Assembly (NCBI GenBank): GCA_021927905.1
Contig: BLLK01000038.1
Location: forward strand, 1,550,001 to 1,614,000
Direction of reading: 5' to 3'
Origin: Chaetoceros tenuissimus
Lineage: Eukaryota; Bacillariophyta; Thalassiosirophyceae; Chaetocerotales; Chaetocerotaceae
Length of the DNA: 64,000 nt
Shown here one piece after another: positions 1 through 64,000 of this stretch. The notes under the pieces are model-generated. The model had not been told where the DNA came from, made no database searches, and saw nothing but the letters and a program-made list of their open reading frames with translations. A program made the position numbers and the translations under genes. Position 1 is the first letter of the stretch. Each line of letters begins with the position of its first letter.

Positions 1-3000
1 CAGTTATGAATCTTTGCGAATCCTTCCAACAGAGCCAAGTATCCACTTTCTAACACGTGTTTCCAAACATCATGAAGAATTCCTTCTGATGCTGCTAGTG
101 ATGACGTTGACAAATGATCCCACAGAGTTAGATATCTGTCTGAAAGTTGATCAATATATGTATTACAATGTTCTTTAATCTTTGAACCAGCCCAGACGTC
201 ACCCAATGCAACAATCTTTTGAAAGGATAGAAGTGAGAAATGTAATTATAAAAGGAAAAAATGGACTAAACCATAACTTACGTTCGCAACAATTTTTCGG
301 CTCATGATAGCTCTGCTTCCACATATTTGCATAGATTTCAGGTGTATGGTATTGATAGCTCCGATGAGTTGCTTGTAGTATTTTATGATTGGCGAGTTCT
401 TCTTATTTACTGACCCAGAATTCATTTTTAAAATACATGCTTCTAGCAAACATGTCACGAAAAGGCAACTTGAAGAAGCGGCAAATAACTTTTCCATACA
501 CTTTGCAGTATATAGATTCTCATCTCTTCTTGAAAGATCGTCATGAAATAGAACCCAAGACTCAACTTGTTCGAGACTTATCCATGAAGCTAAGGATGCT
601 TGTCCTCTAGTAATAAATCTATTTGCCTTTGCAATGTCATCTTCCTCGGAGAGATGTGGAGCGTTAATATCAGCAACACAGTACTTAGTTACAAGCATGT
701 TCATGAAACGTTTCAAGACAGGATCTAATTGCGAATTAGATGAATTCCTTGGCATACCAAACGAGTTGCTTCTATTGAAGTTTCTGAAACCACTTTGAGG
801 GGGAGGTATGTCTCGAGGGAAACGATCTATCAAAATATGGTCTGACCTCTTGTTAGTACCAAGCAGGATAGATTCGTTTCCTCCCGTTCCAGAACACAAG
901 CGAAAAACGGTAAGGAAATAGAGGTCATAAAGGTTGCATATCACAGTCACTATTTGAGATGTGGCAATTGGAAGCTTTGTATTGATGTCTAGAAGCCTTA
1001 TGCTCCATCTAGCCAAGCCATTTAGTGCTGTTTTTGTTGCCAGCGCAATTTCGTTCTTTGATGAGTAAGACAAGACTTTATCAAATAGAGTTTTCCGCTC
1101 ATCTATGATACCATCTAAAGTAAGGGTCAAATCTAAGCTAGTTAGATTGTCAGATTTTTCCTTTGCACCGTCTATCTCTACTAAAGCAAACGGATTTTGA
1201 CCCTCCTCAAAGAATGACTCCAAAGTTTTTGTCGGTTGAGAGTTGTAATTATTGTACCAAGCTTGTCGACAATTTTCTCTTGCTACTAATGTGCAGGTGG
1301 ATTGCTGCACTCCAAGAAGAAAGTTGTTGATAGACTTGATCACTTGGGTCTGTGACTCGTCGTCATCATCATTTTCGATAAAATCTATGGGTAGTAAATC
1401 CCATGTCTCACTAGCCATCATGGTTCCAATTTCGGTCATGGCTTCTTCATGCGCACCACTGATATATTTTTCACATAGTCTTCCAAAGGATTTTTTGAGG
1501 CTGCATTCATTCTTGCTTTCAGAAAGAAACGATATAGCCAAGTCTCTATCTCCCTCTTGAACAAAGCTCCTACCAATAGTCAAGAACTGCTCGCATAGTT
1601 TGTAAATATCAGACAAGGACTCCAAGTCCTGTCTCCAAGTCAAACTCCAGTCTTCTTCTTCTTTATCTTCGGTGGAAGTGAAAATAGTTTCTAGAAACTG
1701 TACCAGAACTGATTTACAATGCAACCACAATGCGCGTTTGTTGCTACTTATCGATATCGCAAGTTCTTCAAACTTTTCTTGGTCATCACTAACATCATTG
1801 TCTTGAGGACCAGATATACTATGAGGTATCCTAGGAATATCAGTGTCACTATCGCTATGATTCCGAAGATGTTGGATAGGAGATGAAGTCCGGCTACAAT
1901 TGGATGCGGAAGTTGACTTTGTGTGGTCATCCTTTGTACAATCCAAATCATCACATGTAGCCACAAGGCTACACGATTCAGATTCTTCATCTGCCGTGTT
2001 ATTCTCTCCTTCAATTTTGCAAGTGTAGCAGTTTGTATGCCATTTTAGTAGTTTTTGATAAGAATTCAGAACTTCAGATAAGGAAAGGCATAGTTTGTGA
2101 AAGATTCCAACAATATTAGGGTCGCGTTCATCGAATTCCAACCGTATGGAAAAGAGATTATTCGTTAGGGCTCTGACTGACGCCGCATCCTGGCCAAAAC
2201 ACTGAATTTTTTGTAAACTCTCTCGTATTTCGGCAATATTAGATTCAAAAGTGGAGGGCTCTTCTGTAGAACAATCATACAAAACGGTTGGGTCCAGTAA
2301 AGCTTTCGCCAGAGATCGATCTGCCTCAAAGCAAAGAGCCTTGTGTATCGAGTATGCCCATTGTGATGCAAAGTCATCGGGCAAATCCTCTTCCTCCTCT
2401 TCCTGTGAACGGTCATCATTACTTGTCAATTTTGATTCCTCCATCTTCAAGTCATCAAAAGTGATTCTAGCTTCCAATAATGTATTGTACTCATTGTGTA
2501 TTTTCTCATTCCACTTGTACTCAAATTCACCATTACACCGTTGAAATATAAATGCCATGAGTTCTTCTTCAACTTTTTGACATAGATAATTCATAATTTG
2601 AGAAACTCGTTCTCTACTTTCATCCAGACATTCCAACCTAAGATACGTATCATCTCGTAACAACTTATTCTTCAAATTCTCGCAAGTTTTCAGGACATTA
2701 TCAAGACCATTAGAATCTTGAAGCAAATTCGTAGTAAAATTATGAACAAAATCAAAGACCCTTGCTTCCATTTCAGCAACCTCTTCAATTTTCATCATTA
2801 TAGCCTGCAATTGTAGCAAAAGATCTCTCTTATTTGATTCTTCCAAAATATAGAGTCCGCCCAAAACACCATCTCGACTAACACCTAAACCTTCATCGCG
2901 ACCTTTAGCTCTTTGAACATATGTAATAGCCTGTTTGGCATACGATAATGCACTTGTCACATCATGATCTACAGCCTGCGCCCTCTTCATTTCGAGTGCA

Positions 3001-3974
3001 ATTACTTCTTCCTTGAATTTGACTTTTTGCAACAATGTAGCAGTCACAGTTTGATGCAATTCATCCAAAGTCGACATTTTCTCAATTAAATATGCATTTT
3101 GCTGCATAGCACTTTCTGTAAATAAATCATTTTCAGCATCCTTGTATTCATCAAAATCTTCCCATGGCATAGATTGCAATATCTCCAATATAGTATTTTC
3201 CGAATCGCAATATTCATCAGTAAGTTCCTTTATATATTGTTCATTTTCAGTATCAAGCTCATCGATTCCAACGTCAGATTTATCCCTATCTATTTGACAT
3301 TTGAGAATAAATTGTCCTTCCGCTGTAGTTGTATCCTGATGCGGTAGGAAATCAGGTATACCATTCCAAGTATCCATCCACGTTTCATCGTTTTGAAAAG
3401 AATAAAATGATTTATGAACTGCATCTATAGATTTTGACTCCAAATCTTCTTTTTGACTTTCGTCCTGTATTCTTTCTTGAGGTTCCGCATCTACAGATTG
3501 AGGTTTGACTTTTGCTTCCTTTGCATTGATAGATAAAGTATTGTCAATGACAGTTACTGCTTTGCATTGTGGTTCTAGTTCCAAGCCAGTATAACTATCT
3601 TCTGTTTCCATCTCAAGTTCAAGACTTTGACTAGGATTCAATTCTAAAGTAAGAGAATGCTGCGATGAATTCATATTTGTAAATGTTCTTTCCGATATTT
3701 CCTTTGGATCGCCGTCTAACAGCCAGTCATATGGATGATCAAATGCATCATTATCATCAGTCTGTTGCTCGTCATTTTCAAAACGAAGGGACGAAAGCGC
3801 CATCATGGCCTCATCAATATTATCACAATCTAAATTTGTCTCGGAGTTGCAATGACTTTCATTTGCATCTCTTTCCAAATCTATTTCATCTATCGAGTCC
3901 TCTTGTCCATGTTGTGACGATGGTTGTGTGAAGGATACCTTGGGCGTGACTACATTTCGTACAGACTTTTTCAT
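1..3974 (-). CDS. VPS50: Syndetin/VPS50 homologue, 3' end outside window
   Basis: Predicted subunit of the EARP complex, which tethers and recycles endosomal vesicles. The start is ATG at 3974. The first exon (282-3974) gives 1231 codons: an acidic, low-complexity N-terminal third, a helical middle (around residues 300-560), a second acidic linker, and a C-terminal part that resembles syndetin. The recognised cues are a segment reading ETWDLLPID, corresponding to ELCPVK-type sequence in animal syndetin, a YFLTVFRLC segment, and, after the intron, VWKHVLESGYLALLEGFAKI, matching the family's conserved C-terminus. A 66-bp intron (216-281, GTAAGT...AG) is phase 0; the frame continues from 215 to position 1 without a stop. 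The acidic N-terminal extension is longer than I expect for the family. Identification rests on remembered family motifs and is moderate to good. Confidence 0.75.
216..281 (-). other. Intron in VPS50
   Basis: On the minus strand the donor is GTAAGT at 281 and the acceptor ends CAAAAG at 216; 66 bp, phase 0. Reading unspliced gives a short nonsense tail, whereas splicing restores the conserved syndetin C-terminus. Both exon edges carry ATTGTTGC, a small direct repeat across the intron. Confidence 0.75.
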
Positions 3975-4682
3975 CCTAAATTAAAATAGAAATGAAAACA
4001 TTTGAAAGTATTGGAAATGAGATCTAGAGATTCAAAGAGAAATAAGAAACATTGGTAACATACCAGAATGCAATCTGTCGAGTTTTACTGTACTTCCAAA
4101 TGGAAGGATTGAGATGATTCGGGTCCGTCTCGTGAGGTCGGCTTTCCTCTTCTTCCTCTTTTCTCATGATGGAAGTAGACATTGTATTAGTTTTGATATT
4201 CTATTCATAAATAAGTATTGTAGAACTACCTTGACTTATGATGTGAGTAAGGTATTAGAAATGCACTGTAAAACAACGAGTGGTTTGTGGTTTGCTCTCC
4301 CGTCTCGGCTGCCAATTTTATATTACCTCTAAATTAGTACAACAAGACTCAATTGACATGGACAATTTCAAAGAAGAAAAAAGAAACCAATTTCGGATAA
4401 AAGATGAGATGGACTGGTATAGGGATTTCATCACCAAGGAATATCAGAGTTATTATGATATATAATTTTCATTAGTCTTTATGCAACAGCGACTACAGAC
4501 TAATCCGGCATTTCACTTTCCAAGAGTGCATACGGTACTTTTTAAAATCGAATTAGAAATGAACTTGCAAAGAATTTTGTGATAAAATTTCATTAGAATT
4601 ATAATGCAATTCATATAAAATGTACCACTTTTGTATTAATCTTTGTGGCTTACTCGTGTGAAATATGTAAAAAGTGTAGCGT
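3975..4682. other. Intergenic between VPS50 and array gene A
   Basis: No convincing gene. It holds the presumed VPS50 promoter (minus strand) and the 3' flank of gene A. A 35-codon frame at 4359-4466 (plus) is too short to support. At 4340-4357 lies an 18-bp string, AACAAGACTCAATTGACA, which recurs exactly just upstream of RAD54 (37902-37919). Shorter versions occur near 24.88 and 29.84 kb. Confidence 0.5.
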
Positions 4683-7547
4683 TTAATACATCCACGGCTT
4701 ATCATCCAATAAGACTACTTCGGGAAGTACATCCGCTGGAGGTACTCCCAACATATTCAGCTCTTCGTTGCAGTTGAAAAAGTAAGAAGGATCAGGATAT
4801 CCATGCTTTGCAGTACCGCCAGTCAAGGATGTTTTATGATGAATAGAAGCCCATATGCATTGATTATCGAGTCTTGTGGTCATGGATGTCCCTACAGTAA
4901 ATGTAAGTCCGTGTTCAAAGGCATACCTTAGTCGTTTGAGAAGATTCTTTCCATCGTCGTTGTTGGGTAAGTAAGCTTTTACATTCTTACTTGAATGTCT
5001 CACATTGGGATAAGGATGATATGGCTTTTGCATTGCGGCGTAGATTTGATAGTGAATTTGTATTGTGTCTTCATCATAACCGGAACATTTTTTAGGAATG
5101 ACTGCAAGACACATTCTTCCGCTAGGCGATTTGCCTTGGGGTTCTTTCACCCATGTTTGGCAAGTAGGACAGCGAGGAGATGATTCTATAGACTTTTGAA
5201 TGCAATCTTGGTGAAATATGTGAACACAACTGCAAGAAAGCGATCGCAAAGTATGGGCGGTTGGTCCAAGCTCCTCAAAACAGATTGGGCACTCTTGTTT
5301 CTGATCATACTTGCATTGTGGGATGTTCCCCATGGAATTTATAACAATGTCTCCAAGATTGTTCGGGGCATTGTAATTGTGGACCAGTGGGCTGGTACGA
5401 GATAAATCATTTCTCAATATGCGATCATAACATACACTTCTCAAAACTGGGTTATACTTTTCATCCGATTCCACCACTGATTCAGTACCTGCTGGAGTAG
5501 ATCCGACATTGAGATGTGCATCCATCATATCTTGCAGCGACTTTTGAATGTAACCTATGCATTCTTCACCGAAGATGTCGCTACAAGGATTGTCAAATAT
5601 GACGACGGGTAAACATTGCGCAGGATCTTGTAGAATGATCTCATCATTGTAGTCATCCACTGGCCATTGACTGTTAACTCGCGCTTTATTACCAATAACA
5701 GTGTTGAAACTTTCTCTTGGAATCAATGCTGCAGGGTAGCATTGATCAATAACGAACCCTTCAACATCATACAGATCAATAGAGTAACTTTTTTTGCCTT
5801 GTAGCCGTAATAGAATAAGTCCAACGCTTTTGCTATTGGTAGCAAAAGCGTTTGTGTAGTTTCCAGTATATACACCAGGACCGAAGAATCCACGCTCACT
5901 ACGTTTCAAACCGTTAGTTCGAATTGATGCTGCAAATTCTGGCTTTGTGTAATGATAACCAGTGTCGACGAAAGAAGAGATATTGAGGGCTTTGAAGTTA
6001 TGTTGCTGATTCAAAAAACTTATCATAGACTGTATCAATTCATCAGATGAAGTAATGTCAACATGTTTAGCGAATGAGGGGTACTTTTCTCGCGCTTCAT
6101 GAATAATTTTGGCGCAACCAGCAACCATCGAGGTTGCTACAGCAGAAAGCATATCTTGGCAAGCTTTCCCATCATTAGAAGTCTCTAACTGAGAAAAGGT
6201 TTGGAGGGCATTACTAGAATCCACGTCCTTGTTTGGTGTAAAAGATTCAGCGGCGCTTACACTGATGGGTAAAACATGATTACTCTCAGCAACATAGAAA
6301 AAAGGAAAATCATCTATGGAATCGGATGCGTTTTGCATTGGATCAGGTTTAGGTCTATATGGCCCAATGTATTCACGAGTATTTCCATGGGAAATAGTTC
6401 CATCAATCTTCTTTTCGGATATCAGTGCCAACACCAGTTTCTCTACTTTCCCTTCATCTAGCCTATTCAATTTCTCTGAAAGTGCGCTAAATGATATAGT
6501 TCCCCTCAATGGAAGTTCGTTTAGAAGCACATTTTTTCGTAGTGCGGTATGCACCCTTCCAAAATACTTTTTCAGTGCTTTGTCTTTTTCATCGTTGAAT
6601 AGGTTGTCCTCAAACCCTACAATATCATTTTTTTGAAACAAACTGAAGAGATTTTTCAGTGTCAAAACCTCTGGATAGTCATTTTTCGAAAGTCGAACAC
6701 CTCTGGCTGCATCATTATTAAAAGGGCTAAGCATTCTGACAATGAAAAGCCATTTGAGACTTCGAAGCTCGGCATTACTCCCCATAGCAGAAAATACTCG
6801 AAGAGCGGAAAGGAATGATTCGTATGCCTTATTGTAACACTTTGACATGCTACTCATATATGCTTCACCAGCAGCTTCATGGATTCTCCCTTGTGTAAAG
6901 GGAGCAACAATGGACCTGTAGAATTGACCTTTTATTTTCTCATATTTTTTAATCAAATTGCGATTATCACCTGTCAAGGAGTAAAGATGAATCTTTACTA
7001 ATTCTGCCTGTACTTGATCTTCTGTAGATATCATACCCGAATCATTCCCATCTTGACTAATATAATACGGAGCAAGTTTTTGTATCATGATTTCCAGTTC
7101 TCGTATGTGCTTGGTTTCAAAAAGTATTTCACTATATTTGATTTGTGCTATGAACCATAACCGTTGATTTCGACAAGTTGGCTTCCCTCTGAAAGGATGG
7201 AAAGTATCTATTGTCTTTATGTACAATCTTTTTGCAAAATTTATATGTGGACAATTTGTATCCCAAACATTCTTTTTCTGTAGCGTCGATGATGTCTCTT
7301 CTAGAATCTTCTCTACATAGTTCTGAATTTTTATCATGGGAGTAAGCGGATGTTCGAGCAAATCAAAGAGCTTATGCTCCATATCAATGAGATTCTGAAA
7401 TTGCCTCTCGGTATCTTTGCTTGATTCTAAGCCATTGTGCAAACTCTCATATTCCGTGGGAACAGAAGAAGTTACTTGTTCACAAGAAATAGGTGACGTT
7501 TCATCATCACCTAAAGAAGACACTAGGCCATGGAGGAGTTCTTCCAT
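4683..7547 (-). CDS. Array gene A: CSN2-like/ART/RING/Deltex fusion
   Basis: A 954-residue protein, predicted E3 ubiquitin ligase with an ADP-ribosyltransferase (ART) module. In order: a CSN2-like helical and PCI winged-helix region (about 50-400) that lacks the first helices (no YYxAKALK or KSLKQ motif); an ART domain with His532 in HYT, FGPGVYTG, and DEIILQ supplying the putative catalytic Glu; a RING-H2 finger starting at Cys753 (CPIC...CPTC); then a Deltex C-terminal domain from about 804 to 943 with FTVGTSMTT, SIHHKT and HGYPDP. The start is the ATG at 7547. It is single-exon, 464 bp from gene B and in the same direction. Family knowledge: RING-DTC pairs in Deltex proteins transfer ubiquitin and bind ADP-ribose or NAD+. 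Substrate is unknown. The frame is intact. Confidence 0.85.
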   Translation of the reverse strand: MEELLHGLVSSLGDDETSPISCEQVTSSVPTEYESLHNGLESSKDTERQFQNLIDMEHKLFDLLEHPLTPMIKIQNYVEKILEETSSTLQKKNVWDTNCPHINFAKRLYIKTIDTFHPFRGKPTCRNQRLWFIAQIKYSEILFETKHIRELEIMIQKLAPYYISQDGNDSGMISTEDQVQAELVKIHLYSLTGDNRNLIKKYEKIKGQFYRSIVAPFTQGRIHEAAGEAYMSSMSKCYNKAYESFLSALRVFSAMGSNAELRSLKWLFIVRMLSPFNNDAARGVRLSKNDYPEVLTLKNLFSLFQKNDIVGFEDNLFNDEKDKALKKYFGRVHTALRKNVLLNELPLRGTISFSALSEKLNRLDEGKVEKLVLALISEKKIDGTISHGNTREYIGPYRPKPDPMQNASDSIDDFPFFYVAESNHVLPISVSAAESFTPNKDVDSSNALQTFSQLETSNDGKACQDMLSAVATSMVAGCAKIIHEAREKYPSFAKHVDITSSDELIQSMISFLNQQHNFKALNISSFVDTGYHYTKPEFAASIRTNGLKRSERGFFGPGVYTGNYTNAFATNSKSVGLILLRLQGKKSYSIDLYDVEGFVIDQCYPAALIPRESFNTVIGNKARVNSQWPVDDYNDEIILQDPAQCLPVVIFDNPCSDIFGEECIGYIQKSLQDMMDAHLNVGSTPAGTESVVESDEKYNPVLRSVCYDRILRNDLSRTSPLVHNYNAPNNLGDIVINSMGNIPQCKYDQKQECPICFEELGPTAHTLRSLSCSCVHIFHQDCIQKSIESSPRCPTCQTWVKEPQGKSPSGRMCLAVIPKKCSGYDEDTIQIHYQIYAAMQKPYHPYPNVRHSSKNVKAYLPNNDDGKNLLKRLRYAFEHGLTFTVGTSMTTRLDNQCIWASIHHKTSLTGGTAKHGYPDPSYFFNCNEELNMLGVPPADVLPEVVLLDDKPWMY

Positions 7548-8011
7548 ATTTTTATGTTTCGGACTTGGTTGACGTATCTATTTTGATGAGTACTGTTGTG
7601 ATGCATCAATCTTCGGTTCAAAGATAGCTGGGTACCGATAGTTGATAGAGGGAACTTTGTTTTTATAACACACTGGTACGGATTTGCATTACATAGAAAG
7701 ACTCTCGTTGAGATAGTTGATAGTTGATGCAAAATGAGACAAAGGTGCGACTTCTCGACGTACCTACGTCCTACGTCTAGGTAGATTCGACACTAAATAC
7801 TAAAATCATCAAAATCCAAGAAGTTAGCAGTCTGAGTGAGTCTGTCTAAGTCTATTTTGATGTAATGTAGTGATACAAATGTCGTGGTTTTAGCTAAAGA
7901 ATATCAAAGAACAGTGGTTTTTAGTTTTGTTCTTCATTTTTCTAAAAATGAAAATGCATTTTTATTTAGTGCATAAAAGTATGGAAAATCTCGGGCAACA
8001 TCACCAATTAT
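7548..8011. other. Intergenic between array genes A and B
   Basis: About 460 bp, AT-rich, with no supported gene. It must hold the promoter of A and the terminator of B. A 69-codon minus-strand frame overlapping the start of A has no recognisable features. Confidence 0.5.
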
Positions 8012-10972
8012 TTAAAAGTTGAAGTCGTAGGGGAGATCATCTGCTGGAGGAACTCCCAATCTATCAAGCTCATCGTTGCAGTTGAAAAAGTAAGAAGGAT
8101 CCGGATATCCATGTTTCGCGGTTCCGCCATCCAATGAGGTCTTGTGATGAATAGAAGCCCATGAACACTGATTCTTGTGTCCAGTGGTTATGGATGTCCC
8201 AACAGTAAAGGTAAGTCCATGCTCGAAAGCATACTTCAATCGCTTGAGTAGCTTCTTTCCTTCAGCATTGTTTGGAAGGTATGCCTTGACATTCTTTCCA
8301 TCGTGATGAACATTTGGATTGGGATGATACGGTTTTTGTATCCCAGCGTTCATCCGGTAGTGTATGACAATTGTGTTCACTGTATAACCCGAGCATCTGG
8401 ATTCATGAATGAATATGTACATTTTTCCACTAGGTGATTTTCCTTGAGGTTCTTTCACCCACTTTCGACAACGAGGACAGCAAGGTGAATGTTCGAGAGA
8501 GCTTTGGATACATTCTTCATGATAGATGTGACTGCAAGAAAGAGATCGCAAGGTATGAGAGTCTGATCCTAGTTCTTGCAAGCAAATTGCACATTCAAGA
8601 GATTCATCATACTTGAATTTGGGGATGTACAAAGCAACAACTCCCATACGATATGGAGCAAAGTAATGATATAGTAGATGTTCCGAACATCTATCAACAT
8701 TATCCTTTTTCTTGCGATCACGAATCTTTGAGAAAATTGAAAATGGCAAACATCTTTGGATTTCAACCATATGTTGACTTTCGGGAACATTGAGGGAATT
8801 ATCCATCAAATCTTGCAAAGAGTGTTGAATATACTCTATACATTCTGTACCAGTAGCATTACCAAGTGGAGCGTCAAAGATGACAATAGGAACACACTGG
8901 GCAGGAGTTTGGATTACAAACTCAGTATGCATATCATGAATGTCTCCAAAAGGATCACCTCTATTCTTATTGCCAATGATCGTGTCGAAGATTCTGTTCT
9001 TATCCTTCCTTTCGCCAAATCTACCTTTTTCACCTTGCAATCTGAGCAAAATCAGTCCGACATTCTTGGATTTAGAAGCAAAGGCCGTCGGATTACTAGC
9101 GGTGTACACGCCTGGGCCAAAGACGCCCCTTTCACTGCATCTCAAACCAGTCCTTCGAATTGATGATACACATTCTGGCTTTGTATAGTGATAACCAATA
9201 TCAATTAAAGAAAAGACTTTTCTTTTCTTGAATTCCTGGTGCTTGCTCAAGAACGTCTCAAGTAATTGATCCAAATTGTCCACCGAAGTAATATCAACAT
9301 GTCTTGCGAATAAAGGATATCTTTCTCGTGCTTCTATGATAAGCTTGATAGCACTCTGTTTTAGGGAAAATATTTGGTAATTAAAGCTTCGCCTATCAAG
9401 CGTTTCCTCCGTTAAGTCACAATCAACGCTACTACGATGGCATATTTGAATTTCATGATCGCTTTTTGCGATATGAGAATGAAACTGACCATGGCTTAGA
9501 GATAACTGCACAGGATTTGAGAAGAAAAAGTTTGAGGAGTAAGGAGGTAGAGGCTTTGGCACAGGCTTTTGTACAAAATTCAATTTTGGCCTTGCTGGAT
9601 TGGGGACTGTTGATATGATTGAGTGATTCTGCTGAAGACACCGAGACCCAACATATTCATTAGTTATCAAGTCAATCTTCCCTCTAACCCTAGAATCAAA
9701 TATCATGGTGTTTATCATGGCTATCACTGCTGACTCTTCCAACCCATTCAATTTATTGGATAGTGTTGTTATCGACACTGTTGAATTAAATGGCAGCTGT
9801 TTGAAAAGAATATTCTCTCTCAATTTCTCTTGTATCTGGAGAAGATATTTTTCAATTGCTGTTTCGTTCACCAAGTTGAAACTTAAATCGAAGGCCGCCA
9901 TATGTTCTCTTTTGAAAGAATCAAATAACTGAACCAAATTCGAGATTTGTGGCTCATCTTTTGGAAGTTTTAGATGTTGTTTTCTATCTTTTTCAAGTGG
10001 ACTTTTGTGTGATCCCTCCAGCATTTTAATCACAAAGAGAAATTTGAGACATCGAATATCATCACTACTACCACAAATCCTGTATTGTTCCAAGGCCGAT
10101 AAAAATGCAGCATAAGGTTTATGATAATTAAGAGGAGTGTCCAAATAGATTTCGCCTGCAGTCTCATGAACTCTGGCAAGCGTAAAAGGTTCTAGGCCGC
10201 CCCACAATTTACAAGTTTTCATGCTTTCATAACTACTAATTGCGAATCTTGAAGTTTCCTTTTTCAAGAAATACAGTTGCATCTTCAGAATTTCGGCATG
10301 CAGTTGGTCTTCCGACGAATGTTTATTTTCCTTGAAGTAATATTGAGCAAGCCTTGGTATAATAGCTTCTAAGCCTTGAACTTCTTTGAGTTCAAAGAGT
10401 ACTTCACCAAGCTTTAGTTGCGACTTGAACCATAGTTTTTGGTTTCTGCATTGTGTGTTTCCAGTAACAGGATGAAAGGTTTCTATAGAAACCTCGTAAA
10501 CTCTGTATGCAAATGCTTTGATTACGGATGATTTCCCTCTTAACTCACCATTTCCAATATATAGAGATGAAATACATTCAAAAATCTGCTCAATACTCCT
10601 CTCTAAGGTTGCTTTTGGAATTTCTTCTAGAAGGGGACTCGCCAGTGAAAATAAAAGTCTTGAATACAGAACATATGCAGGAGTAAAGTCTCTCATAGTC
10701 AACCTCAGTTTGATCATTTGTTTCAAACTCTTCAAGAACCATATTCCTTTAACAGACGCATACTGGTATTTGGTATGATTTCCAACAAACCTCAAAACTT
10801 CTAAATAGACATTCTCGAGAACCATCACCTCTTCAAATTTCATCATGGCCTCATCTGGTCTCAAAGATTTTGCCGAGGTATACAACTTTTCTATTTCCAG
10901 TGGAATAGATCCTGCACGATCTATTACATTAGAAAAGAACAAAGAAACAACATCTTTTTGCGCTGTACTCAT
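8012..10972 (-). CDS. Array gene B: CSN2-like/ART/RING/Deltex fusion
   Basis: A 986-residue protein when read from the ATG at 10972; the frame stays open 16 codons upstream but only to a TTG. It has a CSN2-like region from the N-terminus (LKSLKQMIKLRL near residue 90, KLWFKSQLKLGEVLF, then a PCI winged helix around 380-450), followed by a proline-rich linker. The ART domain has His595 (HYT), GPGVYTAS and a TEFVIQ catalytic-Glu segment, and carries a shortened insert between the second and third motifs. RING starts at Cys794 (CAIC...CPRC). The DTC domain is about 844-980 with SWASIHHKT and HGYPDP. It is divergent from gene C across 292 bp, so the two may share a promoter. Predicted ADP-ribose-linked E3 ligase; substrate unknown. 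Confidence 0.85.
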   Translation of the reverse strand: MSTAQKDVVSLFFSNVIDRAGSIPLEIEKLYTSAKSLRPDEAMMKFEEVMVLENVYLEVLRFVGNHTKYQYASVKGIWFLKSLKQMIKLRLTMRDFTPAYVLYSRLLFSLASPLLEEIPKATLERSIEQIFECISSLYIGNGELRGKSSVIKAFAYRVYEVSIETFHPVTGNTQCRNQKLWFKSQLKLGEVLFELKEVQGLEAIIPRLAQYYFKENKHSSEDQLHAEILKMQLYFLKKETSRFAISSYESMKTCKLWGGLEPFTLARVHETAGEIYLDTPLNYHKPYAAFLSALEQYRICGSSDDIRCLKFLFVIKMLEGSHKSPLEKDRKQHLKLPKDEPQISNLVQLFDSFKREHMAAFDLSFNLVNETAIEKYLLQIQEKLRENILFKQLPFNSTVSITTLSNKLNGLEESAVIAMINTMIFDSRVRGKIDLITNEYVGSRCLQQNHSIISTVPNPARPKLNFVQKPVPKPLPPYSSNFFFSNPVQLSLSHGQFHSHIAKSDHEIQICHRSSVDCDLTEETLDRRSFNYQIFSLKQSAIKLIIEARERYPLFARHVDITSVDNLDQLLETFLSKHQEFKKRKVFSLIDIGYHYTKPECVSSIRRTGLRCSERGVFGPGVYTASNPTAFASKSKNVGLILLRLQGEKGRFGERKDKNRIFDTIIGNKNRGDPFGDIHDMHTEFVIQTPAQCVPIVIFDAPLGNATGTECIEYIQHSLQDLMDNSLNVPESQHMVEIQRCLPFSIFSKIRDRKKKDNVDRCSEHLLYHYFAPYRMGVVALYIPKFKYDESLECAICLQELGSDSHTLRSLSCSHIYHEECIQSSLEHSPCCPRCRKWVKEPQGKSPSGKMYIFIHESRCSGYTVNTIVIHYRMNAGIQKPYHPNPNVHHDGKNVKAYLPNNAEGKKLLKRLKYAFEHGLTFTVGTSITTGHKNQCSWASIHHKTSLDGGTAKHGYPDPSYFFNCNDELDRLGVPPADDLPYDFNF

Positions 10973-11264
10973 GTTCCTTGAAATTATATGATAGGGTGAA
11001 GTATAATTTGTATTTGCCAATTAGTTCTTTTGTGATCATGGATATGGATCTATGAGAAGAGGTGCTCCGATAGGCCATTCCATTGATGTCAAAGTCCTTT
11101 AACGGTAATTTTAACCGTCACAGGGCACTCATCCATGACCACAACAAGGCAGAACACCAAGGAACAATTGTAATTGCAGCATTACATATGACATATGAAC
11201 TTTCGATGCATATCGGCATCTAGTTATAATTACTGTTACTCAATATCTCCATTCAAGAATAATA
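10973..11264. promoter_or_regulatory. Divergent promoter region of genes B and C
   Basis: Only 292 bp separate the two starts, so regulatory sites for both must lie here. Visible is an inverted pair ACGGT-n7-ACCGT near 11104-11120 (the right arm extends to AACCGTC, a Myb-like core) and a tandem ACATATG pair near 11184-11197. No TATA box stands out. Co-regulation is inference. Confidence 0.4.
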
Positions 11265-14207
11265 ATGCAAACTATAGTATCAGCATTAGATACATCAGAG
11301 GAAATTGAATCTTCCCGCGAGGACGACGTGTATACTTATGAATATTCTGATGATGATGACGACCCTTTTGAGAAAAGATATTATGATGCAAAAGCCCTCA
11401 AAGGTTTACATCCAAATAGAGCCATGGAGAACTTTCAATCTCTGATTGATACAGAGCTTTGCAATTCATCCATTGTCTTGTTGAAATTTAAAAGTATGAA
11501 GCAAATGACTAAACTGAAGTTGCGAGAGAGAGACTATAGTAGTGTCTTCGATTTGTACAAGAGACTCCTTGAATACATCTGCACTAACACATCCTCTAAT
11601 TCGCTTGATGATAACTATGCTAGCAATAGTATTGAAAAAATGCTCAACCGCATATTTGCAGTTCAAGACAGTGGAAAAGAATCATATATTTCTTTTGCGC
11701 ATCAGATCTACAACGAGACCTTTGGAGCCTTCAATACCATAAGAAATAGAAAGCCATGTAAGCCAAATGAAAGACTATGGATCAAGGTAACTATCCAATA
11801 CAGCTATATTCTATACACTTCCAAGGAAGAAGATAAACTTGCGACTTTAGTACGCGAGCTCTCCCAGTTCTTGAAGAATAATTTGAGGCTGTCCCTATCT
11901 ATTACGAATTATAATCTACATCCAAAAACGCTAATAGATGTTCTGGAAATTCAACTTTGTCTCTTACAGAAAGATGAGTCTTCTCTAAAGAGAATATATG
12001 AGCTAAATGAAATTACTCTTGGGTGCTTGTTGTCAGATTATCAATGTGAATTGGGTTTAATTCATCAAAATGCCGGTGAAATATACATGAAATCTTCAAC
12101 TGCTCCAGATTATGACAAAGCCTACAGCTCATTTTCAGAAGCATGCAAATGTTACAGGAGTGCTTGCGACCTCTCTGCCCGTGTTAGATGCCTTAAGATG
12201 CTCTATATCATTAAAATGCTTCAAGGCTCATCTTCGGGACCTCAAGAAATCAGTCTGGAAGATATTCGTCCCTCAGACTTTCTTCCCACGTTAGTCAAAA
12301 TTTTTGACGCTTTTCAAAGAGAAGATATACAACAAGTTGAGAAACTCATCGCTGGAATTGATGAGAAAAGTGTTGAGAAGGAGTTCTTAGCCAAAGTGCG
12401 TCTATGTCTACAAAAGAAAATCCTTCTAAAGGAACTACCAGAAACTTCAAAAGTTCATTTTTGGACTTTATATAAGAAACTGAATCATTTGCCCTACAGT
12501 AAGATCATCGATCTCATAAACATCATGAAAGTAGAGAAGAAACTAAAGGGACAAGTAATAGGGAATCAGTATGTTGGATCCCAGTTTCAGCCTTCGCAAA
12601 TTCCAGCTCAGTCGACCTCGCAAGGAATCATTGGTTCTAGTTTCGTCGCTGAAAATAATCAAATCTGCAAGAAGTTGATACTGAAGAGTACCAATGGTGA
12701 AACTATTACAACTGAAAGTGCGGTTGCCAAATCTCCTTCTGATTTTTTTGATTGGCCAAACCCCGATGAAGACTGCATTGTTGATATAGCATCTACGCTG
12801 ACTAAAGGTATTACCAATATTATCCTAGAAGCTCGTGCAAAGTACCCTTCATTTGCTCAACATATTGATATTACATCCTTTGATTTTGATGAGTTGGGTC
12901 AACAATTGATTAGATTCCTAAACCAACAAGTAGAGTTCAAGGCTCGTAATGTTTCTTCTTTCATCGACAGTGGTATCCATTATACAAAGCAATTGTATGC
13001 AGCATCTATTCGAAGTACTGGTTTACGATGCAGTGTGAGTGGTAGATTTGGCCCAGGTATATACACCGGCAACAATTGTAAAGCGTTTGCTGGTCGTTAT
13101 GGAAATGTTGGATTGATTCTGCTGCGACTACAAGGCAAGACTGGTATGGTGGATAGGCGCAGATTTAGAAGGGGGAACGATAGTTATCAAAACATTGACA
13201 CAGTCATAGGTAATGCTCGGACCCGAAACTTGAATCCTCACTCTACGCCACAAGCAAAAAACTTGTATGAAGAGGTAATTCTTCAGTCTACATCACAATG
13301 TGTACCTGTAATCATCTTTGATACACCTCTTGGAAATACAGAAGGGGAGAAATGTATTGAATATCTACAAGAGTCTTTGCAAAATACGGTGGACTCCTTC
13401 CTCAATGTAGGATCTACTCCAGCTGGTTATGGCGAGGTGATTCAGTCATCTCAAAGCACTGATGAATTCGGGCAAAGGGTGCTCAAACGTCAACGAAGTT
13501 TGTATCATGGCAGACAACAACACTTAATCAATTACAATGCACCGAATGATCTCACAGATATTGTTGGAAAATCAATGATGGATATCCCTCAATTTAAATA
13601 CGACTACAAGCACAAGTGTCCGATTTGCCTAGACGAGCTTGGATCCAACCCAAATGTGTTACGTTCTTTGTCTTGTAGTATTCATATCTTTCACCATGAC
13701 TGCATCCGGAAGTCTCTAGAGGTGTCTCCGCGCTGTCCCATGTGTAAGAAATGGGTCAAAGAGCCTCAAGGGATGTCTCCAAGTGGAACAATGCGTATCA
13801 CAATCATCCCAGACAAGTGCTCCGGTTACCTTGAAGATACCATTGTCATTTATTACCAAATCAAAGGTGCGATTCAAAAGTCATATCATTCCAACCCTGA
13901 TGTCCTACATTCTGGAAAGAATACACCGGCCTATCTGCCCAACAATGACGACGGTAAAAAGCTACTCAAGCGATTGAAGTACGCATTCGAGCATGGACTT
14001 ACTTTCACGGTTGGAACATCTTTGACCACTGGACTCCATGATCAATGCACATGGGCATCAATACATCACAAGACATCCTTGTCGGGTGGTACAGGAAGAC
14101 ATGGGTATCCTGATGTCTCCTACTTTCTGAATTGCAATGAAGAGCTGGATGGGTTGGGGGTACCACCGGCTGATGATCTTCCCAATGACATCGATTTTAT
14201 AAGTTAG
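11265..14207 (+). CDS. Array gene C: CSN2-like/ART/RING/Deltex fusion (clearest member)
   Basis: A 980-residue protein from ATG 11265, intronless. Residues 1-35 are acidic. Residues 36-438 align by eye with COP9 signalosome subunit 2: YYDAKALK, KFKSMKQMTKLKL, RLYKRLLEYI-like spacing, DVLEIQLCLLQK, DKAYSSFSEACKCY, RCLKMLYIIKML, then the PCI winged helix ending GQVIGNQYVG. The ART domain has His572, Tyr600 and Glu670; Gln678 lies eight residues after the Glu, as in PARP1. The RING ligands are Cys785, 788, 804, His807, His810, Cys813, 824 and 827. The DTC domain (about 835-972) has His934-His935, His946 and Glu960, with the same spacing as I recall for human DTX2 His582, His594 and Glu608. Predicted NAD+-using E3 ligase, cytosolic or nuclear. 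Confidence 0.88.
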   Translation: MQTIVSALDTSEEIESSREDDVYTYEYSDDDDDPFEKRYYDAKALKGLHPNRAMENFQSLIDTELCNSSIVLLKFKSMKQMTKLKLRERDYSSVFDLYKRLLEYICTNTSSNSLDDNYASNSIEKMLNRIFAVQDSGKESYISFAHQIYNETFGAFNTIRNRKPCKPNERLWIKVTIQYSYILYTSKEEDKLATLVRELSQFLKNNLRLSLSITNYNLHPKTLIDVLEIQLCLLQKDESSLKRIYELNEITLGCLLSDYQCELGLIHQNAGEIYMKSSTAPDYDKAYSSFSEACKCYRSACDLSARVRCLKMLYIIKMLQGSSSGPQEISLEDIRPSDFLPTLVKIFDAFQREDIQQVEKLIAGIDEKSVEKEFLAKVRLCLQKKILLKELPETSKVHFWTLYKKLNHLPYSKIIDLINIMKVEKKLKGQVIGNQYVGSQFQPSQIPAQSTSQGIIGSSFVAENNQICKKLILKSTNGETITTESAVAKSPSDFFDWPNPDEDCIVDIASTLTKGITNIILEARAKYPSFAQHIDITSFDFDELGQQLIRFLNQQVEFKARNVSSFIDSGIHYTKQLYAASIRSTGLRCSVSGRFGPGIYTGNNCKAFAGRYGNVGLILLRLQGKTGMVDRRRFRRGNDSYQNIDTVIGNARTRNLNPHSTPQAKNLYEEVILQSTSQCVPVIIFDTPLGNTEGEKCIEYLQESLQNTVDSFLNVGSTPAGYGEVIQSSQSTDEFGQRVLKRQRSLYHGRQQHLINYNAPNDLTDIVGKSMMDIPQFKYDYKHKCPICLDELGSNPNVLRSLSCSIHIFHHDCIRKSLEVSPRCPMCKKWVKEPQGMSPSGTMRITIIPDKCSGYLEDTIVIYYQIKGAIQKSYHSNPDVLHSGKNTPAYLPNNDDGKKLLKRLKYAFEHGLTFTVGTSLTTGLHDQCTWASIHHKTSLSGGTGRHGYPDVSYFLNCNEELDGLGVPPADDLPNDIDFIS

Positions 14208-14844
14208 ATGAAATGCAAAATCTGGGCGAGTCGTGTTATAGCCACCACAGCGAAAAATTCCCTAGCCAAATGATTTTGTAGTGTTGATACTTGGAAGTAC
14301 TTACGTACGTACCGGTACCGGAGGAGCAAAAACAAACAAAGGCAAAATAGAAAAAACATCTTTTTACATGTAATGCCATTTAAATACATTTTACTACTAA
14401 TCATAATTGAAAATATCTTTGAAAATGTACTTTAATAACTAAGTGGGATATATGGAAGTAAGGAGATCGGGGGATGTTATGTTTGGTCAAAGCCAAAGCA
14501 TCAAAATTCGTCCTTCTTGCTTGCTTGTTAAGGTGGTAAACATAAAGAGCAACAAACAAAATAGTTGATGGTGAAGTTGTGAGAAGACAAACCTTATTGA
14601 GGCATTGTCAGCTCAGGGGATGATTAGAAATGAAAGCTGTGAAGGTTTGGGCTTGAGACCACTGAAGGATGACCACCACCCTTTTTGTTTGGGGGGTGTC
14701 ACGATATTTTTCGTATATCCATGACCAGCCACACATGATGACTTCGAACAAATCGGAATACATTTTGTAAGAAACAATTCTGTATTGAATGGATTTCTGG
14801 TTATAATAAGGATACTACAAAAATCATTTATTGTACAAAAGATA
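14208..14844. other. Intergenic between genes C and D, with conserved promoter block
   Basis: No gene supported. From about 14718 to 14800 the sequence (CCATGACCAG, then GACTTCGAACAAAT, GGAAT and CATTTTG) recurs upstream of gene H at about 34438-34520. It is either a conserved promoter or a remnant of the duplication that made D and H. Confidence 0.5.
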
Positions 14845-17800
14845 ATGGGAGCAAATGAATCGAAGGCGAAAGCGTCCGATGAGGCGTATTGTGCATTACT
14901 TGATGCCAAAGAAGAGAGTGAATCTCAAATGGATTACGAACACTATGATAATCTAGAAGATAGCATCGAAGCGGAAGAATCTATACTTGATATGGAATCT
15001 CGTAACAATAGAGACTTGCGACTCAATGGATGTTCTTTTGACGAATACGAAGCAGAAGTAATTTACTACAAAGCAAAAGCTTTGAAGGATAACGATCAGT
15101 ACCAGGAGGCTATGGACCAGTTTCAGCTTCTGCTTGACATGGATCAACTCCATTCAACAGAGTCTACTTCGAAAATGAAATTTAAAAGCTTGAAGCAATT
15201 GATCAAAATGAAGATAAACCAGGAAGAATACCAACAAGCAGCAACTCTGTTCCGACATCTTCTTGATTACATTTCTATAAATGATACATGGAAGTCTGAC
15301 TATACTATCAAAAGTGTAGAGAAGTTGCTAGACCGTGTCTTTTCATTGGCGCCCTCCAATCGAGTAGATTCTGATGAGAAGGAACGACTCCTTGCTTTCA
15401 CAAAGATTGTTCACCTTGTTGCTATCAACATGTTTTATCCATTTGGTCAAAGCGGAGGATGCTGCCCTAACGAGAATCTATGGCTTCATGCACATGTCAA
15501 GTACAGTCACTTCTTGTTTAGACTTGAAGAGGAGCAAAGATTGAAAGAGCTAGTACAAAATCTATCATGCTTACGAGAGGAATCAACCTCTGTATCCATT
15601 ACTGCTTACCGTATTCCTTCGGGTGTGCTTGTAGATTTCATGGAGCTCTTGCTCTTCCGCTTACAGAAATATGAAACATTGTTATGCATTGATCCCTCCC
15701 AGGATAATAGGATAAAATCATTCATCCAGAGATATGAGGAAAAGAAGATTGCAATTGGTAGCATGTTGTCCAATTCCATGTATGAAATGGGGTCGATCCA
15801 TCAATACGCTGGTGAACTATACACAGCATCGTCCACATTCCAAAAAGCATGTAGCTCTTTGATCGAAGCTTGCAAATGCTGGAAGCTTCTAAATGATTCC
15901 AGTGCTCATGTACATTGTGTGAAGTTACTCCATGTTGTCAAAATGCTTGATGGCTCAACTCCAGCACTCGGAGAGATCCTTGGCGATATTGGGTCTTCAG
16001 AAGAATTGTCTGCAATAACAAAAGTCTTTGATGCTTTTCAATCAGATGACATTGAAGTCTTCGAGAAATACATGCATGAAGTCGAGAAAGATTGTTTCGT
16101 GATAAAGCAATCTATTATCGAGATTCATACAAAACTGCAGGAGATGATTCTGTTGAAGGAACTACCAGAGACATCGAGAGTGAAATTATCAGGTTTATCT
16201 TCCAAACTGAATGATCTAGCGTTGACAACGATCACCTCGCTGGTTTTGAATTTGATAGCTGAGAAGAAACTTCAAGGACAAGTCATCAATGATCAGTATT
16301 TTGGATTGTTTGTTAAAATACCAATACCTATGTCTTACGTCGCCGACAGCATTCATATCGTACCCCTCAATGGTGGCATACAGACAGAAACTGTAAGAAA
16401 CAATCCAGAATTATCTACTTCTTACTATAATGACGATGGGTTTCAAGCCAATATTCAAGCACATGAAGTTAGACAGTGGCCAAACCTCAATGAAGATTGT
16501 ACTGTTGATAGAGCATCTGCGCTCACCAAAGGCATTACCAATATTATTCTAGAAGCTCGAACAAAGTATCCCCACTTCGCAAGGCATTTCGATATTACTT
16601 CCCTTGGTTTTGCTGAGCTTGGTCGACAATTAATGAGATTCTTGCATCAACAAGTAAAGTTCAAGTCCCGCAATGTTTCTTCTTTCATTGACATTGGCTA
16701 TCACTATACACAGCCAACGTGTGCAGCATCCATTCGAAGTACTGGTTTAAGATGCAGTAGAAATGGAAACTTTGGTCCAGGCATATACACTGGTAACAAT
16801 TGTAAAGCGTTTGCTAATAGAGGAAGTGTTGGTCTCATTGTATTGAGGATACAGGGCAAGACAACTTCCGCTGTTTTTGATGAACATGCGTATAGAACAA
16901 ACTACAGGAAAGAAAGTGTCAACACAGTCCTTGGTAACAAGAATAAAGATGGAACCGATGATAAAGAAGAAGTAGTACTTCAATCTTCTTCACAGTGTGT
17001 ACCTATTATCATTTTTGATGCGCCTCGTGATAATCCATTCGGCGAGGGATGTTTAGACTATATACATAAGTCATTGCAACGCATGATAGACAGTTTTCTT
17101 AACACAAGACCAAGTGTTGCTTATCCCAATACAGCGGTAGACGAATCTTTGAACAATTTCAAAGCCGCGCAAACGAATAGAAATCAAATGCAATTACTAT
17201 ATATTTACAATGCCCCAGATCATCTTGCAGATAGTTCCCCAATTGATGAAATAGGCAGCTTACCCATATGCAAATACGACTACAAGCACGAGTGTCCTAT
17301 TTGCCTAGACAAGCTTGGATCAAACACTTCCATCTTACGATCTTTGCCTTGTACTTGTATACATATCTTTCACCATGACTGTATCCGTAAGTCTCTAAAG
17401 GTATCTCCTCGCTGTCCTACATGTCAAGCATGGGTGAGAAAACCTCAAGGCAAGTCTCCGGGTGGAACAATGCGTATTACAATAATCCCAGACAAATGCT
17501 CAGGCTATCTTGAAGATACCATTGTCATACATTATCAAATTAATAGCGGCTATCAAAAGCAATATCATTCTAACCCATTTGCATATCATTATGGCAAGGA
17601 TGTCAAGGCATACCTACCTAACAATGACGATGGTAAAAAGTTACTCAAGCGATTGAAGTATGCATTCGAGCATGGACTTACTTTCACGGTTGGAACATCT
17701 TTGACTACTGGACTACATAATCAGTGCACATGGGCATCAATTCACCACAAGACATCCTTGTCAGGTGGTACAGGAAGACATGGGTATCCTGATGTCTCCT

Positions 17801-17949
17801 ACTTTCTGAATTGCAATGAGGAGCTGGATGGGTTGGGAGTACCACCGGCCAATGATCTTCCCAGTGATCAAGGGACAGCGAACTTTTTCACTATGTCTAT
17901 CAAAAATGTGCTATCGAATGTTTGGGGGAGTATTGCCAATATTTGTTAA
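14845..17949 (+). CDS. Array gene D: putatively myristoylated CSN2-like/ART/RING/Deltex fusion
   Basis: A 1034-residue protein. The frame is open further upstream but only to a TTG; the ATG at 14845 gives MGANESKAK, which fits the N-myristoylation consensus (Gly2, Ser6, Lys7), so membrane attachment is plausible. The CSN2-like region (about 72-490) starts YYKAKALKDNDQYQEAMDQF and includes a winged helix. The ART domain has His620 (HYT), GPGIYTGNN and KEEVVLQ. RING begins at Cys817 (CPICLDKLG...CPTC). The DTC domain is followed by a C-terminal tail of about 25 residues (to IANIC) not seen in the others. All proposed catalytic and binding residues are present. It ends 67 bp from the convergent SGNH gene. 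Confidence 0.86.
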   Translation: MGANESKAKASDEAYCALLDAKEESESQMDYEHYDNLEDSIEAEESILDMESRNNRDLRLNGCSFDEYEAEVIYYKAKALKDNDQYQEAMDQFQLLLDMDQLHSTESTSKMKFKSLKQLIKMKINQEEYQQAATLFRHLLDYISINDTWKSDYTIKSVEKLLDRVFSLAPSNRVDSDEKERLLAFTKIVHLVAINMFYPFGQSGGCCPNENLWLHAHVKYSHFLFRLEEEQRLKELVQNLSCLREESTSVSITAYRIPSGVLVDFMELLLFRLQKYETLLCIDPSQDNRIKSFIQRYEEKKIAIGSMLSNSMYEMGSIHQYAGELYTASSTFQKACSSLIEACKCWKLLNDSSAHVHCVKLLHVVKMLDGSTPALGEILGDIGSSEELSAITKVFDAFQSDDIEVFEKYMHEVEKDCFVIKQSIIEIHTKLQEMILLKELPETSRVKLSGLSSKLNDLALTTITSLVLNLIAEKKLQGQVINDQYFGLFVKIPIPMSYVADSIHIVPLNGGIQTETVRNNPELSTSYYNDDGFQANIQAHEVRQWPNLNEDCTVDRASALTKGITNIILEARTKYPHFARHFDITSLGFAELGRQLMRFLHQQVKFKSRNVSSFIDIGYHYTQPTCAASIRSTGLRCSRNGNFGPGIYTGNNCKAFANRGSVGLIVLRIQGKTTSAVFDEHAYRTNYRKESVNTVLGNKNKDGTDDKEEVVLQSSSQCVPIIIFDAPRDNPFGEGCLDYIHKSLQRMIDSFLNTRPSVAYPNTAVDESLNNFKAAQTNRNQMQLLYIYNAPDHLADSSPIDEIGSLPICKYDYKHECPICLDKLGSNTSILRSLPCTCIHIFHHDCIRKSLKVSPRCPTCQAWVRKPQGKSPGGTMRITIIPDKCSGYLEDTIVIHYQINSGYQKQYHSNPFAYHYGKDVKAYLPNNDDGKKLLKRLKYAFEHGLTFTVGTSLTTGLHNQCTWASIHHKTSLSGGTGRHGYPDVSYFLNCNEELDGLGVPPANDLPSDQGTANFFTMSIKNVLSNVWGSIANIC

Positions 17950-18016
17950 AAAAATTAAGTAAAAGTATGTTCTGTAATTGTTATTGACTACTACTGATAG
18001 GTACAAAACTACTTTT

Positions 18017-19441
18017 TTATGGAAGTGGTGAACCTCCTATAGAGTGGAAATCCTTGTTGTCACTCTCAACTCGAGGTATAATCATGATGCTTGTAATACG
18101 AAATGGCCACTCTGATTCTTCCAAAGGTGTGAAATACACATTCAAAGTAGTTTTTGGTTTCATGAATCCTAGATGTACCATTTCTGGAACGTGGATACTT
18201 TTCCCTCCGTATGTGTTTTCAGGTTTAGGCTTGAGCTCAAACTTCTGCCCGTTCGATCGTGATGCTTCCACCATTGGATACTTTTGTTCAGGAGATGTTG
18301 TCAGGTATCCAACAAACATATCCATCGTATCATCAGAGCCATTGTTGACAGTAATGTAATTATTTCCTTCTAGCGGTACATCATTTTGAAATTCCAAGGA
18401 ATACTTTTGTGTATTTGGCATGTTTGTCAACTTGAAACCACTTCCATAACTAATGCTTGGGTCAATATTGCCATCCATGAGCCAATTGTAGCACTGATCC
18501 TTCTGTGCAAATGGTTCCACACGCGGATTCTTAGGAACACCGACTCTATCAACAATATCTCTGACTTGATTGGCAATGAAAGCATGTGCTTTAGGAGAAG
18601 GATGAAACGAATCAGTACTCAACAATTGATCACCAAAATGTACCCAACCACCATCTCCATCTCTCTTATCATTCAAAGGTGTCTTTACAATGTAGCCATT
18701 AACAGCATTTGCAACTTCTTTACTCAACTTTTCAATGCCATCATAAATCTTGTTGAAACGCCACTGATCAGGAGTTGTCTTTATCAATTCATGAAACTCA
18801 GGATTATGAATGAAATCAGATCCGAATGCCATATTGTTTCTGTATTCATCAAGATTCACTGGTCTATTGCGTTCGTTTCTCATCCCTTCATTGACAATCT
18901 GCAAAGGCATCCAATGATGTACAAACACCATCACTGCATCTGGAAAGCGCTGGCGAAGTCTTACTGCAAGCTCCATGAGTCCTTCATATGCATGCATGTA
19001 AAATTCCAACACAATGACATCAAAATGTTCCTCTCCGATGAGAGAATAGAGGCAGTTGGCTGGATAGTTTGGTCCAGAGGAGCGGATGCCATGATTGACA
19101 CCATTTTCAAAGTAAGGCTTGGCAAGCTGCTTCACATAGGTTTCCTCATCACGATTCTTAAGCGTTGCTCCCCATGTATGAGATGATCCAAAAGATACAT
19201 ACTTGATATCTTTCAGATCTTTACGGTCACTTTCTGGGATAATGTGCTCCTCCTTTCCGAATGGTGAATGAAGCTCTTGGATCAAAGAGACATCGTGTTC
19301 TAGAGCAAGATTACTTCGACGAAGTAATGATGAAGAGTCAATGGCCCTTTTCTCTCTGACATCCGAGTACAGGAGACCACAGACGAGGAGAACAAGAAGG
19401 GATGCAGTCAAGTATTTCTGTTTCTGTATCATTTTAGACAT
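18017..19441 (-). CDS. SGNH/GDSL-type hydrolase-like, type II membrane protein
   Basis: A 474-residue protein starting at ATG 19441. A single hydrophobic segment at about residues 11-25 after a short basic N-terminus suggests a signal anchor, with the enzyme domain in the lumen or outside the cell. Block I of the SGNH family appears as FGSSHTWGA (the Ser after Gly-Ser is the candidate nucleophile), and the closing block as DSFHPSPKAHAFIA, supplying the Asp-x-x-His pair. Between them is a conserved-looking IVLEFYMHAYEG stretch. The C-terminal 130 residues look beta-rich. Substrate is unknown; relatives act on acyl esters or O-acetylated sugars. It is unrelated to the flanking array genes D and E and opposite in direction to them. 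Confidence 0.6.
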   Translation of the reverse strand: MSKMIQKQKYLTASLLVLLVCGLLYSDVREKRAIDSSSLLRRSNLALEHDVSLIQELHSPFGKEEHIIPESDRKDLKDIKYVSFGSSHTWGATLKNRDEETYVKQLAKPYFENGVNHGIRSSGPNYPANCLYSLIGEEHFDVIVLEFYMHAYEGLMELAVRLRQRFPDAVMVFVHHWMPLQIVNEGMRNERNRPVNLDEYRNNMAFGSDFIHNPEFHELIKTTPDQWRFNKIYDGIEKLSKEVANAVNGYIVKTPLNDKRDGDGGWVHFGDQLLSTDSFHPSPKAHAFIANQVRDIVDRVGVPKNPRVEPFAQKDQCYNWLMDGNIDPSISYGSGFKLTNMPNTQKYSLEFQNDVPLEGNNYITVNNGSDDTMDMFVGYLTTSPEQKYPMVEASRSNGQKFELKPKPENTYGGKSIHVPEMVHLGFMKPKTTLNVYFTPLEESEWPFRITSIMIIPRVESDNKDFHSIGGSPLP

Positions 19442-20172
19442 TTAGGTGTTGCAAAAGAACAACAATTTGAAAACTATGTGATTGTATGATGCGATGGATG
19501 AGAAACATAAAATGAAAGAGGCACAAGAGGCATAACAAAAAATATGACAAAAAGTTTTTCTCCGATTTAAAATTTGTCATAAATGTGGCAGGTAAATAAA
19601 CCGTTAACGAGTGAGAAAGACCATTGTAATGACTAAATACGTAGATTTCTGTCATTATCGTACATCCATACTGGTATAAATTCTATTCTATTCCCGAATT
19701 TACACCATCCGGTGTAACTCAACAGTCATTTAAAGTCATTTTAGCATGTTCCATAGATAGCTATCCAACAAAGTTATTTTTACATGGCGCTCCATGTTGG
19801 AAAACAAAGAGATCAATAGATCAATAACAATGAATCGTAAAATGAATACGTGAAAAGGATATCCAAAACTATTTTACGGTGAGGATGTGTCTCTGTTGAT
19901 TACATCTGAACAAATGCAATGGAAAGTTACTCGTAGATTCATGTGGTTGGAAGATAGGGCATATTCATATTGATGAAAATTTGAGAAGGATTGACTTTGA
20001 ATTCTTGCCTTTAAATATATATTAGGTCATGAATTACTAGAAAAACCCGTCTCTGTTGGATCATGTTAGAACAACATGATGCACATGTTAGATGTTCACT
20101 ACAAATATGAAACTTGAATTATTCTCATAGAATAAAGCGACTACACTAGTTCTACCTACATTGACGAACAGT
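19442..20172. other. Intergenic between SGNH gene and gene E
   Basis: No gene supported. The last 250 bp resemble the stretch upstream of gene F (near 25150-25490): GGTTGGAAGATA, CATATTGATG and a TAGGTCATG block before AAGCGACT and TTCTAC. This marks the two loci as duplicated together with their 5' flanks. Confidence 0.45.
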
Positions 20173-22148
20173 ATGAAAGTGAGTTTATTTAAGCACTTGA
20201 TGAAACCAAAGATATGCAAGAAAGAGGACTCCAAGCTTCAGGAAGATATCGAAGCAAGAACAGTCGCTTCCGATACGAAATCAACAGAAGATGAACTATC
20301 CGAGAAGCATGTAGAATCAAAAGACTATGGAAAGTATAATGATTTCGAATACGATAGAAAGTTACAGAAGAGAATTCTGCTGAAGGAACTACCAGAGACG
20401 TCGAGAGTTCAATTTTCAGATTTGTCTTGCAAACTGAATGGGCTGGCATTGACTTCTGTCACTTCGTTGGTAATGAGCTTAATATGTGAGAAGAAGCTCC
20501 AAGGTCGATTGACATGTCAGGAATATATCGGATCGCAGTTTGTTCCTGTTTCTAGTCTTTCCTTGAGACAGCGACGTTATACTTTTTGGAAATATGCGTC
20601 AAATCAAACAAGTCCATCTTACGTTGCTGATAGCAATCATATCATTTCTTTCGGCCAAAGTATTGAGGAAAAGATTGAAGTTGTTGTACAAAAGAACGGA
20701 ATACCATCTATATATTCTTTGAAATTTTGTCAATGGCCAGGACGCGATGTGACTCTTGATTGCAAAGCATCCTTACTAGCCCATGGAGTTGTCAATATCA
20801 TTCTAGAAGCTCATGCTAAATATCTTTTATTCGCAAGGCATATTGATATTACTTCATTTGAGTTTGATGAGTTGGGCGAGCAACTACATAGATTTTTGAA
20901 ACAAAAGAAGGAATTTGAGAATGACAATGTGTCTTCCTTCATCGACGTTTGTTTTCACTACACAAACCCAGCGTGTGTAGCATCCATTCGTAGTACTGGC
21001 TTGCGATGCAGTCAGGAGGGAACCTTCGGTCCAGGCGTGTACACTTCTGACAATCCTACGGCGTTTGCTAATAGAGGGAGTGTTGGTCTTATTGTACTAA
21101 GATTGCAGGGCAAAACAACGTCTACTGTGTTTGATAGGTATGGATATAACTATGAGTGTAGGTATGGAAAGAGTCACTTGGAAGAAGGTGTCAACACAGT
21201 CCTTGGTAACAAGAATCAACATAGAGGGGATGATTACAAAGAAGTAGTACTTCAATCTTCGTCACAGTGTGTACCTATTATCATTTTCGATGTACCTAGT
21301 TGTAATATGATAGGTGAAGAATGCATAGACTAATGCGCAAGTCATTACAGACAATGGTTAATCGTTTCCTCGGCCAAGACGAAACTAGAGCCATGATTCA
21401 TAATCATCTAAGTAATGAATCTTCTACACAAAGGCAACATAACAGTCGAAAACAAGTGTTGCGAATGTATAATGCGCAAGATCATCTTACAGATAGATCC
21501 TCAATGGATAAAATATGCAGCTTACCTATACGCAAATACCACTACAAGCACGAGTGCCCCATATGCCTGGACGAGCTCGGATCGAATCCTTCCATCTTGC
21601 GATCTTTGCCTTGTGCTTGTGTACACATCTTCCATCAAGAGTGTATTCAGAAGTCTCTTGAATCGTCACCTCGCTGTCCTACATGTCAAGCATGGGTGAG
21701 AAAACCTCAAGGCAAGTCTCCGAGCGGAACAATGCGTATCACAATCATCCCAGACAAGTGCTCCGGCTACTCCGAAGATACAATTGTCATCCAGTATCAA
21801 ATTAATAGCGGCTTTCAAAAGTCATATCATCCCAACCCTGATGTCCTACATTCTGGGAAGAATGCAACAGCTTATGTACCTAACAATGACGATGGTAAAA
21901 AGCTACTCAAGCGATTGAAGTATGCATTCGAGCATGGACTCACTTTCACGGTTGGGACATCCATGACGACTGGACTACATAATCAGTGCACATGGGCTTC
22001 TATCCATCACAAGACATCCTTGACAGGTGGTACTGAAAAGCATGGATATCCCGATGTCTCGTATTTTCTGAATTGCAATGAGGAGTTAGATGTGCTGGGA
22101 GTACCTCCAGCCGATGATATTCATGGTCGTATCGATCTTATTCGCTGA
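20173..22148 (+). pseudogene. Array gene E: short, split copy (winged helix-ART / RING-DTC)
   Basis: From ATG 20173 the first frame runs to a TAA at 21331-21333. It has a short basic N-terminus (MKVSLFKHLMKPK), an acidic stretch, only the PCI winged helix of the CSN2 part, and the complete ART domain (FHYTNPACVAS, GPGVYTS, YKEVVLQSS). The other frame resumes at an ATG overlapping the stop (TAATG at 21331-21335) with MRKSLQTM and carries an intact RING (CPICLDELG...CPTC) and DTC (SIHHKT, HGYPD) to 22148. Relative to intact paralogues this equals a one-base loss. It could be a pseudogene, or two proteins or re-initiation on one mRNA. The helical repeats are absent rather than mutated. Confidence 0.7.
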
Positions 22149-23134
22149 TCGTCTACCTCTACAGTATAAAAGTATGGTGGATCGCCTCTTGCAAACTGTT
22201 AAGTCTCTCAAAAAAGATTTCCAAGAGGTGTACAATGCTCAAAAGAACGAGGCAAAAAATAAACCATACGATCCAACATCTTGGATGCCATTGGAAGGTC
22301 AATGGGAAGAGACGAATCGTGCCTGCATAGGAAAAGCAACATAAAGATGGCTTTTCAATAGAACGGAATCAGCCGATGTATTTTGTTCCCAGTTCGAGAT
22401 AGATGTCCATATCCCATGCATGAAAACAGAGAGTACGAAGTTTTCTTTTCATCTCGAAGGGAAGTTTCTCCTTCCAGTTTCAACTCCACTCGTAGCTGAC
22501 ATCTTTTGACTCCCTTGAAACTATAGCAGTATTGCTTTCTATAGATGCGGAACTTACGTAATATGGAAAGTAGAGGGGTCTACTTTAATGATATTCAAAT
22601 TTGAAGGAACTTTGTTGTCAGAGAACGATATGAACAGGTCAGTACAAACTTTTGGTCTACTCAAGAACCAATAAGTGTCTATCATAAAGTTGCAAATAAT
22701 GGTGATGTTGAGAAGAATCTAACGGTAACTAGCGATAGCTATCGCTTGATGGTACATGGTCAATTTGCTTAAGGCTTCAAAACATGTATTCCTTTTTCAT
22801 AAATATCTATTTACCTATCTCTTCCATAAGAATATATATTTAAAAAGCCTCGTTCCGAGGAATCGTTTCTTCCTCTTATTCTATTAAGATACCAACACAT
22901 AGTCTTCCTTGGAGAATATAAATGTGCTACCTTTGGCATACAAGACTTTTCAAGTACTATTGATGTTCCAAATGATAAAATTAATATTGTAATTTATATA
23001 ATAATTATATGTAATGAAAATGGATCTTCGACAGTCATCTAAAAACCTCTCAGTTTTATGACAAAGATAAGTACTAGCGAAACATCTCGAAAGACATATG
23101 AAGTCAAGAGAATACAGTTCAATATAGACTGCGA
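22149..23134. other. Intergenic after gene E, with an unidentified coding-like fragment
   Basis: Directly after the stop of E, at 22142-22344, an open frame reads as plausible protein (SMVDRLLQTVKSLKKDF, then YDPTSWMPLEGQWEE) and ends at TAA. I do not recognise it; it may be a captured piece of another gene. The rest is AT-rich with a 16-bp perfect palindrome AGCGATAGCTATCGCT at 22731-22746. No other gene is supported. Confidence 0.35.
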
Positions 23135-24407
23135 TTAGTCAAATACAGTGAGCAACTCATCTCTAGACAATTGGGCATCTTCCAAGTTGGAAACGTCAAT
23201 TGAGGAATTATCACCAAAGGAAATCCATTCCATGAATTCATCATGGTGCACATTTCTTTCACCAGCTCTTTGAACTTCATAATTTACTCCATCGTCCACA
23301 TCCATATTATTCTCGTTCCTGACATTATCGCTTGCAATAATACGGTCAAGATCTGTATCATTCATGCCTCTATCCGAAGTAGAGTGGTTCTCCCCATTGT
23401 TTCCATTAAGATGGGAAAGGTCAAAAGTGAATCCTGCAGATTCAGCAGCTTCTTCATTATTATGAACTGCATCAGCTTCAAGTCTAGTATCCCATTCATT
23501 TGAGATCGCATGAAATACGCCAGCAACATCAGCTTCGAGCCCCCCATTGCCGACAGCTGCACCAGTACTTTCATTGGATTCATCAGCTTCACCATTCCCT
23601 CCCACTGGAGCCACTCCAGCTTCGAGCCCCCTATTGTCTTCATCTTCGTCCATACTTTCATTAGATTCAGTTTGCATAGGATTTTTTGTAAGAACCTTCG
23701 ACGGCAACTTCACGAAATGATTATCTTTGCACAAGGTTAGCATAGCATCAAACACAGCTGGATTCTGTTTATGTCTTTCATAAAAGTTGTGAATCTTCTC
23801 TTGCTTTCTTGTTTCCCCCCTCGTCTGAACCACTTTGAGAAAGAACTTATAGATAGTATTGATCTTCTCGTTAACATCAAGGTTGTCTACATAGACAATC
23901 TCTCTCTGCAAAGACTTCTCAAGTTCAACGAAGGTAGAGATGTATTTCTTTTCCTCTCTCTTTCTGTCTCTAAACAATTGTGCCACTTTCTCCGAACGGA
24001 CTTGGTTGTGAACTTTGTCGATACTCATATTTATCTCATAGTAACGACCTTCATGTTTGACAACAAAGACCTTGCCAAGCTCTAGAAGCTCATCGACCAG
24101 TTTATTCGACATAGCAGTCTTCTCTGTATCGGTCATGCCATCCCATGCTTCATAGCGCTCTTTCATTTTTCTCCTGAGGATGTCGGAGGTTACTTGCCTT
24201 GCTCCCATTTTCCTATTAGAGGTTAACCAAGATTATTAGAGTATGGATGAAATTGTATACTTACACAGTAAAAGATGTCACGTACATATTTCCCCGAGCG
24301 AAGAGAATGTCTCGTTCACTCAGTTGACCTACATGTCCAGTGCCTCCGAGTAAATTCAGTGCTGTCTCGTTGATCTCTAAGATTTTTTCTGCCAAAGATA
24401 GCTTCAT
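23135..24407 (-). CDS. DUF6824-type protein, two exons
   Basis: Exon 1 is 24265-24407 (ATG at 24407), the intron is 24213-24264 (52 bp, GTAAGT...AATAG) and exon 2 is 23135-24212. The joined product is 406 residues. Across the splice it reads ERDILFARGNMYV...RRKMKERYEAW...GRYYEIN...KVAQLFRDRKREEKK, the pattern of the DUF6824 domain (D-[VI]-[LI]-x-x-RG ... F/Y ... RWYE ... EKVGQ-LRD), a family expanded in diatoms and suspected to bind DNA or to be a nuclear regulator. The typical NHPGN motif is not recognisable, so the domain is divergent. The C-terminal half is acidic and Asn-rich, with two imperfect repeats around GGLEA[GD]VA. It interrupts the array between E and F. Confidence 0.65.
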
Positions 24408-25498
24408 ATTTGATTTGATATGCAAGTGAAAGGTTAGTTACGAGTTTTGGTATGGCTATCTAAGAGCAGTCTTTGAATAGAAGAATCTGTTGAACACCTG
24501 CAAATCTCTGATTTGATGTGTAATAAAAGATTCTTCACTTTGTGACCAAAAAGGGTTCGGTTGTGTTCTGTTCCCTGACCAGCTCATGTCTGCACTCGAA
24601 GTTTTGGCGGCAGCTTTGTACTCACGAATCCGATTCTACCCGATGATTGGTATACGTAACTCTTGTGCAAGTAAAACGTGCTTCCTTTTGCAAGCAATTA
24701 TGTGACAGTTTGCAAGTCGAGTTTTGAAATAAAGATATCATTTTACTTATAGGATTGTGTAGTAGTTAGTTATGCAATAGTACAATTTCGTTGCAAATAG
24801 AATAGGAACAGTTTGGAAGTCAAATGAAAGTATTGCTCGTGTTCCACACTCCACACAGCGTTTGTTCAGAAGTCTGAGAATGACTCAATTGACAGTGCTT
24901 TTGACGTCATTTTTATTTTGCCCGACATTGGTACAGAGAACAGATAAAACATGACAAATAAAACTAGAGATAACAAAAGCAGAAAGCATCACATAGAAAC
25001 AAGTAACATAGCACGAAGACCAAAGAGAAAGTTCGCTATTAAATGCTTGCTATATTGCAATATCTGAAAATGAAGTGCGTGCTGAGATAGTTTATGGCGA
25101 CAACTTTTACTCAGTGTTGATTCAAAAATAGCTCTTGCAATCCTCTCCTCATGATGGTTGGAAGATACAGTGCATTTTCATGCCGGTTGGAACGTAGTTC
25201 AAATACATTGATATACATAGTTCAAATACATTCATATTGATGCAAATTTGATAGGTAATGACTAGGTCTGTTTTCTTGATCACCGATACAATATCATAGA
25301 AGGACAATCAATTCTTGCTTTGATTAGGTCATGTGTATTTAAAAGATCCATGATCTGACTTGGAACATTTCGGAACAAGGAGCGCAGCTTCTTCGCACAC
25401 TGTTGAAATAGATGTGTATTGCAAATTTGAAACATAAATAAATGTGATCGAATGAAGCGACTTTACAAGTTCTACATTGACGATTGAAGCTAAACAGC
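24408..25498. other. Intergenic between DUF6824 gene and copy F
   Basis: No gene supported. At 24882-24896 begins GACTCAATTGACAGT, followed by sequence resembling 29837-29900 and the RAD54 5' flank at 37907-38040. The stretch 25150-25490 resembles the 5' flank of gene E. It reads as a junction of duplicated blocks. Confidence 0.5.
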
Positions 25499-27545
25499 AT
25501 GAAGATGAATTTCTTTCGACACTTGTTGAAAACAAAGATACGCAAGAAAGAGGACTCTAAGCTGAATTCGAAGAAAAACAAAGTCCTGTGGTACCATGGA
25601 AACAAAACACTATAGTACAAAGCGATCACAAAATACAGTCTTTTTCTTCGAAGACTCAAAGATGAAGAGAGCCTTGAGGGTTTGGTGCAGGAGCTCTCCA
25701 CATACTTCGGCAACAAAAGTAAAGATTATCTCTCTCATTTCGTCGCCGAGAACGAAATGACTCCTCACGTTCTATTTAATATTGTAGAGATGCAACTTTC
25801 TATCCTGAGAAATGACACTACATCATTCCTCCATATATATGAGGAAAAGAAGATTGAACTTGGTTGTATTTTGTCAGAGTCAATGTATGATATGGGGTCG
25901 ATCCATCAGCATGCTGCGGAACTATACATGACCTCTTCCACTTACGACAAAGCCTGTAGCTCTTTGATCGAAGCTTGCATATGTTGGAAGAAAACAAATG
26001 ACTCCCATGCTCATGTACATTGTGTGAAGTTACTCTATATTGTCAAAATGCTTCTTGGCTCAGCTTCCATACTTGGAGAAGATATCCTTGGAGATGTTTC
26101 ACCTTCGGAATCTCTTCCTGCCATAGCAAAAGTCTTTGAAGCTTTTAGATCTAATAATATTGAAGTCCTCGAGAAATACATGAATGAAGTTGATGAAGAT
26201 TGTGTCGTTATAAAGGAAGGCATTGTCAAGATTCATAGAAAGTTGCAGAAGAGAATTCTGCTGAAGGAACTACCAGAGACGTCGAGAGTTAAGTTATCAG
26301 CATTGTCTTCCAAGCTGAATGATCTAGGATTACCTTCTGTGACTTCTTTGGTAATGAGCTTGATATGTGAGAAGAAGCTTCAAGGTCGATTGACATTTGA
26401 GGAATATATCGGATCACAGTTTGTATCTGTTTCTAATAATTCCTTGAGCTACTGCCGTGATATTTTTTGCAAATACGTATCAAATCAAACAAGTCCATCT
26501 CACGTCGCTGATGGCACACATGTCAATTCCCTCGGTCAAAGTATTGGGGAAAAGATTGAAGTTGTCGCATCTAGCAAGGGATCATCATCTACATTTTCTT
26601 TGAAATTTTGTCAATGGCCTGGACGTGATGTGACTAATGATTGCAAAGCATCCTTGCTAGCGCATGGGGTTGCCAATATTGTCCAAGAAGCTCGTACAAA
26701 GTATCCTTCCTTTGCAAGGCATATTGATATTACTTCCTTTGATTTTGATGAGTTGGGCATGCTTCTCTATAGATTCTTGAAAAAGAAGCAAGAATTTGAG
26801 ATTGACAATGTTCCCTCCTTCATTGACATTGGTTATCACTACACACTGCCAGCATATGCAGCATCCATCCGAAGTTCTGGGTTGCGATGCAGTAACAAGG
26901 CACCTTCGGTCCAGGCGTGTACACCGCTGATAATCCCACCGTGTTTGCTTGTGACTACGGCAATGTTGGTCTCATTGTACTAAGATTGCAAGGCAAAACA
27001 ACTTCCACTGTAATTGATAAATATGGAATGAGTCACTGGGAAGATGGTGTCAACACAGTCCTTGGTAACAAGAATCAAAATAGAGGTGACCATTACAAAG
27101 AAGTAGTGCTTCAATCTTCATCGCAGTGTGTACCAATCATCATATTTGATGCGCCTATCGGTAATAAAATAGGTAAAGAGTGCATAGACTAAATGCGTAA
27201 GTCATTAGAAACAATGCTTAAAAATTTCCTTGACCAAAAAGAAACCAGTCGAACACAAAGGCAATATGATAGTCAAGAGCCATTATTGTCCATGTGCAAC
27301 GCCCCAGATCATCTTATAGAGATGAGTAATACCTCAATGAATGAAATTGGACCTTCATGCAAATACAACTACAAGCACAAATGTCCCATATGCTTAGACA
27401 AGCTTGGATGGAATCCTTATATCTTACGATCTTTGCCTTGTACTTGTGTGCATATCTTTCATCAAGAATGTATTCAAAAGTCTCTTGAAATGTATCCTCG
27501 CTGTCCTACATGTAAAAAATGGGTCAAAGAACCTCAAGGTAAGTC

Positions 27546-28378
27546 TACCTCCAGCACAACGGCGGTTAACCGTTAGGACTTCCTTCAAAAATCGGTAAAA
27601 AAGAGACCCCCTCTGTGCCACTCATTTTCAGGGATTTTTGTGTGAACAAAGAAAAAATTACACGACACCACTTAGTGAATTATATGCCTATGTGAAGTGG
27701 ATCTAGTGCAAAAAATAAAAGGTTTGTTAGAGAACAAATACTGTACATCATTTCAATACACATTCAACAATTAGGTTCCGGCGTTTGTTCCCTAGCAAAC
27801 CCTTTTCTTGATGTAGAAAGAGACCATGGAATATACCCCTTTTTTCAGTATTCATCATTGACTTAACCCAAGCCTAACGCACATGCAACAAACTCAAAAC
27901 ATCTTTACAAAGTGCAGTAGACATATATAATGAAGAGAGTAAAGAAAAGCTGCTCTAGTTTGTATTTCACAAGCTGAGAGCTTGTCTTATGGTAAAAGAA
28001 GCTAGCTACACATGACCTCTAGTGCTACGGATGTGCTTGGAATGAGATAGATATATTTTCTTAATGAATTCGAAGAATTTGTTTCGATTAAGTGTGACAA
28101 TTTGTGAGAAAAAAATGAATGAATACAACCTAATGAGAAATATTCAATATGTAAAGTAAGAAAGTGAAAAACTATTCAAAAGAAAATGAAATCTGAAAGA
28201 AACTTGTGTATTTATGTACGTAGAAGTGTACTTAGAAACTAAGTTGAAACATATCAAGTACGTACACACGAGATCCACAGAGAAACTCTCTTTTTGTGGG
28301 ATTAAATGGTCATTACTTAAGCCTTTTGGTAATTTGATGGGAATCAAATTACGGTTACTGGTCGTGGTGCTGGAGGTA
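27546..28378. mobile_element. Non-autonomous TIR element (MITE-like) in copy F
   Basis: An 833-bp insertion that begins TACCTCCAGCAC and ends GTGCTGGAGGTA; the inverted ends extend imperfectly to about 26 bp (left ...GGTTAACCG, right CGGTTACTGG...). It is flanked by AAGTC at 27541-27545 and 28379-28383, a 5-bp target duplication (6 bp if the boundary shifts by one). Removing it restores the GGTAAGTCTCCGAG codons of the paralogues. No transposase frame is present. The superfamily is not recognised. Confidence 0.8.
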
Positions 28379-28435
28379 AAGTCTCCGAGTGGGACGTATC
28401 ACAGTCATCCCAGACAAGTGCTCAGGCTACTCCGA

Positions 28436-29013
28436 GAATACACCAATGGCCTAGGAATTCGGATTTGTAGAAGAGCTGGTATGATTTGTGTAGAAATTGA
28501 ACGTAAAGGTCATTTTAGGCCATTTTTGAAAATTTTGTCCTTCATGTATTTATTTAGCTCGTATACCGTCTAGTATGTGCCTACGCTCAAAAAGAGATTA
28601 TCCGGTAAATGCCTAGGAATCAAAAATCCCAGGGCGATTCCTAAAATTTAGGAATCGCCTCTATAGCCAATCGAAATATACGGCTATAGAGGGTGATTCC
28701 TAAGGAATCACCCTCTATAGCCGTATATTTCGAACAGATAGTCGTATATTTTTTCACAAAATCATATATTTTGAGTTAATTAGAGTAAAATTTGTATTTT
28801 TGATATATGACCTCGTTTACATTTATATTTTTCTAGGGTCTGTTTCCATTGGTGTATTCCCGCGGAAAACCTCTCGGTATGTGTGGCCAGGAATTTCTCT
28901 CGTTGCACTCGAGAAATTCCTTCGGGAATCCAAGAAATCCCGCTCGTTTCACTCGGGGGATTTCTTGTCGATTCCCGGGGTCCGCCACACATACCTCGAG
29001 TATTTCCTTTAAA
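28436..29013. mobile_element. Composite palindromic/foldback insertion in copy F
   Basis: It interrupts the DTC codons between CTCCGA and AAGATACAATTG. The left part (28436-28859) is bounded by 14-bp inverted ends, GAATACACCAATGG and CCATTGGTGTATTC. The right part (about 28862-29011) is a foldback with outer arms around GGTATGTGTGGC / GCCACACATACC and two inner hairpins. No coding frame. Probably two small elements, one beside or inside the other; no clean target duplication was found. Confidence 0.65.
28672..28732. repeat. 61-bp near-perfect palindrome
   Basis: The arms at 28672-28701 and 28703-28732 are exact 30-base reverse complements around a single central A (core GATTCCTAAGGAATC). A second perfect hairpin, GGCGATTCCTA-n5-TAGGAATCGCC, lies at 28633-28659 and shares the GATTCCTA core. 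Both are within the insertion in copy F. Confidence 0.9.
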
Positions 29014-29378
29014 GATACAATTGTCATCCACTACCAAATTCATAGTGGCTTTCAAAAGTCATATCACCCTAATCCCGATGTCCTACATTCTGGAAAGAAT
29101 ACAACTGCCTACCTACCCAACAATGACGATGGTAAAAAGCTTCTCAAGAGTATGCATTTGAGCATGGACTTACCTTTACGGTTGGGACATCCATGGCCAC
29201 TGGTCTACATGATCAGTGTACATGGGCATCAATACATCACAAGACATCCTTGACAGGTGGTACAGGAAGACATGGGTATCCCGATGCATCGTATTTTCTG
29301 AATTGCAATGAAGAGCTTGATGGGTTGGGAGTACCTCCAGCTGATGAAATTCAAAGTCATATCAATCTTAGTAGCTGA

Positions 29379-30840
29379 TCATCTTCCGATTTAGTCGGAT
29401 AATAATTGTAGTAATGTGTCTTTTGAGTAGAATGGATACAGATTGACAAAGGAATCGACTCATACAACAGATATATTTTGTGTATGTCCTTGTTCCCCAG
29501 CTGAAGGTATTTAGTCACAAGCTAGGTGTGCAACCATCTCTTCTACTACCATATTTTCATGTTTTTATAATTAATTATAATGACATTACGAACTACAATA
29601 CAATTATTTATCAGAGGTGCTAGAATATCCGAAAGGAAATAGAAATACAATAGAAGTCAAAAGGACTTCCACGATGATTAGACTCCACATATTGAACAAG
29701 AAGATATTCCTTTTTCTATAATATTTTTAATGTCAATAGGATAAAGAATAGAAACCCTTTTCGAACTATGTAGAAACAAGCGATGAAGAATTTTCGACAC
29801 TGCTCTATCCAATGACATGAAATACCAAACACGACTGACTCAATTGACAGTACTTTTGACATTATTTATTTGCCCGACATTGGCAGAGAAACAGCAAAAG
29901 CCAACAACAACAGTTTTGTGGTGGAAGAGAAAGCATCAGAGCATCACTATATCTATTGCTACTGCAATATTGAATTTTTACTTAAACCGCTATCGCTTGC
30001 TTAAACCAGAAAACTGACTTCACTACTACAGAGAAAATACAACGACCAGCACGATGCTATGGAATAGTTTTTGATTGAATACTCAGTCAATTGGTCCGTA
30101 CACTATGTTGAAATGTTGAAATTTATAACAGCTTGAAGCAACTGGCTCACGGAGTGAGAATACTCTGGAGCTACAACTCTGTTTCAGCACCTTTTTCACT
30201 ACGTATATATGAACAAATCATAAATGAGGTTCTGAAAATTTTGGCAAAGAATGACCATATCATTTCATCAATCCCCTCACATGAAAAAAAGTCGAGAGGC
30301 CGGGCAGCCACATGAGTTGTGCGCGAATAGACTGTATCTATGTTACATCCATTGCCATCGAAAAAATATCGTCCCTATGAGAAGCTATGGTTTAGGGCAC
30401 ATCTGATCCTGACCCATACTTTTTTCATAAATTGCAACCAGGAGCTAGCTCAACGGGTTGGGTGTACCATTGCTGATCTTCCCAAAGGATTCCTTATATA
30501 TTCAAATATATTCAAGACAAAGCAACACAATAAAGGAGAGGAAAAGGATTTAGGCGTCAATAGATTGTCACATATTTGCGTGGAAAAATCTATTGAACAT
30601 TTGTCTTGCTTCGTCACCTTTTCAGGTCATGCATATGGTGACACGTATCTATCCATGATTTAGCTGAGATCAAATTGGAACAACTACTGAGAAAAGGAAA
30701 AGATACTGAAATTGAACTATTATCATAAAATATCTTTGAGTAATATCCAATAGAAAAATACTGGATTGTATACATTTGGACAAGGTCAAATTTCCTTTCA
30801 AGATTCACAATAAGGCAACTTTACTTTGAAAAAGGAAAAG
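29379..30840. other. Intergenic between copies F and G, holding an eroded array relic
   Basis: No intact gene. 29837-29851 carries GACTCAATTGACAGT followed by TTGCCCGACATTGG, similar to 24882 onward and to the RAD54 upstream region. The stretch 30130-30490 is the relic listed separately. The remainder is AT-rich and featureless. Confidence 0.5.
30130..30492 (+). pseudogene. Heavily deleted relic of an array gene
   Basis: At 30130 the DNA reads AGCTTGAAGCAACTG, then GAGAATAC, TGGAGCT and CAACTCTGTT, the same order as the start of the CSN2-like region in gene H (34787-34850). Further on the codons give PYEKLWFRAHLILTH (compare KLWLHAHVKYSH) and, after a large deletion, INCNQELAQRVG followed by ADLP, matching the end of the DTC domain (NCNEELDGLGVPPAD). 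ART, RING and most of DTC are missing. An old ninth copy. Confidence 0.6.
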
Positions 30841-33800
30841 ATGAATGTTTTTAACTTTGAGGATGATGAAGGAATTAATGGTGTCGAAGATGATACATTG
30901 GAGGAGTTTTACAACAAAGCTAACGATATTAAGGACATATCTCCAGATGCTGCCATGGAGCAATTTGAATTTCTAATGGGAATGTTGGAACAGGCCGACG
31001 CTGCGAGTTCTACATGGATAATGAAGCTCCAAACCTTGAAAACCTTGAAACTCAATAGCTTCAAACACTTGGTCAAGCTGAAAATAGAGCATAACGACTA
31101 CCTTGCAGCTGCTACCATATACAAGCAGCTTCTAAGATGTGCGACTAGTTGCGTCAGTCTGGGCAAATTTGTTTCGGATGATGCATTCATTGATAGTGCA
31201 TTCAGTTTAATTGAAGAGATTCTCCACCATATCTTTCTTGTAATGCCTTTCCTTCAAGATGATACCATTGAAACCGACATGCTACTAGATCTTGCACAAT
31301 TTGTGCATACGGAGACTGTTCAAATATTTAATCCTTTTGAACAAGGAGCTGCCAATTGTCAAAATAAAACTCTATGGTACAAAGCGATCACAAAATACAG
31401 TCTTTTTCTTCGAAGACTCAAAGATGAAGAGAGCCTTGAGGGTTTGGTGCAGGAGCTCTCCACATACTTCGGCAACAAAAGTAAAGATTATCTCTCTCAT
31501 TTCGTCGCCGAGAACGAAATGACTCCTCACGTTCTATTTAATATTGTAGAGATGCAACTTTCTATCCTGAGAAATGACACTACATCATTCCTCCATATAT
31601 ATGAGGAAAAGAAGATTGAACTTGGTTGTATTTTGTCAGAGTCAATGTATGATATGGGGTCGATCCATCAGCATGCTGCGGAACTATACATGACCTCTTC
31701 CACTTACGACAAAGCCTGTAGCTCTTTGATCGAAGCTTGCAAATGTTGGAAGAAAACAAATGACTCCCATGCTCATGTACATTGTGTGAAGATACTCTAT
31801 ATTGTCAAAATGCTTCTTGGCTCAGCTTCCATACTTGGAGAAGATATCCTTGGAGATGTTTCACCTTCGGAATCTCTTCCTGCCATAGCAAAAGTCTTTG
31901 AAGCTTTTCGATCTAACAATATTGAAGTCTTCGAGAAATATATGAATGAAGTTGATAAAGATTGTGTCGTTATAAAGGAAGGCATTGTCAAGATTCATAG
32001 AAAGTTGCAGAAGAGAATTCTGCTGAAGGAACTACCAGAGACGTCGAGAGTTCAATTTTCAGATTTGTCGGGCGAACTGAATGATCTAGCATTGACTTCT
32101 GTTACTTCGTTGGTTTGGGAATTAATAGCTGAGAAAAAACTTCGAGGACAGGTCATCAATGATGAGTATCTGGGATCGTCTGTTGTAGAGATGCAGAAGA
32201 AACTTCTGTTGAAGGAACTACCAGAGATGTCGAGAGTTAAGTTATCAAATTTGTCTTCCAAACTGAATGGTCTAGGGTTACCTTCCGTTACTTCGTGGGT
32301 AATGAGCTTAATATGCGAGAAGAAGCTTCAAGGTCGATTGACATTTGAGGAATATATCGGGTCACAATTTGTGCCTGAATATATAAACTCTTGGGGAGAT
32401 CAGCATAGGGGTTTGAACAATGAAATAAGTCCATCTTACGTTGCTGATAGCAATCATATTCTTTTCCACAGTCAAAGTATTGGGGAAAAGATTGAAGTTG
32501 TTGCTTCTATCAATGGATCACCAACTGTATATTCTTTAGAATATTGCCAATGGCCAGGGCACGATGTGACTAGTAATTGTAAGGCATCCTTACTAGCACA
32601 TAGTATTGCTGATATCATCTATGAAGCTCGAACAAAGTATCCTTCCTTCGCAAGGCATATTGATATTACTTCCTTTGATTTTGATGAGTTGGGTAAGCTA
32701 TTGATCAATCTTGTCGAAAAGCAGAGGGAATTCAGTAGTCGAGGCATTCCTAGTTCAATTGATATTGGTCATCACTACACAAAGCCAGCATGTGCAGCAT
32801 CAATTTGAAGCACTGGTTTGAGACGTAGCAAATCGGGGACCTTTGGTTCAGGCGTGTACACTGCTAATAATCCAACAGCCTTTGCTTGTGATCAGAAGAG
32901 TGTTGGTCTCATTGTATTTAGGTTACAGGGCGAGGCAAGTTCCACTAGTTTTGATACTTATTCGTATGGACATGGCTATTGCCAAAAATTTGTCAATACA
33001 GTCTGTGGTAACAAGAGTCCAGCTTTTGGTGATTACTACAAAGAAGTGGTTCTTCAATCTTCATCACAATGTGTTCCAATCATCATTTTTGATTCGCCTC
33101 TTGGTAACAATCTCGGTAAAAATTGTTTGGATCATATGCATAAATTATTGGAAAGGATGACGCAAGATATCTTAAACATAGGCTACACTTCTGCGACTAG
33201 AGAAATGATTCACTCGTATCCATACAATACCACATTGTCCACACAAAAGCAATCTAGAGATATGTTTCAGATGTATCGATACAAAAATATATTCCCTACA
33301 CCAAAGCAGTGTAATAGTAAAAAAAAATATCATGCGAGTTTGTCGCCCCAGATAACCTTGCAGATACCACCACCATGGATGGAATTTTTGACATACCTCA
33401 ATGTAAATACGACTACAAGCACGTGTGCCCGATTTGCCTTGACGAGCTTGGATCCGACCCAAATGTATTGCGTTCTTTGTCATGTAATTGTGTCCATATC
33501 TTTCATCAGAAGTGTATTCAAAAGTCTCTTGAATCGTCACCTCGCTGTCCTACATGTAAAAGTTGGATCAAAGAACCTCAAGGCAAGTCTCCGAGTGGAA
33601 CAATGTGCATTACAATCATCCCAGACAAGTGCTCAGGCTACTCCGAAGATACCATTGTCATCCAGTATCAAATATATAGCGGCTATCAAAAGCTATATCA
33701 TTCTAATCCATATGCTTATCATGATGGTAAGGATGTCAAGGCCTACCTACCCAACAATGACAATGGTAAAAAGCTACTCAAGCGATTGAAGTATGCATTT

Positions 33801-34001
33801 GAGCATGGACTTACCTTTACGGTTGGGACATCCATGACCACTGGTCTACATAATCAGTGCACATGGGCATCAATTCATCACAAGACATCCTTGACGGGTG
33901 GTACTGCGAATCATGGATATCCTGATGAATCCTATTTTCTGAATTGCAATGAGGAGCTGGATGGGTTGGGAGTACCTCCAGCCAATGATATCCGTCTCTA
34001 G
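30841..34001 (+). pseudogene. Array copy G: near-complete, two lesions, duplicated winged helix
   Basis: From ATG 30841 the first part reads through a full CSN2-like region (SFKHLVKLKI, TLWYKAITKYSLFLRR, DKACSSLIEACKCW) and then two tandem winged helices (about 32020-32180 and 32195-32375), unlike any other copy. The ART domain is interrupted at 32806-32808 (CGA to TGA in SIRSTGL) just after the HYT motif. The frame then continues with GSGVYTA, in which one Gly-Pro-Gly residue has changed, and YKEVVLQSS. A frameshift near the A9 run at about 33320-33330 separates it from an intact RING (CPICLDELG...CPTC) and DTC ending at 34001. Either a young pseudogene or, less likely, an assembly error at the homopolymer. 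Confidence 0.75.
32020..32375 (+). repeat. Tandem duplication of the PCI winged-helix segment in copy G
   Basis: Two units each begin LLKELPE[TM]SRV and end in EYLGSS or EYIGSQF. The first resembles the winged helix of D and H (GQVINDEYLG); the second resembles E and F (QGRLTFEEYIG). The mixture suggests unequal crossing-over between subfamilies rather than simple slippage. Confidence 0.75.
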
Positions 34002-34606
34002 ATTAAATTGTCTTCCAATGCTGTAGGATAGGTATTGGTAGTAATATGATGGCTTGGACTGGTTATGAAAACATTTGGTTATTCGCTAGACTCAAAATCA
34101 TGTGTTTTGCTACATTTTCATATTTACATAATTATAAAGGTAGTATTTGCTACAATACACACATGTACGATGGTATTCTAAAGAAGAGAGTAAATAGAAA
34201 TACTAGCAAATGCTTCACAAATTAAACTATATATTACTAAGCACGTCCTGAGCACGTCGACATTGATATCCACCCTTTTCATGCATGGTAGAAAGCCATG
34301 GATGAAATCATATGTATCATAGCTAGTATTCATATGCAATGATACTCCCACTTATCCAATCTAAAATAGAAGAGCAAGACTGAATTGCCGATGAAATTGA
34401 AGAATTTGTCGGCAAAACTAAAACCGAGTCGCATCATTTCCATGACCAGAGCTACGCGTGACTTCGAACAAATAGGAATTCATTTTGAAAGAAAGGACTC
34501 TTCATTGAATTGAGTTCTGATTACAAAATGGGAGAAAATTTTGAGACGAAGACACAACTTCACCTAATATAAACAAAGAGTTACTGGATCTTCCTTTTAA
34601 ACAGGT
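34002..34606. other. Intergenic between copies G and H
   Basis: No gene. It begins with a 3' flank similar to that after H (GTAGGATAGGTA, TGGTAG, CCTTTTCATGCATGGTAGAAAG). Near 34353-34390 it resembles the RAD54 5' flank (TATCCAATCTAAAATA, AGCAAGACT). 34438-34520 repeats the promoter block of gene D. An ATG at 34528 (MGEN...) recalls the MGAN start of D, but closes after 14 codons and is out of frame with H. Confidence 0.5.
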
Positions 34607-37423
34607 ATGAATGAATACACATACGAAACGAATGATTTATTAGATGCACTAGAAAAAGTATATTACGAAGCAAAAGCTTTGAAGAATAAGAATCGGTACC
34701 AGGAGGCTATTGGCCAGTTTAAACTTCTGATTGAAATTGATCAATGTTATTCAACAGTTTCTATTTCTATCGTAAAATTTAAAAGCTTGAAGCAACTGAT
34801 CAAAATGAAGATAAACCAGGGAGAATACCATGGAGCTGCAACTCTGTTCCGACAGCTTCTTGATGACATTTCTACAAACAATGTATGGAATCCTGACTAT
34901 ACTATCAGCAGTATAGAGAAGATGCTAGACCGTATCTTTTCATTAGCGCCTTCCCATCAAGGAGATTTAAATGAGAAAAAGCAAATCCTTACTTTTGCAA
35001 GGAATATCCATGAGAAGGCTATCAACATGTTTCATCCATTTGGCCAAAGTGAAAGATGCTGTCCTAATGGGAAACTTTGGCTTCATGCACATGTCAAGTA
35101 TAGTCATTTCCTGTTTAGACTCGAAGAGGAACAAAGACTAAAAGAGCTGGAGGATGCAATCGCTTTATCCATTTCCCGTACATCTTTTGGTGTGCTTGTT
35201 TATTTCATGGAGACCTTGCTCTTGCGCTTGCATAAAGAAGAAACATTGTTATGCACTGATTCCTATCAGCAGAAGAAGATCGTATCATTCGTCCAGATAT
35301 ATGAGGAAAAGAAGATTGAACTTTCTCGCATTTTGTCCAACTTTATGCATGAAATGGGGTCGGTCCATCAACACGCTGGTGAACTATACATGACCTCGTC
35401 CAATTACGACAAAGCCCATAGCTCTTTGATTGAAGCTTGCATATGTTGGAAGCAAACAAGTGACTACCATGCTCACGTATATTGTGTGAAGTTACTCTAT
35501 ACTGTCAAAATGCTTCAAGGCTCAGCTTACATAATTGGAGAAGATGTCCTTCGAGATATTTCACCTTCGGAAGCATATGCAATAGCAACAGTGTTTGATG
35601 CTTTTCGATCTAACAATATTGAAGTCTTCGAGAAGTATATGGAGGAAATTGATGACGAGTGTGTCGTCATGAAGGAAGGCATTCTTAAGATTCATAGAGA
35701 GTTGCAGAAAAGAATTCTGCTAAAGGAACTACGAGAGACGTCAAGATTTCAGTTATCAGATTTGTCTTCCAAACTGAATGGTCTAGGTTTGACTTCCGTT
35801 ACTTCGTTGGTAATGGGTTTGATAGCCGAGAAAAAACTTCGAGGACAAGTCAGATATAGTTATTATGAGGGATCGTTATGCCCTTATTGTCATGTCGCCG
35901 AAAGCATTCATGTCGCACCCGTTTTTTCTAGCATCCAAACACAACCTTCAAGACACATCACAGAATCTTCTGCTTCCAATGATGACGAATCTCAAGCCAA
36001 TATTCAAGTAAAAAATGTTACTCGATGGCCAAACCCCGATGAAGACTATATTGTTGATGTAGCATCTTTACTGGTTGAAGCCATCGTCAATAATATCCAA
36101 AGGGCTCGTACAAAGTATCCTCACTTCGCAAGACATATTGACGTCACTTCCCTTGATTTTGATGAGTTGGGCCAACAATTGATTAGATTTTTGCATCAAC
36201 ACGCAGAGTTCAAGGCTCGCAATGTTTCTTCCTTCATTGACATTGGTTATCACTATACAAAGCCCTCATGTGCAGGGTCTATTCGAAGTACTGGTTTAAA
36301 ATGTAGTGTGCAGGGTACCTTTGGCCCAGGTATATACACTGGTAATAATTGTAAAGCGTTTGCTAATAGAGGGAGTGTTGGTCTTATTGTATTAAGATTA
36401 CAGGGCAAGACAACGTCTACTGTTTTTGACGCATACAGCTATCCATACGGAGAAGGACACATGGAAAAAAGTTTCAATACAGTCCTTGGTAACCAGCATC
36501 AACATAAAGGAGATCATTACAAAGAAGTGGTTCTTCAATCTTCATCACAGTGTGTACCTATAATAATATTTGATGCGCCTTGTAGTAACCCTTTCGATGG
36601 ACGGTGTTTAAACTACATACATAAATCATTGCAACGCATGATAGACGGATTTTTGAACACGGGCTCGGTTCTTACTGGTCCCAATGCAGGCATAACAGAA
36701 TATCTGAACAATCTCCCAACTGCAAAAACGATTAGATTTGAAAAGTATATACTCTACACGTACACCGCTCCATATCATCTTGTAGATGGTGCCTTTATGC
36801 ACAAATTAGGCAGCATACCTCTATGGAGATACGACTTCAAGCAAGACTGTCCAATATGCCTTGGAGAACTAGGATCGAATCCTTACATCTTGCGATCTTT
36901 GCATTGTGCTTGTGTGCACATCTCTCATCAAGGGTGTATTCAAAAGTCTCTAGAAATGTATCCTCGCTGTCCTACATGTAAAAAATGGGTCAAAGAGCCT
37001 CAAGGCAACTCCCCAAGTGGAACCATGTGCATTTCAATCATCCCAGACAAGTGCTCAGGCTACTCCGTAGATACTATTGTCATCCATTATCAAATGGATA
37101 GCGGCTATCAAAAGTCATATCACCCTAATCCAAATGCATATCACGATGGCAATGATGTCAAGGCCTACCTACCCAACAATGATGATGGTATGAAGCTACT
37201 GAAGAGATTGAAATATGCCTTTGAGCATGGCCTCATTTTCACGGTTGGGACTTCCATGACAACAGGACGCAAGAATCAGTGCACATGGGCTTCTATTCAC
37301 CACAAAACATCCTTGTCAGGTGGTACATTTGGTCATGGGTATCCCGATGTATCTTATTTCATGAATTGCAATGATGAGCTGGATGGGTTGGGAGTACCTC
37401 CAGCCGATGACATCCGTCTCTAG
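34607..37423 (+). CDS. Array gene H: CSN2-like/ART/RING/Deltex fusion
   Basis: A 938-residue intact protein from ATG 34607. The CSN2-like region starts almost at once (YYEAKALK near residue 19; KSLKQLIKMKI; KLWLHAHVKYSHFLF; KAHSSLIEACICW) and ends in a winged helix (GQVRYSYYEGS) around 430. The ART domain has His549 (HYT), GPGIYTGNN and YKEVVLQSS. RING starts at Cys748; the central ligands read CACVHISHQGC, so the spacing is kept. The DTC domain is about 798-935 with FTVGTSMTT, SIHHKT and HGYPDV. It is closest to D in sequence and promoter but has lost the myristoylated N-terminal extension. Last member of the array, 693 bp upstream of RAD54. Confidence 0.86.
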   Translation: MNEYTYETNDLLDALEKVYYEAKALKNKNRYQEAIGQFKLLIEIDQCYSTVSISIVKFKSLKQLIKMKINQGEYHGAATLFRQLLDDISTNNVWNPDYTISSIEKMLDRIFSLAPSHQGDLNEKKQILTFARNIHEKAINMFHPFGQSERCCPNGKLWLHAHVKYSHFLFRLEEEQRLKELEDAIALSISRTSFGVLVYFMETLLLRLHKEETLLCTDSYQQKKIVSFVQIYEEKKIELSRILSNFMHEMGSVHQHAGELYMTSSNYDKAHSSLIEACICWKQTSDYHAHVYCVKLLYTVKMLQGSAYIIGEDVLRDISPSEAYAIATVFDAFRSNNIEVFEKYMEEIDDECVVMKEGILKIHRELQKRILLKELRETSRFQLSDLSSKLNGLGLTSVTSLVMGLIAEKKLRGQVRYSYYEGSLCPYCHVAESIHVAPVFSSIQTQPSRHITESSASNDDESQANIQVKNVTRWPNPDEDYIVDVASLLVEAIVNNIQRARTKYPHFARHIDVTSLDFDELGQQLIRFLHQHAEFKARNVSSFIDIGYHYTKPSCAGSIRSTGLKCSVQGTFGPGIYTGNNCKAFANRGSVGLIVLRLQGKTTSTVFDAYSYPYGEGHMEKSFNTVLGNQHQHKGDHYKEVVLQSSSQCVPIIIFDAPCSNPFDGRCLNYIHKSLQRMIDGFLNTGSVLTGPNAGITEYLNNLPTAKTIRFEKYILYTYTAPYHLVDGAFMHKLGSIPLWRYDFKQDCPICLGELGSNPYILRSLHCACVHISHQGCIQKSLEMYPRCPTCKKWVKEPQGNSPSGTMCISIIPDKCSGYSVDTIVIHYQMDSGYQKSYHPNPNAYHDGNDVKAYLPNNDDGMKLLKRLKYAFEHGLIFTVGTSMTTGRKNQCTWASIHHKTSLSGGTFGHGYPDVSYFMNCNDELDGLGVPPADDIRL

Positions 37424-38116
37424 AATTAATTGCCTTTTGACACAGTAGGATAGGTACTGGTAGTCATATGATTTTAACATGGACTTGGCAACATGGATAC
37501 AAATTGGTGAATTGTCAGTAACATGTGGAAGAAATCACCCTTGAAAAATTTCATTTCATTGTGCACATGTCATTGTCATAGTTTCCCAACTCGTGCCATT
37601 TTCATTTAGTCACTAGCTAGATTCAAGACCATGTCTTGAGCTATATTTTCATATTTTTATACATTCGTAGTCTAGAGGTAATTCTAATATTATGAGCTAG
37701 AATTCAACTACGCATCATCGAATTTCAGTACTATTTCCAGAGAGAAAATAGAAATACAAATAAATGTCAACGTATATATTGTACAGTGTCTTTCAATTGA
37801 TTTCATCCTTTTCATACACGGTAGAAAGGCATGGATAAAATGCATATACTATCTTATATCCAATGACACTCTAAAATTGCCTATCCAATCTAAAATAATA
37901 GAACAAGACTCAATTGACAGTGAAAGAATTGTTGGAATCAAGTTTTTTCAAAAAAGCCCGCCATTGTTGTTTTCGCAAGCGAAACCACAACAGAGCCACA
38001 ACAGAAACCAAAAGAGCATCATCATCACCTGCTATTACTACTACTCGTAAGAGACTACCTACCTACCTCACCTACTCCAAACCAAATGAAACAAAACCAT
38101 CAAATTCAAATCTAGA
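37424..38116. other. Intergenic between gene H and the RAD54-like gene
   Basis: No gene supported. It contains the RAD54 promoter. The block 37881-38060 (CTATCCAATCTAAAATA, AACAAGACTCAATTGACAGT, GCATCATCATCACCTGCTATT) has degraded copies near 24.88, 29.84 and 34.36 kb. Confidence 0.5.
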
Positions 38117-41100
38117 ATGTTTCGAAAACGAAAGACAACATCATCCTTTGGACCAGACGGGAGACGTCTCACCTCCTCCACATCCACCATTACTAAAAAC
38201 CACATTCGTCCATTGCCACAAATGAATATCCAACGTCAAGCATTCTTTCCAGGAATTCAATCAAACTCGCTTCAAAATAAATTCAAACGGCCCATGACGA
38301 AACGAAGAAGTTATGATAAATCAGCTGAAGCAGCTTTGAAAGCCTCTTCTTTGGGTCCCAGGAAACGAATGGATGGAATGGCCAAATTGATGGCGAGAGC
38401 GGGGAAAGGATTGAGTTACAAATTGCCAATGAAAAAGAATCCAAACATCATGTCCGATTCAGAAGGAGAGGAGGAAGAAGAAGAAGTGGAGGAAGATCGA
38501 CCTTTTGAACCGCTGTGTGTTTGGAAATCTCCTTGGAATGAGGGGGAGTGTCAAGGACTTGAAAAGATTGCAGTCAGGGAGATGCGAGCGGATGAATATG
38601 GAGTGGAGGAAGAAGTGACTGTGTATAGGTCTCCACCCAAGGAGGCTTTTAATAGGAATGATCAGTATGTGCCTCCTGTTTTGGCTAAATGGCTGAGGCC
38701 TCATCAGAGAGAAGGTGTGCAGTTCATGTATGAATGTGTCATGGGGATGAGAGATTTTGATGGTACTGGATGTATCCTGGCAGATGATATGGGATTAGGT
38801 GAGTTCAATAGTGTACTAGGAGTGAAGCGACGAGCATAAGCAAGTAGTTTCATGCAGTACTACGTTTGCAGTGCCTTTTGCAAAGAGCATGGCGGCATGA
38901 GTGATCGATATGGAATGAACTTTAGTTTACGACTGCATATTGTTCAATGTGCAAAAGAACCTTCCATTGCTCAGATCTCTATATTTTTCATTTACTCATA
39001 CTCACAAATTCAAAATGTACTTTTTAGGAAAAACACTTCAGTCAGTGACACTCATTTACACACTCCTAAAAACAAGTCTGAAAGCAAACAATGAACCAAC
39101 AGCCAAACGTGTCATTGTAGTATGTCCATGCTCCCTTGTCAAAAACTGGGATAATGAATTTGTAAAGTGGTTGGGACCGGGTGCAGTCAAAACTCTAGCA
39201 TTGGCAGAATCCGATCGAAAAACTGTAGAACGTAGTATGGATCTATTCGTAAGGACGAAAATGTTCAATGTCTTGATTTGCAGTTATGAAACCATTCGTA
39301 CACACATCAAACGATTGAATAGTAAACCAGATAGTTGTGATTTACTCGTATGTGATGAAGCACATCGGTTGAAAAATAATGAGAATCAGACATCTAGGGC
39401 ACTGGCGAGTTTACCTGCCAAACGAAGAGTACTATTGACAGGAACACCAATGCAAAATGATTTAGGGGAATTCTTTGCCATGGTGAACTTTACGAATCCA
39501 GGGGTATTGGGTACTGAAGAAAACTTTCGAAAGTATTATTTGAATCCTATTCTTACAGGACGTGAACCGGATGCGAGTGAGCGGCAAAAGCAGAGAATGG
39601 CAGAACGTCAAATGGAATTATCAGAAGCTACCAATATTTTTATCTTGAGAAGAGTCAATACTTTGAATGCACAGCATTTGCCTCCCAAACTTGTTCAAGT
39701 TGTTTGTTGCAACCTTACTGAAATTCAGAAAAATATGTACCAGCATCTCATTTCTTCCAAAGATATGCAGCATGTATTGGATGGAAAGCAAGTCAATTGT
39801 TTGAGTTCCATTCAAATGTTGATGAAGTTGTGTAATCATCCAAGTCTGATTGCAGATGAAGATCCAAGACAGAAATCTCAAGCTAAAGGTCGACGTGCAG
39901 CTGCCAAAAATCAATCCTACGCAGAGGATGAAAAGAGTAGTGCTGCTCCAGGTGCAGATGGAGTAGGGAAATTCCTTCCTGATAACGCTGCTGGTGGAGG
40001 AAGAGGTATGAATGCACCAGTGAGACCTGAATGGAGTGGGAAAATGTTTGTCCTTTACAGATTGATGAGAGAGATGCGCAAACCTGGGAATGGAAATGAC
40101 AAGATTGTCATTGTTTCCAACTACACTCAGACACTTGATCTAATTGGCAAAATGTGCAGAGAGAATAGCTGGGGATTCTGCAGACTGGATGGTAGTATTT
40201 CGATGAAGAAACGTCAAAAGATGGTGGATGAATTCAACGACCCTTCTTCTTCCCTCGTTGCATTTCTTTTATCGAGTAAAGCTGGAGGTTGTGGTCTGAA
40301 CTTGATTGGAGGTAATCGTTTGGTACTGTTTGATCCAGGTAAGAAAATCTCCCAGTAATGATCTCAGTTAATTTCCTTTTGGATTCCTTCTCTGACTTAT
40401 TTCTACGCTCAGATTGGAATCCAGCTGTCGATAAGCAAGCAGCTGCTCGCTGCTGGCGTGACGGACAAAAGAAGAGATGCTTCACCTAGTAAGTCTATAG
40501 TCATGCAAATACTTTCATTAGATTATTGAGTCGACTATGAAGCTAACAATGCCTATTTACAGTCGATTCCTTGCTACTGGGACGGTGGAAGAAAAGATTT
40601 TCCAGAGACAGCTTTCAAAAGAAGGACTACAGTCTATTGTTGACGATAAGGAACAAGTCAATGCTTTGAGTACGAAAGACCTTAGAAACTTGTTCAAAAT
40701 GAGATCAGGTACACCATCGGATACTCATGATAAACTTCGATGCGAGAGATGTCAGACTTACGATGATAATGCGGAAAAAGAAGCTTTGAAAGTTCTTCCA
40801 AAACAACTAAGCGCTTGCAAGGATTTGTTGGAGATAATGAGTGCTCATGAAGATGCAAAATATTTTGCTGCTCCTCTCAAACCGACTGAGCACGATGTAT
40901 CTACCGAAGAGTATGAGAAACACGTCAAGCAACCTATGGATTTGGGAACCATTAAGAAAAAACTCTATACTGATGTCTCACTTCCAAACTCATACAAGAA
41001 GCCTTCTGAATTCTCAAAGGATGTAAATCGAATCTTTACAAACGTTATGAAAGTCTGGGAACCGGGTTGCGAATTAGCAGATGCGTCTCGTAGACTGCAG

Positions 41101-42126
41101 AGTTGGTGGACTGAGCAATGGACTCAACTTGTACCTCGTCTCATGAGCATGAAACCAGACGACGAAGAAGAAAAGGCAAAAGCTTGTAGCAGCGAGGATG
41201 AGAACAATGAAATCGACAATTGTGCCTATGTCCATAATGAAAGAGGGGAAGACTTCCAAGAACAGTTGGGCATGCCTGATGAAGAGAATATGCGCCACTG
41301 GTCTCATCACCATACAACCGACACAGTTGATGATCCAGTATTCCGTGCAGCAATGAGAGGATTCGACTCAGTCTCATTTGTATTTGGCCTTGAAGTGACA
41401 TGGAGTCTAATTCAAGAGCGTCAGCAGGAAGAAGAAGAAAAGGCTGCACTGAAGGAACTCGAGGCTGCTCAAGAGTTGGGATGTATTGATGAATGCGAAG
41501 ACGAAGATGATGACGAAGAAGAGGATCAGAAGAAGCCATCCAAAGAGACAGACACAGTCGTAGAAAAAAGTGTAGAGTCCAAGCCAGTTCCAATGGACGC
41601 AAGTGATAGTGAAAGCGAAGACGACGATGATGCTACTTGGAATCTCTTTGCTACATTCACCAAAGACCAAATCACTTCCAACTCCAGTCTAACATGTGAA
41701 TCTGATGGATGTGGTAATGTCGCATGTAGTCATTGGAAATCTGACAAAGATGAAGAGATGAAAGTATGTTTGAAATGCCAAGACGAAGAATTTGACGGCT
41801 GGCCTTCAGGTTTGGAACCAAAGGACCAGATACTCAGAGAATGCATTGAACAATATTGCACAAAACCAAAGAAAGTTGAAGAAATGATTGAAGAACCTTC
41901 TTCTACTGAAGTTGAAATGAAAGATGCGAATGTTGAAATTGATGTATCAGAACCAGAGGAAGTAGTTTGCGAGGCAAAACCAGAGAAGCCACAAGACAAA
42001 TCTCCATCTGAAAAGAAGTCCACTCCAAAGAAAAAAGAATGGGAATGTGGGGTTTGTACATATTTGAATCCAAACAGATCAAAGAAATGTAAGATGTGTA
42101 AATCTCCAAAGGAATTGACGGGGTAG
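38117..42126 (+). CDS. RAD54: RAD54-like SNF2 translocase with bromodomain and RanBP2 finger
   Basis: Four exons (38117-38798, 39028-40338, 40413-40488, 40563-42126) give 1210 residues. The SNF2 core has Walker A DDMGLGKT, created exactly at the first splice, Walker B as [41 protein letters not shown] and WRDGQKK. The REPDASE-type insert recalls RAD54B. In recombination, RAD54 moves on duplex DNA with Rad51. After the core come a bromodomain ([18 protein letters not shown], around residues 790-900), long acidic tracts, a Cys-rich patch ([14 protein letters not shown]...CLKC) and a C-terminal RanBP2-type zinc finger ([10 protein letters not shown]...CKMC). The last two modules are not part of animal or fungal RAD54. 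Start chosen at the first ATG of the open frame. Confidence 0.88.
38799..39027 (+). other. RAD54 intron 1
   Basis: GTGAGT...TTTTTAG, 229 bp, phase 1. It sits inside the Walker A codons (DDMGLG / KT), so splicing is required for ATPase function. Confidence 0.85.
40339..40412 (+). other. RAD54 intron 2
   Basis: GTAAGA...GCTCAG, 74 bp, phase 1, between FDP and DWNPA of the helicase C-terminal lobe. Confidence 0.85.
40489..40562 (+). other. RAD54 intron 3
   Basis: GTAAGT...ATTTACAG, 74 bp, phase 2, between CFT and YRFLATGT. Introns 2 and 3 have the same length and isolate a 76-bp exon. Confidence 0.85.
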
Positions 42127-43025
42127 CTATCTTGGTGGGCTCTTGATTCCTTTTCATGTTCACATTCAATCAAGATTACAACCTTTTTACAAGAGGAAAA
42201 TTTTCCACGGGCAATATGGCAAACACATACATAGGTATTCATATAGGAATACAAACATAGTACATTAGAACGGTAGTAATTAGTATTGATACCATTAGTC
42301 AGAACATTTTCAATTTCTTTCTTTTGTATGTTCATTCTTTCTGTAGATAGATGAGTAGATGTAACTATTTCATCATCTCTCCTTTGGCAAAGGCCGCTGA
42401 GGCTACTGAGTTCGACCCATAAGTCTATAGAACTACTTCTATCTATAGCTTCATTATGATTCACTGCATGGAATCTCGTATCATATCTCTTTAGAGTAAT
42501 GGGTACATATGTATTTTGTTTCACGTTTGATAGAGAATTCTCATGTCAGAATGTTCTGTCCGTTCTGTTGACTGAAGAGCGAGAACATAGAATGCAACGT
42601 GAAGCAATCATAATAATGATGCATACAACTTTATCCAATTGCTGCATACACTTTTACGGCATTCCATCATAATAAATGTAATTTAGACTTATGGTCGATG
42701 ATAGATGGCTTGCTCGACATGCGAGCCAGCCTGTGTGATGTGTTCGCACTAAAGGCGAGGATGCCGGTGTTCGAGATGATGAGAAAAATAGTCAATTTAC
42801 ATGAGAATGTATGGAACCGTTGAATTTGAAATTTTCACTTAAGAAGATTCGAGCTAAAGTAGATGGAAACACGATCTGGCTTGTGATTGACATGGTATGC
42901 CAGCTTCCCCTCACAAAATTGTGAACACAAAATGGAGGGAAAAGGAAGCGAAGACAAGCCAACAGCAGAGAGATGTGATGCAAAAGTGATGCAAATACAT
43001 CGTTTATGTATGGTTTCGCATATAT
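42127..43025. other. Intergenic after RAD54
   Basis: About 900 bp with no supported gene on either strand. The minus-strand frame at 41730-42524 is antisense to the RAD54 C-terminus and looks like a shadow. Confidence 0.5.
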
Positions 43026-44921
43026 ATGATGATCTCTCATCTACCTCAGAAAAAAGACTCTAATAGACAAATGAAACCTTTTCCAATTCATCCTGAATAC
43101 AACTATAACGAGGAGAACAGGAGCACAGAGTCAGGAGGAGCAAAATATCAAAAGGATAAGAAAAGGGAACACGTTCAACATTACATTCCAGCTACTATTG
43201 AAGATTCATCTTTCCCAGAAAAGGAGAATCCATTCTATTCCTACCCACACCTTAACTCGGGAGATAGAAATATGAATGGTAATCATGATGGAAGTAATCA
43301 TAGCGATGTAGACAACCACTATCACGATGCTTTCGGATACCCTTCTCATGCACCTCATCCTCAGCAGCAACAGCAGTACCACTATGAGGAACATGGACAA
43401 CACCCAAGCAACGATGTCTCTCCTCATCACCATACACATCACCATCAGCAAGATATGCATCGACGAAGTCCTGGCTATGAACATGAAAGAAATGATGATG
43501 GTCCCCATCGTCCATATTCACATATGGTAGATAATCAAGAACATCAGCAACATGGACATGATGAACAGAAAATGGAAGAAGAAGAAGAAGATAATGAACA
43601 TGATGGTCTTCCACATGCACCTTACCCTCCTCCCCCTGGATTCTTTTACCCTTATCCTCCTATGATGTACCCGCCTCCACCTCCTGGTGCTATGATACCT
43701 GGCCCTCCACCTCCTGGTGCTATGATACCTGGTCCTCCACCACCTGGAGTTGCTCTCTTTCCTGGTCTACCACCTCCTGGAGCTATACCCGGTCCACCTC
43801 CTCCTGGAGCTGTGATGATGCCATATCCTCCTTTTCCAGGATATCCTATGCCACCACCACCATACTATGCTCCTATAGAACATGTTCCATCGTCTGACAG
43901 TCAGAGAAAAGCGAATCCTACATCAGGTGCTGACAAGACAGATACTTACAACAAGAAGAATGTTACAAAGGGCACAAGTCAAAAAGCTCGCAAGAATGCT
44001 AGAGCTAGGGCAAGAGCCAACCGACTCAAGGAAGAAATTGAAATCATCAAGAAGAAACCAGCTGAGCAACGGACTCCTGAAGAAGTCGAAAAAATGACCA
44101 AATTTGAAGCTCAACGCAATGAAAAGAATAGAAAACTCAGGGAAAAGGCTAGAGCTAAGAAGAAGGCATACTTGGAAATCTCCAAAAAGAAAGAATCAGA
44201 ACGGACGGAAGAAGAAAGGAAACTAGTCAAGTCTCTTCTGCATGCCAAGGCGAAAAAGAGTAAAGATGACAGGATGAGAAGAATCCGACAAAAGGTTGGT
44301 GATAATGCAAGTATTGGTGATTCCAATGCATCGACATCGGCCTTTATCAGTAGATCCTTTAGTATCCAAGAGTCTTTTACTGAAGATGCAGATCGTGATG
44401 ATTACCTCCCCCCTCCTCCCCCTGAGACTGGTACCATGCCATTGTATGCTGATCAACGACAGCACTTTCCTCTAGGTAGCAGTCTTCGTGATAGATCGGA
44501 ACCACCATCTACTGTGAATACCTATGCGAGACAAGCTACCGCCTTTTACAATCCTGATCTTCCAGCGAGACCTCGTAGTTCGAGCTGGAGTGCTAGTAGA
44601 GAAAGAGGACTGCCAAGTACTCCAGAACGTAGAGCTGTATCCTTCCGGCATCATGACGATCCTGATGAGCATGAACGTAGCTTGTCTCCTATCAACATTG
44701 AAGAGGAGAGACGTTCAGTCGCACATTCTAGATCAAATACAGAATTGGCAGTTGATACTGGACTGAGTCCATCCTCCTGGGCACAGGACTTTTCACCAAG
44801 TATGTTTGATGAAAAACCTGCCATGAACATGCATTCTTCCATGAGAAACATGCAAATTGGCCGTATTGACGAAGGAAATGAGGGTCGTCTGAAACGTGGG
44901 ACTTCGGACGCTTCACGCTAA
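43026..44921 (+). CDS. Proline-rich, His-rich and basic-helical protein of unknown function
   Basis: A 631-residue frame; the start could be ATG 43026, the adjacent 43029, or a later Met. It has four zones: a His/Gln-rich part (about 80-200), a proline-rich part with repeats of GPPPPGAMI type (about 205-290), a very basic helical region of about 110 residues rich in KAR/RAR with two copies of an E[RQ]RT-[PE]EE spacing, and a Ser/Arg-rich tail. The basic helical repeat recalls nuclear or DNA- or RNA-binding proteins seen in diatoms, but I recognise no named domain. An RNA-processing or transcription role would be a guess. Confidence 0.55.
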   Translation: MMISHLPQKKDSNRQMKPFPIHPEYNYNEENRSTESGGAKYQKDKKREHVQHYIPATIEDSSFPEKENPFYSYPHLNSGDRNMNGNHDGSNHSDVDNHYHDAFGYPSHAPHPQQQQQYHYEEHGQHPSNDVSPHHHTHHHQQDMHRRSPGYEHERNDDGPHRPYSHMVDNQEHQQHGHDEQKMEEEEEDNEHDGLPHAPYPPPPGFFYPYPPMMYPPPPPGAMIPGPPPPGAMIPGPPPPGVALFPGLPPPGAIPGPPPPGAVMMPYPPFPGYPMPPPPYYAPIEHVPSSDSQRKANPTSGADKTDTYNKKNVTKGTSQKARKNARARARANRLKEEIEIIKKKPAEQRTPEEVEKMTKFEAQRNEKNRKLREKARAKKKAYLEISKKKESERTEEERKLVKSLLHAKAKKSKDDRMRRIRQKVGDNASIGDSNASTSAFISRSFSIQESFTEDADRDDYLPPPPPETGTMPLYADQRQHFPLGSSLRDRSEPPSTVNTYARQATAFYNPDLPARPRSSSWSASRERGLPSTPERRAVSFRHHDDPDEHERSLSPINIEEERRSVAHSRSNTELAVDTGLSPSSWAQDFSPSMFDEKPAMNMHSSMRNMQIGRIDEGNEGRLKRGTSDASR

Positions 44922-45172
44922 GTTCATTAATGTAATATAGGAATAGCTACATAATTACATATTAGGGGTTAGACCTCATGTCACTTTTCTTTACATTTTT
45001 TCCTGCTTTGATGTGTTTTATATTTACATACATGTATATTGCAATTAATATTTACAAAATAGATAATGAAATTGACATCTAAAAGTATATTATAAAAGAA
45101 ATCCATTAAATACCCATTCATGTCCCCACCATAGCCAAAGTTTCCATTCACTTCATACTAGTTATTTGATAA

Positions 45173-45628
45173 TTAGTTCATTTTTTCCAAAGGCCTATTG
45201 AAACCACCTTTTCTATTCATATATTGCCTATATTTCCTCGCTTTATTCTTGGCCGCAGAACCTTTAGCTAAAGAACCATGATTATCTTCCACTTTCTTGC
45301 CTTTGGTACTATCAAAACCACCAAATCCCAAAAGTTTTTGCATCTGTTCTTCTTCATCCAACCCCTCCAACTCCTCTTCGTCCACTTCTATTATCGCTTC
45401 TTTTGCAGTCGGCGCTACCGTTTCAACCTGTACAGCAGAAGGATCTGTCAATGCTGCTAACTTCTGCTCTTCTTCTTCATTTTCAGCACGTAGTCTTGCC
45501 ATTCTCTCCTGCCTTTCTCGTTCTAAACGTTCCCTTTCCGTTTCTCGTTTTTGGAAAGCGGTAGCTCTATCATCGTTTCTAGATGGTGATCTACTTCTTG
45601 ACCTGCTTCTTGATCTCGACCGTCCCAT
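45173..45628 (-). CDS. SNRNP27: U4/U6.U5 tri-snRNP 27 kDa protein
   Basis: A 151-residue protein. It has an N-terminal RS-repeat tract ([11 protein letters not shown]), a charged coiled-coil middle ([15 protein letters not shown]), and the family's diagnostic C-terminus: [18 protein letters not shown] and [19 protein letters not shown]. The family is a spliceosome component whose conserved C-terminus acts during activation and 5' splice-site handling. Size and architecture agree with the family. Start at ATG 45628. It is divergent from the phosphomannomutase across 338 bp. Confidence 0.9.
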
Positions 45629-45966
45629 TTTGCTTTAAGTTTTAGATTTTTCTTGATATTCTTTATTGCAGTATATTTGCAGTAGATTCAGATGGTCTAT
45701 TTATTTCCTTTGAATTACATAAATGTTACAAAAACAACATGAAACATGAAAAAGTAAAAAATAGAAGCTCGTCGACTCGTTCATCGTCAATTTTATAGAA
45801 TTTATGAAAAGTGAGTATCTACGCCCCTCCATGATTTTCTCCCCTTTTTTCTTCTTATCCGTTGGAAAACTGTTGAAATGACCGAAAGTACCTCCGATGA
45901 AAAAGAAGTGTAGTCTAAGGTATCTTTTGCAACATACAATACATAATTACATCATACAAACTACAC
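45629..45966. promoter_or_regulatory. Divergent promoter of SNRNP27 and phosphomannomutase
   Basis: A 338-bp gap between two starts facing away from each other. No clear TATA box or operator is seen; just before the PMM start is ACATAATTACATCATACAAACTAC. Confidence 0.4.
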
Positions 45967-46743
45967 ATGTCTGAACCAGATACCAAAAAGCAAAAGATGG
46001 CTCCAGCTAACCCACGCATCATCGCTCTCTTCGACGTAGACGGAACACTCACCATCCCTCGTGGAGAAGTAACTGAAGAAATGATGTCCTTCATGAAAGC
46101 ACTCTCGGAAAAAATCACCGTTGGAATCGTCGGAGGATCCGATCTACCAAAACAAGAAGAACAACTTGGAAATGGTATCGTCAATGTATTCCCATACAAC
46201 TTTTCCCAAAATGGTCTTGTAGCTTACAAAGATGGAGCATTGATTGAGGAACAGACCATCAGTAAACACCTTGGAGAAGATAATGTCAAGCGTCTCGTCA
46301 ATTGGGTCATGAAGTATTTGGCAGACGTTGATATCCCTGTCAAGCGTGGAACCTTTATTGAATTCCGTAGTGGAATGTTCAACATTTCTCCAATTGGAAG
46401 AAATTGCTCTCGTGAGGAACGTAATGACTATGAAAAGTTTGACCTTGAGCATAATATTCGTAAAAATATGGTGGAAGCTATGAAGAAGGAGTTTGCAGAT
46501 TTGAACTTGACATATTCCATTGGAGGACAGATTTCATTTGATGTCTTTCCAAAGGGGTGGGATAAGACTTACTGCTTGAATTTTATCAAGGCTGAGGACT
46601 TTGATGAGATTCATTTCTTTGGTGACAAGACTTTTGAAGGTGGTAATGATTATGAAATCTTTACCAGCGAGAGAACCATTGGACATACTGTTACCTCTCC
46701 AGATGATACCAAGGAGCAATGTACCAAGCTTTTCATGTCTTAA
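45967..46743 (+). CDS. PMM: Phosphomannomutase
   Basis: A 258-residue HAD-superfamily enzyme that interconverts mannose-6-phosphate and mannose-1-phosphate, feeding GDP-mannose for glycosylation and, in diatoms, wall and mucilage polysaccharides. The nucleophile and acid are Asp23 and Asp25 in FDVDGTLT. Other family motifs are [55 protein letters not shown] and [15 protein letters not shown]. Length matches the eukaryotic PMM family. Single exon, start at ATG 45967, cytosolic (no presequence). Confidence 0.96.
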
Positions 46744-47436
46744 ACACGTGAATTCAATGGGGATCAGACTACGTTTGGCATTGTGGAGACATTTCGTACT
46801 TTACAGGATAATATATTGTAGTTTGATGAAGAAGCAGTATTTTCCATTTTTGGAACGTTTCTTTTCTTTTAGATAGTAGTATAGTTACTGTGAATATTTC
46901 AATCTGCATGTATTGCTATTTCATCATATTTGGTTGTTTATACTTTTGTTTCAAATCATGAAATACAACATGGACTAGATGAGGAATGGCTACGCAAGAG
47001 AACAAACATTTGTTTCTTCATTTTTATCTTTGTTCTTAAATACTTACACATCATACGAGTAGATAAATATGTCACATGAGACATGAACATTATTCGCAAT
47101 TGCAATACGTGATGGGGAGTATGTAAATTGTATAAAACTTTACAACTTTGTTTCCTTTCCAAACTTTTTGAATACCATTTTAAGTAATCAGCTCAAAGCG
47201 AAACTGTGAAACACATGGATCAAGACAAGAATCTACGTAGACTAGTTGAATACATAGTTAGTAAATATGAGTTTCTTTTAACAAGTTACATGATCATCAT
47301 ACACCCTTCGCTTTGTGCGAAGGACCGCACCTCTTCAAAATGCTTTTCAGATTTCAACTACATCAGTCAAGCTGTAGATCATATTAGAGCCTTCACGAAT
47401 GCTTGAAGTGCTAGTTTTCGATGTCTTTACACAGTT
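46744..47436. other. Intergenic after phosphomannomutase
   Basis: About 690 bp, AT-rich, with no supported gene. A 66-codon plus frame at 47206-47406 has no features to back it. Confidence 0.5.
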
Positions 47437-47841
47437 TTACCAAGCAAGGAGAATAGCATCAATTGCTAATTCTAAGGACAAAGGTATGATCCCGACAGTA
47501 CTACTACTAGTAGTGGTAGTATCCTCTCCTTCACGATCAAGCTCAAGAGAGGGAGAACTTCTGCTGTGATGCAATATAATAGCACCATGATTACTATTCA
47601 GGGCTCGCATGTTTGTAGCAAGACAAGGAAAGGTCCCCCTCCTTCTTTTTCTAACTCTTGGAAGTTTTGTATTCATAATAGAAGAAGCATCTGCAGTAAC
47701 CAAGAAAAGATCTCGTGCAGGTACTGTTGCTTCTTGAAAAGGATCGTCGATTGGTGCTGGTCGATTACTACTCGTATCATCTTGTTCTTGAACAATCAAA
47801 GGAAAGACGAGCCTTCTTCTCTGCGGTTTGCAAACATTCAT
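47437..47841 (-). CDS. Small hypothetical protein, paralogue of the interrupted gene
   Basis: 134 residues from ATG 47841. No domain recognised. It resembles the host gene split by the nearby LTR element: both start MN[VI]xKxQ, share an F-x-E-x3-V-x-A segment, then a PR-x-R-x-R-R run, FPCLAT / YPSLDT, and a region of short aliphatic strands (AIILHHS / NVVVLGDSD). The pair suggests a small local gene family. Function unknown. Confidence 0.4.
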   Translation of the reverse strand: MNVCKPQRRRLVFPLIVQEQDDTSSNRPAPIDDPFQEATVPARDLFLVTADASSIMNTKLPRVRKRRRGTFPCLATNMRALNSNHGAIILHHSRSSPSLELDREGEDTTTTSSSTVGIIPLSLELAIDAILLAW

Positions 47842-48436
47842 TCTGGTTTGTTGATAGTTTATGAAAAGATTTTATGTCAAGGATAGACTACTGAGTGCTT
47901 CACATTCCGATTTCCACTGTTCTCATAGGTACGCACTTTGCCGGGTTTGGGTTTGAGTTCTCACAAAAGAATGCACAGTTTATCGATAATGAGAAGGCTA
48001 GTCTACACAGTCTATACGAGAAGAGTAATAATGAGGAGAGGATATCACGGTTGTACCACAATTTTAAAGTCATGTTACTTAGAATCTCAGTGACAAGTAT
48101 CGAATGCTGTTCAATTCTGGACCGGCAGCAATACTAAAACAACACCACGATTCGTTCGATCCAACTTTCTTTTCACTACTTCGAGATTCAAGGTCATGTA
48201 CTCCTACAAGAAATCTGGAACATGGAGTATATCTGTTTTCTTAGAGCTACTTCTATTAGTACAAAATAAGGCTTTTCCAGATCTAGCTTACTTATAGTTG
48301 CCATTGCTCACAGTAAGGAAAGCTCAGTATACACAGATGTTGATATCTTCTTTTGTAAAATAAGATAGTTTTATATATTAGAACACAAAGTAGGTAGCAA
48401 ATCGAATCGTTGCCCCCTGACTGACGTTCTTTTTCT
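47842..48436. other. Intergenic
   Basis: About 600 bp between the two small minus-strand genes. Nothing recognisable. Confidence 0.4.
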
Positions 48437-48727
48437 TCAAGGTCCAAAAACATGGTATAAATTAGGCACTGATTCTTCTCTATCCTTCGTTCCTGCGATA
48501 GCTTGATCAAGGTTCTTTTCCAATAGCGACGTGTTTGTTTCTTGTGTCTCGTTATACTGAGCATCGTGATGAATTCTACTTTCGCCACTCATCAAGATGC
48601 TCCAGTCGCTATCTCCAAGAACAACAACATTGGTTGCATCAATAGTATTACTTTGTAGTTGCATAATGCGCCAGTATGTGGTATCAAGAGAAGGATACCT
48701 TCTTCGATGACGGGGAAACTCTTGCAC

Positions 48728-48948
48728 TGCCTAAGATATCTAAGTGGGTAAGTTAATTGTGATTAGATTAGTTACTTAAAAAGAGGTCGTTGGCTTCTCG
48801 ACAGAGAGCACAACGCTTCTCCGTATCTTTTGCTTCAACAAGACTCTATCGCCGAAGGGGCTATTGTATCATAAGAATATAGCCTAGATCGTGACACGAT
48901 CAGGTCATTTAGCCGATTATAAATATCCATATCAGAGTATCTACGGCA
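48728..48948 (-). repeat. 3' LTR
   Basis: 221 bp, TGCCTAAGAT...CTACGGCA on the plus strand, apparently identical to the other LTR. A purine-rich stretch (GGAGGACCC on the minus strand) borders it on the inner side, a plausible polypurine tract. Confidence 0.93.
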
Positions 48949-48999
48949 GGGTCCTCCACAATCTGTGCAGTGACCTAGAATAAAATAAAAATGAATTGT

Positions 49000-51900
49000 C
49001 TATTCATTAAATGGTTCAATACGTCTGATTGATAATCTGTCTTGAGTAACACCTTTCTGGATTGTCACTGTACCGTTGGTATGAATGGCGATGATCTGGT
49101 ATGGATCACTCTTCTTCTTAGAAAACTTTCTAAGGATACGGTTAGTCGTTTTAAGAACTCTGTCTCCGACTTTATATTGATGGGAGATGCGTGCAGCATT
49201 CTCTCTTTCATTATCGCGAGCAATCTGCTTGCGTTTTCTTTCGGTAATCGCTTTCCAGTCGATTGCCTTGGATAAATTAAACATCATATCCCTTCCGAAT
49301 ACAAGTTGTGCAGGCGTCGCTTGCAATGTTGAGTGGTACGAAGCTCGTACTGCCCAACCAACTGAACTTAAGATAGGTCCCCAAGGATCTATGTAATCAA
49401 ATTCATAGCTATCTAGCTGTTTTGTCTTTATCATATTTTGTACTACTTGATGAACTCTTTCAACAGGTGAGTTACCTTGCGGGTTCTCCGCTTTGGTAGG
49501 TCTTGGCTTTATGTCAAAATCTTTGAGCAAAGTCATGAAATGTAATTTAAATTCAGAGCCGTTGTCACAAACGACTTCTTCTGGTCGAGGATATCTACTC
49601 AGCCATGTTTGTTCGAATATCAAGCTAATTCTAGCTGATGTTTTGTCAATAAAGTCATCTTTATCTTCTTTGACTTCTTCAATACTATAATATGGTACTT
49701 GTGCGATCTCGAACCATCCGGTTGCGGGATCTAGCATCGTCATACAAGTGAGCTTCAGCTCTACTTCTTTGATTTCACCGCCAGGCTGTATCTGCTTAGC
49801 TGTTACTGAATATGGACCGATCAGGTCGACATGTACCGTCCTCCATGGTACTAATTCCTTTATTGTTTTCGCAGGTATAATTCCATATCTGCGCTTCTTT
49901 TTATATTGTTGACAGACGTCACAAGTCTTTACGAAATCTTTAGCTTGATTGGAAAGTCCTTTCCAATAGCATGTTTCTTTTATCGTATTACCTAGACGAT
50001 CTCCTCCAGGGTGATTTAAGTAATGATGATACCAATGGAGAGTGCTCTCTCTTAAGGTTTCTGGAACATATACTTTGTCCTTGTACATTATGAGCTCGAA
50101 TCCATCGAGTTCTTTGATTTTGTATTCAGAATCCTTTTCATCTAAAAGTTTCTTTATTTTGGAATTTCTTTTCTTCAATTCCTTTTGTTGTTCTTCACGG
50201 AGTAACTTCTTCTCCAATGGGAAATCAGCTTGAATACTTCGTACTCGTCTGTTTGCAAATAATTCTTGTATTTTAGTGTCGGTGGACTCAATCTCGTCCT
50301 CCTCAACATTGTTGCTTCTCAAGCGACTAAGTGTGTCAGCTACGATGTTGTCAACACCGGCAATATGTATAATATTAGGTCCAAACTCTTCGAGTAGGAG
50401 TCTCCAGCGCATAACTCTTTGAGATTCACTCAAGGTTGCTTCATAAACTAAATTTTTGTGATCTGAGTAGACATTGATCTCATATCCAAACAGAATATTT
50501 CGAAATTGTTTCAAACATTCAACAATAGAGAGAAGTTCTTTCTCAGTTGTGGTATAATTTCTTTGCGATTTCGATAGTCGTCGACTAAAGAATGCAATAG
50601 GCTTTCCATTTTGGCTTATTACAGCACCGAGCTGTTTATCAGATGCGTCTGTATGTATATCGAATGGTTTACTCCAGTCGGGGTAGGTTAAGAAGACTTC
50701 TTCAGTTACCATTTGTTTAAGTTGGATGAAGGCATCATCCATTTCCTCTGTCCAAGTAATTTTCATTTTACCTTTCTTACCAGCTGCAGCATCGATGAGT
50801 GGTGATAGGATATGAGAGCGTCGTCTCCACATATCTCTGTAAAATTGTATCATACCGATAAGAGATTTCATCTCTTTCGCTGTTTGAGGTTTATGAAGAT
50901 CAACGATCCCCTGTACTTTCTTTGGGTCTGGTCTCAGTCCCTCTTTTGAAATGATGTAGCCTAGATAAGGAATCTCCTGTAATCCAAAGCTGCATTTTGA
51001 AGCATTGACTTTCAGTCCTGCATTTTCAAATCGCTGAAAGATCTCTTCCAGTTGTGATAAGTGTTCATCGAAAGTGCCTGTTCCGATGCAAAGAATGTCA
51101 TCAATGTAAGTGCGTACACCTTCAATGTCGCCAATTAAGTCATAAATCTTTGACTGAAATACGTCACCTGAGACAACCATTCCCATAGGTAGACAAGTAT
51201 ATCTGAATTTACCAAATTCAGTAACAATGGTAGTAACATCTTTACTACATTCTGCAAGTGGGATTGTATAGTATCCCATATTGAGATCCAATGCTGTCGC
51301 AAAAGTGAATCCCTCTAACTGTTGTAAGGTATCCGCAATTCTTGGGATTGGAAAAGGCTTTCGAACTACTAGTCCATTAACCTTCCGGAAATCTGTCACA
51401 AATCTAACAGTTCCTTCCTTCTTGGGAATAATAAATACGGGAGTCCCCCATTCTGATTCATGTACTACTTCTAGTACTCCTATTTTTACAAGCCGTTCTA
51501 GCTCTTTCTTAAAGGTTTCTTTATTGATTTTTGGAACTGGGTACCATCTGGAATTAACCGCTTTTGCTCCTTCTTTTAATTGTATTTTTACTGGATCCGT
51601 TTTCCAACATCCAAGTGTTCCATCGAACAATGACTCAAATTTCTTTAAAGTTTTGAGAAGCTTCCGCTTCTGTTCTCTGTTTAAAGATGTAGCACTCGCT
51701 ACAACTTCTTCTAGGTTTGCTTTTTCATAATTTGCGTCCAAAATCTTTGTGACGCGTTCTGTTTCTTCTTGTGTAGCCTTCGGCTCTACTGATCTGAGAA
51801 ATGTAGCTCGCATTTCTTGTCTGGTTGGATGTTTGGCTTCCCAGATGTCACTGAAGCTTTTCATAGGAACTAATACATCGTTCCATTTGATTGTTTTATC

Positions 51901-52320
51901 GCTATGTCTTAAGTCGATTTTGAGTTTATTTAGCAGGTCTCTGCCAATGATCATATCGTATCCTATCCCTTCTGGGTTAGGATCGACATCAAATTCATGA
52001 TGAATTCTTGTTGCACCACCGAATTCATCGAAGGTTACTTGAAGTGATATTCTTTTATTACATGCTAGAGATCCTGCTCCAGTCATGTATTCAACATTTT
52101 GTTCGATCCCGAAATCTTCCAGGAATTCTTGTACGATCTCTTCTTTGATCATCGATCCGGAAGCGCCTTCATCAAATAGAATCAACATATTTGATTTCAG
52201 CTCTTCGTGTTTATCGCTTGGATTATAGACAGTCGCTAACGAGACTGCTGTAGCATCGCTTGGACCTTCCAAGGGATTGTATTTTGTTAGTTTGTTTTTG
52301 TTCATTCGTCTAGAAATCAT
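49000..52320 (-). CDS. Retroelement pol polyprotein
   Basis: An 1106-codon frame belonging to the LTR element. In order: a protease-like segment with LFDEGASGSM near the start, reverse transcriptase with YIDDILCIG, RNase H with FDIHTDASDKQLGAVI, a zinc-binding HHCC integrase N-terminus (HHYLNHPGGDRL...CDVCQQ), an integrase core, and a basic C-terminus without a recognisable chromodomain. Expressed in this family as part of a larger polyprotein, often by frameshift or read-through from gag. Confidence 0.9.
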   Translation of the reverse strand: MISRRMNKNKLTKYNPLEGPSDATAVSLATVYNPSDKHEELKSNMLILFDEGASGSMIKEEIVQEFLEDFGIEQNVEYMTGAGSLACNKRISLQVTFDEFGGATRIHHEFDVDPNPEGIGYDMIIGRDLLNKLKIDLRHSDKTIKWNDVLVPMKSFSDIWEAKHPTRQEMRATFLRSVEPKATQEETERVTKILDANYEKANLEEVVASATSLNREQKRKLLKTLKKFESLFDGTLGCWKTDPVKIQLKEGAKAVNSRWYPVPKINKETFKKELERLVKIGVLEVVHESEWGTPVFIIPKKEGTVRFVTDFRKVNGLVVRKPFPIPRIADTLQQLEGFTFATALDLNMGYYTIPLAECSKDVTTIVTEFGKFRYTCLPMGMVVSGDVFQSKIYDLIGDIEGVRTYIDDILCIGTGTFDEHLSQLEEIFQRFENAGLKVNASKCSFGLQEIPYLGYIISKEGLRPDPKKVQGIVDLHKPQTAKEMKSLIGMIQFYRDMWRRRSHILSPLIDAAAGKKGKMKITWTEEMDDAFIQLKQMVTEEVFLTYPDWSKPFDIHTDASDKQLGAVISQNGKPIAFFSRRLSKSQRNYTTTEKELLSIVECLKQFRNILFGYEINVYSDHKNLVYEATLSESQRVMRWRLLLEEFGPNIIHIAGVDNIVADTLSRLRSNNVEEDEIESTDTKIQELFANRRVRSIQADFPLEKKLLREEQQKELKKRNSKIKKLLDEKDSEYKIKELDGFELIMYKDKVYVPETLRESTLHWYHHYLNHPGGDRLGNTIKETCYWKGLSNQAKDFVKTCDVCQQYKKKRRYGIIPAKTIKELVPWRTVHVDLIGPYSVTAKQIQPGGEIKEVELKLTCMTMLDPATGWFEIAQVPYYSIEEVKEDKDDFIDKTSARISLIFEQTWLSRYPRPEEVVCDNGSEFKLHFMTLLKDFDIKPRPTKAENPQGNSPVERVHQVVQNMIKTKQLDSYEFDYIDPWGPILSSVGWAVRASYHSTLQATPAQLVFGRDMMFNLSKAIDWKAITERKRKQIARDNERENAARISHQYKVGDRVLKTTNRILRKFSKKKSDPYQIIAIHTNGTVTIQKGVTQDRLSIRRIEPFNE

Positions 52321-52446
52321 TCTATCAAACTTATTAGAAAAGGAAAATTTCTTTAAACTTTTCTTTACTTTTATTTTTCTAATTTTACCGACCTTTCTGG
52401 CTGGAAGGACATGGTCCGGTATTGACTTCGATTCGGATTGGTGTAA

Positions 52447-53742
52447 TCAATCAGATCCGTTATCGTCGTCAGCACTGTCAATTCTCTTGATGAGCTTGTC
52501 GAGAAGTGCAGTTTGTTTCTCTTGGGTCGCCGCTAAGGACTCAATGGTGTGGAGTTCCTTCTGGTTCCCCAACTTTCCTTGTTTCTCCCATTTGTCTTTC
52601 ATGGTACAATCATCACTATTATGATTGTCGAAGAACTTGCTCTTCGCTTTCTTGCACCACTTACAGAACAACTTTCCGTCGTTATGTTTTCCACGCTTTC
52701 CTCCACCTTGCTGGTTAGAGTTGTGCCTTTTCTTGTTGATTTGTTTGTTCTTCTCAGCCTCGGCTTTCTTATCATCTTGCTCAGCTCTATCTTCAAGCTC
52801 CCAATCCGCCATTGCAGATACAAATGTGGCCTCGTCCATCTGGCGCCAATCTTGTTCGTAGTTACTACGCAAATTCTTTTGGTAATTTTTAGGCAATCCT
52901 TGGAAGATTGCTCTACGGATGCATCTTTCATCCACTTCCTTTTCCTGGATCGTCCAGTCTGCTTCTGCATAAGTCTTACACTTTTTAAAGCTTGGAGGCT
53001 GCATCAGCTTAAGCCTCTCTGCGTACATCTTCATCGTATAATCATATTCTTCCACCGACATTGCGTACGGCTTCACGATTTGATGCATGAAATAGTAAAA
53101 ATGGTTCTCGTAGGCTTCGCCGTGGTCCTTCCATAGAACCTTTCCGATGTTCCACATGATGGCGCGTTCATACTCGAGGAACGCTTGTACTCTTGAAGTT
53201 TCTACTTCATTTGCGTTTGCAATGTTGGCTACATCGAGCCATCCTCCATCCACCAAGGTGTTAGGGCGCTTAAGCCATGTCTCAAAGGCTTGCTCATTGG
53301 TTTTATGGATGTTGGCGTTGGGTAGTGAAGTATCTACTCCACAATGATTTAAGAACTCGGTTCTCGCGTCCTTTAACTCCTTGTGTAGAGTCTTACTCGC
53401 CATTCCTTTCAGGAATTTAGCAATATGCTCCAATCTTTGGCGCAGTGATTGATAGTCGACCCAGCCTTTGGATTCGAAGATCTCGTTTCTCAAAGAGATG
53501 AGATTGTCAAGGAACTGTTCTCCTTGCCCGTGGAGGTTGGTCATTACTGTGACCTTTAACTTGAGCTCGTTGGCTCCCTCAACACGGTCGTTGTCATCAA
53601 TAGCTACGCTAATGGTTTCAGTTTCTGGTTCCTTTTCATCGTCCTTAGACTTGAGGGGAACGAACCTCATTTGCACGGTGATACCAGCTTCCTTCTCGCC
53701 AGTATGCTTCTTAAGGTGCTTTGCGGCCTTCGCTAGCTTCAT
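52447..53742 (-). CDS. Retroelement gag
   Basis: A 431-codon frame preceding pol in the element. A mostly helical capsid-like region is followed by a Lys/Gly-rich stretch and a CCHC-like knuckle (CKWC...HNSDDC), the usual nucleocapsid signature. Assignment rests on position and the zinc knuckle. Confidence 0.8.
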   Translation of the reverse strand: MKLAKAAKHLKKHTGEKEAGITVQMRFVPLKSKDDEKEPETETISVAIDDNDRVEGANELKLKVTVMTNLHGQGEQFLDNLISLRNEIFESKGWVDYQSLRQRLEHIAKFLKGMASKTLHKELKDARTEFLNHCGVDTSLPNANIHKTNEQAFETWLKRPNTLVDGGWLDVANIANANEVETSRVQAFLEYERAIMWNIGKVLWKDHGEAYENHFYYFMHQIVKPYAMSVEEYDYTMKMYAERLKLMQPPSFKKCKTYAEADWTIQEKEVDERCIRRAIFQGLPKNYQKNLRSNYEQDWRQMDEATFVSAMADWELEDRAEQDDKKAEAEKNKQINKKRHNSNQQGGGKRGKHNDGKLFCKWCKKAKSKFFDNHNSDDCTMKDKWEKQGKLGNQKELHTIESLAATQEKQTALLDKLIKRIDSADDDNGSD

Positions 53743-53786
53743 TGTAGTTGTAGTTGTAGTTGTAGTTGTAGTTGTAGTTGTAGTTG
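53743..53786. repeat. (TTGTAG)n hexanucleotide tract
   Basis: About seven copies of TTGTAG (CTACAA on the coding strand of the element), directly upstream of gag in the retroelement leader. Confidence 0.9.
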
Positions 53787-53815
53787 GATTCTATCCACCG
53801 GCTGTTATATAACAC

Positions 53816-54036
53816 TGCCTAAGATATCTAAGTGGGTAAGTTAATTGTGATTAGATTAGTTACTTAAAAAGAGGTCGTTGGCTTCTCGACAGAGAGCACA
53901 ACGCTTCTCCGTATCTTTTGCTTCAACAAGACTCTATCGCCGAAGGGGCTATTGTATCATAAGAATATAGCCTAGATCGTGACACGATCAGGTCATTTAG
54001 CCGATTATAAATATCCATATCAGAGTATCTACGGCA
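53816..54036 (-). repeat. 5' LTR
   Basis: 221 bp, same sequence as the LTR at 48728-48948. I could not recognise a primer-binding site complementary to a familiar tRNA 3' end on its inner side. Confidence 0.93.
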
Positions 54037-54200
54037 TGCACCGCTGCTACTTCCTGATTATCATTTAATGAGGATAATGCTGCTACTCTTCGTTCTAGAA
54101 AGTTGGGAGATGCAGAAGAATGTGTACTTCCAACTCCATGTACTTTGGGATCCTTAAGGGTGGAAATCAAGATACGGTTTTGTTGTTTGGAAATGTTCAT

Positions 54201-54576
54201 GTTCTCTTGAAAGTAAATATTATGATGAGAAAAGGCAGGATGGCGTAGGCCCGTTTCGGAAAAATGAGGAATCTTCGGAGTAACGTTGACATCTGCATTC
54301 CACTCCCCTTGAATTATAATGACGCACTTTTAAATAATAAGAAAACCTGAAAATAAGACCGGATATTCGAATACGCATGTGGAGAAAAGGTATGAACAGC
54401 TATTTTCTACTAATTTAAATTTTGACCGTTCCACACTCTCACTGTCTTTTTCCTCTTTCTTCTCAGTCATCAATCGTTTCAAAGTTATCAAAAACTAAGG
54501 AAACACTACATTAACAATAGTACCAAAGGCTTCACAATTGTTTCTTTTTCTTCGATAAAGCGACGGAATTAAGAAC
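54201..54576. other. Intergenic, divergent promoter region
   Basis: About 376 bp between the interrupted small gene (minus) and the monooxygenase gene (plus). AT-rich; no clear motif. Confidence 0.4.
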
Positions 54577-56646
54577 ATGATCTTTCGCTTGTCGATAGTC
54601 GCAAGTCTATTTGCTTGCGCTTCAGGTTTCAGCGTCTACCAACAAAGGTAAGTATATATTCAACATGACTCATTACATTGACGGGTCATTCCATATTATT
54701 CACTATGTTCCAATTCTTTGTTTTTAACCCGATTTTACTTTAGTATCCCCAATGGTGACAGAGTTGTTGACCCTAATGGCGATAGAGCAATGGGAGTAGG
54801 TCACGATCGTATCTCAGGCGGCGGATCACTCAATCCATTTGGTGAAGACTTCAAGACAGCGGGATACAAATGGACAAAAGAATTGTGTGAAAAGGATTCA
54901 GACTGTGATGGATTCACCAATGGTCAAGAATTAGGCGATCCGAATTGTATCTGGCAAGAAGGAGATACACCAACTCACACTATGGGCATCACACATCCTG
55001 GCGTTTCTGATTTGGAACGAGATGAATCGGGAGGACAGCTGGATACTTGTGCTGAGTTTGATTTCAATTCTTTGCCTTCAAATTATATGACGAATGAATT
55101 TTTGATGAAGCCTTTTGAAGTCCCGTCGAAGCAGACTACGTATGCGAAATGGGCAATTCAGTTGGATAATGTTGAAGATGCATATGCTGTAAAATTCGAA
55201 CCATATTTGGATCAAGATGAATTGGTGCATCACATGTTGTTGTATAGCTGCGGGGAAAATTCTGATTATCTTGCAAATTTGAGTGAACCAATTGAGACGG
55301 ATGCCATGCCTTGTACGGATCTTGTATACGCATGGGCAATTGGTGGAAAATCAATGTGTTTGCCAGATAAAGTCGGAATGGACTTGATGACTTCGAAACC
55401 GTGGTATGTGCTTGAGATTCACTATGATAATCCACGTGGCCTTACCGGAAAAGTGGATGCTTCGGGGATTAAAGTAACTAGTGTACCAAAGAGTGCTGTA
55501 AGTGGTCAGGGATATCAGAGTGCAGGATATCTCTGGGCAGGATCAGATCTACCAAATATGAAAATTCCAGCAGGAAGAAGTGCATTCCAAATTTCCGCGG
55601 AATGTACCTACAACAAGTTGCCGAGTTCGGGTGTGACTGTCTTTTCCTACTTTTTGCATGGACATCAGATCCTGAAAAAGATTTGGACCGAAGTCGAACG
55701 CCCAGGCCAAGAGACATTTGATCTTGCATGTAATGGAAAGTATGATTTCGATTTGCAAGAGACTGTAGCTTACAAGGAACCAAAGAAGTTGTATCCATCC
55801 GATATCTTGACTACTCATTGTGTTTATGATTCTTCCGAACGTACTTCTGTAACGAATGGGGGAGATGCATCTGATGATGAAATGTGTATTGCATTTTATC
55901 TTTATTATCCTAAGCTTAGTAACGGAGACATGTGCTTGGATGAAAATACAAAGCACAATAGTGGTGACGGTTCACACGTGTGTAGTGCAAGTGACATGTG
56001 TAAGGGAGATGACGATTACAATAACAACAACAAGAGGCTCAAATCTTTTCAGAACCTTGCCAAGTTTATCCAGATTCATATCGTTTCAATGTATCTTTCA
56101 TGGGGCATTCTTTTGCCAATTGGAGCTATCATTCCATTGGCCTTTAAGAATTCTTTCAAAGCAAAGGATACTTGGTTCAAAGTTCATCAAATCATGCAGA
56201 CAACAGGAGTCATCTTCATGTGTACTGGATGCGCAGTTGTTTTCATCAATGCTTTGACTCATTTCGATAGCTCTCACAAGGTGCTTGGACTTATTGTTTT
56301 TGTGATGGCTGTTCTTCAAACACTGAATGGATTCATGCGCCCGAAAGCTGTCCAAGAGAAAAAGTCTAAGAGCAGATTGCTCTGGGAAACAGTCCACAGA
56401 TACGTTGGTAGATCAACATTACTCCTAGCTTGGGTCAACATGTACATGGGAATCACGTATTTGGAAGATATGTACAGTCTAAACCCAACGGGAACCAAGA
56501 TTTTGATTGGAGTTCAATCAGTTTTAATTGCCATTATTACACTAGCTGCTTTGTCGAAGCTTACAATTTTCCGTGACCAAAGCCGCGATGAGAAGGATGA
56601 AAAGGAGCAAGAGGTGTCATCCACAATGAAAACTAATGCTGTATAG
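54577..56646 (+). CDS. Temptin-copper monooxygenase-cytochrome b561 fusion
   Basis: Exons 54577-54647 and 54744-56646 (intron 96 bp, GTAAGT...TTTAG, phase 2) give 657 residues. Exon 1 encodes a signal peptide (MIFRLSIVASLFACASGF). Next is a temptin-like domain (IPNGD, GGGSLNPFG, CEKDSDCDGFTNGQELGDP), then an ascorbate-dependent copper monooxygenase like PHM/DBH. Its ligands are visible: HHMLLY, EIHYDNP, FLHGHQI and, near the end, DEMC. The C-terminal 200 residues have five to six membrane spans with His residues placed as in cytochrome b561 (QIHIVS, KVHQIMQ, SSHKVLG, TVHRYVG). The cytochrome could pass electrons across the membrane to the copper site. Substrate unknown. Confidence 0.82.
54648..54743 (+). 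other. Intron after the signal-peptide exon
   Basis: GTAAGT...ACTTTAG, 96 bp, phase 2. Splicing joins FSVYQQ to SIPNGDR, linking the secretion signal to the temptin domain. Confidence 0.82.
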
Positions 56647-57129
56647 ATAGAACGCAGGTTCCATATAGCGTGACAAAAGTCATCATTTATTTGTTGATTA
56701 TAGTATTGTATTCGATCAGTTCAAGCTTGGCGATTTGGAATTCAAATGTTTGAAGTACATAATCGTACTTCATATCCTCCAAAGTTTTAAAATAAAGTTT
56801 TTTTCACTCCTCATAGGCAGTCAAATATTAATATTAAAATTATATCTCGAAATTGAGAACAAGCGAAGCTTTGATCTATCATTAGCATACCTGGACATTT
56901 CGTAAGTAGTCAGGCACCAAGAGTAACTACCTTCATAGATGATTTTCAGAAGCGAGGATCAAATTATGAACACTTTTACTTGACAACCAAGGATATCCAT
57001 GGACCTTCGAATAAAATACCTCAAAATGCTGCATACTTTAATACTTCTTTATAGTCGTCACATTTAGATTTATATATTTCTATTTAAAGTCATTTAACCC
57101 GATTTTGAAATCCACTCACATTACGCATC
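56647..57129. other. Intergenic (convergent)
   Basis: About 480 bp between convergent genes, AT-rich, no gene seen. Confidence 0.5.
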
Positions 57130-57924
57130 TCAAAGGAAGTAGTGGAGACTAATGAAGATACCATAGATGAAGTAGAATACAGATGCAGTCACCATCAAAT
57201 CATTTGCACTCTCAACTGGATGGTCCGCATCAAACACTGTTACAGCAACTGATTCCGCAAAACCATGTTCAAGAAATACAGAACTCGCAGCAAGAATGAA
57301 TAGATTTGCCATGAAGACAAAAACCAAAGCAATGAGTTGGTAGAGCTTCTTTTTTGTAGAGAAGTTTTCGGACATCTTCACACCTTCATAAACGATATAA
57401 ATCAAGTTCAAGATGCTCCCGAAGAGCCAGCATCCATAAAGGCCATCGAATTCGTTGCTGCCGTGCTGGTACCAAGGCGTCAAATACATGAAGTACCCAG
57501 CTCCTAGGAGAATGCAGGCACCGATGAACCAAATAAAGCCAGCTAGGAAGCCGAAGCTTGTCATCAGCATATGCACACAGCCTAGACCCTTCTTCTTCAG
57601 CACTTCTACTCCCATATGGGTAGTGTATAAAATCGATGCTATGAGGTACATGGTACCAAGAGCATCATTATGGCTTTCTGAGAGCACCTTTCCATCCTTC
57701 CAGAGTGAAGCTCCAGCAATGAAAAAGATGCTCATGAGGAGGATGAGAACGCTACTAACACAGTTCATATGTGAGCATTCCTCATTTGACTCTCCCTGAT
57801 CCTGATCTTGAGTTTCAGCTCCTGTTAGCTCTTTCTTCTCTTCATCCTTAGGAGCAGGGTTCTCGGTATCGTGGACTAGCTTCTGCTCTTCCTGTGGGTT
57901 TTCAGTGTTTTCTTCAGCGATCAT
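57130..57924 (-). CDS. Multi-pass membrane protein, paralogue 1 (short loop)
   Basis: 264 residues from ATG 57924. The first 48 residues are charged and repetitive (EENPQEEQKLVHDTENP), then SHMNC leads into about six hydrophobic helices (VLILLMSIFFIAGASLW; MYLIASILYTTHMGVEVL; the FGFLAGFIWFIGACILL region; LFGSILNLIYIVYEGV; FVFMANLFILAASSVFL; VFYFIYGIFISLHYFL). No known family recognised. Compared with its two paralogues the loop between helices three and four is short and lacks a repeat. Probably a lineage-specific membrane protein. Confidence 0.7.
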   Translation of the reverse strand: MIAEENTENPQEEQKLVHDTENPAPKDEEKKELTGAETQDQDQGESNEECSHMNCVSSVLILLMSIFFIAGASLWKDGKVLSESHNDALGTMYLIASILYTTHMGVEVLKKKGLGCVHMLMTSFGFLAGFIWFIGACILLGAGYFMYLTPWYQHGSNEFDGLYGCWLFGSILNLIYIVYEGVKMSENFSTKKKLYQLIALVFVFMANLFILAASSVFLEHGFAESVAVTVFDADHPVESANDLMVTASVFYFIYGIFISLHYFL

Positions 57925-58312
57925 GGTTACAGTATTGTTCGATAGATTTTATGCGTCGATGGAGTTTCGAGATTTGTATGAGTTCACTATTACTCTTTTC
58001 TTTTGAATGAAAAGATACTTTTTGGAAATGAGAACGCCAAAATGTTCTTGGCCGAATTCTTCTATCTTTACAGGCTATTTAAAATTAAATTATAGATATG
58101 TAGTTCACTGACACCGAAATTACCTTCCTTTTAGCTTTTCAGCAACGTTTCCAACCCGGAGAGGAAGGTGCGCGAAAAGGTGTCACACATACACTTTTTG
58201 GGATTCTTCATTCCTATCAATCCATCATCCATCAGTTCACATCATTGTTCCCGAAAGTATGTTGCTCATTCTCTAGTTTTCCAAAACAAACCAATCCAAA
58301 GCTGGAAAAGTC
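57925..58312. other. Intergenic (divergent)
   Basis: About 390 bp between the membrane protein gene and the sulfotransferase relic. Nothing recognisable. Confidence 0.4.
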
Positions 58313-59294
58313 ATGTTACTTTTGGAAGAAAAGACGATATTCATATCCGTCATCTGCATTATTAGCTTATCATTTGCAGTAGTTACAAGTGATGACTGGA
58401 TCTCATCACAAATTGTATCGACGACTCTAGATGCAGAGGATATGTATTTGAATGATGAATATATACGCCTTGAGGAGAATGATGTCATATATTCTAGGCA
58501 GTGGTGGGAGAAACCAGTGGTGATAGAAGAATACTAGTTCAAACTCTTGCTACGAAGAATGATGGGTTTGCCCTATGACATGCCAGCTAATGGAGATGTA
58601 CATCTCATTCAAGACCCAAAGTATAACAATTTGAAAACGCTAGACGAGTATCCATTAGAAGAAGCTGAATCAATGATGAACAACAGTACATTTACCAAAG
58701 CTATATTTGTACGCGAACCAAAGGAACGACTTTTATCAGCGTTTCTCAACAAATTTGTCAAGGATAAATTTTACTTTCGAAATAAATGCTGTAAACCTTT
58801 ACCACAAGATCAAGAACATCAATGTAATAAAAATGATTTGGAGAAAGAATTTTACATATTTCCTCGAACGAACGCAAGACTGTCATGATCCCCATTGGCA
58901 GATCCAGTACGATGTTGTTGATGAAAAGTGGTGGAGCAAAATTGATTTTGTAGGACATATGCATCACATACATGATGATGCAAAATCATTATTGAAGTTT
59001 CTCAGGTCAAACAAAGATGGCTTGACAGCTTGGGAAAAAGTGGGCAAAGATGGATGGGAAAAGAATGGTGAGTTTTTGCAGCAAAATGGAGCTGGGCATG
59101 CTACTGGGTCAGAAGAGAAATTAGCAAAATACTATACACGGGAGTTAGAAATCTTTGTAGAAGAGAAATATGCTATTGAATGGAAACATGATATCTTGGG
59201 CTTTGACGAGATTCACTTATTTGATAACGAAAATGAGCAAAGTCGACGTAAAAAGCGAAATTTGCGTTATATAATAAATATTGGGAAGAACTAA
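58313..59294 (+). pseudogene. Carbohydrate sulfotransferase-like pseudogene
   Basis: ATG 58313 opens a signal-anchor-like segment (IFISVICIISLSFAVV). The frame meets TAG at 58535-58537 just before FKLLLRRMMGLPYD, where intact Golgi carbohydrate sulfotransferases have the PAPS-binding loop (PK-x-G-C/A-T); that loop is missing. Further on AIFVREPKERLLSAFLNKF matches the 3'-phosphate-binding region. One extra base near 58850 then shifts the frame to a clear C-terminal part (QDCHDPHW, KIDFVGHMHHIHDDA) that runs to 59294. Loss of the cofactor loop makes activity very unlikely, even if a downstream start is used. Confidence 0.7.
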
Positions 59295-59487
59295 AATAGA
59301 TAGATTTACTCCGAGTGGAGCGATCAAATGAATAAGCAGTGTTTGTGTACATTATCTTAATTAATAAAAGTTACACTCAAGTAATATATATATTAGTAAA
59401 TCTCTAGCTCATTGTGAAAACTAGAAGCCAAGTAGTGTTGTAGTATTGGGAAGGAGGAATAGTGAGCTGCAGGTCACACTCAAATAC

Positions 59488-59844
59488 TCAATCGTCCTCA
59501 CAAAGAGCACTCAAATGAATCCCTGGAATCAAACTTCCTCCAGCAGCATTGTCATACTGATCAACAGTCTCCACGACATCAATATCTCTCAATGTCATAC
59601 CACCCCTCTTATAACTTTCACGTAACTTTTCATTTTCTTCCATCTTCTCTCGGCGTTTACGTGCAAATACCGATTCTTCACAGTCGCTATTGTCTAGCTC
59701 ACAATTATCTTCATCTGGCGGCATGACAATGTTAAAGTTTAACACCGTACTACTGGTTGGGACGGAAGGTTGCGGCGCGAATGCTAATGTCGTAGCAATA
59801 GTAAATGCGAGTAGTGTAATATAGGTAAGACTTTGATTCTGCAT
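59488..59844 (-). CDS. Small plastid-targeted protein
   Basis: 118 residues from the ATG at 59844 (an in-frame ATG at 59868 is less suitable because it precedes the signal). The presequence MQNQSLTYITLLAFTIATTL is followed by AFAPQP, the diatom bipartite plastid-targeting motif in which Phe after the signal cleavage site is decisive. The mature part is acidic, with a Cys pair (CELDNSDC), a basic helical stretch (ARKRREKMEENEKLRESY) and a Gly-containing C-terminus. No named domain recognised. Confidence 0.65.
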   Translation of the reverse strand: MQNQSLTYITLLAFTIATTLAFAPQPSVPTSSTVLNFNIVMPPDEDNCELDNSDCEESVFARKRREKMEENEKLRESYKRGGMTLRDIDVVETVDQYDNAAGGSLIPGIHLSALCEDD

Positions 59845-59868
59845 GTTTACGGAGCAAGAAGAAAGCAA

Positions 59869-60516
59869 GGTGAGAGTGACTGAATCGGCAAATGCAGAAG
59901 AGTTAGACTATCAAAGTCAAACTGCGCTGATGAATGTTATGAGATGAGTGGAGACGTAAAAATTCAAAATCTTCAAAGAAGAAATCCATCAAAAAAGAAA
60001 ACAGCCATCAGAGCAGAAGAGAAGGCTTTTGACATTTCATGCGTCAGAGGAGAGAGGGCGCTTTTTTGGCACGAGTTTACGTCATATCGACGTCATAAAC
60101 TTAAAACACAAAATCAGACAATATTGTATGAAATGCATATAAAATAAATTCAATTCTCGTCGAATTCAAAATCCGAGCACACCATCGTTTATCACCAATC
60201 ATAATAAGTACCCCAGAACCCAAGTACCCAAGCCCAGATAAAATGGGACTCGATTCTTTCTCCTTAGCCGACAAGGAAACGAGAGATAGAAAAATGACAT
60301 TGCCAATTGGGCTTCCTTTTTTTCTTCTCCTTTTCACCTTTCTTCTTAGCGCTGCCGTGGCCTTCCTAACTCCTAACATTCTATCTGACTAAAAAGAAAG
60401 AGACAGAGGCCCAGTCTAACCTATTGCTTTTGCTGAAGTGCTATTTTACTTCAATCCTCGTAGATTTATTATTCGTGTATTTAGCAGCACAACAATTACA
60501 AGCAAGCAATCAAACG
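59869..60516. other. Intergenic upstream of the START-like gene
   Basis: About 650 bp between divergent genes. TGACGTCA-like cores lie in the middle (GTCATATCGACGTCATAAAC near 60081-60100). No gene supported. Confidence 0.4.
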
Positions 60517-61377
60517 ATGTCGCGAGTAGTTCACTTTATGATCCTGATTCCAGTAATGATTTCGATCTTTGTACATTACAAGATCATTTTGCCACCTACG
60601 AAATGGGCAACTAATACTGGAGGCTCTTTACTAGGCGAAGAATATTTACAGTCAAAGCAGGATGCCTTCCAATATGCTGCAAAGGCAGTCAAGGAAGGAT
60701 ATTCTATTTGGAATGAGCCATCTACAAACTGGGAAACAATGTATAAGAATATCGAAAATCAATTACATGTAGAATCACGACGAATCACACAAGGACCTTT
60801 TGCCAAAAGTGGCATTTTATTAACGAGAGCTACTGGAACCATTGAAGGTGCCAACGCTGAAAAAGTATACAATCATTTCATTACGCCAGAAGGATTACTT
60901 CTGCTAGATCCAAGTATGGATGTGAAAAAAGCTGCAGAATATATTGAGCGCTATACAAAAGACAATGGAACCTACTTGGATGTACACAAATCTTACAACC
61001 CAATGCCTCCAGGGATAACTGATAGATATCATTTGGTATTGAATGGATATTACACAAAGGAAAAATTCTTCTTTTGCAAATCAATTGTTCATGACGCTAT
61101 ACCAGGGAGTAGCCCATACTTCCACTTTGCTAATGAGACAGAATCTACATTGAACGAACCTATAAATGATGAACACGGTGTCAGAGCAGTCAATACATTT
61201 TATTTTCATATCGAGCCTACATTGGATAAGAAAAGTAGTATTGTCCGTATGGTTAACTTTGTCGATTTTCAAATGGGAAGCACACCAATGAACTGGCTTA
61301 TATCCAAAGGATTTTTCCCAGGAGTATTTGAACGGATGGAAGAAATGTTTGGAGATAGGTCAGGCGAACAAGAATGA
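60517..61377 (+). CDS. START-like lipid-binding domain protein
   Basis: 286 residues from ATG 60517; the frame stays open upstream but only to a TTG. A hydrophobic N-terminus (HFMILIPVMISIFVHY) suggests a signal anchor. The body follows a START-type order: an early helical part, GILLTRATGTIEG, a KAAEYIERY segment, then YHLVLNGYY, RAVNTFYFHIEP, SSIVRMVNFVDFQMGS and a long C-terminal amphipathic helix (WLISKGFFPGVFERMEEM). START domains carry lipids or sterols in a pocket closed by the C-terminal helix. The call is by fold-like pattern, without a diagnostic motif. Confidence 0.55.
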   Translation: MSRVVHFMILIPVMISIFVHYKIILPPTKWATNTGGSLLGEEYLQSKQDAFQYAAKAVKEGYSIWNEPSTNWETMYKNIENQLHVESRRITQGPFAKSGILLTRATGTIEGANAEKVYNHFITPEGLLLLDPSMDVKKAAEYIERYTKDNGTYLDVHKSYNPMPPGITDRYHLVLNGYYTKEKFFFCKSIVHDAIPGSSPYFHFANETESTLNEPINDEHGVRAVNTFYFHIEPTLDKKSSIVRMVNFVDFQMGSTPMNWLISKGFFPGVFERMEEMFGDRSGEQE

Positions 61378-61636
61378 AGGAAAGCATGGGAATCAAAACG
61401 ACCTATTTCCGCTCAAGTTCAAAACAATGGGCTTCGAGCGAACACTTTAGTTGCAATTGAAGAATAACTGTCCACTTCATATGAAGTGTTGACAAGAACT
61501 TGTACTAATACCCTCTTCACTACATGCCAATAAAAACAATTGTTAATGTTACGATAAGTTTGTTTAGATATAATGTAAACATGTACATGTACAACTTCCA
61601 AGAGAAAACTCCATTAACAGCTAGCTCTATCTATTT

Positions 61637-62626
61637 TTATCTTTGGTGGTATGCTGATGGACAGTCGTTCAACCTGATTGAGGTTTGAAGGCTAATGATA
61701 ACACCATATATCAAGTAGAATACAGACGCAGTCACCATCAAATCACTTGCGCTCTCTGTTCCCCCAAATTCCCAAGCATATCCTTCCAACCCTTCCTCAA
61801 GAAATACAGAACTCGCAGCAAGAATGAACAAGTTTGCCATGAAGACAAAAACCAATGCAATGAGTTTGTAGAGCTTCTTCTTCATCGAGAAGTCTTCTGA
61901 CATCTTCACACATTCATAGATGATGCAAACCAAGTTGAGAAGACTTCCGATAAGCCAGCACGCGTAGAATCCATTGAATTCATTATTACCACTGAAGAAG
62001 TTGACCCTGAAGAAGTTGACATCACGGTTGCCAGAGCCAACAGGGAAACTAGGAAAGCTATCGGGGATATCTGGAAATCCATCTGGGATATCTGGAAAGT
62101 CATCAGGGATATCAGGAAAAGTATCAGGGATATCAGGAAAGGTATCCGGAACATTTGAAATATCACCGAGTAAATCTTCATTAAAGGGATCTTTAAGAAA
62201 GTCACCAGCACTGAGAAGAATGCAAGCACCAATGAACCAGGAAATGCCTGCTAGAAAGCCAAGGCTTGTCATCAACATATGCACACAGCCTAGACCCTTC
62301 TTCTTCAGCACTTCTACTCCTACATGAGTTGTGTACAAAATAGACGCAATGAGGTACATGGTACCAAGAGCATCAATATGGCTTTCTGTGAACACCTTCC
62401 CATCCTTCCAGAGTGAAGCTCCAGCAATGAAAAAGATGCTCATGAGGAGGATGAGAACGCTGCTAACGCAGTTCATATGTGAGCATTCGTCATTTGTATT
62501 TGCTGTTAGCTCTTTCTTCTCTTCGTCCTTAGTGAGAGGAGGGTTCTCGGTATCATGGACAAGCTTCTGCTCTTCCTGTGGGTTTTCAATGTTCTTTTCT
62601 TCAACCAAGCGAGCTTCAACGATCAT
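61637..62626 (-). CDS. Multi-pass membrane protein, paralogue 2 (DIPDxFP repeat loop)
   Basis: 329 residues from ATG 62626; close to paralogue 1 in the charged N-terminus and all hydrophobic helices. Between helices three and four it carries about 60 extra residues with five to six copies of a heptad of the form DIPD-x-FP, followed by a Gly/Asn/Phe-rich stretch. The C-terminus has a 14-residue extension (SIRLNDCPSAYHQR). Its 3' flank (61405-61620) resembles that of paralogue 3 (62785-63000), showing a recent tandem duplication. Confidence 0.72.
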   Translation of the reverse strand: MIVEARLVEEKNIENPQEEQKLVHDTENPPLTKDEEKKELTANTNDECSHMNCVSSVLILLMSIFFIAGASLWKDGKVFTESHIDALGTMYLIASILYTTHVGVEVLKKKGLGCVHMLMTSLGFLAGISWFIGACILLSAGDFLKDPFNEDLLGDISNVPDTFPDIPDTFPDIPDDFPDIPDGFPDIPDSFPSFPVGSGNRDVNFFRVNFFSGNNEFNGFYACWLIGSLLNLVCIIYECVKMSEDFSMKKKLYKLIALVFVFMANLFILAASSVFLEEGLEGYAWEFGGTESASDLMVTASVFYLIYGVIISLQTSIRLNDCPSAYHQR

Positions 62627-63008
62627 GGTAAATGATTGTAGATGAGTATTTTTTATGCGTCATTACATTTCAATGGTATGCTTTTGTTTTACGACTACAT
62701 CTTCCACTTCATGAGCAAAAATGAGAACCATTTGAATTTTCATGTGGAATGTGGAATGTTTCTTCTAATCATTCGACCTCTTGCCGCTCAAGTTTAAAAC
62801 AACGGGCTTCGAGCGAACACTTTAGATGCAATTGAAGAATAGATGTCTATTTCATGTGAAGTGTTTGCAAAAACTTGTCTAATATCATCTTCACTACATA
62901 CAATTTAAAATAATTCTTCATGTTATGATTAGTTTGTTTAGATAGTAAGAAAACATGCACATGTACAATTTACGAGAGACATAATTCCATTCTCTCAGCT
63001 GGCACAGC
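62627..63008. other. Intergenic between membrane paralogues 2 and 3
   Basis: Contains the duplicated 3' flank: CCGCTCAAGTTTAAAACAA, GGGCTTCGAGCGAACACTTTA and TGTGAAGTGTT blocks match 61411-61500. No gene. Confidence 0.7.
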
Positions 63009-63923
63009 TCAAAAGAAGTAATGAAGACTAATGAAGATGCCATAGATCAAGTAGAATACAGACGCAGTCACCATCAAATCACTTGCGCTCCCTGTTCCTC
63101 CAATACCACCAGCATATCCTTCCAAACCTTCCTCGAGAAATACAGAACTCGCAGCAAGAATGAACAAGTTTGCCATGAAGACAAAAACCAATGCAATGAG
63201 TTTGTAGAGCTTCTTTTTTGCGGTGAAGTTTTCGGACATCTTCACACATTCATAGATGATGTAAACCAAATTCAGTAGACTTCCGATAAGCCAGCAAGCA
63301 TAAAATCCATTGAATTCATGACTACCGTTGAAGATAATATCAGACCATACTAATGCACGATTGCCAAAGCCATCAGGAAAACCAGGGATATCTGGCATGT
63401 CAGGCATGTCAGGCATATCAGGCATATCAGGCATGTCAGGGATATCTGGGGAGGTATCAGGAAAATCTGGGAAATTTGAAATACCACCAAATAAATCCTC
63501 ATAGGAGAGATCAAGGAAATAACCAGCACTGAGAAGAATACAAGCGCCCACAAACCAAATGAAGCCTGCTAGAAAGCCAAGACTTGTCATCATCATATGA
63601 ACACAGCCTAGACCCTTCTTCTTTAGCACTTCTACTCCCATATGAGTAGTATATAAAATCGACGCGATGAGGTACATGGTACCAAGAGCATCATTTTGAC
63701 TCTCGAAAAATACCTTTCCATTCTTCCATAGTGATGCTCCAGCAATGAAAAAGATGCTCATGAGAAGGATAAGAACGCTGCTAACACAGTTCATGTGTGA
63801 GCATTCTTCATTTGTATCTCCTGTAAGCTCTTTCTTCTCTTCATCCTTAGGAGCAGGATTCTCGGTATCATGGACTAGCTTCTGCTCTTCCTGTGGGTTT
63901 TCAGTGTTTTCTTCAGCGATCAT
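63009..63923 (-). CDS. Multi-pass membrane protein, paralogue 3 (MPD repeat loop)
   Basis: 304 residues from ATG 63923. Nearly the same N-terminus as paralogue 1 and the same helices. The loop between helices three and four carries a DMPDMPDMPD tract, encoded by a GGCAT[GA]TCA 9-bp minisatellite at 63393-63446, in the place where paralogue 2 has DIPD-x-FP. The loop is thus hypervariable while the membrane part is conserved. Function unknown. Confidence 0.72.
   Translation of the reverse strand: MIAEENTENPQEEQKLVHDTENPAPKDEEKKELTGDTNEECSHMNCVSSVLILLMSIFFIAGASLWKNGKVFFESQNDALGTMYLIASILYTTHMGVEVLKKKGLGCVHMMMTSLGFLAGFIWFVGACILLSAGYFLDLSYEDLFGGISNFPDFPDTSPDIPDMPDMPDMPDMPDMPDIPGFPDGFGNRALVWSDIIFNGSHEFNGFYACWLIGSLLNLVYIIYECVKMSENFTAKKKLYKLIALVFVFMANLFILAASSVFLEEGLEGYAGGIGGTGSASDLMVTASVFYLIYGIFISLHYFF
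63393..63446. repeat. 9-bp coding minisatellite
   Basis: About six tandem copies of a 9-mer close to GGCATGTCA (MPD on the coding strand), with alternating G/A at one site. It encodes the variable loop of membrane paralogue 3. Confidence 0.8.
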
Positions 63924-64000
63924 GGTAAATTATTGTTGTAGATTATTTATGAGTCTTCACATTTCAACGATATGTCCTATTTTTACGACTACATCTTCTG

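Follow-up and report, generated by a model that had tools for sequence, protein, structure and literature searches.

A tandem family of diatom Deltex-type genes joining a CSN2-like arm to ART-like, RING and DTC modules

Could a single polypeptide mark a target with both ADP-ribose and ubiquitin? The hybrid mark ADP-ribosyl-ubiquitin was described only recently, and the human systems reported divide the PARP and the Deltex ligase between different proteins. A naturally occurring chain with both catalytic sets would be a minimal system for finding out whether the two steps occur in cis, and which targets they modify. The question is raised by a gene array of the diatom Chaetoceros tenuissimus, located in a window of 64,000 nucleotides (contig positions 1550001-1614000; the assembly comprises 41.03 Mb).

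Open reading frames of 954, 1002, 980, 1054 and 938 codons correspond to genes A, B, C, D and H, with the B and D proteins counted from the first ATG (at 10972 and 14845, rows P0009 and P0008 respectively; Table 1). An earlier note on this DNA had described five intact genes with four modules in one order. The frames are found where it placed them, the order CSN2-like, ART-like, RING, DTC is common to all five, and its four domain calls (CSN2-like, PARP-type ART, RING and Deltex) proved right. Domain matches of this kind in all five genes, at the E-values given below, are far beyond chance. A search of the whole genome returned at least 22 matches; among those listed, arm-bearing copies occur in this array only. 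The matches outside it are two weak RING matches, the gene for true CSN2 and a pair of Deltex genes lacking the arm (one Deltex gene elsewhere in the genome matches CTEN210_09807). The gene D product begins with MGANESK (14845-14880, + strand), resembling an N-myristoylation signal, so this product may be membrane-located.

Table 1. Intact and damaged members of the array, in window positions.
Feature	Position	Strand	Length	Modules or damage
Gene A	4683..7547	-	954 aa	CSN2-like 6363-7493, ART 5505-6149, RING 5157-5294, DTC 4743-5135
Gene B	8012..10972	-	986 aa	CSN2-like 9647-10897, ART 8786-9385, RING 8465-8596, DTC 8051-8443
Gene C	11265..14207	+	980 aa	CSN2-like 11364-12578, ART 12777-13409, RING 13614-13748, DTC 13770-14162
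Gene D	14845..17949	+	1034 aa	CSN2-like 15049-16305, ART 16501-17106, RING 17290-17427, DTC 17449-17841
Damaged copy E	20242-22148	+		tblastn; most of CSN2 arm missing, one frame change ~21330
Damaged copy F	25571-29369	+		tblastn; interrupted by frame changes and by stops at 25613 and at 27190
Damaged copy G	30829-34001	+		tblastn; interrupted by a stop (32806), a frame change (~33280) and three further stops (33312-33320)
Gene H	34607..37423	+	938 aa	CSN2-like 34649-35872, ART 36050-36661, RING 36845-36982, DTC 37004-37396

The same note had counted at least four damaged copies, but tblastn of the window and of the whole genome yields three (E, F and G), a number that would rise only if the two sides of copy F were counted separately. 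Between the equivalents of gene C positions 845 and 856, copy F contains ~1.4 kb of dispersed-repeat DNA (27571-29007) that also occurs widely elsewhere in the genome. Two distinct repeats are present: the first has nine near-equal copies (81-84% identity), and the second has 95-96% identity in contigs C13 and C16; a short DTC-like piece is located between them. Other frames accompany the family. A 357-aa frame within the array (23135-24208, -) has weak, sub-threshold similarity to DUF6824, and the ORF at 18017-19441 (-), with a sub-threshold GDSL lipase match, belongs to a genomic set of at least six related frames, of which two contain one TAA each. A 1242-aa frame at 246-3974 (-) shows no Pfam match up to E 0.1, while at 38117-42126 (+) three adjoining frames with an SNF2 helicase, a bromodomain and a sub-threshold RanBP zinc finger are perhaps one gene in pieces.

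In all five genes the RING is followed directly by the DTC domain, a trait of the Deltex E3 ligase family. Both Pfam DTC (E 1.7e-37 to 1.2e-41) and RING_2 (E 1.5e-6 to 1.3e-10) score above cut-off throughout, and the Pfam search found no WWE domain in the array genes. Work on DTX2 indicates that H582 and E608 matter, and that H594 does so for ADP-ribose binding (PMC7615817, PMC11460948). The gene C equivalents of H582, H594 and E608 are H934, H946 and E960, and all three positions are kept in 5/5 array genes. Across 37 aligned proteins, array genes included, H582 is retained in 37, H594 in 35 and E608 in 35, with P0011 possessing D in place of E608.

The ART-like module contains an H-Y-E triad (H572, Y600 and E670 in gene C) that is intact in every array gene. 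Over 37 proteins, again including the array, H and Y are present in 37/37 and E in 27/37, the other ten having a different residue in that column. Gene C residues 505-715 had been read as PARP. Structure prediction covered gene C among the array genes, and comparison of the predicted structure places its ART in the PARP catalytic fold: the listed fold matches are all PARPs, at low Foldseek TM-scores (0.34 by query length for the top row). HHalign aligns the PARP H, Y and E in register with the module; the reverse comparison (PARP against ART) aligns 39 columns only and leaves out E, at a probability of 93%. The Pfam PARP model PF00644 gave no match up to E 5 in any array gene, and reaches 13.5 and 11.8 bits in the relatives P0014 and P0017, under the 26.7 cut-off. 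The PARP reading is hence upheld by fold and by profile-profile comparison, and not by the Pfam model. When 21 ART modules out of the 37 were combined into a profile and searched against the PDB, no PARP appeared up to E 10. The sole significant match was DarT (8e-4 over 36 residues), confined to the His strand and the next helix, besides seven weaker unrelated rows. These results suggest that diatoms hold a divergent PARP-like enzyme unseen by PF00644. In addition to the array ART, the genome has two PF00644 matches above cut-off (L001 and L002), at odds with an older statement, drawn from two genomes, that listed diatoms as PARP-free (PMC2964712). One of these two genes appears by eye to bear a WGR domain; the other has PF06839, is on the same contig as the array and is 100% identical to CTEN210_06360.

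The front ~400 residues of the array proteins are homologous to CSN2. Profile comparison matches the arm to CSN2 at 2e-55 versus RPN6 at 1e-9, and seven fused arms (the five array genes, P0007 and P0011) nest within the CSN2s in a tree constructed without an RPN6 row. The proposal that gene C residues 36-438 represent CSN2 was borne out by sequence and by predicted fold, the fold match also covering the PCI region. Pfam PCI is above cut-off in gene A (24 versus 22 bits) and in P0011, below it in B and H, and gives no match in C and D. A C-terminal helix corresponding to that of the CSN helical bundle was not found: the profile match stops at human residue 414 (6r6h_B), and gene C residues 445-500 are predicted as coil of low confidence with no helix, some fold rows reaching 425-443 via the low-confidence stretch. 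The array ORFs continue through the site of an intron in the true C. tenuissimus CSN2, a single gene on the same contig ~210 kb past the array. Just 36 to 49 of 109 CSN2-invariant sites are kept in the array arms, hence the arm may no longer bind CSN2 partners.

The best 40 proteins from a search with the gene C protein were listed. Among these matches, the fused form occurs outside the array in P0007 (75% identity to gene C over the best stretch; 75-84% in the arm and 64-68% in the ART), in P0011 (44%) and in part in P0012, a fragment of 596 residues beginning in the PCI region, so that an arm would lie ahead of it. The ART-RING-DTC core is present in 29 of the relatives listed, those named coming from Thalassiosira, Skeletonema, Fistulifera and C. 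tenuissimus; in the 25 of these that were aligned, no CSN2 arm was found. The earlier note knew of no described protein with the full combination. This needs narrowing, as ART-RING-DTC without an arm is the form of all 25 aligned relatives; it is the CSN2 addition alone that, within the range of the searches, is restricted to the array plus two or three related contigs. No description of the fused architecture was found in the literature searched, among the matches listed.

The fused cores form one branch (support 100/99), and a single branch unites the fused genes in both trees. P0007 pairs with C (100/98) and P0012 with B (100/100), so the B/C duplication predates the split from those sources. 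Arm identity is 22-40% in nine of the ten array gene pairs (64% in D-H) compared to 70-87% for the DTC in all ten, and the linkers are looser still than the arms. For D-H, the sole pair unsaturated throughout for dN/dS, ratios of 0.80 (0.47-1.54) and 0.54 (0.34-0.91) were obtained for the two arm halves, 0.32 (0.17-0.54) for the PCI part, 0.33 (0.23-0.50) for the ART and 0.13 (0.07-0.22) for the DTC. The enzyme modules of this pair are constrained and the arm front is loose, with arm intervals that do not demonstrate positive selection.

We consider it probable that the array is a tandem birth-and-death family of Deltex-type E3 ligases, in which each intact chain is a self-contained, arm-aimed writer of ADP-ribose-ubiquitin. 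This draws on the architecture and its repetition, the intact catalytic residues, the gene C fold matches, the single branch in both trees and the low D-H dN/dS in the enzyme modules; the fact that three of eight copies are broken counts against it. In Chaetoceros ancestry, an older ART-RING-DTC gene of the kind seen in several diatoms would have acquired a CSN2 copy at its front, after which the fusion would have multiplied in place. The PARP-like ART would add ADP-ribose to the target, or to its own chain, and the RING would recruit a ubiquitin-loaded E2. The DTC His-Glu pair could then activate the ribose 3' hydroxyl, leading to ubiquitin joined to ADP-ribose, while the CSN2-derived arm would select the target. 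With both catalytic sets intact by sequence, it is plausible that one chain marks a target with both groups by itself; that the enzymes are active, that they act in cis and that the arm is a targeting part is what we infer. Capture of CSN2 would, if true, be a new means to aim such a ligase.

Several readings of the arm and its setting (cullin docking, an arms race, sexual reproduction) are compatible with the writer explanation, and their probabilities need not sum to one. It is doubtful that the arm still docks on cullin-RING ligases, its IP6 patch gripping the cullin C-terminal domain, either to direct ADP-ribose and ubiquitin to cullins, RBX1 or their clients, or to exclude CSN. Published work on CSN2 links K70 with IP6, and the acidic tail with the basic canyon of the cullin (PMC8080631, PMC6722667). 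The K70 equivalent (K76 in gene C) is present in 4/5 array genes and 6/7 fused arms (gene A, in which the front part of the arm is degenerate, has lost it), as are its neighbours K73, Q74 and K77 in 6/7, patch membership of these three being assumed. Furthermore, an acidic N-terminal tail is seen in C, D, P0007 and P0011, the E260 equivalent is retained in 4/7 arms, and E298 is D in 5/7. However, B, C, D and H keep 15 to 19 of the 25 invariant sites in this segment of the arm, a level that the patch does not clearly exceed. The reported RBX1 contact I291 (PMC12848000), present in 7/7 CSN2 rows compared, is found in none of the five array genes and in one of the seven fused arms (P0011). In the loop near it, N292 and D295 are kept in 0/7 and F294 in 1/7, compared to 6/7 for S289 and 5/7 for P293. 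The idea that the chain is placed by a signalosome-like scaffold therefore retains the K70 equivalent in its favour, with the loss of I291 and a match that ends short of the C-terminal helix against it. The genome encodes an IP5 2-kinase, four cullin matches (one short) and two macrodomain matches; PF03747 hydrolases were not found in the genome search. With cullins, IP5 2-kinase, macrodomains and the two PARP genes, surroundings for such a system exist.

That the locus reflects an arms race, with the arm as a decoy for a viral or parasite factor directed against genuine CSN2 or cullins and the enzyme half as the response, appears unlikely. The tandem array with its broken copies, the divergence of arms relative to DTC and the D-H contrast in dN/dS are consistent with it, as are a human PARP14/DTX3L/PARP9 locus described as shared, interferon-induced and fast-evolving (PMC12687431) and a known virus that lyses C. 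tenuissimus (PMC8613185). Nevertheless, neither arm dN/dS interval demonstrates positive selection, the gene C arm is well kept in P0007, and the main text of the virus-response paper makes no mention of deltex, ubiquitin or COP9. A role in gamete formation or fertilisation, where fast paralogue change is also common, is about as doubtful as cullin docking. Deltex-family members are reported as up-regulated during sexual reproduction in 4/4 diatom species studied (PMC12618581), placing this ART inside a ligase family that rises in diatom sex, and a Deltex transcript occurs in Ectocarpus gametes (PMC3879662), but both reports concern the Deltex family at large and not the fused genes. It is also unlikely that these elements combine in a one-chain writer that a captured CSN2 arm directs at the cullin/NEDD8 system, and whose copies have multiplied and diverged under an arms race (antiviral) or in mating; such a locus would be an independent counterpart of the fast-evolving mammalian PARP14/PARP9/DTX3L locus. 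Scaffolds that have lost catalysis, or an array that is decaying and functionless, would fit the broken copies and poor arm conservation, but are very improbable given tested catalytic residues intact in all five open genes, the low D-H ratios in ART and DTC, and relatives of B and C retained in other contigs. Least probable is an ART that modifies nucleic acid rather than protein, the chain making ubiquitin-ADP-ribose on DNA or RNA ends. DTX enzymes do ubiquitylate ADP-ribosylated nucleic acids (PMC10810221) and DarT is a DNA ADP-ribosyltransferase, but the DarT match is partial, and both the fold matches and HHalign point to PARP.

The architecture, which we read as that of a self-contained writer, is real, repeated and unusual, and is a variant of the Deltex kind. 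Diatom deltex-like ART-RING-DTC proteins such as CTEN210_09807 (front with a sub-threshold RanBP zinc finger) possess the same modules in the same order with the same H and Y and mostly E, but a CSN2 arm is absent from the 25 that were aligned out of 29. Compared to true CSN2, the array arm is homologous and mostly keeps the K70 equivalent, with a linker and enzymes where CSN2 has its C-terminal bundle helix, and with I291 lost. DTX1, DTX2 and DTX4 resemble the array proteins in their RING-DTC with a catalytic His-Glu pair, and carry WWE domains at the front. The protein P0027 is a WGR-WWE-RING-DTC Deltex protein without ART; the WGR domain is known from PARPs. A second, differently ordered Deltex-PARP joining is seen in the MMETSP transcript P0043 (RING-DTC-TAZ-PARP; PF00644 36.8 bits versus the 26.7 cut-off), in which the PARP follows the DTC, a TAZ finger is located between and CSN2 is absent. 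Single chains that unite PARP with a domain of ubiquitin enzymes are also found in the fungal Clade 6A PARPs, which have a UBCc (E2-like) domain, and in Dictyostelium DDB0232928 (U-box-macro-PARP); the ubiquitin domains differ from those of the array, and DTC or CSN2 is not mentioned in the account given of them (PMC2964712). In human PARP9-DTX3L (with PARP14), a PARP-type domain likewise works alongside a RING-DTC ligase of the Deltex family to couple ADP-ribose and ubiquitin, PARP9 being reported as inactive by itself (PMC11460948); the human complex does so on separate chains with no CSN2 part, whereas the array proteins consist of one chain.
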